DNA of 27,806 nucleotides from a virus. Where the stretch lies: positions 1 to 27,806 of IMG/VR virus record IMGVR_UViG_3300030450_000386; one strand, written 5' to 3'. Below, piece after piece: positions 1 through 27,806 of the stretch (within the stretch, counting starts at the first letter, position 1; each line of letters opens with the position of its first letter). The notes below the pieces were generated by a model. That model ran no database searches. It saw only the letters and a list, made by a program, of their open reading frames with translations, and was not told where the DNA came from. The position numbers were made by a program, and so were the translations under genes.

Positions 1-44
1 CCGCGAGTGATATCACAAGAAAAATCGTATCTTTTATTTGCCAT
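1..44 (-). CDS. 5' end of a virion protein gene, cut by the window edge; paralogue of the gene at 27185-27784
   Basis: Only the first 14 codons and two bases are present, starting from an ATG at 42-44. The peptide begins MANKRYDFSCDITRG. Its CDITRG matches residues 3-8 of the protein at the other end of the window (MACDITRG), but with different synonymous codons, so this is a diverged paralogue and not an identical repeat. The bases just before the start (45-66) are nearly the same as those before the other copy. It follows the major capsid gene and its terminator in the transcription direction. Function is inferred to be structural from this position. If the window were simply closed into a circle, the frame would stop after 17 codons, so sequence is probably missing here. 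Confidence 0.6.
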   Translation of the reverse strand, partial: MANKRYDFSCDITR

Positions 45-66
45 AATTATTTATTATTAAAAGTTA
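41..66 (-). promoter_or_regulatory. AT-rich leader element before the truncated virion gene
   Basis: Read on the minus strand, this stretch is AACTTTTAATAATAAATAAT followed by the ATGGC start of the partial gene. 24 of its 26 bases match 27781-27806, the leader of the paralogous gene. It shares the AACTTTTA head with the leader elements at 11412-11426 and 27099-27113. It lies just after a terminator, so transcription would need to restart or read through here. A late promoter or a translation-enhancing leader are both possible. Confidence 0.5.
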
Positions 67-72
67 ATAAAA

Positions 73-94
73 GGGTGGTATATTTCAACCACCC
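73..94 (-). terminator. Rho-independent terminator downstream of the major capsid gene
   Basis: The minus-strand transcript folds as GGGTGGT, an 8-nt loop TGAAATAT, then ACCACCC, directly followed by TTTTATT. The seven-base-pair stem is GC-rich in a very AT-rich background. It begins 14 bases after the capsid stop codon, where a terminator for an abundant transcript would be expected. On the plus strand the T tract is poor (ATTTAA), so it is directional. Confidence 0.8.
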
Positions 95-108
95 ATTTAA
101 AGTATTAT

Positions 109-1101
109 TTAGAATATGCAACCAACAACTCCGTCAGTCTTAACTCCTGTCTGAACACCGATTGCAAAGTTCATTACAATTCTTACATTGTCAGAACCAT
201 CATATTGATATGTTGGTATAACTCGTGCCTCAGTCCAATCAGTAGCTAAGTTAGTTCCGAATACCATATTTTCTTTATATGTTGCAACAATAGCATCATC
301 TGGCATACCAGGACATCTGTAAATTGGGTAACCTAAATATGTTAAACCATCAATACCTTGGTCTGAACCTCTCATATTAATACCTTGTCCTGAACCTGAA
401 GTAGTTAAAAACTGTCCGTAAAATCCGTACATTTTGTTGTTCATATAGAATCCAAAACCAGCTTTATCAAGTAAACCAGGGTGTGAACCAACAACAGCAT
501 TGAAAACAGTTGCCAAAGCATCATCTATATTAGCGTTAGTAGTTGCAGCACCTGAGTTTAAAGTTGATTGTGTAAAGTCTGCACAAGCTGAAGCATTAAG
601 ACCACTTTGGTCAAACACTCCATCATTAGATAAGAAACCTGCACCAAATATACTACCTGCATCTGCAACCCAAATACCATTTTCTAATTGAGCACCTGCC
701 TTACCAGCAACTGAAGCTAATAAAAAGTCCTCAAATGTTCCTGGTAGATTTCCGTTTCTGTCCATATTTTCGCCAATCCACGTTGGAAATACTGTTCCTC
801 TACAAATTTCCTCATTTACTTTAAGGTCAGTAAGTGTTAAAACTTGCTCAGTTAATGATGTGTCATTTCCTGAAGAAAAAGAACAAGCAGCAGAAACGAT
901 AGGGTCGTTAATTCCTAAATTAGAAATAACTGCTTTTCTATTTAAACCGTCTATTTGTCGCACATATCCTTTAGCAACTGTGTCTGGTGATTTAACAGCA
1001 GCAGTTACATAAGGCAACGCTAATTTACCTGCATAGGTGTTATCAGTTACGGTTATATCAAACTGATACTCTTTACTTAAATTGTAATTATTATTTGCCA
1101 T
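109..1101 (-). CDS. Major capsid protein (probable HK97-fold)
   Basis: A 330-residue protein without signal peptide or membrane segment, expected to form the icosahedral head shell. The assignment rests on size and position (protease, then acidic scaffold, then this gene, then a strong terminator) and on general character: a beta-rich, Gly/Asn/Thr-rich chain with a long central region (about 160-240) and a C-terminal strand region ending in GVKTDGVVGCIF. There is no single diagnostic motif, so the HK97 fold is inferred from the neighbouring protease and scaffold. The start ATG is 8 bases after the scaffold stop. A tail tube protein is the main alternative, but no better capsid candidate exists in the window. 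Confidence 0.75.
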   Translation of the reverse strand: MANNNYNLSKEYQFDITVTDNTYAGKLALPYVTAAVKSPDTVAKGYVRQIDGLNRKAVISNLGINDPIVSAACSFSSGNDTSLTEQVLTLTDLKVNEEICRGTVFPTWIGENMDRNGNLPGTFEDFLLASVAGKAGAQLENGIWVADAGSIFGAGFLSNDGVFDQSGLNASACADFTQSTLNSGAATTNANIDDALATVFNAVVGSHPGLLDKAGFGFYMNNKMYGFYGQFLTTSGSGQGINMRGSDQGIDGLTYLGYPIYRCPGMPDDAIVATYKENMVFGTNLATDWTEARVIPTYQYDGSDNVRIVMNFAIGVQTGVKTDGVVGCIF

Positions 1102-1109
1102 TTTTAAAA

Positions 1110-1793
1110 TTATTTGTTGTTTATATAATATGCTGCTCTATCTTTTGTTGACAGCTTCTTTAAATCAATAGTAGAATTAAAATGCGTTCCTTCAGGATTG
1201 TATGTAATGCCTTCCGTTGCAGGTTCGCCGCTTAACTCAACTATTTTCCCTTTAAGTTCTTCTATTTGTGTCATAAGTTCACCCATAACTTCAGAACTCA
1301 TTTCTGTTTTATCTTCTTCTACTTCTTCTTCTTCAGATAATTCTTCAGCAGATGCTTCTACTTTGTCAGCTTTTAAATCAGCTACCGCATCTTCTAAATT
1401 TTTAATTCTTTTTTCCATACCCGCCCAATCTTCTACAACAGCTTCGTCATCTTCAGCTAATTCTGTTTCTTCTTCGGATAGTTCTGCTGACGCTTCTTCT
1501 TTTGGTTCTTCAACTGCTTCAGCTTCTTTTTCTTCGCCTAAGTCTAAGATTTCAGAAGAATCTCCGATAGTCATTTTGTTTCCATTTTCCATAGTGTATG
1601 TTCCCGCTGTTAGTGCTTCAGCTTCGCCATCATCACCTACAGCAAATACTTTAGATCCAATCATAAATTGCTCATCTTCTGTAGCAATTACACGACCGTC
1701 ATCAAGTTTCATTTCTGCATAGAATTTTACAGAATAAGATTTTGGTTGATTTTTCATTTTTAAGATATTTAAGATTTTTTCTAGTGTTCCCAT
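1110..1793 (-). CDS. Acidic coiled-coil protein, probable capsid scaffold
   Basis: A 227-residue, extremely Glu/Asp-rich protein. Residues 20-90 look like a small beta domain (DGRVIATEDEQFMIG...). Residues about 85-125 and 145-165 are runs of Glu with Ala/Ser. Short amphipathic helices (around 126-148 and 167-188) could form coiled coils. The C-terminal tail (about 195-227) is less acidic and ends KDRAAYYINNK, as expected for a capsid-binding end. Lying between a prohead protease and the capsid gene is the classical position of a scaffold. It follows an AT-rich leader element, in one of the few real gaps of the late block. An alternative is a decoration or capsid-stabilising protein. Confidence 0.6.
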   Translation of the reverse strand: MGTLEKILNILKMKNQPKSYSVKFYAEMKLDDGRVIATEDEQFMIGSKVFAVGDDGEAEALTAGTYTMENGNKMTIGDSSEILDLGEEKEAEAVEEPKEEASAELSEEETELAEDDEAVVEDWAGMEKRIKNLEDAVADLKADKVEASAEELSEEEEVEEDKTEMSSEVMGELMTQIEELKGKIVELSGEPATEGITYNPEGTHFNSTIDLKKLSTKDRAAYYINNK

Positions 1794-1800
1794 AACATAT

Positions 1801-1814
1801 ATAAATATAAAGGT
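1801..1814 (-). promoter_or_regulatory. Late leader element before the scaffold gene
   Basis: The minus strand reads ACCTTTATATTTAT, 7 bases before the scaffold ATG. The core TTTATATTTAT is identical to the elements before the protease, the tail chaperone and the 53-residue gene at 27087. It occupies the 40-base gap after the protease stop. Confidence 0.5.
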
Positions 1815-1833
1815 GTTAAAATTGTTTATTTCT

Positions 1834-2832
1834 TTAGCGACTTACAGTCCTGTTTTTGATAGCAGCACATACTTTAGCAGCTACTTCTTCGTTGCCATAT
1901 TGTTCCATCTGGTCTTTCATACATTGATTCCAAGAATACTTTAACATCGCTTTGCGTTTACCATAAGCAACATATTCTAACATCTTGTATTTACGTTTGT
2001 ATTTTTTTCTTCCTGTTTTAGTATATAATTCTTCTTTCATCGTTGCTGTTGAATGGTCAGCACAAGGCATATATAATTTAACGCCATCAACAGTGTGGGG
2101 GTGTGAACCAGAACAACCCTTAAACATTTCAGCATATAATTCAGCTTCTTCTTTAGTTCTAAATAATGGCTCACCATCTAACGCACCGACAGGTTGTAAT
2201 TCATTCTCTAAAATAACGTCTTTGATTTTACCCATCATTACTTCATCAGGACAATCTAAACATACTTCATCTAGTATATCTTTTTCTCTTGATGCTTCAA
2301 TTAGTTTATCTGTGAAATATCCTTCTATGCTAAATCCTCTAACTTCTTTATTTTTGATAGCTTCCCATATTTCAGGATTATTTTCAGCAGATACTTGCAC
2401 AAACCAAGTGCCGACAGGCAAATTGTTAAAACCATACATATTAGACTTATCGTATTTCTTATCTTCTTTAATCCAGCTTTCCACGACAGTTAAACCTTGT
2501 ATTGGCTCTTTGTGTTCAAACGTGTGATTATTGTTGTTTAAACTCGACATAAACAGCTTCTGTGCGTGTTTAATCGTTTCTTTAGTAAAGAACACGTCAT
2601 ATTCTTCATTTGTATCTTTATCTAATCGTGGAATTTTTTTGTCAGGAATAAGGATAGCGCCTATTAGTTGCTTTTTATCTTCGTCTGCTTTTGCAAGTGA
2701 TAAGAAGTCATTATTAAAGAATACAAAGTTTTCTTCTATCGCTGGAAATTTAACAACTGATATTGCGTCTACACCAAAGTGGTCTGCAGTTTCATCTATG
2801 ATTAGTTCTATTAGTTTTCTTTTTTTACCCAT
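1834..2832 (-). CDS. XkdF-like prohead serine protease with C-terminal Cys/His modules
   Basis: A 332-residue protein. Residues about 45-180 resemble the phage XkdF-type (S78_2) protease domain: a first strand with AILIPDKKIPR, a conserved His in HTFEHKEP (His103/His107), a WFVQV strand, and the catalytic-Ser candidate in VRGFSIEGYF (Ser168). Its expected job is cleaving scaffold and capsid during maturation. After the protease come CLDCPDE (191-197), then a Cys/His module GCSGSHPH...MPCADH (Cys240, His244, His246, Cys257, His260) that could bind zinc, a Lys/Arg-rich linker, and a terminal WNQCMKDQMEQYG...VCAAIK motif. Such C-terminal modules are familiar from marine Bacteroidetes phage head proteins but have no assigned function that I know. 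It precedes the scaffold and capsid genes. The start follows a leader element. Confidence 0.75.
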   Translation of the reverse strand: MGKKRKLIELIIDETADHFGVDAISVVKFPAIEENFVFFNNDFLSLAKADEDKKQLIGAILIPDKKIPRLDKDTNEEYDVFFTKETIKHAQKLFMSSLNNNNHTFEHKEPIQGLTVVESWIKEDKKYDKSNMYGFNNLPVGTWFVQVSAENNPEIWEAIKNKEVRGFSIEGYFTDKLIEASREKDILDEVCLDCPDEVMMGKIKDVILENELQPVGALDGEPLFRTKEEAELYAEMFKGCSGSHPHTVDGVKLYMPCADHSTATMKEELYTKTGRKKYKRKYKMLEYVAYGKRKAMLKYSWNQCMKDQMEQYGNEEVAAKVCAAIKNRTVSR

Positions 2833-2839
2833 AACACAT

Positions 2840-2853
2840 ATAAATATAAAGTT
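2840..2853 (-). promoter_or_regulatory. Late leader element before the protease gene
   Basis: The minus strand reads AACTTTATATTTAT, 7 bases before the protease ATG, in the 32-base gap after the tape-measure stop. It has the same TTTATATTTAT core and the same spacing as the scaffold-gene copy. Confidence 0.5.
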
Positions 2854-2864
2854 GTCTATTTTGT

Positions 2865-4463
2865 TTATAAAGTAGCTTGTATGTCTAGTTCTTCTTGTAA
2901 TGCTTGGCTATCGCTAATATCAGTTTCTACTACATACGCTTGTACAGGTTGCATTCCATTAGCACCGCCAGGAATAATAGTTTCCATATTAGGAATAAGA
3001 TTGCCACCAACACCACCAATTTCAGATATAGGTGTTTGTGTAGATGAAACAGAAACATCACCACCACCTTCTTCACCTGGAATTTCAGTAGAATTTATTG
3101 CTTTCACATTAGCAAACCCTGAAGCAACAATACCTGCTGCGGCAGCTATACCCAAAATACCACCTTGTGCTAACGCTTTATTAGCAGCAACATAAGTATC
3201 TATAATCGCTGTTGCTGTGGCAAGTGCTTTACCTGCTGCTGTTTCTTTTCCTATTGCATTAGCTATGGTTTTCATAGCACCTGTTACAGCTTTATGTTTT
3301 TTATCTTGATATTCTTCTTCTTTCTTTAGTAGTTCTTCATTTTTCTTTATTAAAGCCTTGACTTCTTTAGAAGATAAATCTTCTGTTACTTCAAAACCTT
3401 TTTCTTTAGCTATTGCAAGTTGTTTTTCTAATGCTATTTGTTCTTTTAGTGCATCTGATTTTTCCTTTTCTACTTTAGCTGTAAATACACCAACTTCAGC
3501 AGCAACTCTTTTTTGTCTTAATATAGAAGCTGTTTGTAATTCTATTACTCTTGCGTTTGCTTCTGCTAACGCTTGTATTTCTGCTTCGCCTGATTTACCC
3601 AAGTCAACTAAATCCTGCATAGCTTTCGCCTTCTTCTCTGCGGTTTCCATTTCTATTGCTGCTACTCTTTTTTCTTCTGCAACAGCTTCTTTAAGTGCTG
3701 TTAATCTTTCTTTATTACTTTTAGTATCATCTTCTGCCAATAATCTTGATTTCGCAATTTGTTTATTTGCTTTTGCTCTAATCATTAACATCTCACGTTC
3801 TTCATCTCTAACTTCTTGCATTATGCCTGTTAGTCTTGCTGCTTCATCACCTTCTTTCTTCATTTCTTCTGTAATCTCTTTAAACTTCTTTTTAAGATTT
3901 TCAGCAGCTTCACCTCTTGCTACTTCGTCCATTCCTGTTGCTAATGTTAAGAAACTGTCTTTAGCTTCAGTAGCACCTTCTTTGATTAAATCTAAATCAC
4001 GCTTAAATACACCTTTTATAACTTTACCTAATGCACCGAAACTATCTATAAGACCTTGTATTCTGTTTACAATGTTTTCTTTTAATGCTGTCCATAAATC
4101 TTTAATAGCTTGTTGTGGATTAGAAAAACCGTCCATTAATGCTATGAATAAAGGTTCAGCAGCATCTCTAACAACATCAAACATAGCAGATAATTTAGCA
4201 CCTATACGTTCAAATCTTCTTGCTGTTTCTATATTTCCTGTGAATATATCTTTTAACTTAACAAATGCAGCTATAATAAGACCAATACCAATGGCTTTCA
4301 TAGCAGTTCCAAGACCTTTAAAACCACCTGCAAGACCTTTAGTTTTCTTTTTGGCAGTTTCAGCAGAACCACCTGTTTTGCCTAATGCACTATTAAGACC
4401 ATCAACGTCTTTTTTAGAATCGCCTGTATCTACATTTAAATTAATTGTTTTATCTATCGCCAT
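2865..4463 (-). CDS. Tail tape measure protein
   Basis: A 532-residue protein with tape-measure architecture. The N-terminal Gly/Lys-rich part is followed by a hydrophobic helix (GTAMKAIGIGLIIAAFVKL, about 52-70). A long, highly charged helical region rich in Glu, Lys and Ala (about 190-390) should form extended coiled coil. A second hydrophobic Ala/Gly stretch around 410-455 (ending GIAAAAGIVASG) precedes a low-complexity C-terminal tail. Such proteins set tail length and help DNA cross the cell envelope; at roughly 0.15 nm per residue this one would suit a short siphovirus-like tail near 80 nm. It overlaps the preceding 57-residue gene by 10 bases. It lies downstream of the large baseplate-type genes, an unusual order compared with lambda-like phages. 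Confidence 0.75.
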   Translation of the reverse strand: MAIDKTINLNVDTGDSKKDVDGLNSALGKTGGSAETAKKKTKGLAGGFKGLGTAMKAIGIGLIIAAFVKLKDIFTGNIETARRFERIGAKLSAMFDVVRDAAEPLFIALMDGFSNPQQAIKDLWTALKENIVNRIQGLIDSFGALGKVIKGVFKRDLDLIKEGATEAKDSFLTLATGMDEVARGEAAENLKKKFKEITEEMKKEGDEAARLTGIMQEVRDEEREMLMIRAKANKQIAKSRLLAEDDTKSNKERLTALKEAVAEEKRVAAIEMETAEKKAKAMQDLVDLGKSGEAEIQALAEANARVIELQTASILRQKRVAAEVGVFTAKVEKEKSDALKEQIALEKQLAIAKEKGFEVTEDLSSKEVKALIKKNEELLKKEEEYQDKKHKAVTGAMKTIANAIGKETAAGKALATATAIIDTYVAANKALAQGGILGIAAAAGIVASGFANVKAINSTEIPGEEGGGDVSVSSTQTPISEIGGVGGNLIPNMETIIPGGANGMQPVQAYVVETDISDSQALQEELDIQATL

Positions 4464-4627
4464 AGTATTCTTTTTATTTCTTTAAACATTCTTCTAAAAC
4501 TTGTGTGGTATTCTTCCATACCATAAACAAAATCTAATTCTTCATCTTTATAATCTACTAATTGAATGTGGTCTATTAGTGGGATCATTGTTTTTGCCAT
4601 TGTTTCTATATATTGTCTTAGTTCCAT
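4454..4627 (-). CDS. Small tail-module protein, unknown function
   Basis: A 57-residue protein starting MELRQYIETMAKTM. The start at 4625-4627 was chosen because it overlaps the stop of the preceding large tail gene by 10 bases, matching the coupling seen throughout; a longer in-frame reading to 4684 would lie inside that gene. The chain is helical and charged, with no Cys cluster or membrane segment, and ends FKEIKRILWR. It overlaps the tape-measure start by 10 bases. Position suggests a tail assembly role, but no family is recognised. Confidence 0.65.
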   Translation of the reverse strand: MELRQYIETMAKTMIPLIDHIQLVDYKDEELDFVYGMEEYHTSFRRMFKEIKRILWR

Positions 4628-7600
4628 ATTAAATAATCTCCGTTTTGTAATTCTATATTTTGTGAATTTTGATATATCGCCCAATTTTCTCCATAACCTA
4701 GAACCATATTGTTTATTCTATTAACATCAATTTCTGCTGATAATTGCCATACTCTTTTAGTGTCTGTTTGGCTATCGTCTAAACCAAATCTTAACACGCC
4801 ATTATTAATGTCAATATGTAGCGTACACGTTGTTGGATTTGCACCCTCTCTAATACTAAATTCTTCTTGACCACCTGCTGTGCTTAATTGTGTTGTTGTT
4901 CCGTTTACATTTTTAAACGCTGTGTAATAAGCAAAACCTTCTGTATATCCTAATGTGTATGTTGAACTTGTACCACCAACAACTGTTGCAATTCCTTTAA
5001 CACGAATAATCATATTCACGTTATTAGGTATTTTTAGTGGTGTATTAAATTTGTCTGCTTCAGGGTACGCATAACCTCTTGTGTTAGCGTTTGTATTTCC
5101 TGATAATACAATTCTATGTGATTCGCCTTCTAATTGTGGTATATCTCTTTTTTTAGTAGCATATTTAATTACAATATCATCACCATATAAAGGCAGCATT
5201 GGTTGGCTATATTTACTATTATTAACACCTCTAACTAATGGCGTGTTCAATCCACCTAATTTATTATAAATAAGTGTTTTTAATTGCCCTTTATTTAATA
5301 TGCTTTTAGGTGCAAATATGCTTTGCGTTCTAATAGGTAAACTTCCTGAATTAGCCATACAAGGATATAAGCCATTAGATGCTTGGTTTACTTCGTCCCA
5401 CATAACCACTCCACCATAACAAATACAACATTCAGGATTAGCATAAGCCCCTAGAAAACCTGAAGAAACATCAGGTGTGCAACCAGGCGTACCTTCAGGA
5501 CACCATAAATAAAATGTATTGCCTAGCAAGTTGCTATCATTAACATAACCCAAAACATAATCGCAACCTTCACAATGTGCTTTAGTATCTAATGATTTTA
5601 TTAATGTAACTTTTGTTGATGCTTTAGTTCCTACTTGATAATTAGATATTTTTAGTATTCGCCAATAACTATCCTTTATAAAAATTTCATCTGCAAAGCT
5701 AAAAGTAAATACATCTACTTCATTAAGATTTAAATAACACTCCATTATACGTGCTTCAGTACTATATATATTATCTAAATACTGTTGCCAATATAAACCA
5801 TATAAAGAGTTTTCAAACCAACTACCCGTATCGCTGTCGTAATTAAAGACAATTAAATTAGGTACTAATGGCGGTGATGCATTCCAATATAAAGATTTAG
5901 TATTTGTTGTTAGTTCAGAAACATTATTACTTCCTGGCGATACATCAAAAGGCGAACAAACAGCATATGTTGTAAATGAAAATGCTTCTGCTGTAGTCGT
6001 TCCTGAATTATCATAGACTCTGTGTAAATAATAAGTAACAGTTCCATTATTTACATCTTTTACAGTTGATGCAGTACCGCCATAAAAAAACAGTTTTGGC
6101 TTTGTTTTAACAATTTTGCTTTCAACAACACCATCTTTATCTTCATAGCTTATCTCATATTGTGGTGAAAAATTCGGAAGATAAGTTCCAAGCTGTGTAT
6201 CACTACTTGCAAACACTTGGCTATTTATAAATGGTGAAAATATAGAATGGTTTTTCAATTCGCCTGTAGCAAAATCATTATTAAAACTTTCTATCTTTAA
6301 ATGTCCATATACATTTACAGCAGGAAACCTTTCTTTAAATTCTTTATTATATAAATCTTCATCTTCTTGATCGCTTAAATGAATTGTTTTCTTTTGTATT
6401 TCTGTTGTGTCTTTTATAATAATTTCTTTGTCTAAATCTAGCTTGTCAGTCCAATACTTTAATTCACCACTTGCAATAAAATCGTTATAAGGTTCTATGA
6501 TTAAATTAGTATCATCATCAGGGTTAGTTAACACAACTAAATTAAATCTTTGTACAATGTCTTTTAAAAAATCTTTCTGTGTTATATCAGGGTCTATACA
6601 AGCAGGAATATCTACGGTTGCACCATATATATCTGTACTATAACCAACCCAATCAATTCTTATATTGCTATATAAATCATAACCAACCTCGAATGTAGTA
6701 ATACCAGAACCCAAAACGGTTATCATACTTTGCAACGAACCCAACACAATAGTGCCATCTCCTGTATAATTAGAAGCGACTATTACTATTTGTGCAGAAG
6801 CACCTGTGGGCATATTAGACAAATCTAATTCCCAATTTAGTAAAAGATAATTAAGACTAAACGTGCCACCTTCTTCTTGCGTGCCATAATTGTAGTCTAA
6901 GATGGGTGTATTTGTTGAAACATCAAAAGGTCTTAGTATGGCTTGTAGCTCAATAGAGTTTCCTGAATACGCTTCAATATCACCAGAAATTGCTGCAATA
7001 TGCCTAATACTTACTTGCGACATATTAACATCTTCTTTAGTAAAATAATGATACGTTTCATTCCATATATTATCGCTGTCTTGTGGCGCTGTATATCCTG
7101 CTGTGGGTGTAATTGTGTCCGCAACTACTAGATGTTCGCTACTTTGTGAAGAAGAACCTGATGATGTTGCAGAACCCCAAACTGCACTATTTCCAACGTC
7201 CATATATCCGCTAGGGTTAGCGTTTGAATTGGTTGTAGGTATGGCAGATAGTTCTAAATGGTTTCCTGTTGTCATAAATAACTTTCCAAAATAAGAACCA
7301 TTTAAAAAAGTAGAAGTATAACTAAATCCTGCTTTAGCACAAATCAAATCTATCATTGTCTTTAATTGAATAGACGGTCTAAACTGCGACATTGAAACGA
7401 TATTATCATAAACAGCTTCTACTCCATCACTTGAAACCATAGCATCTATTGTGGTTTGATCTAATCTTAAATATCTTTTAAGGTCGTTTCCACTTGCATC
7501 TGTATCATTTGGATTGTAATAAAAGTTTTCTTGAGTAATTGAAGTTGGATATACAATTTTAGAAACGCCTGCATCAGAATCATATAAAGAACCACCTGCT

Positions 7601-8103
7601 GTATTTTGCAAAGAGTTCCCCCAAGAAGCAGCTAAATTAGTTTGATTAAAGACGTGGTTATATGATGTTGAATAACTACCATTATCTTCTAAGAAAACAT
7701 CTTTTAATCTTTTTTCCCCTATTATGCTAAATAAAGATGAACTACTTGACATTAGCACAACTTCATAAACTTGTGCTTTTTTATATACTGATTTTAGTTG
7801 TAAGCTACCTTCCATTTGTGGTACTGTACCTACGTATAAAATAGCATCAAACTTTGTTCTTGTACTAAATACTAAGGTGTCTAAATTAACATTATACCAA
7901 TCTTGAAAGAATTGATTATTGTTGTCTGTAAATGGCAATTTAAATGTTTGACTATAGCTACCTTTTCGTGTTTCAGGTTCTTTAATTTCAGAGAATTGAA
8001 AGTTTAAAGAAACATTCGGTGCTTCTTGTAAATCTAAATTATAAGCTGTGGTAGATGTTGCACTACTTGTAGCTTTTCTATATGCAACTAAACGTACATT
8101 CAT
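4618..8103 (-). CDS. Large tail/baseplate structural protein (1161 residues)
   Basis: The largest protein in the window. The N-terminal ~120 residues (EAPNVSLNFQFSEIKEPETR... then YSQTFKLPF) resemble a conserved start seen in tail proteins of Bacteroidetes phages. The rest is beta-rich and Ser/Thr/Asn/Tyr-rich, typical of baseplate hub or tail-tip proteins. A striking cluster of eight cysteines lies at residues 844-915 (CEGC, WCPEGTPGC, ECCIC, YPC). The C-terminal 200 residues are strand-rich and may be a receptor-contact or carbohydrate-binding domain. The gene starts by TAATG overlap with the preceding tail gene. Hub versus central fibre cannot be decided from sequence reading alone. Confidence 0.6.
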   Translation of the reverse strand: MNVRLVAYRKATSSATSTTAYNLDLQEAPNVSLNFQFSEIKEPETRKGSYSQTFKLPFTDNNNQFFQDWYNVNLDTLVFSTRTKFDAILYVGTVPQMEGSLQLKSVYKKAQVYEVVLMSSSSSLFSIIGEKRLKDVFLEDNGSYSTSYNHVFNQTNLAASWGNSLQNTAGGSLYDSDAGVSKIVYPTSITQENFYYNPNDTDASGNDLKRYLRLDQTTIDAMVSSDGVEAVYDNIVSMSQFRPSIQLKTMIDLICAKAGFSYTSTFLNGSYFGKLFMTTGNHLELSAIPTTNSNANPSGYMDVGNSAVWGSATSSGSSSQSSEHLVVADTITPTAGYTAPQDSDNIWNETYHYFTKEDVNMSQVSIRHIAAISGDIEAYSGNSIELQAILRPFDVSTNTPILDYNYGTQEEGGTFSLNYLLLNWELDLSNMPTGASAQIVIVASNYTGDGTIVLGSLQSMITVLGSGITTFEVGYDLYSNIRIDWVGYSTDIYGATVDIPACIDPDITQKDFLKDIVQRFNLVVLTNPDDDTNLIIEPYNDFIASGELKYWTDKLDLDKEIIIKDTTEIQKKTIHLSDQEDEDLYNKEFKERFPAVNVYGHLKIESFNNDFATGELKNHSIFSPFINSQVFASSDTQLGTYLPNFSPQYEISYEDKDGVVESKIVKTKPKLFFYGGTASTVKDVNNGTVTYYLHRVYDNSGTTTAEAFSFTTYAVCSPFDVSPGSNNVSELTTNTKSLYWNASPPLVPNLIVFNYDSDTGSWFENSLYGLYWQQYLDNIYSTEARIMECYLNLNEVDVFTFSFADEIFIKDSYWRILKISNYQVGTKASTKVTLIKSLDTKAHCEGCDYVLGYVNDSNLLGNTFYLWCPEGTPGCTPDVSSGFLGAYANPECCICYGGVVMWDEVNQASNGLYPCMANSGSLPIRTQSIFAPKSILNKGQLKTLIYNKLGGLNTPLVRGVNNSKYSQPMLPLYGDDIVIKYATKKRDIPQLEGESHRIVLSGNTNANTRGYAYPEADKFNTPLKIPNNVNMIIRVKGIATVVGGTSSTYTLGYTEGFAYYTAFKNVNGTTTQLSTAGGQEEFSIREGANPTTCTLHIDINNGVLRFGLDDSQTDTKRVWQLSAEIDVNRINNMVLGYGENWAIYQNSQNIELQNGDYLIWN

Positions 8104-9566
8104 TATGAGTTAGTATTAATAGGATTTGCGTATTCTATATTGATAGTATATTTAATTAGCTTATCATTAGCAACTGTCTTTTTAACAAACGTACTGTCTT
8201 TAACCATAACCGCTTGTGTAAAATCTGTATCTGCATTTTCAACAATATAAACATCTGTTGACATTATTAGTTTCTCTAATAAGTTTGCATCTTGTTCTGT
8301 GATCCAATCAGTATTTAGAGTTTCACTTAATGTAGCTGTTGTTTGTCTTGTTGTTTTTCCTCTTTGTGTATTATTATAACGCCATTTAGACCCATTAAAT
8401 GTTCCAAGCATTGAACTATAGTTATCTCTTTGCACGTTAATAGTTTGCGTTGATTTCTTTTTAAAATTAAAATAATCATAACCACCTACAGAATTACGCC
8501 AAGCTAATCTACGCACTTTATATCCTTTACAGCTTCCGTCTTGTTTTATGAAATAATAAGTAGTTGTTTTGTATGCAATAGTGCCTGTTGCATTTCCTGT
8601 TCCTCTTATTGTATAATAAGCCCAACCTGAAAAGTTAGAAGGTTGTGCATCACCAGGACTACCACCATTAGGTGTGACAGTTGACGCTTCTAAATTACCC
8701 GCACCACAACCAAAATATAATAATCTTTCTGCGTCAGTTAAAGAGCCATCTGTAGGTGCTTCACCGCCATTTCCTGAAACATTTGGAATGTATTGTTCAT
8801 CACCTATTTTTACACCACTAGAATTATAATACACTACTTCTATAAAATCAATATCGCTATCAAAATTAGAATTGTCATTTAAAAAAGCAACTGTGTGATA
8901 GTCTGTGTCTTGTATGTAGTTTAAATGTCCATCTAAATTATAATCACCCGAGCTTCTTTCTACATCACTTAAAAAAAGGTCACTACTACCTGAAGCGTTA
9001 TACACATTAAATGCGCTTGACTGTACATAATTAGCATCTGTGCTTCTTGCTGTCATTAGTGGTAAAGATGCTTGTAAATAATATAGTGTGTCATTGACAC
9101 TATCTGAAGTTACTTCAGTAGGAATAGCAGAAGCAGTTGTACTATATTGTTGATAGCCTTTTACATATATTTTTTTTATTTGGTTATCATTTGTGCTAAA
9201 TGGTTTTGCTGCTGTATTAACACCGACTTTGTGTATTGTTCTAAATGGTACGCCTGTATCGTTTTGGTCAATCACAGTATTTCCTAATTGAGAATTAACA
9301 GTATCTCTTAAATCGAAAAATGCTCTTGCCTTGTTGTTAGTTATATCTGAACCATAACCGTTTCTTCTTTGTTTGATTTTGGCTAATAATGTTCCTGAAG
9401 CGTCATCTAATCTAACTTCTAAAATTAGCTTGTAGTAATAATATGAAGCTGTAGTCGCGTCATCTTGAAATAACATATAACCGATTATAGGTGTCCAGTT
9501 TGTTATAACTGGGACTTTTGAAGTTGTATTAACTGGTTTCTGTTGCCATTCTAATGCTGATGCCAT
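8103..9566 (-). CDS. Tail/baseplate structural protein with a dockerin-like calcium loop
   Basis: A 487-residue, beta-rich protein without a signal peptide. An N-terminal region (about 20-115) includes LILEVRLDD and RAFFDLRDTV. Residues 207-220 read GDYNLDGHLNYIQD, close to the dockerin/EF-hand loop pattern GDxNxDGxxNxxD. The C-terminal third (about 350-480) resembles a tail-tube-binding or distal-tail domain, ending in repeated strands (TINIEYANPINTNS). It sits between a tail-completion-type protein and the 1161-residue tail protein, so a distal tail or baseplate role is likely. No enzymatic motif was seen. Confidence 0.5.
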   Translation of the reverse strand: MASALEWQQKPVNTTSKVPVITNWTPIIGYMLFQDDATTASYYYYKLILEVRLDDASGTLLAKIKQRRNGYGSDITNNKARAFFDLRDTVNSQLGNTVIDQNDTGVPFRTIHKVGVNTAAKPFSTNDNQIKKIYVKGYQQYSTTASAIPTEVTSDSVNDTLYYLQASLPLMTARSTDANYVQSSAFNVYNASGSSDLFLSDVERSSGDYNLDGHLNYIQDTDYHTVAFLNDNSNFDSDIDFIEVVYYNSSGVKIGDEQYIPNVSGNGGEAPTDGSLTDAERLLYFGCGAGNLEASTVTPNGGSPGDAQPSNFSGWAYYTIRGTGNATGTIAYKTTTYYFIKQDGSCKGYKVRRLAWRNSVGGYDYFNFKKKSTQTINVQRDNYSSMLGTFNGSKWRYNNTQRGKTTRQTTATLSETLNTDWITEQDANLLEKLIMSTDVYIVENADTDFTQAVMVKDSTFVKKTVANDKLIKYTINIEYANPINTNS

Positions 9567-9573
9567 AATTTAT

Positions 9574-10170
9574 TTATTTTATATCTTTCATTTTACTTAC
9601 TATATCATCTTCTATATCTTCTGCATAAGCATTAGTTATTTTATTAATATAGTATTTCATATTTTTCTTATACGGTGCTGAAAAGAATTGTGTTCGTGTC
9701 AATCCTCTTTGTGCTATTGCTCTACCAATTACAAATGCAGCTCCAGCTATACTAGAGGGTGTTTTACTTTTAAATTTTCCGTCTGTTCCCCTTATGCTAA
9801 TTCCTTTTTTTGTTATCCATTTTTTAATAACACCTCTTGCTATATTATTACTTTTGAACTTAAATGGACTTTTACCACCTCTAGCCATACCTGTTCCACC
9901 TCTTTTACCTTTTCTTGCACCACGACCAGGACTATAACCGCCTTTACCTCTAACACCTTCATCAACGAATTGCCAATACTTAGCAGAACCGCCAAATGTA
10001 AATGATATTGCTTTAGGTAAATTGCCAGGCTCTATCTTTCCTAATTGATAACTGAAGTTTTTAATTAATCTTGATGAACCCATTCCTGCGGCAGTCAATC
10101 TAATTTTACCTGCTCTAACAACAGCTTTACCAAATCGCTTTAACATCTTTTTTGTTTTAGGAAACTCCAT
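9574..10170 (-). CDS. HK97 gp10-like head closure/tail completion protein
   Basis: A 198-residue, very basic protein. It begins with an amphipathic helix (KTKKMLKRFGKAVVRAGKIRL). It then has a beta region containing AKYWQFVDEGVRG (about 64-76), the pattern seen in gp10-like tail completion proteins, where a Y/F-x-x-x-x-E-G loop follows a strand. A Gly/Arg/Lys-rich segment (about 77-100) is low complexity. The C-terminal half is helical, with a second amphipathic helix near 175-198. It starts by a TAATG overlap (shared base 10170) with the upstream gene. These proteins act at the head-tail joint or tail terminus. Confidence 0.55.
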   Translation of the reverse strand: MEFPKTKKMLKRFGKAVVRAGKIRLTAAGMGSSRLIKNFSYQLGKIEPGNLPKAISFTFGGSAKYWQFVDEGVRGKGGYSPGRGARKGKRGGTGMARGGKSPFKFKSNNIARGVIKKWITKKGISIRGTDGKFKSKTPSSIAGAAFVIGRAIAQRGLTRTQFFSAPYKKNMKYYINKITNAYAEDIEDDIVSKMKDIK

Positions 10171-10664
10171 TAGCTATTCGGTGTTATAGGCACAATACAA
10201 AGATTGTTAGTATTATTAACTTCAATAGTAATATCAGCAACCCAACCTGTAAGTTCATTTTCAAACCTTGCTGTAAATGGTTCTACTGTGATCGGTGTTT
10301 CTAAGACCACTTCATTATCTACCCAAGATGTTGAATACATAGCGTGCTTAAATTCGTTTATAACGTCCTGCATTATTTGTAGCGTTTCAGAATAAGTATC
10401 TGTTCTTGCTATTCTTTCGTTATTAGGTGCATCTCCTAAGATTTGGTCATTAGTCATATCCATTACATAGATTGTAAAAGAGTAAGTCATAACGCCTGTA
10501 TTGATAGTAGCTTCGCCAGGTTCAGCATATAATATAACATAATCAGTAGCACCTAGTTTATTAATATCAACTTCTGACATTCCGCCTGAATGAAAGCTGT
10601 TAATCTCAAAATGCTTTTCTGCTATTGTTTCTAAAAATCCTATTACGTTTCTAAATGTTATCAT
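10170..10664 (-). CDS. Minor virion protein, possible tail terminator
   Basis: A 164-residue protein. The order is N-terminal helix (ITFRNVIGFLETIAEKH), beta strands (TDYVILYAEPGEATI, MTYSFTIYVMDM), a long helix (TYSETLQIMQDVINEFKHA), then strands ending in FTARFENELTGWVADITIEV. This alpha-beta pattern and the F-x-x-R-F-E-N-x-L-x-G-W block are familiar from small neck/tail-terminator proteins of Bacteroidetes phages. It starts two bases after the chaperone frameshift product ends, and its stop overlaps the next start. Exact role is inferred from position. Confidence 0.5.
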   Translation of the reverse strand: MITFRNVIGFLETIAEKHFEINSFHSGGMSEVDINKLGATDYVILYAEPGEATINTGVMTYSFTIYVMDMTNDQILGDAPNNERIARTDTYSETLQIMQDVINEFKHAMYSTSWVDNEVVLETPITVEPFTARFENELTGWVADITIEVNNTNNLCIVPITPNS

Positions 10665-10666
10665 AA

Positions 10667-11406
10667 CTAATACTTATTGTTCTGTTTTATATTATAGTCT
10701 TGCGTATATGCTAAGTATGTTAAAACTTCTAATATAGGCAGTTTTGTTATTTTTTGTATATCAAGTATTGATGTGGACAAACTATATAGCGTGTTATACC
10801 ACCCCCATTTAGATTGTAAACTTACGCCTTTTGTTGTTTCAGTTCCATTGCTTCCAAATAGTGGACTGAACTTTTCGCCAATGTCAACCCTAAATTCAAA
10901 AAAAAACCTAGCGAACTTAATGCTATATCCATTGGACAATCTTTAAATAATTCTTCTTTAAATTCTTCAGGATTGTATTCTTCTATGGCATATCTTTCAC
11001 CTCTTTTAAATGTTACCTTTCTATACAGTATGGACATAATCACGTGCAGGTTTTTAATTGGGTCGTCTTTACAATATGCTTCCAAATCAATATATTCACC
11101 TGTTGTTATTGCAGAAAGATTAGGACAGAAACCATATTCTTCTTTTTTAAAAACAAACGTCTTTCTAAATTGTTGTTTATCTGGTTCTGTGTCTATCATT
11201 TTCTTTAATATATCCATTATTTCAATCAGGTCTTTATAATTCATTTTCTTAACTATCGCTGTTGTAGTTCCGCATAATAAAGCTAAACTATCTACAATCT
11301 TTTTTTTCTCGCTTCCTTTACCTAATTGAATGTCTACATATTTTTGGTATGTTCCTATTGTTATATCCGACCATTCTGTAGGTATGCTTAATTTCACCTG
11401 TTTCAT
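10667..11406 (-). CDS. Frameshifted tail assembly chaperone (gpGT-like), product of -1 ribosomal slippage
   Basis: The 0 frame (10822-11406) and a second open frame ending at 10667 overlap. They can be joined by a -1 shift on a run of nine T (10898-10906), where the 0 frame reads GGT TTT TTT TTG. The fused product would be about 246 residues: 169 from the 0 frame and 77 from the -1 frame. The extension contains SKWGWYNTLYSLSTSILDIQKITKLP, which matches the conserved WGWY...I..I..ITKL block of the T part of marine phage tail chaperones. The second frame has no ATG of its own before the overlap, only a TTG. Chaperone pairs of this kind coat the tape measure before tube assembly. Confidence 0.75.
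10822..11406 (-). CDS. Tail assembly chaperone, 0-frame product (gpG-like)
   Basis: A 194-residue cytoplasmic protein. It opens with KLSIPTEWSDITIGTYQKY, then a helical region (VDSLALLCGTTTAIVKKM), and EYGFCPNLSAITTGEYIDLEAY, followed by HVIMSILYRKVTFKRGERYAIEEY. This order is typical of G-type chaperones in marine Bacteroidetes phages. It follows the terminase after a 33-base gap holding a leader element, so it is the first gene of the tail block. Without slippage, translation ends at 10822 with ELKQQKA. Confidence in a tail chaperone role comes mainly from the frameshift arrangement plus the WGWY extension. Confidence 0.75.
   Translation of the reverse strand: MKQVKLSIPTEWSDITIGTYQKYVDIQLGKGSEKKKIVDSLALLCGTTTAIVKKMNYKDLIEIMDILKKMIDTEPDKQQFRKTFVFKKEEYGFCPNLSAITTGEYIDLEAYCKDDPIKNLHVIMSILYRKVTFKRGERYAIEEYNPEEFKEELFKDCPMDIALSSLGFFLNLGLTLAKSSVHYLEAMELKQQKA
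10898..10906 (-). other. Slippery sequence for -1 programmed ribosomal frameshift
   Basis: Nine consecutive T on the coding strand give the heptamer T TTT TTT in the 0 frame, which allows both tRNAs to re-pair after slipping back one base. The -1 frame is open on both sides of the site and continues to 10667. No clear downstream pseudoknot was identified by eye. A homopolymer length error in sequencing would look similar, so the run length matters. Confidence 0.7.
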
Positions 11407-11411
11407 TACTA

Positions 11412-11426
11412 ATAAATATAAAAGTT
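11412..11426 (-). promoter_or_regulatory. Late leader element before the tail chaperone gene
   Basis: The minus strand reads AACTTTTATATTTAT, 5 bases before the chaperone ATG, within the 33-base gap after the terminase stop. The identical 15-mer occurs at 27099-27113, more than 15 kb away. Confidence 0.55.
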
Positions 11427-11439
11427 AATAATTCGTTTT

Positions 11440-12597
11440 TTACAATATATAATACTTCCCACTATGATTAACCGATAGCTTGTTTAAACACAAATAACGT
11501 GTAGCATCAATTAAGTGGTCGTTAATCTTTACAGGCGTATTTAATACATCACCATTTTTGTCTGTTGCCCATTTATAGCTTCTAAATTCTTTAATTGCAT
11601 TTAGACTATCTTTAGTTATATGTAGTTTGTATCTACGCATAATATCTATTCCTAAATGTATTCCTGCACCTTTCTTAGCAGGTTTTATATTAAAGCCAGA
11701 ACGATATACCTCTTCGATACTCTTTGGCTCTGCACTATCTGCAACTATTTCAGACTGTCTATCTATTCTAAATTCTCTTAGTTTATTAGCCAAGTCAGTA
11801 TTAGTTAATCTCTTTTCGTATAACATCTCTTTGATATATAAATTGTCGTCAGACTGATATACAGCTACTAATGCTGTTGGTGAATTAGTAAATCCAAAAT
11901 CTAAACCATAACCAATTAAACGCCCTTGCACATCATCTACTAAATTAAAGTTCCTGAAGATAGCAGTTTGTATTGTTCCTATTTCACCAAGTCCATATAC
12001 ACGCCAATAGTCAGGGTCTATGTCTTTTAATCTTTCAATCTCTGCTATTGTATCTTCATCTAAAAATGGATTTGCTCTATATGTGGATTTTAAGAAAGTG
12101 CAGTCATCTCTTGTATGCACTTTTTCATATATCCAACTATACGGATCTGACGGATTATAATCTAAATATATCTTTTCTGTAGTTCTTAATATAAGCTGTT
12201 GCCAATCTTCATAGTTAAATTCGTTGGCTTCATTACACCATAGATAGTGGCGCTTCCTTCCACGTATCTTGACTGGTTGATCCACTGAAATAAACTCTAA
12301 TAGATTGCCATTAAGCGTATATGATAATTCTGATTTATTGTGGTTTGCTTCGCTGTATAATTCTAACTCTTTTAAGATATTCAACACATCTCTATATGCA
12401 GTTCCTTTTAATGCGGGCAATGTCTTTCTGCATATTGTAAATATCTTGCCTGTTTCTTCTAAGCATTTAACAATAAACAACTGACAAAGCGAATAGGTCT
12501 TGCTAGAACGCGTACCCCCCTGTAAGCACGTGATTCGAGTTTTAGACCCATACGCCTTGTGAAATACATTTGTTGTCTTAATCTTTCCCTGTATCAA
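11440..12597 (-). CDS. terL: Terminase large subunit
   Basis: A 385-residue packaging motor. The ATPase half carries a Walker A motif GGTRSSKT (27-34) and a Walker B region HYLWCNEANEF (117-127) with the acidic pair NEANE. The nuclease half has three acidic sites: GLDFGFTN (Asp233), VADSAEP (Asp287), and NDHLIDATRY (Asp360, Asp364). Length is on the short side but complete. It cuts concatemeric DNA and pumps it into the prohead through the portal. It overlaps the small subunit gene by 20 bases. A start upstream of MIQGKIKTT is not needed for any motif. Confidence 0.95.
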   Translation of the reverse strand: MIQGKIKTTNVFHKAYGSKTRITCLQGGTRSSKTYSLCQLFIVKCLEETGKIFTICRKTLPALKGTAYRDVLNILKELELYSEANHNKSELSYTLNGNLLEFISVDQPVKIRGRKRHYLWCNEANEFNYEDWQQLILRTTEKIYLDYNPSDPYSWIYEKVHTRDDCTFLKSTYRANPFLDEDTIAEIERLKDIDPDYWRVYGLGEIGTIQTAIFRNFNLVDDVQGRLIGYGLDFGFTNSPTALVAVYQSDDNLYIKEMLYEKRLTNTDLANKLREFRIDRQSEIVADSAEPKSIEEVYRSGFNIKPAKKGAGIHLGIDIMRRYKLHITKDSLNAIKEFRSYKWATDKNGDVLNTPVKINDHLIDATRYLCLNKLSVNHSGKYYIL

Positions 12598-12925
12598 TAA
12601 CTTCTATTTTAAGTTCAGTAAGTGATTTACCACCACTTGTAATATCTAATTTCTCAGCATATCCTCTATCTTTAGCTTTTGATTTTAGATAGAATATAAT
12701 ACTTGTTTCTTTACCGCTAGATATATTCTTTATTAATTGCCCTTCTACATAATCTATCTGTGCTTCTTTAATATCTTCAACTGCTTTAGCAAATTCTTCA
12801 TCTTCTCGCATATAACGATAGTATGTACTTCTGCTTATATTACCAGCTTTTTTACAAGCGTGATATATTAGTCCTTGCGTTTCTTCTAACGCCTTTAATA
12901 GTTTCTCTTTTTTACTCTGTGCCAT
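12578..12925 (-). CDS. terS: Terminase small subunit
   Basis: A 115-residue DNA-binding protein directly before TerL. Its N-terminus is a helix-turn-helix: KEKLLKALEETQGLIYHACKKAGNISRSTYYRYMREDEEF, the pattern of homeodomain-like small terminases in which the second helix recognises pac/cos DNA. A central helical region (IDYVEGQLIKNISSG) would oligomerise, followed by a SIIFYLKSKAKDRGYAEK segment typical of this family. The C-terminal tail, overlapping the TerL start, is expected to contact the large subunit. Confidence 0.85.
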   Translation of the reverse strand: MAQSKKEKLLKALEETQGLIYHACKKAGNISRSTYYRYMREDEEFAKAVEDIKEAQIDYVEGQLIKNISSGKETSIIFYLKSKAKDRGYAEKLDITSGGKSLTELKIEVIDTGKD

Positions 12926-12942
12926 TTGTATTATTTAATCTA

Positions 12943-14049
12943 TTATAATTTAGTTGCTTTTTGTCCTGTAAACTGTTCCCATCTTTCTATAATTACATCA
13001 CAATACTTTGTATCTAATTCCATTCCATAACATATTCTATTTGTTTTCTCACAAGCTATTAATGTTGTTCCACTACCTAAAAAAATATCTAATACTATTT
13101 TAGGGTTGCCATATTCTTTAAAGCAATATTCTGCTAAAGCTATGGGTTTTTGTGTAGGGTGTATTCTCTTTTGCCCTCTTTCACTTGCTTTTATCATTCC
13201 GTGCCATTGATGTCTAAATATATTAACCTTTACGCCTTTATTTACAAAAGCTATTTCACCACCACTAAAAGTATCACCCTCTTTTTGTTTATCCCAAATT
13301 AGCCAACCATAACCGTTAGGCAATATATTACTATAATAATTTGCACCCCAAAAAATTAATGTTGAACCATAGAACATATTATTAATTAATTGAAAAGAGT
13401 TTATGGCAACACTTACGTCATTATCGTTTAAGATTTCACCAAAATCATTTTCTTTTGTTTTTCCCTTAATCCCTTTGCCACTATGTTTAATTCCATAGGG
13501 GGGGTCTGTAAACACCATATCTGCCTTTTCACCATTCATTAACTTTTCAACATCACTTTCTTTTGTGCTATCTCCACACATTAATCTATGATTACCTAAT
13601 TGCCAAACATCACCTAATTTAACTCTGCTTTCTTTTACTTCTGGTATATGGTCATCTTCTGTATTGCCCTCAACTATTTTATCAATGTTAATATCTAAAT
13701 CAATATGCTTAAAACCCCAATCAACAAGTTCGTCTATATCGAATTCATTAGCTAATATATCCATATCAAAATCACCTGTGTTTTTATTAAGACGTATATT
13801 TAATTCTCGTTCTTCTTCTTTGCTTAAATTTAATACTACACAATCTATTTCAATATGCTTTAATTCTTTACATATCTTTAATCGTTGATGTCCACCAATA
13901 ACAGTATTATCTTTATTGATAATAATTGGGTCAACTAAAGAAAACTTTTCAATTGATGCTTTTAAATCCTTATACTGCTTTGTGCTTATTTGTCTAGGAT
14001 TATAAGTAGCAGGTTTTAAATCTTTAATTAATTTACTTTCTACTTTCAT
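12943..14049 (-). CDS. ParB-domain / DNA adenine methyltransferase fusion
   Basis: A 368-residue two-domain protein. Residues 1-115 form a ParB/Srx-like domain with NPRQIS and the signature GGHQRLK (52-58). Residues about 145-365 are an amino-methyltransferase of beta order: DPPYG (182-186) first, then HPTQKP (297-302), then the SAM-binding FLGSGTT (323-329). Such fusions are common in phages near the terminase and are thought to modify phage DNA, perhaps at chosen sites, against host restriction; some could influence packaging. It overlaps the HNH gene by 17 bases and lies 17 bases upstream of the TerS start. The specificity cannot be read from the sequence. No partner nuclease resembling a type II enzyme adjoins it. 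Confidence 0.88.
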   Translation of the reverse strand: MKVESKLIKDLKPATYNPRQISTKQYKDLKASIEKFSLVDPIIINKDNTVIGGHQRLKICKELKHIEIDCVVLNLSKEEERELNIRLNKNTGDFDMDILANEFDIDELVDWGFKHIDLDINIDKIVEGNTEDDHIPEVKESRVKLGDVWQLGNHRLMCGDSTKESDVEKLMNGEKADMVFTDPPYGIKHSGKGIKGKTKENDFGEILNDNDVSVAINSFQLINNMFYGSTLIFWGANYYSNILPNGYGWLIWDKQKEGDTFSGGEIAFVNKGVKVNIFRHQWHGMIKASERGQKRIHPTQKPIALAEYCFKEYGNPKIVLDIFLGSGTTLIACEKTNRICYGMELDTKYCDVIIERWEQFTGQKATKL

Positions 14050-14326
14050 TTATTTTTTTATTTAAATCTATTAAGGCGTATATGTATCGACACACTAATT
14101 CAAGATGTTGTATTCTGCAATATGAATTAAAAGAAGTATCGCTTTCTGCGTTTATATGACAACCTCTACATAATGCAATTAGATTCTCAATATAATCATT
14201 TTTAGTTTTATTTCTTTTTTCTATGTGGTGAATATCAACTGCACGACTACCGCACATTTCACAGGGTATAAAATCCTGCTCACCATAACCAAAAAACTTC
14301 ATATATACCTTAGTGTGATTTTGCAT
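14033..14326 (-). CDS. HNH endonuclease
   Basis: A 97-residue protein with a complete zinc-stabilised HNH motif: CEMCG (Cys22, Cys25), DIHHIEKRNK (31-40, with the catalytic His pair), ENLIALCRGCHINAE (Asn48, Cys53, Cys56, His57). HNH proteins near terminase genes often assist DNA packaging by nicking or cutting at the terminase step. Position in front of ParB-methyltransferase, TerS and TerL fits that role. A homing endonuclease is less likely because it is part of the overlapping gene chain. Confidence 0.85.
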   Translation of the reverse strand: MQNHTKVYMKFFGYGEQDFIPCEMCGSRAVDIHHIEKRNKTKNDYIENLIALCRGCHINAESDTSFNSYCRIQHLELVCRYIYALIDLNKKINESRK

Positions 14327-14471
14327 ATGCCTTAGGTCTTATATTAAAGTCATCTGTTTTAGCAGCTACAACAAATTTGCCACCGCAAAAATAACAACCA
14401 TCATATTCTAACATTAATGTCATTCTACTACAACTGCAACAAAATCTAAACACTTGTGATTTATTCTTCAT
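14310..14471 (-). CDS. Small zinc-ribbon protein
   Basis: A 53-residue protein, MKNKSQVFRFCCSCSRM..., with two Cys pairs typical of a zinc ribbon: Cys11/Cys12/Cys14 and, after 11 residues, CYFCGG (Cys26, Cys29). The rest is a short beta hairpin and a tail ending KAYAKSH. It overlaps its neighbours on both sides (11 bases upstream, 17 bases downstream), fills an otherwise empty 134-base gap, and keeps a coherent motif, all of which support a real gene. Function is unknown; such ribbons often contact nucleic acid or RNA polymerase. Confidence 0.7.
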   Translation of the reverse strand: MKNKSQVFRFCCSCSRMTLMLEYDGCYFCGGKFVVAAKTDDFNIRPKAYAKSH

Positions 14472-14829
14472 TTTTACAACTATTTACATATACCTTCGCT
14501 AATTTTGCCAATGTCTGCTGAACACAACTAGAACAGCTTGATGGCTTTTTATTAGCATTAAATACTTTATTATATAATCTAACCAAAGTAGCTTGGTCTT
14601 GTCCTTTTATAGTTCCACTCTTTAATCTTGGCAATACTTCTTCATATATCTTTAATTCATCTTCTGTAAATTGTCTGACTTTATTATAAGGAAACATTTT
14701 GTTTAGTTTCTCTTTTCGTTCATCACACCCGCAATCATCACCTAATACAGCTTTAGCAACCTTATCTATTCCTGTTGCTTTAGTTATTTTTCCTATTGTA
14801 TCTCCTAAACCTCTACTTTTTTTCGTCAT
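14461..14829 (-). CDS. Conserved phage protein with Cys motifs, unknown function
   Basis: A 122-residue protein. The N-terminus GLGDTIGKITKATGIDKVAKAV is followed by CGCDERKEKLNKMFPY (from Cys33), then a helical middle (FTEDELKIYEEVLPRL) and a C-terminal SSCSSCVQQTL motif. The GLGD...CGCDxRKxxLNxxFPY pattern recurs in Flavobacteria phages near DNA packaging genes, from memory, but has no function assigned that I know. Four cysteines in CxC and CxxC pairs suggest metal binding. It overlaps neighbours on both sides. Confidence 0.75.
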   Translation of the reverse strand: MTKKSRGLGDTIGKITKATGIDKVAKAVLGDDCGCDERKEKLNKMFPYNKVRQFTEDELKIYEEVLPRLKSGTIKGQDQATLVRLYNKVFNANKKPSSCSSCVQQTLAKLAKVYVNSCKNEE

Positions 14830-15055
14830 CTTTAAATGCTTTTAGTATTTTTTCTTTTAACTTATCATCATCTAAAATTTCAAAAACCTTATGTAAAACT
14901 AAGTTCATTCCTTCTCTTATTTTTTCCATATACATTTGTTCTTCGCCTAAAAAATAATTCTTTCCTTTTTCGTCTTTAAATTTACAAATCTTTTTGTCTT
15001 TTAAATCTGAATTATCATAGCTTTTCAATGCTCTTATTATTCTGCTTTTTTTCAT
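14813..15055 (-). CDS. Small charged protein, unknown function
   Basis: An 80-residue, Lys- and Glu/Asp-rich protein, MKKSRIIRALKSYDN..., with a C-terminal helical half (KIREGMNLVLHKVFEILDDDKLKEKILKAF). It starts by ATGA overlap with the sigma-like gene and ends 17 bases inside the next gene. No Cys, signal or membrane segment. Not recognised; co-transcription with the sigma-like factor could hint at regulation. Confidence 0.65.
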   Translation of the reverse strand: MKKSRIIRALKSYDNSDLKDKKICKFKDEKGKNYFLGEEQMYMEKIREGMNLVLHKVFEILDDDKLKEKILKAFKDDEKK

Positions 15056-15558
15056 CTTTCGTTTTTTAGGTAGTTTTTAACGTTTCTAATTGCTTTATAT
15101 AACGTGTTCTTATTTATCCTTGTTTCTCTTGCCATTTCAGATAAACTATAACCTTCACGATAATATATTCTGAAACATTCTGCATCAAACCAATATAAAT
15201 CCTTTAGCTTTTCTTCTATCCATTCTAAGCGTTCTTCTACTTCTTCTTTTTCTTTTTTAGTTTCTACTACTGTATCAGGACTAATGCTTTCTATTGTTGT
15301 TGTGGTGTGATATTCGTAATACTTTCTGTATTTGTAATGGTATCTGCTGGTCTTTGATTGGTATTGATTTAGCATAACTCTAACGACATAAAATGTCATC
15401 TGTTTCTTTTTGATTATTTCGTTGATCCGTTTAGTGTCACATTTATATAGTTCTTCAATTACAAAACTTAACAAGTCATCATCATCTTTGCCGCTGGTTA
15501 TGTTGTAGGCAATATCCTTTAACTTATTATAGTTGTCAGTTAAGTAATCGTTTAACAT
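15052..15558 (-). CDS. Sigma-70-like RNA polymerase sigma factor (phage, ECF-like)
   Basis: A 168-residue protein. The N-terminal half (LTDNYNKLKDIAYNIT...DDDDLLSFVIEELYK) has the look of sigma region 2, with the helix that binds polymerase followed by a basic/aromatic stretch (SRYHYKYRKYYEYH). The C-terminal half carries a region 4 helix-turn-helix: ECFRIYYREGYSLSEMARETRINKNTLYKAIRNVKNYLK. It would redirect host RNA polymerase to phage promoters. It lies just before packaging and virion genes, the right place for a late activator. Candidate targets are the AT-rich leader elements in this window. The region 2 assignment is weaker than region 4, so a plain HTH regulator is the alternative. Confidence 0.65.
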   Translation of the reverse strand: MLNDYLTDNYNKLKDIAYNITSGKDDDDLLSFVIEELYKCDTKRINEIIKKKQMTFYVVRVMLNQYQSKTSRYHYKYRKYYEYHTTTTIESISPDTVVETKKEKEEVEERLEWIEEKLKDLYWFDAECFRIYYREGYSLSEMARETRINKNTLYKAIRNVKNYLKNER

Positions 15559-15833
15559 ATTTTCACAATAGAGGGTATATTTATTTGTTTCATTAAGTTA
15601 TATTCAACACTTGATATTTTACTTGCTTCTAATTCTATTACATTATCAAATCTCTTATCCACTTTCTTATAAATATAATTTAATATATTTTTGTTTTTTT
15701 TCAAATCTCTTAAAATAAAAGATAATTCAGCACCACTATCAAATAAAATTGTGAACAAGTAATTGTTAGTATCGTGATAATTCCAATACAATCTTTCTTT
15801 TCTTGTATTAAAAAATGTTGGTTTAATTTTCAT
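15552..15833 (-). CDS. Unknown 93-residue protein
   Basis: MKIKPTFFNTRKERLYWNYHD..., mixed alpha/beta with no recognised motif. It starts by ATGA overlap with the VRR-NUC gene and overlaps the sigma-like gene by 7 bases, so it is part of the same translation unit. A hydrophobic strand (NYLFTILFDSGAELSFIL) is not long enough to be a confident membrane helix. Confidence 0.65.
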   Translation of the reverse strand: MKIKPTFFNTRKERLYWNYHDTNNYLFTILFDSGAELSFILRDLKKNKNILNYIYKKVDKRFDNVIELEASKISSVEYNLMKQINIPSIVKIC

Positions 15834-16204
15834 CTTACTTTATTATTTAAGTATCTATCAATAACAGCTACAGCTTCATCATATCCATAAACGATTTCTG
15901 CAACATAGCCACGTTTGTTTAATTCATTACGCCACCAAAGTTGTTCTTTTGTTGGTCTTCCTTTCTTTGTTTTAACTTCTAAGAATAATCCATAGAAATA
16001 AATAAAGGGATCGTGTTTAGGATTTACTACTTTAGGTTCAAATATAGCCAAATCAGGAAACCCCTTTTTATATCCACTTGCTTTCATTTTAATAGCTTGT
16101 GTCATTGATGTTCTTAATCCACCTGCTGAAGCACAATATAAAGCCTTTGGATATTGTAGCTTAATATAATTAACTATTGCTTTTTGTAATTGATACTCTT
16201 TCAT
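15830..16204 (-). CDS. VRR-NUC domain nuclease
   Basis: A 124-residue PD-(D/E)XK nuclease of the VRR-NUC type. The signature appears in order: N-terminal helix with Glu3 and Gln5-Gln7 (KEYQLQKAIVNYIK), SAGGLRTS, KKGFPDLAIF (Asp51), the core LEVKTKKGRPTKEQ (Glu76, Lys78), then WRNELNKRGYVAEIVYG. Stand-alone phage VRR-NUC proteins act on branched or structured DNA, as Holliday-junction-type resolvases or recombination helpers. It overlaps the methyltransferase stop and the following start by ATGA, so expression is coupled. Confidence 0.88.
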   Translation of the reverse strand: MKEYQLQKAIVNYIKLQYPKALYCASAGGLRTSMTQAIKMKASGYKKGFPDLAIFEPKVVNPKHDPFIYFYGLFLEVKTKKGRPTKEQLWWRNELNKRGYVAEIVYGYDEAVAVIDRYLNNKVR

Positions 16205-16851
16205 ATTGTAAATAAATTGTTTTCTATTTTATTTAATCTTTTACTTGTTATATTATATGCTTTTTTAGATATATCTGTTGCTATATATTTATATCCTAGT
16301 TTGCTTGAAACTGCGGGTGTTGTTCCTGAACCCATAAACGGGTCAAAAATAACATCATCTTTGTTAGCTACTATCTTTATTATATTGCCAATAACCTGTT
16401 CGGGGATTTGATTTGAATAATCTTCTTTTTCTTTACTCACATTTTTAACTAAATTAATTAGCCACCAATCATAAAGTTTAACTTCTGAATTAACTCTTTT
16501 ATCTGTTGGGTTTTTTGGTAATTGTTTTGCTTTGTTAAAATCAGGTTTGCAATTAAAAAATGCTATACTTCTGTGTTGTTTTCCCATATTACTATTATAA
16601 ACCCATTGAACAACCTTTGTAGGAATACCCATACAAGGAACTATGTATTTAATTATATCTTCTATATAATGAATAACAACAAATCTAAAACCTTTAAAAT
16701 GGCTAAATAGTTTTAAATAATCATCTTCACTAACTTTATCCTTGTATGTGTCATATTTCCAACCGACATTATAAGGAGGATCTGTTATAATAATAGTTTT
16801 TTCTTTATTTAAATTTTTTATTATATCCCTAAAGTCTTTATTGTATATCAT
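16201..16851 (-). CDS. DNA methyltransferase (N6-adenine/N4-cytosine, beta order)
   Basis: A 216-residue protein with TDPPYNVGW (motif IV, 23-31) near the N-terminus and FDPFMGSGTT (motif I, 169-178) near the C-terminus, followed by KLGYKYIATDISKKAYNI. This order (IV before I) marks a beta-class amino-methyltransferase. It is short and lacks a separate target-recognition domain. It is the second methyltransferase in the window besides the ParB fusion and is not closely similar to it. Likely role: protecting phage DNA from host restriction. Overlaps the DUF4373 gene by ATGA. Confidence 0.88.
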   Translation of the reverse strand: MIYNKDFRDIIKNLNKEKTIIITDPPYNVGWKYDTYKDKVSEDDYLKLFSHFKGFRFVVIHYIEDIIKYIVPCMGIPTKVVQWVYNSNMGKQHRSIAFFNCKPDFNKAKQLPKNPTDKRVNSEVKLYDWWLINLVKNVSKEKEDYSNQIPEQVIGNIIKIVANKDDVIFDPFMGSGTTPAVSSKLGYKYIATDISKKAYNITSKRLNKIENNLFTI

Positions 16852-17450
16852 TTTTTAATCCACTTAGTTTCTCCATTATAATTGTTTCTCTGTTGTATAT
16901 ACCCAATACTTCTTAAATGTTCGTGATATTCTTTAGTTTTGTTTACGTCTTGTTCTATTCTTTTAGCATAATGAATATCATAATAATCAGGAAAAGAAAT
17001 ATCATTATAATAATCAACACCCCTTTTATTATTCTTCTTTACTTTACTCTTATCTTCTTTACTATACTCTACTTTACTAGCATTGCTATCGCTTTGCGTT
17101 CGCTTTGCGTTCGCATTATTCCACCTTTTAGAAGCACTTTCTTTGGCTTTAGCACTTTTATTATTAATAGTGTCTATATGATCATTTAAACGCTTAGAAT
17201 AAAAACAACCATCTTCTATAACGAATAAATCAAAATCTTCTATAACGCTTTTTAATTTGTCTGCATCACATTGTAAACTAAAAGCCAATACAGAATAATC
17301 ATCTACACAAAGTTTATTTTCTTCATTAAACAACAATTCTAATAACGCCCAAAAGATGCCATAAGATTCTATTCCTAGCTTAGACCTCATCTTTATAATT
17401 TTAATGTCTGTAAAGCTATTAGATTGATGTTGTAGGTAAGTTTTTTTCAT
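16848..17450 (-). CDS. DUF4373 (Lin1244/Lin1753-like) putative replication protein
   Basis: A 200-residue protein. The N-terminal ~95 residues match the DUF4373 pattern: FTDIKIIKMRSKLGIESYGIFWALLELL, then LAFSLQCDADKLKSVIEDF and CFYSKRLNDHI. This winged-helix domain is found in phage replication initiators and DnaD-like proteins. A basic, Ser/Lys/Asn-rich linker follows (about 95-145), then a tail ending SIGYIQQRNNYNGETKWIKK. It follows a strong hairpin. The linker DNA carries two sets of direct repeats (17033-17112), which could be an origin inside the initiator gene. DNA binding is inferred. Confidence 0.7.
   Translation of the reverse strand: MKKTYLQHQSNSFTDIKIIKMRSKLGIESYGIFWALLELLFNEENKLCVDDYSVLAFSLQCDADKLKSVIEDFDLFVIEDGCFYSKRLNDHIDTINNKSAKAKESASKRWNNANAKRTQSDSNASKVEYSKEDKSKVKKNNKRGVDYYNDISFPDYYDIHYAKRIEQDVNKTKEYHEHLRSIGYIQQRNNYNGETKWIKK
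17033..17112. repeat. Two sets of direct repeats inside the DUF4373 gene (possible origin iterons)
   Basis: On the plus strand TCTTCTTTACT occurs at 17033-17043 and again at 17053-17063, an exact 11-base repeat with a 20-base period, followed by more CTTTACT/ATACTCT variants. Directly beside it GCTTTGCGTTC is repeated in tandem at 17091-17101 and 17102-17112. The second set is GC-rich relative to its surroundings and 11 bases is not a multiple of three, so the repeat does not reflect a protein repeat. GC-rich repeats beside an AT-rich block within an initiator gene recall the lambda O arrangement. An origin is an inference. Confidence 0.4.
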
Positions 17451-17467
17451 ATTGATATATTTAAAAA

Positions 17468-17532
17468 GATAGTGCCTATATTACAAAAAATAATAACATA
17501 AAACAATACAAGCATATAATACAGGCACTATC
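17468..17532 (-). terminator. Long hairpin with T tail: terminator or attenuator between SSB-like and replication genes
   Basis: Arms GATAGTGCCTATATTA (17468-17483) and TAATACAGGCACTATC (17517-17532) are complementary over 16 positions except one. On the minus-strand RNA the exception is a G-U pair, so the stem is continuous there. The 33-base loop is very AT-rich. The minus-strand transcript runs directly from the stem into TTTTT. It fills most of the 90-base gap between two leftward genes, so it would stop or damp transcription into the replication, packaging and virion genes. An RNA-processing or protein-binding site is the alternative. Confidence 0.7.
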
Positions 17533-17540
17533 CAAAACAA

Positions 17541-17864
17541 TTAACTAAATGGCATTGATTCTTCTGCTAATCTTGTTGAAGAATCTTCTATCATAACTTC
17601 TTTTATCATTAAAGTATTATAGAACTTGCCTTTATATTCTCTACTCTTTATATAAAAATCTATATTAACATATTGACCTGTTGACAGTTTTCTTGAATGT
17701 TCTATTAAATCAATTTTTTCTTTTCCAAAAATCTCAAATTGTTGAACGTGGTCAAATCCTGTATCAGATTCTACAATAGTTACTAATTTTTTAACAAAAT
17801 CTCCTTTTTGAGTGTTAATAGTTTCATTTTCTATGTTGGTTATTTCACCTCTAATTTTATACAT
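17541..17864 (-). CDS. DUF3127-type ssDNA-binding (OB-fold) protein
   Basis: A 107-residue protein with the DUF3127 layout common in Bacteroidetes: KIRGEITNIENETINTQKGDF at the start, KKLVTIVES, then FEIFGKEKIDLIE, and YVNIDFYIKSREYKGKFYNTLMIKEV. It ends with an acidic/hydrophobic tail (RLAEESMPFS) like the protein-contact tails of SSBs. It likely coats single-stranded DNA during replication or recombination. It follows the annealing-type gene by 14 bases and is followed by a strong hairpin that would end the early transcript. Confidence 0.8.
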   Translation of the reverse strand: MYKIRGEITNIENETINTQKGDFVKKLVTIVESDTGFDHVQQFEIFGKEKIDLIEHSRKLSTGQYVNIDFYIKSREYKGKFYNTLMIKEVMIEDSSTRLAEESMPFS

Positions 17865-17878
17865 ATCTTATTTATTTA

Positions 17879-18280
17879 TTAATTATTATTCCTTTTAAAA
17901 CTTTCGCTTTCATCTTCGCCAAAGACACCAAGCTCATAAAAACCAGCTAATTTAAGAACAGCTCTTGACATAGCACGTTTTTCTGCCATTTCCATTACAT
18001 ACCAACTATTGGTATTACCATCTTTAAATGTAGCACCTTTTAAAGCACTTCCAAATGTCTGTATAAATTTTTCATCTGTTATTTCAGCTTTTGCTTTAAC
18101 TACTGCAAAATGTGGCTCACATTTAATAACTTGATATTCAATATAAATTTCCATATTAGCCATAATCTTTTCAATACCACTTCTTGTGATAATTTTATAA
18201 TGCTGATGCGAAAACACATCTTCATCAGTTAAATTATTTTCTATAAATAATCTATTTAAAATATCTTTCTTTGTTTCCAT
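17879..18280 (-). CDS. Putative recombination (single-strand annealing-like) protein
   Basis: A 133-residue protein. The middle (YIEYQVIKCEPHFAVVKAKAEIT) is beta-rich. The stretch WYVMEMAEKRAMSRAVLKLAGFYELGVFGEDE (about 93-124) has the M-A-E-K-R-A-x-x-R-A-x-L helix pattern seen in ERF/Rad52-like annealing proteins and related Bacteroidetes phage proteins. Being next to an SSB-like gene supports a recombination role. The protein is shorter than a typical ERF or Rad52 protein, so this may be a reduced relative or an unrelated family. The C-terminus is acidic then Asn-rich. Confidence 0.45.
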   Translation of the reverse strand: METKKDILNRLFIENNLTDEDVFSHQHYKIITRSGIEKIMANMEIYIEYQVIKCEPHFAVVKAKAEITDEKFIQTFGSALKGATFKDGNTNSWYVMEMAEKRAMSRAVLKLAGFYELGVFGEDESESFKRNNN

Positions 18281-18286
18281 AGTATA

Positions 18287-18490
18287 TTATTTAATAGTTA
18301 ACAATTCACTTAATTCAATATCAAGTATTCTACATAATCTAACAGCTTCACTTATTTTTAAAGTGTCAGCAGATTCAATTTTTGATAACATTGTAGGATA
18401 TGACATATTCATATAAGAAGCTAACTGTTTCTTGTTGATCTTATTCTTGAACATTGCATATTCTATCTGTCCTTTTAGTTTTTGATTCAT
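18287..18490 (-). CDS. XRE-family helix-turn-helix regulator
   Basis: A 67-residue single-domain DNA-binding protein with a Cro/cI-type HTH: IEYAMFKNKINKKQLASYMNMSYPTMLSKIESADTLKISEAVRLCRILDIELSELL. Helix 2 is KKQLASYM and recognition helix 3 is SYPTMLSKI. It is the first gene leftward from the divergent control region, where direct repeats and palindromes lie, so it probably binds there and controls one or both directions. It lacks a multimerisation or cleavage domain, so it looks more like Cro than a cI repressor. It ends 6 bases before the next start. Confidence 0.8.
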   Translation of the reverse strand: MNQKLKGQIEYAMFKNKINKKQLASYMNMSYPTMLSKIESADTLKISEAVRLCRILDIELSELLTIK

Positions 18491-18560
18491 AACATATAAT
18501 TTTTAGTTAAAGTGCAATAATAATAAAAATTCTTTACACCACAAAAAAAACCTTTTATAC

Positions 18561-18593
18561 TTATTAACAATACAAATGTTAATAACTTATTAA
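18561..18593. promoter_or_regulatory. Palindromic operator-like cluster in the divergent control region
   Basis: TTATTAAC (18561-18568) and GTTAATAA (18578-18585) are perfect inverted copies separated by nine bases. The second arm also forms a 7+1+7 palindrome with TTATTAA at 18587-18593. Three half-sites are thus packed into 33 bases, 70-100 bases upstream of the XRE gene start. This is a natural target for that regulator. AT-rich composition raises the chance of coincidence, but exact 8-base arms are notable. Confidence 0.5.
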
Positions 18594-18636
18594 ATTTATT
18601 TTATGCTTTTAGTATTGTGTATTAAATTTATTTTAT
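18588..18636. repeat. 17-bp direct repeat, 32-bp period, overlapping the rightward promoter
   Basis: TATTAAATTTATTTTAT occurs exactly at 18588-18604 and at 18620-18636. A 32-base period is three helical turns, so two bound proteins would sit on the same face. The second copy exactly fills the spacer between the -33 TTG and the -7 element of the rightward promoter, so binding would block polymerase. The first copy overlaps the palindromic cluster. Confidence 0.65.
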
Positions 18637-18645
18637 ATATATTTG
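18615..18645 (+). promoter_or_regulatory. Bacteroidetes-type promoter for the rightward operon
   Basis: TTG (18615-18617), a 20-base spacer, and TATATTTG (18638-18645) match the Bacteroidetes housekeeping consensus TTG-N19-TAnnTTTG. A start of transcription near 18652 would leave about 35 bases of A-rich leader before the ATG at 18688. No Shine-Dalgarno is evident, which is normal in this phylum. It is the only promoter in the window called with good confidence. Confidence 0.75.
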
Positions 18646-18687
18646 TAGAAACAATAGCAATAGTGCTACAATTTAAAACAATACAAA

Positions 18688-18930
18688 ATGGAAAAATTAC
18701 AACTAACATCAGATATAATGGAAAGAGCATACACATTACATAGGTTAGCAGATAATGTTGGACAGATGACCTGTGTTAATTTTTTATTACAAAACAAAAT
18801 TGACCTAAATCTATTAGGAAAAGCAATTAGACAAAACATTATTAGCAAATATCATTTAAGAGATATTATTAATGGTTCTGCTGACAAATTTAGCATTAAA
18901 GAATTTAAGTACGAATTTAGAATTAAATAA
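18688..18930 (+). CDS. First gene of the rightward operon, unknown function
   Basis: An 80-residue helical protein, MEKLQLTSDIMERAYTLHRL..., with no recognised motif. It directly follows the predicted promoter, and two codon-dense small genes follow at short spacing, which supports a true operon. Proteins in this position in phages are often early host-takeover or regulatory factors; that is inference only. There is no membrane segment; the C-terminus is basic/aromatic (FSIKEFKYEFRIK). Confidence 0.7.
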   Translation: MEKLQLTSDIMERAYTLHRLADNVGQMTCVNFLLQNKIDLNLLGKAIRQNIISKYHLRDIINGSADKFSIKEFKYEFRIK

Positions 18931-18932
18931 TT

Positions 18933-19082
18933 ATGGAACTACATATAAAACAATTTAATACAGAAACACCTGACGGTATGAGGTCTGCTGTTATGTTTGA
19001 AACAAATAACCCTGAATATAAACTAATAAATAGCAGGTTAGATGAAACTTGGTATTTTGAAAAATTGATTAAAAATGATTAG
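18933..19082 (+). CDS. Small rightward gene, unknown function
   Basis: A 49-residue protein, MELHIKQFNTETPDGMRSAV..., starting 2 bases after the previous stop and overlapping the next start by 8 bases (ATGATTAG). The tight coupling on both sides supports it. The composition is mixed with aromatic residues near the end (DETWYFEKLIKND). Not recognised. Confidence 0.65.
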   Translation: MELHIKQFNTETPDGMRSAVMFETNNPEYKLINSRLDETWYFEKLIKND

Positions 19083-19392
19083 AAGTTATTGTTGCGGTGC
19101 AAGATATTGGGAGGAACTTAGTATTTGTGCAAAATGTAAAGAACATTGTGATACTTATGATGATGATGAAGATGAAGAAATAAAAGAATTTAGAATTGAT
19201 GGCAAGGGATATTTTGGCGGTGTAATAGAAAAAGATTCTATGATTCCTTATTTAAATGTTTGCGACATTCAATATGGTTCTGGATATATAAAATTTAAAG
19301 GAACTGACACACAGCTTGATGATTTCTTAATTGAACTCGGAAAGAATGAGATGTATTTTAAAGCAATAGGAGTTCATACAATAAAAAATTAA
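19075..19392 (+). CDS. Zinc-finger-like N-terminus with acidic linker, unknown function
   Basis: A 105-residue protein. Five cysteines near the start (SYCCGAR, ICAKCKEHCD; Cys6, 7, 18, 21, 25) form a probable zinc-binding ribbon. An Asp/Glu run (about 28-36) follows, then a beta-rich C-terminal domain (YFGGVIEKDSMIPYLNV..., DFLIELGKNEMYFKAIGV). The CCGA...CxxC start is seen in small Bacteroidetes phage proteins. A nucleic acid or protein adaptor role is possible but unproven. Confidence 0.7.
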   Translation: MIRSYCCGARYWEELSICAKCKEHCDTYDDDEDEEIKEFRIDGKGYFGGVIEKDSMIPYLNVCDIQYGSGYIKFKGTDTQLDDFLIELGKNEMYFKAIGVHTIKN

Positions 19393-19394
19393 TT

Positions 19395-19682
19395 ATGATT
19401 GAATTTAAAGCAGGTACACATAAACAGATCGTTTACGACTACCTAAGAACACAAGGCGATTTAACGACACGTAAAGCTATGTTAGAATTAGGCATAATGG
19501 ACTTGCAAGGCGTTGTAAGGGATTTACGCAAAGCAGGTGTAGATATAGCAACAGAATATATTAAGGTTCAAACACGCTATACTAAAAGCAACGGTGAATT
19601 AAAATATGCCCACGTTAAAGAATATAGTTTAAAATTGTTTGATTATAAAACAGCAGAAGAATATGCTGAATGGAATTATTAG
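19395..19682 (+). CDS. Helix-turn-helix (HTH_39-like) DNA-binding protein
   Basis: A 95-residue protein with a winged helix-turn-helix: HKQIVYDYLRTQGDLTTRKAMLELGIMDLQGVVRDLRKAGVDIATEYI. The pattern (helix, LTTRKAMLELGI turn, recognition helix DLQGVVRDLRKAG, then a wing with KVQTRYTKSNGE) matches the HTH_39 type found in phage genes. It is the last gene of the rightward operon and may act as an early regulator. No terminator with a T tract directly follows, though a small inverted repeat does. Confidence 0.7.
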   Translation: MIEFKAGTHKQIVYDYLRTQGDLTTRKAMLELGIMDLQGVVRDLRKAGVDIATEYIKVQTRYTKSNGELKYAHVKEYSLKLFDYKTAEEYAEWNY

Positions 19683-19695
19683 GCAATAGAAGGAC

Positions 19696-19720
19696 ACCTG
19701 CTTGAACTCATTTTGCAGGT
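19696..19720. other. Small inverted repeat in the convergent gap
   Basis: ACCTGC (19696-19701) and GCAGGT (19715-19720) enclose a 13-base loop. The gap 19683-19754 between converging genes is richer in G and C than its surroundings (for example CCTACGGCAGATGCCCTC at 19738-19755). It lacks a T run after the hairpin on either strand, so a classical terminator is not certain. No gene is convincing here. Confidence 0.35.
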
Positions 19721-19754
19721 TGGAGATGACGTTAAAACCTACGGCAGATGCCCT

Positions 19755-19889
19755 CTATTTTTTCAACTTTTTAATCAGTTCTTTAAAATCTTGTCGCATA
19801 CTTTTTATGTCATATACTTTATTGTTGTTTTTATCATAAGTATAATATGCACCAAGTTTTATATTTTCACTGTAAATATGTTTTGCCAT
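19755..19889 (-). CDS. Small leftward gene at the end of the lysis block, unknown function
   Basis: A 44-residue protein, MAKHIYSENIKLGAYYTYDK..., ending with a basic helix (DFKELIKKLKK). It starts 14 bases after the metallophosphoesterase stop, in the same direction, and ends before the convergent gap. Sensible composition and spacing support it, but nothing is recognised. The opposite strand has an open frame over the same bases that looks like a shadow. Confidence 0.6.
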   Translation of the reverse strand: MAKHIYSENIKLGAYYTYDKNNNKVYDIKSMRQDFKELIKKLKK

Positions 19890-19903
19890 ATATTATAGTT
19901 TAG

Positions 19904-20641
19904 TTATAACTCCATTAACAAATTTATAGGTAATTTTCCATTATTCATAATAATTCCGCAACCTATAGCGGGTTTTTTTCCTGCCTTTGCGTACGCAAAG
20001 CTATATTCTGAAAAGTTTATACCGCAACCGACTTGAAGACCAAACACTCTAAAGTTTTGACCTACATAGTGTTCGCAATATGCTTGTGTATGTAAATGTC
20101 CTTGAACTGTATTCATCATATCTGCTCTACATTTAGTTCTTGCTGTTCCACCCTCACCGTGTAGATACTGAACACCGTCTTTTACATATCTTTCTACAAA
20201 GTTCCAATTAGGCACTTCTAAGACTTCTTTATAGCTTTTAATCCACTTACTAGGAATAGCAGATGTTTGTGCTTTACGCATAACCATTCTATCGTGGTTT
20301 CCAATAATAACAGTAGCTTTAGGAAATGCTTTATACCAACGAGCAATTCTTTTAATAGCATATTCTAATTCATCAGCACCACCCATTCCATCAGCAGATG
20401 TTTCGTGATATGAAGAATAATGATTGTCTATAATATCGCCAATAAAGACAACTTCTGTACAGTCAAATTGATCATATTTTGATATGCAAAATTCTAAGTA
20501 TTTATCTAATGAAAATGGTTCGTGTAAATCACCAATAACAAGGACGTTATTTAAACCATTACCTTCTGAAAGGCGTAATTCTTTTATTAAGTCGTGTTCT
20601 GACTTTGTTAACCTTAACCTATATTCTTTTAATTGTTTTAT
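19904..20641 (-). CDS. Calcineurin-like metallophosphoesterase, apparent ATA start
   Basis: The leftward frame from 20716 to 19904 contains every metal-binding motif of the family: GDLHEP (Asp38, His40), GDIIDNH (Asp69), GNHDR (115-118 for NHDR), LHGEGG (His161) and GHLH (181-184), numbering from an ATA at 20639-20641. The first ATG (20386) lies at residue 86, after two essential motifs, so it cannot be the true start. No ATG, GTG or TTG exists in frame upstream of the motifs. The ATA overlaps the holin stop as ATAA, just where every neighbour uses ATGA. With it the protein is 245 residues. It likely hydrolyses phosphoesters (nucleic acid or nucleotide); the substrate is unknown. A frameshift from the holin frame is the alternative. 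Confidence 0.8.
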   Translation of the reverse strand: MKQLKEYRLRLTKSEHDLIKELRLSEGNGLNNVLVIGDLHEPFSLDKYLEFCISKYDQFDCTEVVFIGDIIDNHYSSYHETSADGMGGADELEYAIKRIARWYKAFPKATVIIGNHDRMVMRKAQTSAIPSKWIKSYKEVLEVPNWNFVERYVKDGVQYLHGEGGTARTKCRADMMNTVQGHLHTQAYCEHYVGQNFRVFGLQVGCGINFSEYSFAYAKAGKKPAIGCGIIMNNGKLPINLLMEL

Positions 20642-21018
20642 TTGCTTTTCACTTTTTCTATACTCCGCCCACCAAAGTAAGCACCAATCACCGTTATCAA
20701 CGTAAGCTGTAAAAGGTCAATCCAATTTTCCTTGACGGAAAAACTTATGACACCACCTTCAATAAAAATTAGTATTATAGTTGATACTACTAAAAAAGCT
20801 AATGTTAAAGGTCTTATGTTTGCAGGAAGCCAACCAGCTTTATTATCGGATTCCCACCTTCTTGTAATTTGTTCTTCTGCTTTTGCTCTTGCTTCTAAGA
20901 ACAATGCTTCAAATTTAATTTTTAATTCTTGCTTTTCTTCTTTGGTTGTTGTTAAGTTGTCAACAAGGTTATTCACATCAAGATTTAAATTGCCAAATAA
21001 TTTATTTAAAAAATTCAT
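20638..21018 (-). CDS. Holin (two-helix, GTA-holin-like)
   Basis: A 126-residue protein. A cytoplasmic, charged N-terminal half (LNLDVNNLVDNL...EARAKAEEQITRRWESD) precedes the motif GWLPANIRPLTLAFLVVSTIILIFIEGG, a membrane helix (about 72-90), and a second one (WIDLLQLTLITVIGAYFGGRSIEK, about 101-121). The W-x-x-x-N-I-R-P-L before the first helix is typical of holins in the GTA_holin_3TM group. It starts by ATGA overlap with the M15 endolysin gene (ATG at 21016-21018; a TTG six bases upstream is less likely). It would permeabilise the inner membrane to release the endolysin. Confidence 0.8.
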   Translation of the reverse strand: MNFLNKLFGNLNLDVNNLVDNLTTTKEEKQELKIKFEALFLEARAKAEEQITRRWESDNKAGWLPANIRPLTLAFLVVSTIILIFIEGGVISFSVKENWIDLLQLTLITVIGAYFGGRSIEKVKSK

Positions 21019-21512
21019 ATACAATTATAATTTATAATAGTTCTATATTTTGTTTTGTTGTTTTCGTCTTTATATGCTACTAATGTTTGTCGTCTATTGT
21101 CAACAACTTTCCAACTTAAATGAATCCAATCAGGTGCAGTAGGGTCTATGTGTTCTGTTGCATTTCCGAACTCTAATATACATTGGTCAAAATCTAAATC
21201 TAAATCAATTAAAGCATCATAGATTTTTATGTTATCCATTTTACCACGTTTAACATATTGTAAATCAACAGCTTCATAACGACAATGTTGTGAATTAGAA
21301 GATGAACCAATAGCTTCTGAAAGTTGTGGTGACCTGTAGCCACTTGTTATTCTCAAAGAACCGACTACATTCCTGAGTGGTTGTAAGAGTGAAGTGGCTA
21401 ATAAGGTCAATTTCAAAATACCTTCTTTTGAGGGTTCATTATCTATACCAAGACGTAAAGCTGTACTACTTCTTGTTAATTCTTTTAATGTAAAATTCTT
21501 TGATAATCTCAT
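21015..21512 (-). CDS. Peptidase M15 endolysin
   Basis: A 165-residue protein with the M15A fold: FTLKELTRSSTA at the start, a helix (LLQPLRNVVGSLRITSGYRSPQLSEAIGSSSNSQH), SQHCRYEAVD (His78 and Asp85, zinc ligands, with Tyr where Gly is usual), and WIHLSW (His133) as third ligand. Members cleave peptide cross-links of peptidoglycan. There is no signal peptide, so it depends on the holin downstream. The gene overlaps the thioredoxin-like gene upstream and the holin downstream by ATGA, giving a coupled lysis cassette. Confidence 0.9.
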   Translation of the reverse strand: MRLSKNFTLKELTRSSTALRLGIDNEPSKEGILKLTLLATSLLQPLRNVVGSLRITSGYRSPQLSEAIGSSSNSQHCRYEAVDLQYVKRGKMDNIKIYDALIDLDLDFDQCILEFGNATEHIDPTAPDWIHLSWKVVDNRRQTLVAYKDENNKTKYRTIINYNCI

Positions 21513-21850
21513 TCAAATTTCTTTAACATTATTTTATCTATTTCTTTTTGTATATCTTTTTTTGTTGCCTCTAGTTCCATCATTATATTAGCTTCAAATC
21601 TAACCACTTCTTCATCTTCATCAAATACAATAATTGTAGGCACTGCTTTTATTTTGTGCTTTTCTTTTAAATCAGGATTATGGCAAATAACAACACTATC
21701 AATATCACAGTCTTTTAAAACAGTAATATCAAAATCATTGTTTGCGTTCCATTCACTATTAAAATGCACTACAGAAACCTGTCCAAAACAAATACCAAAA
21801 CCAAAGAACAACAAAGCAAGTAACACTAATAAAACAACATCTAATTTCAT
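21509..21850 (-). CDS. Membrane-anchored thioredoxin-like protein lacking the CxxC pair
   Basis: A 113-residue protein. Residues 4-24 (DVVLLVLLALLFFGFGICFG) form a membrane anchor. The rest has the thioredoxin order: strand VSVVHFNSEWN (the usual W-C-x-x-C position reads WNANND), DIDSVVICHN, and the cis-Pro strand AVPTIIVFDEDEEVVRFEAN, followed by a C-terminal helix. The two catalytic cysteines are absent, so it cannot be a classical oxidoreductase. It sits within the lysis cassette and may assist envelope disruption, act as an anchored scaffold, or block host thioredoxin partners. The function is inference. Confidence 0.65.
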   Translation of the reverse strand: MKLDVVLLVLLALLFFGFGICFGQVSVVHFNSEWNANNDFDITVLKDCDIDSVVICHNPDLKEKHKIKAVPTIIVFDEDEEVVRFEANIMMELEATKKDIQKEIDKIMLKKFE

Positions 21851-21852
21851 AT

Positions 21853-22131
21853 CTATTGATTTAAGTTATATATCCTATCGTCAATGGTGTTTAGCTTATC
21901 TTCAATAGCATCTAATTTTTTTGAATTGGACATAATCGTGTTTCTAACCAATTCATCTTTTAGCTGATATTCAGTAGAGCTAACCCAATTTCCATTTTCT
22001 AATGCTTTTTTATTAGCATCTATATCAGCTTTTAAAGTAAAATATGTACTTGACACTGAAACAACCATAGCAACAACTATTCCGATTGTTTTAAGGTCTA
22101 ATGTTAGTTCTGATTTTTCGCTTATTTTCAT
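21853..22131 (-). CDS. One-helix membrane protein with coiled coil (holin- or spanin-like)
   Basis: A 92-residue protein. After a short charged start, residues 14-33 (KTIGIVVAMVVSVSSTYFTL) cross the membrane. A long charged helical segment (ADIDANKKALEN, then DELVRNTIMSNSKKLDAIEDKLNTIDDRIYNLNQ) can form a coiled coil. This layout fits an accessory lysis membrane protein such as a spanin-like or holin-like component. It lacks the lipoprotein motif of an o-spanin. Start ATG overlaps the stop of the tiny Cys-rich gene (ATGA). Confidence 0.6.
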   Translation of the reverse strand: MKISEKSELTLDLKTIGIVVAMVVSVSSTYFTLKADIDANKKALENGNWVSSTEYQLKDELVRNTIMSNSKKLDAIEDKLNTIDDRIYNLNQ

Positions 22132-22211
22132 TTTTTACATTTTTTACAGCAATTAATACAAAATTTGCCAAAAGTTAAAAATTTGATTGCTTTACATAAT
22201 AATTTCTTCAT
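22128..22211 (-). CDS. 27-residue Cys/Lys-rich peptide
   Basis: The sequence opens MKKLLCKAIKFLTFGKF and ends with a Cys/Lys-rich tail in which cysteines occupy positions 6, 18, 21, 22 and 25. It starts 1 base after the preceding stop and overlaps the next start by ATGA, so it is probably translated. The hydrophobic, basic first half could insert in a membrane; the Cys-rich tail could bind zinc or form disulfides. It lies in the lysis cassette. No family is known to me. Confidence 0.55.
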   Translation of the reverse strand: MKKLLCKAIKFLTFGKFCINCCKKCKK

Positions 22212-22212
22212 T

Positions 22213-23235
22213 TTATATGATTATTAAGTTAATTCCTAAGTTAATTGTATAGTTTTCTCTATTAAAGTATTTTAAATACTCTAATTGTGTGTAAAATGAC
22301 AACAAACGATTTAATTTCCAGTTTGCAATAACGCCAAAGTCATAATCGTTAGTGTCTGAACCGTATTCTGTTATCTTTTCGCTTATAAAGAAGTAATTGC
22401 CATAAGCTAAGATAAAAAAGCTGTCTTTGTGTAGATAATAAGACAAACCTGCAACGCCAGAAAGCGTGTATTGATTGCCAAGCTGATTTAATCTATCTCT
22501 ATTATATTTTGCAGGTATTGTAGCATAGTATTGCTGAAATTGTGCTGTATTTTGAGCAACTACATTATCGTTAAACAACCAACGATAAAACGACTGTTCC
22601 ATTCTATCTAAATGTCCATTATTATTTGTGTCAATAAAATAAAATTCATTAGTGTAACCTAATTCTGTTGCAACTGCTTGAAAATCGTTATAATTTGAAA
22701 AATCACGTTTAAAGACGTCTAAGCCATAAATGGGGTGATACCTCACAACACCGCCAAAAGTGGCTCTAAACCCACCTAAATCAGCTTTTAAGCGTAAATC
22801 AAGCGACTTGTATTGTAAATCAATGTAGCCGTTGTTAGAAGATTCAATTTTAATGCTTGTAAAATCGCCTACATAACGAAACCATATATTGTGACTTTCA
22901 TATTCACGACCTAAATTCCTGATTCGTTCATATTGTAATAAATACTCAAATTTATCAACAGGGGAACGAAATATGCTCGCGTTCTTTTCCAAGCCGTCGT
23001 AATAAAACTTCGGTTTCTTTTCAAACTTATATCTTGACAGCTTTTTAACACCTATAAAATAACGATAATTAGCACCGTCATCTGGTGTTGTTTCTATTAG
23101 TTGATTATTTATGTATTGATAAGTTTCTATTGGTGCTATTGTAGAATTTAAAGAAGCACCGCCATAAATAGTAGCATATTTATAGAATTGTCCGAAAGAC
23201 AACAAAGGCAACAATAAAAATAAAAACCTAATCAT
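22213..23235 (-). CDS. Secreted outer-membrane-type protein with an EF-hand loop
   Basis: A 340-residue protein. The ATG at 23233-23235 is chosen over a TTG at 23256 because it gives a clean signal peptide MIRFLFLLLPLLSFGQ with a Bacteroidetes-type SFGQ end, and because it overlaps the preceding stop as TGATG. The mature part is rich in alternating aromatic strands (FYKYATIYGG, YRYFIGVKK, HNIWFRYVGDF, LDLRLKADLGGFRATFGG, FFILAYGNYFF, LSFYTQLEYLKYF), suggesting a beta-barrel of the outer membrane, ending LGINLIII. Residues 202-213 read DTNNNGHLDRME, a perfect EF-hand calcium loop. A secreted protein is unusual for a phage structural region: superinfection exclusion, lysis or host-surface modification are possible. 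It could also be a host-derived gene. Confidence 0.75.
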   Translation of the reverse strand: MIRFLFLLLPLLSFGQFYKYATIYGGASLNSTIAPIETYQYINNQLIETTPDDGANYRYFIGVKKLSRYKFEKKPKFYYDGLEKNASIFRSPVDKFEYLLQYERIRNLGREYESHNIWFRYVGDFTSIKIESSNNGYIDLQYKSLDLRLKADLGGFRATFGGVVRYHPIYGLDVFKRDFSNYNDFQAVATELGYTNEFYFIDTNNNGHLDRMEQSFYRWLFNDNVVAQNTAQFQQYYATIPAKYNRDRLNQLGNQYTLSGVAGLSYYLHKDSFFILAYGNYFFISEKITEYGSDTNDYDFGVIANWKLNRLLSFYTQLEYLKYFNRENYTINLGINLIII

Positions 23236-23768
23236 CACAGTATTTTTGTGTAGCAATATGTCAAGTAAACATCACAAGACCAACCACCATTAAATCCTGT
23301 GCTTGATGCCCACATTTTAAATGACTTATTGACCAATGAACCCGCATCAACACCCGATGCAGTTGTGCCACCACTAAACACATAACTTGCATCAGCACTT
23401 TTTGCTCCATAAAACCGACTTATTCTGTCCCAATATAAAGTATCCTGTGAATCGTCCCACCCAAATATCAAATTATTATTAGAACTTTCATTAGCAAATG
23501 CGTGGGTGACAAGAACAGTTGCGCTAATAGGTGTAACCATATAGCCACTTAAAGCACCCACCAAGACTTTTGCTGTGCTGTCTAAAGCCAAAACCTCTGT
23601 ATTGTTTAGTGAAAACTTGTCTGTCTGTATAACGAATTTACTATCTAATTTTTTTGATGTTCCTGCACTACTACCTGTAGTGTCGGACACATCGACAATC
23701 ATATATAAATCGCCACTACCCGTTTGTTCTTCTAGTGCTGTCTTGTCTGTTAATCTTTGTCCTGCCAT
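23235..23768 (-). CDS. Fibre-like virion protein
   Basis: A 177-residue protein. The N-terminus GQRLTDKTALEEQTGSGDLYMIVDVSDTTGSSAGTSKKLDSKFVI resembles the conserved N-terminal module of small appendage proteins in Flavobacteria phages. A C-terminal beta-rich, Ser/Gly-rich part (DTLYWDRISRFYGAK, SGGWSCDVYLTYCYTKIL) may bind a surface. There is no signal peptide. It lies just after the connector and before the secreted protein. A receptor-binding role is likely but unproven. Confidence 0.5.
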   Translation of the reverse strand: MAGQRLTDKTALEEQTGSGDLYMIVDVSDTTGSSAGTSKKLDSKFVIQTDKFSLNNTEVLALDSTAKVLVGALSGYMVTPISATVLVTHAFANESSNNNLIFGWDDSQDTLYWDRISRFYGAKSADASYVFSGGTTASGVDAGSLVNKSFKMWASSTGFNGGWSCDVYLTYCYTKIL

Positions 23769-23850
23769 TGTTTAATTTTTTAATATAATTTTTTAGCTTC
23801 TTAAAATTTTCCAAACTACTTGGATATTTACGCCTTTCTTTAACACCCAT
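23716..23850 (-). CDS. Small basic ORF overlapping connector and fibre genes
   Basis: A 44-residue, Lys/Arg-rich reading frame, MGVKERRKYPSSLENFKKLK... It overlaps the connector stop by 11 bases and extends 53 bases into the fibre-like gene. The first part (KERRKYPSSLENFKKLKNY) looks protein-like, and it fills a 71-base gap otherwise empty. The deep overlap with the next gene lowers confidence. Confidence 0.4.
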   Translation of the reverse strand: MGVKERRKYPSSLENFKKLKNYIKKLNNGRTKINRQDSTRRTNG

Positions 23851-24421
23851 ATATAGTAATATCTGCACCTTGCAAAAATCCCTTTAATCTGTTGCTTCTT
23901 GGCACGTTAACATCTAAGTTAATTCCTGCAAAATAATTGTTCACAGTAGGGTCTAAATCAGCACCAGAGTTTGTGCTGTATTCAGGAAAAGAACTTGTAT
24001 TATTCCTGATATAATCTATTAACCTTTCTCTGTAAAATTCAGCAGCATCTTTTGACCTGTCCATTAATGGTTTTATATCTTCATAAGTAGCTGAAGAACC
24101 TGTATCAGTGTCACCCATAACGACAACGGAATTATTAACAAATCTTAGTCGTAAAAAAGGTGCTAATTCTGTAAATGAAAATTGTACTAATGCAGGTTGT
24201 ATGTATGTTTCCACAAGTGTTTTATAAGCACCTGATAATGAACCTGCTTGTATATCAGCTTTTAGTTTAGCATCTAAATCAGTTCCAAGAACAGGTAATA
24301 TAAACATATCTTGTGCAAGTAGTATGTAAGGCATAATAATGTTGTCATCTACTGAACCACCTAATGCTGTGTCTTTTTTTATTCTTGTACTGCTAATGTA
24401 TAATGTATGTTGTATCGCCAT
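23840..24421 (-). CDS. Head-tail connector protein (DUF6712-like)
   Basis: A 193-residue helical protein. The pattern (DTALGGSVDDNIIMPYILLAQDMFILPVLGTDLDAKL, then TLVETYIQPALVQFSFTELAPFLRLRF and MDRSKDAAEFYRERLIDYIRNN) matches the DUF6712 proteins found after portals in Bacteroidetes phages and resembles head-tail connectors. The repeated TLVETYI...QPAL helix packing would make a ring at the portal vertex. It starts 9 bases after the portal stop. Confidence 0.65.
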   Translation of the reverse strand: MAIQHTLYISSTRIKKDTALGGSVDDNIIMPYILLAQDMFILPVLGTDLDAKLKADIQAGSLSGAYKTLVETYIQPALVQFSFTELAPFLRLRFVNNSVVVMGDTDTGSSATYEDIKPLMDRSKDAAEFYRERLIDYIRNNTSSFPEYSTNSGADLDPTVNNYFAGINLDVNVPRSNRLKGFLQGADITIYGC

Positions 24422-24430
24422 AATTTAAAT

Positions 24431-26290
24431 TTATTTTACGCCTGGATAATGTCCGTCATTAGGCATATTAACTGGTGCTTTTTGCGCCTTGTCTATTCCT
24501 CTTGGTCTTGGCATATAGCTTTTAGGAATGCTATTTGCTTTATTATAATCGTCCATTTTTTTATCAGAAACCTTTAATAATGATTTTGACTTTAATCTAT
24601 ATAAGATGACCTTCCAAGCGTGTCTGCAATAAACACCACCTTTAAACTTAAATAAATCATAGGGTTTACCCTTGTGTCCTAATTGTCTATTAACTCCCGC
24701 CCTACTTGCTTTGTCAATATCTTCTATTCTATACACAAAACCAGCTCTTGCTAGTGTCATCATATTTTGACAAAAACGTCTGCTTTTGCCACCTTTACTG
24801 CTCTTTTTAATATACTTAAAGCGAATTCTATAAAATGATTTATCTAAATAACTGTTTTTATCTTCTCTACTACCTATTTCATCTTTAGATATATTTGTAC
24901 TTTGTTCTTTAGTAGCAAGGTTTTCTTTTTTATATTGTCCAATTAAAGACCCAGCCCATTCTTCATAATCTTCTATTTCACCTTCGTCTTTTTCATCTAC
25001 TATTTCCCAATCATCATCTACTACTATTTCGCCATTTAGATTTTCTAAAACTTCGTCAAATTCATCATCTGATAATTCTTCTCTAAATTCGTGCTTTAAA
25101 TCTTCTTGTTCTATATCTTCTTTTGTAACACCTTCTTTTTCTTGGTCATCTTCTGACTGTGTTTTAACAACATCTAAATCAATGAAATCAGCAGGTTTAA
25201 GCGTTTTAAAGTATAAATCAAGATTTATATCATTTACTTTAAATATCTTGTCTAATCCTCTTAAAAGTATGTTTTGGAAAGGTAGTACGACTGTATTGTT
25301 AAATAAACTGTACGCATCTCTTAATTCATCTGCATTTGAACCTAATCCATTGCCACCTTCTGTACGTATTCCAAATAATAGTGGCGATACGCAACGGTGT
25401 CCTGCTAGGATTTGATTTACAGCTTGTTTAGACATTCCTTCCCAAGCTGACTGTGCGTCATTCATTTGGATTGGCTCTATAACAGGTGCTGTTTCTTTAC
25501 CATCATTAAATGTTATAAGTATTTTACCCGCATTTCCACTACCTGCAAACTTTTGGTTTAGTTGTCTTTCTATTGTTCTTCTTTCTTCTTCAGTAGGTAC
25601 ACCATTAGAGAAACCAACGTGCATAGATGGTGTCATTCCTGATGTTATATTAGATAAATGAAACTGTGCTATTTCTAACTCCATTTGAATCCAATCTGTA
25701 GCAGCTACATAATCAGGTGCAAAGCCATAAAATAAAGCGGGGTTTTTATCTCGGATCATTAGAATTTGACTTGCACTTGTTCTATCTTCTGTATTAAAAG
25801 CAGCATATGGTCTTGGTCTGTATTCTGATTTTCTAACCTTAGACCAATCAGCAGAATAATAATAAGTGTCTATTTCGCCATCTACCATTTTACCACTTCT
25901 AATATATTGTGCAGGTATATGTAAAATCTTAGCTATTTTGCTTCTATCTCTACTCCAAATAACATTAACATAACAACCACCAAATAGCTTTAAATCCATT
26001 GCTAAATCCTTTAGCACATCATCACCTGAATTATGTAGTAATTCTGTTAGTCGCAAATAACTTTCTTTGTTTGCTTCGCTTTCATCTGCATTAGTAGCAG
26101 CTAATCCTTCGCCATAAATCATAGCACCGATAGATTTTATTAATGCACCATTAATAGCACTACCTAAAAATAATTCTAATAAATAATTAGGATATAAATT
26201 ATCTTCACCAAAAGAAACCCAATCTTGATTTGGTCTTTCAACTAAATGAGGAATGTTGTAATGTGATAATTTTACTAAGTTTAAATTCAT
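24431..26290 (-). CDS. Portal protein with a C-terminal Cys/His module
   Basis: A 619-residue protein. The N-terminal two thirds look like a phage portal: WVSFGEDNLYPNYLLELFLGSAINGALIKSI near the start, LHIPAQYIRSGKM, a helical stem region, and GHRCVSPLLFGI. Residues about 375-450 are extremely acidic. From about 486 a separate domain begins: RFCQNMMTLARAGFVYRIEDIDKASRAGVNRQL, then LFKFKGGVYCRHAWKVILYR (Cys507, Cys555, His557). This domain resembles a module found in other marine phages at the C-terminus of head protease or MuF-like proteins. Here it is fused to the portal, while the protease in this genome carries a different C-terminal module. The portal forms the DNA channel and binds terminase. 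Confidence 0.85.
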   Translation of the reverse strand: MNLNLVKLSHYNIPHLVERPNQDWVSFGEDNLYPNYLLELFLGSAINGALIKSIGAMIYGEGLAATNADESEANKESYLRLTELLHNSGDDVLKDLAMDLKLFGGCYVNVIWSRDRSKIAKILHIPAQYIRSGKMVDGEIDTYYYSADWSKVRKSEYRPRPYAAFNTEDRTSASQILMIRDKNPALFYGFAPDYVAATDWIQMELEIAQFHLSNITSGMTPSMHVGFSNGVPTEEERRTIERQLNQKFAGSGNAGKILITFNDGKETAPVIEPIQMNDAQSAWEGMSKQAVNQILAGHRCVSPLLFGIRTEGGNGLGSNADELRDAYSLFNNTVVLPFQNILLRGLDKIFKVNDINLDLYFKTLKPADFIDLDVVKTQSEDDQEKEGVTKEDIEQEDLKHEFREELSDDEFDEVLENLNGEIVVDDDWEIVDEKDEGEIEDYEEWAGSLIGQYKKENLATKEQSTNISKDEIGSREDKNSYLDKSFYRIRFKYIKKSSKGGKSRRFCQNMMTLARAGFVYRIEDIDKASRAGVNRQLGHKGKPYDLFKFKGGVYCRHAWKVILYRLKSKSLLKVSDKKMDDYNKANSIPKSYMPRPRGIDKAQKAPVNMPNDGHYPGVK

Positions 26291-26292
26291 AG

Positions 26293-26844
26293 TTAATTGG
26301 TTATATATACGCTGTCTGTATCAGCGTCATTAGTTGTATATTCAGTATAAATTACAGATCTAAAATCGTTACTGCTACCTACAGCTTTTCTAGCTTTCAT
26401 ATTTAACAGTCCATTATATAGTGTTGCTGTTGCATTGTCGGGGTTTAATTCTCCTGATGAATTTGTTTGATATATTGTTATGTCATAAAATCCTAACGGA
26501 AATTCATCTGTTCCTACTATAACTTCTCCAGCACTTAAATCTTCTGTAGAAGATGTATTTACACTATATTTAAAACTAAGTGCTATTTGTCTTTTATATT
26601 TATTTAAATTAGTGCCAACAGCAGGACTAAAACCTGTTCTAGTAAACACTTTTTCTTTTCCTGTTTGCTGACTTTTTAACTTTATTAGAAAATATGGAAA
26701 AGACATAGCATAATATGTGTCATCACCAATAGTAGTAGTTGTAAATGTTGGCGTTCCTACAATTTTATCTGCTAAATTTAAATAAAATTGAACAGTGAAT
26801 GCAAAAGCAGTAGTTGTTTGATTATTTATAAGTGCTTGTATCAT
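26293..26844 (-). CDS. Structural protein before the portal, unknown role
   Basis: A 183-residue, beta-rich protein, MIQALINNQTTTAFAFTVQFYLN..., with many Thr, Ser and Tyr and no Cys. Segments YYAMSFPYFLIKLKS and YDITIYQTNSSGEL are strand-like. It sits two bases before the portal start and after two tiny genes. The composition suits a virion protein, perhaps capsid decoration or neck. Not recognised. Confidence 0.6.
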   Translation of the reverse strand: MIQALINNQTTTAFAFTVQFYLNLADKIVGTPTFTTTTIGDDTYYAMSFPYFLIKLKSQQTGKEKVFTRTGFSPAVGTNLNKYKRQIALSFKYSVNTSSTEDLSAGEVIVGTDEFPLGFYDITIYQTNSSGELNPDNATATLYNGLLNMKARKAVGSSNDFRSVIYTEYTTNDADTDSVYITN

Positions 26845-26849
26845 ATAAT

Positions 26850-26933
26850 CTAACTAATTCTTTCCATTATTACTTCACCTGCTTCACTAATTCCAACATA
26901 TACCCAAACTTCTTTACTTTCCTCTTTAGTCAT
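26850..26933 (-). CDS. Possible 27-residue gene between the small Lys-rich gene and the structural gene
   Basis: Reads MTKEESKEVWVYVGISEAGE..., overlapping the end of the preceding 53-residue gene by 8 bases and ending 5 bases before the next start. The compact fit and sensible composition support translation. Length is too short for any family call. Confidence 0.45.
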   Translation of the reverse strand: MTKEESKEVWVYVGISEAGEVIMERIS

Positions 26934-27087
26934 CTTTCTTTTTCTTTTTAGGTTTTTCTTCTATGAATAAAGCATTTCTAACGCTTTCATTAAGTCCTGC
27001 TATTTGCTTTTGTGTTAGTTCGTCTAATGGTGTATTAAGCGTGTCAATGCTTTTGCCTTCCCATTCTTTTTTAAGTTTCCAAGCCAT
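26926..27087 (-). CDS. Small protein with Lys-rich tail, unknown function
   Basis: A 53-residue protein, MAWKLKKEWEGKSIDTLNTP, with a middle helix (LDELTQKQIAGLNESVRNALF) and a C-terminal EEKPKKKKKDD tail. The first gene after the terminator at 27142-27159, and it has a leader element 11 bases upstream, suggesting it opens a transcription unit into the portal region. Possibly a small head factor; role unknown. Confidence 0.65.
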   Translation of the reverse strand: MAWKLKKEWEGKSIDTLNTPLDELTQKQIAGLNESVRNALFIEEKPKKKKKDD

Positions 27088-27098
27088 AGTGTTTTATT

Positions 27099-27113
27099 AT
27101 AAATATAAAAGTT
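27099..27113 (-). promoter_or_regulatory. Late leader element after a terminator
   Basis: The minus strand reads AACTTTTATATTTAT, identical to the copy before the tail chaperone, 11 bases before the ATG at 27085-27087. It follows a strong terminator by about 30 bases, so new transcription must begin nearby or the terminator must leak; this favours a promoter function. Confidence 0.55.
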
Positions 27114-27141
27114 TACTTATTGTTTTTTAGTGTACAAAAAA

Positions 27142-27159
27142 AGGGGTAATAAAACCCCT
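27142..27159 (-). terminator. Rho-independent terminator after the virion gene at 27185-27784
   Basis: On the minus strand AGGGGT, a six-base loop TTTATT, and ACCCCT form a stem followed directly by TTTTTTTG. It lies 26 bases past the stop codon. The plus strand also has a tail of CTTTTCTTT, but no gene reads into it from that side. Together with the terminator at 73-94, it isolates each abundant virion gene. Confidence 0.85.
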
Positions 27160-27184
27160 CTTTTCTTTATATATTGAGCAACGA

Positions 27185-27784
27185 TTAAGTTCCTACTGTA
27201 ATAGTTAAAGCAGCATCTGCATCTGATAATCCATCAAATGGATAGTCAGTAGTAGCAGGACCAGAACTTGCAGGTAGTTGAATTAAAGCATTCTTTTCTT
27301 CTGCAGTCCATTCTATCGTATATCCTGTCATATCGCCCTTAGCAGCACCTGTAACAACAGTACCACCTGAAACGTGACAACCATTATCAATACCTAATAA
27401 AAACACATTGTCGTTAGTATCTTGTACAAAAATCTGCGCTCTTGAATATGCCATAAGTCTTAACTCATTAGTCATATCGTGATCTATCTTTTGTAGCGTT
27501 ACAGATAATGCTTGTGTAAAAAATGTAGTTCCGTTAGCATTGTCTGCATTGATAGTAACTGTCATACTTGATAAATTAGGCACTAAATCATATTTGAATA
27601 CTGTAGTAGCACTACCTGTAGCACCTGACCAAGTAGCAAAACCTGCTGTAGTCATTTCAGTAGTGTTTATTGTAGCAACAGCACTAATGTTAGTGTTGTA
27701 TGTTTTACAAATATAAATAGCTTTAAGTCCACCGATTTGGTCTTTACAATCTATTAATCGTCCTCTTGTAATATCACAAGCCAT
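27185..27784 (-). CDS. Abundant virion protein, paralogue of the truncated gene at the left edge
   Basis: A 199-residue protein, MACDITRGRLIDCKDQIGGLKAIYICKTYN..., with alternating strands and acidic loops (QKIDHDMTNELRLMAYSRAQIFVQDTNDNVFLLG) and a Thr/Gly-rich middle. From memory, similar proteins beginning MxCDITxGRxxxCKDxxGGxK occur in Flavobacteria phages as virion proteins; a tail tube or capsid accessory role is likely but not fixed. The size and strand pattern fit a tail tube protein, which the genome otherwise lacks. It ends at a strong terminator. A second copy begins at 44-1. Confidence 0.6.
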   Translation of the reverse strand: MACDITRGRLIDCKDQIGGLKAIYICKTYNTNISAVATINTTEMTTAGFATWSGATGSATTVFKYDLVPNLSSMTVTINADNANGTTFFTQALSVTLQKIDHDMTNELRLMAYSRAQIFVQDTNDNVFLLGIDNGCHVSGGTVVTGAAKGDMTGYTIEWTAEEKNALIQLPASSGPATTDYPFDGLSDADAALTITVGT

Positions 27785-27806
27785 AATTATTATTTATTAA
27801 AAGTTA
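27781..27806 (-). promoter_or_regulatory. Leader element before the right-edge virion gene
   Basis: On the minus strand TAACTTTTAATAAATAAT is followed by the ATGGC start of the virion gene. 24 of 26 bases match 41-66, the leader of the truncated paralogue. It runs to the window edge, so an upstream promoter cannot be judged. Confidence 0.5.

Follow-up and report, generated by a model that had tools for sequence, protein, structure and literature searches.

The AT-rich sequence TTTATATTTAT recurs just ahead of late-gene start codons in the phage genome studied here, which raises the question of whether it acts as a promoter or as a leader for translation. The window, i.e., the whole stretch of DNA that was analyzed, is a virus record of 27.8 kb (27,806 nucleotides) in which nearly all genes run leftward. 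The portal protein shares 34% identity with its counterpart in Nonlabens phages P12024S and P12024L, and the tape measure protein has a match in Croceibacter phage P2559Y, so a marine Bacteroidota bacterium is the probable host. For Bacteroidota phages, transcription programs have hardly been mapped, and in a literature search mostly confined to journals open without subscription, neither a late promoter for these phages nor the present element was found described. The reading favored here, at a probability of about 0.8, is that the sequence belongs to a phage-specific two-box late promoter, most likely read by an ECF-like sigma factor encoded by the phage.

Five exact copies of TTTATATTTAT were found in the window against 0.38 expected, a number reached in no shuffle. 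Four of them, as a preliminary description had reported, precede leftward starts by 5, 7, 7, and 11 bases, and the identity of two 15-mers was also confirmed, AACTTTTATATTTAT being found twice with zero mismatches. The fifth copy (26593–26603, plus strand) lies antisense within a gene, has no upstream box of the kind described below, and was set aside as a chance match. When three mismatches were allowed, a window scan returned 13 matches to the 15-mer against 13.3 expected, i.e., no enrichment, so the AT-rich core alone is weak evidence.

The shared leader proved real, but the earlier description covered just half of it: every one of the four copies forms the downstream portion of an element made of two parts. 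A search of the window for the full pattern, AAAC[AG]A-N12-TATATTTAT (AAACRA-N12-TATATTTAT), gave four matches against 0.13 expected, and no further match was found elsewhere with up to one mismatch. The downstream box reads TATATTTA at all four sites.

All four elements lie on the minus strand. Element 1 (1801–1827; AAACAA at 1822–1827, N12, TATATTTAT at 1801–1809) precedes gene 1110–1793, a late gene with no family match that adjoins the structural gene 109–1101. Element 2 (2840–2866; AAACAA at 2861–2866, N12, TATATTTAT at 2840–2848) precedes the head maturation protease-like gene 1834–2832, which matches PHROG 24921 and PHROG 3017. Element 3 (11412–11438; AAACGA at 11433–11438, N12, TATATTTAT at 11412–11420) precedes gene 10822–11406, the first gene past the terminase and the head of the tail cluster, matching PHROG 32199 of unknown function. 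Element 4 (27099–27125; AAACAA at 27120–27125, N12, TATATTTAT at 27099–27107) precedes the small gene 26926–27087, which has no family match and heads the portal cluster. Among the names proposed earlier for these genes, "protease" was upheld by family search, while "scaffold" (1110–1793) and "tail chaperone" (10822–11406) found no family support; gene 1110–1793 is a probable scaffold gene. Elements 2 and 3 fill their intergenic gaps: there the preceding gene ends in a stop codon that overlaps the upstream box or lies right next to it. The leaders at 41–66 and 27781–27806, which had been described as related, contain neither box and are not the same element; no element was found ahead of gene 27185–27784 in any of 87 orthologues.

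For comparison among relatives, about 240 loci were fetched and the upstream regions of orthologues were read for every gene (about 38 families). With up to two mismatches, and in related sequences that are not independent of one another, the element was present ahead of 63 of 68 orthologues of gene 1110–1793, 67 of 75 of gene 1834–2832, 67 of 81 of gene 10822–11406, where the sequence further upstream varies among relatives, and 61 of 66 of gene 26926–27087, with a spacer of 12 nt in all 61. The other gene families yielded zero to two occurrences each at the same threshold, except for the M15 peptidase gene (21015–21512), which showed the element in 6 of 41 cases and whose upstream region is coding sequence of the preceding gene. 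Across the relatives, 227 of 282 distinct contexts have AAAC[AG]A beginning at one and the same place, 16 bases ahead of the TTTATATTTAT core.

An unbiased scan of the large relatives, allowing up to one mismatch and a spacer of 12 or 13, gave 103 matches on the late-gene strand versus 6 on the other; the four starts account for 84 matches and an internal site ahead of the sigma gene, described below, for 12. Of 25 whole related records, 21 contain the exact pattern, with 75 matches altogether; within any one of the 21 all matches share a strand, and the reversed control matched nowhere in the 25 records. The most distant record that still carries the element (G028) has two matches, and its sigma protein is 38% identical. 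The element was absent from two GC-richer relatives (L164 and L165), and no matching element was found at the late genes of Croceibacter phage P2559Y. Absence from the same starts in related phages, or equal frequency elsewhere, had been named in advance as grounds for abandoning the idea; neither was observed. L164 and L165 contain TTATTTA-like boxes of their own, which are candidates. In genome contigs, the bipartite matches listed were scattered single occurrences in unrelated AT-rich bacteria and archaea and were rejected as chance.

These data also bear on the explanation that the copies have no function and reflect either random matching in AT-rich DNA or common ancestry. It draws on the composition of the region (approximately 70% AT) and on the unenriched 15-mer, and it conflicts with the shuffle statistics, the strand asymmetry, and the controls. 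Both boxes are more conserved than the spacer and flanks, the downstream box being nearly invariant, and most other starts have no element. This explanation can be regarded as refuted.

The second question was whether the element acts on transcription or on translation. The preliminary description had offered as one option a translation leader, in which the element would be an AT-rich unstructured ribosome site on longer mRNAs begun upstream; the element is indeed AT-rich and adjoins start codons, and Bacteroidota do without Shine–Dalgarno pairing. However, the spacer between the boxes is constant at 12 bases (13 in a minority of cases), whereas the downstream box stands at a gene-specific distance of 5 to 13 bases from ATG. 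The favorable base for translation in Flavobacterium is A at −3 (PMC6847099), yet genes with the element have A at this position in only 34% of cases and G in 61%, versus 70% A in other genes. Strong translation would be expected of the capsid-like gene 109–1101 and gene 27185, and their leaders are A-rich, with 92% A at −3 and no element. The element thus departs from a Bacteroidota translation leader, which is characterized by an A-rich context with A at −3 and −6 and a constant position relative to AUG, and one copy, the internal one, has no adjacent start codon.

The sequence upstream of the elements weighs against the translation leader as well. The terminator noted earlier before element 4 was confirmed as an intrinsic terminator (GGGGT-TTTATT-ACCCC-TTTTTTT, 27136–27158, minus strand) that ends 10 bases ahead of the upstream box, and a terminator-like structure occurs in 79 of 84 orthologues. 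In one relative (L002), a terminator replaces the sequence upstream of the protease gene, and the element is kept between the terminator and the gene. A hairpin alone is no proof that a promoter is needed, because 86 of 93 relatives share a terminator-like hairpin with a short T-run (73–94 in the window), between the capsid-like gene and the 27185-type gene, and no element follows this hairpin; it is possibly an attenuator or an mRNA stabilizer setting relative dosage. Taken as a whole, the translation leader is largely refuted and was judged very improbable.

The other option offered at the outset, a late promoter for the phage sigma-like factor, gained support from the fixed spacing, strand bias, near-exclusive placement before the late clusters, and upstream terminators, and further from the retention of the element where the upstream sequence was replaced, from the sigma-like gene, carried by 33 of the 36 large related records, and from the architecture in phage P12024S presented below. 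From these sequence features, the two-part element is very probably a promoter.

The position of the transcription start may also be read from the alignments. The sixth base after TATATTTA is a purine in 243 of 243 aligned sites from the four families, and in some protease orthologues this purine is the A of ATG; it is plausibly the +1 position. The −7 box of host promoters ends at −5 (PMC6847099), so +1 would lie at nearly the same distance as in host promoters. The predicted starts lie near 1796, 2835, 11407, and 27094 for elements 1 to 4, giving leaders of 3, 3, 1, and 7 nt, respectively. Since the start codon stands 5 to 13 bases past the downstream box, predicted leaders range from 0 to about 8 nt.

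Late mRNAs begun at these elements would accordingly be near-leaderless, a prediction judged rather likely to hold. Counting against it, leaderless mRNA is rare in Flavobacterium hosts and makes up only 5.5% of the mRNAs in F. psychrophilum (PMC9723704). The arrangement resembles the TA-led leaderless genes, in which the start codon follows a −10-like box by about 10 bases and little or no leader remains; among 37 Bacteroidetes/Chlorobi genomes, only one was reported to have such genes (PMC3160421), and in the window, by contrast, the arrangement is confined to phage late genes.

The protein regarded as the probable reader of the element is encoded at 15052–15558 (minus strand, 168 aa). ECF (group IV) sigma factors consist of a sigma2 domain, a linker, and a sigma4 domain, amount to about 170–200 aa, and have no other sigma domains. 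The predicted structure of the phage protein (pLDDT 77, pTM 0.45) contains sigma2-like helices, a disordered linker at residues 80–99, and sigma4-like helices at residues 101–166. The protein matched the sigma factor family PHROG 1740 with an E-value of 2.6e-4, and its matches to Pfam regions 2 and 4 were weak. In Foldseek searches of the model against the PDB, the leading matches were mostly ECF sigma factors (best E 0.015), and the viral matches included phage sigma-70 proteins down to E 5e-9. No match of the protein was found among annotated phages. The assignment as a sigma factor, drawn from these family and model comparisons, is of moderate strength.

The three large records in which no orthologue of this gene was detected are fragments of 21–23 kb. 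Two features of phage-sigma-dependent late promoters are present together, namely a phage-specific motif recurring upstream of late gene clusters in coding orientation and a sigma-like protein that co-occurs with it, and recognition of the element by the ECF-like sigma is quite likely. In the proposed mechanism, AAAC[AG]A would take the place of the −35 element and TATATTTAT that of the −10/−7 element, with 12 bases between them. The phage sigma would reprogram the host RNA polymerase core to read the element, with sigma region 4 contacting AAAC[AG]A and region 2 melting TATATTTAT. The four copies would start four late units (portal, tail, protease, and scaffold/capsid), presumably late in infection, with transcripts beginning 0 to about 8 nt before ATG.

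The internal copy, AAACAA-N13-TATATTTAT (15669–15696, minus strand), lies inside gene 15552–15833, about 110 bases before the start of the sigma gene. Its TATATTTAT was present in 29 of 30 sequences compared, including the window. In gene 15552–15833, 10 of 48 conserved degenerate codons show no synonymous change, and all four codons of the box are among them (hypergeometric p 0.0011). In the upstream box, asparagine is encoded by AAC in 23 of 28 sequences, versus 27% AAC across the genes of the window. This constraint suggests that the internal copy is a promoter of the sigma gene within coding sequence, through which the sigma would probably raise its own expression, i.e., positive autoregulation.

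A competing possibility is that a sigma factor of the host, either the primary one or one of the ECF group, reads the element as a phage late promoter, assisted by an activator from the phage that binds AAAC[AG]A. The primary promoter of Bacteroidota (−33/−7, TAHHTTTG) has a −7 box that resembles TATATTTA and lies at about the same distance from +1; TATATTTA fits 7 of 8 positions of TAHHTTTG (PMC6847099), and AAACAA could serve as an activator site. Host promoters, however, carry a near-invariant G at −5 and no AAAC[AG]A box, and the window element shows the reverse, with TATATTTA and no G at −5 at all four sites. The window has fewer copies of the host-type box TAHHTTTG than expected (22 against 35), the sigma-like gene is conserved in the phages, and the downstream box in P12024S is CGTTA, unlike the host −7 box. 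Reading by a host sigma is therefore considered unlikely. Promoters of the E. coli sigma70 type were also sought in the window and gave no signal, with 108 matches versus 99 expected from shuffles.

Phage sigma factors with promoters of their own are already known; for the element itself, its two-box design beside start codons, and the clade variants, no description was found in the literature searched. In phages phiEco32 and 7-11, a phage sigma likewise reads short phage-specific promoters before the structural cluster, and their motif was also found by comparison of intergenic regions (PMC4331800). The phiEco32 promoter is a single box (TAATGTATA), whereas the window element has two boxes at fixed spacing with the start codon 5–13 bases on, and it occurs in Bacteroidota-type phages.

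The late promoter of T4 (TATAAATA, read by gp55) also combines a short AT-rich late box with a small phage sigma. T4 late promoters have no −35 box. The window element does have an upstream box, and TATAAATA was found only on the opposite strand.

ECF promoters have −35 boxes that contain AAC, and many of their −10 boxes contain CGT. Measured against the ECF type with AAC at −35, CGT at −10, and a spacer of 16–17 nt, the window element has AAC and lacks CGT, and because CGT is absent it was not filed as a canonical ECF promoter. No anti-sigma gene was noticed either. Bacterial ECF promoters, including that of Flavobacterium SM6 (PMC9723704), consist of two boxes, as in the window, and P12024S has AAAACAA and CGTTA at a spacing comparable to that of ECF promoters.

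In phage P12024S (L470), the pattern AAACA[AC]-N14/15-CGTTA[AC]T[AT] was found 3–4 bases before the ATG of seven annotated genes (146, 2998, 5379, 21248, 23929, 25168, and 26769), at sites that carry no promoter annotation in the record; the strict pattern had 5 matches versus 0.12 expected. The downstream box, CGTTAATA, differs from that of the window, and the upstream box and the geometry are common to both. Measured between the last base of AAACAA and the last base of TTA, the distance in the window is 20 nt (21 at the internal site); in P12024S it is 20 nt (19–21).

P12024S gp33 matches Pfam Sigma70_r2 with an E-value of 1.4e-5, and its gene stands beside a VRR-NUC gene and upstream of the terminase, the gene order being the same as in the window. 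A profile of the window sigma gave no significant alignment with gp33, so the link between the two proteins rests on synteny and fold class. Judged from synteny, the two systems likely descend from a common ancestor; since the box downstream of AAACAA differs between the clades, drift in the specificity of region 2 has to be assumed.

Possible further variants were seen in two more distant relatives. In L011 (positions 2845, 4386, 11873, 13631, 15851), TTATATATTA[AG]T stands directly before the ATG of four genes, with a CAAAAT-like sequence at a constant place upstream of the TTATATATTA boxes. In L008, a candidate box, CTATTATATAA, occurs three times close before late starts.

Joined together, these parts would describe a large clade of marine Bacteroidota phages, mostly uncultivated, with its own ECF-like sigma for the switch to late transcription, an autoregulatory promoter hidden in the coding sequence of the gene before sigma, and essentially leaderless late mRNAs, in which AAACA was kept and the −10-like box was replaced, the replaced boxes being TATATTTA, CGTTAATA, and possibly TTATATATTA and CTATTATATAA. 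This joint claim is tentative, its chances being put slightly below even. If true, it would provide a natural series of sigma–promoter co-evolution across phage clades, as well as leaderless late mRNAs in hosts that rarely use leaderless mRNA.

Clade-specific variants would allow sigma specificity to be compared with promoter boxes, and the pair described here is a candidate orthogonal sigma–promoter pair for Bacteroidota. A reliable late-promoter signature would make late operons legible from sequence in a clade with many marine virome records. The prediction of leaderless mRNAs is directly testable in the cultured Nonlabens phages P12024S or P12024L.

Two minor observations concern other parts of the window. 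At its two ends, 1–66 and 27781–27806, similar genes begin (MANKRYDFSCDITR and MACDITRGRLIDCK, respectively). The gene is present in a single copy in the 11 relatives checked, and the contig break may lie inside a duplicated or variant gene. Upstream of the HTH regulator gene 18287–18490, the sequence TATTATTG is conserved in 14 of 24 orthologue leaders and is possibly an early promoter of the host type.
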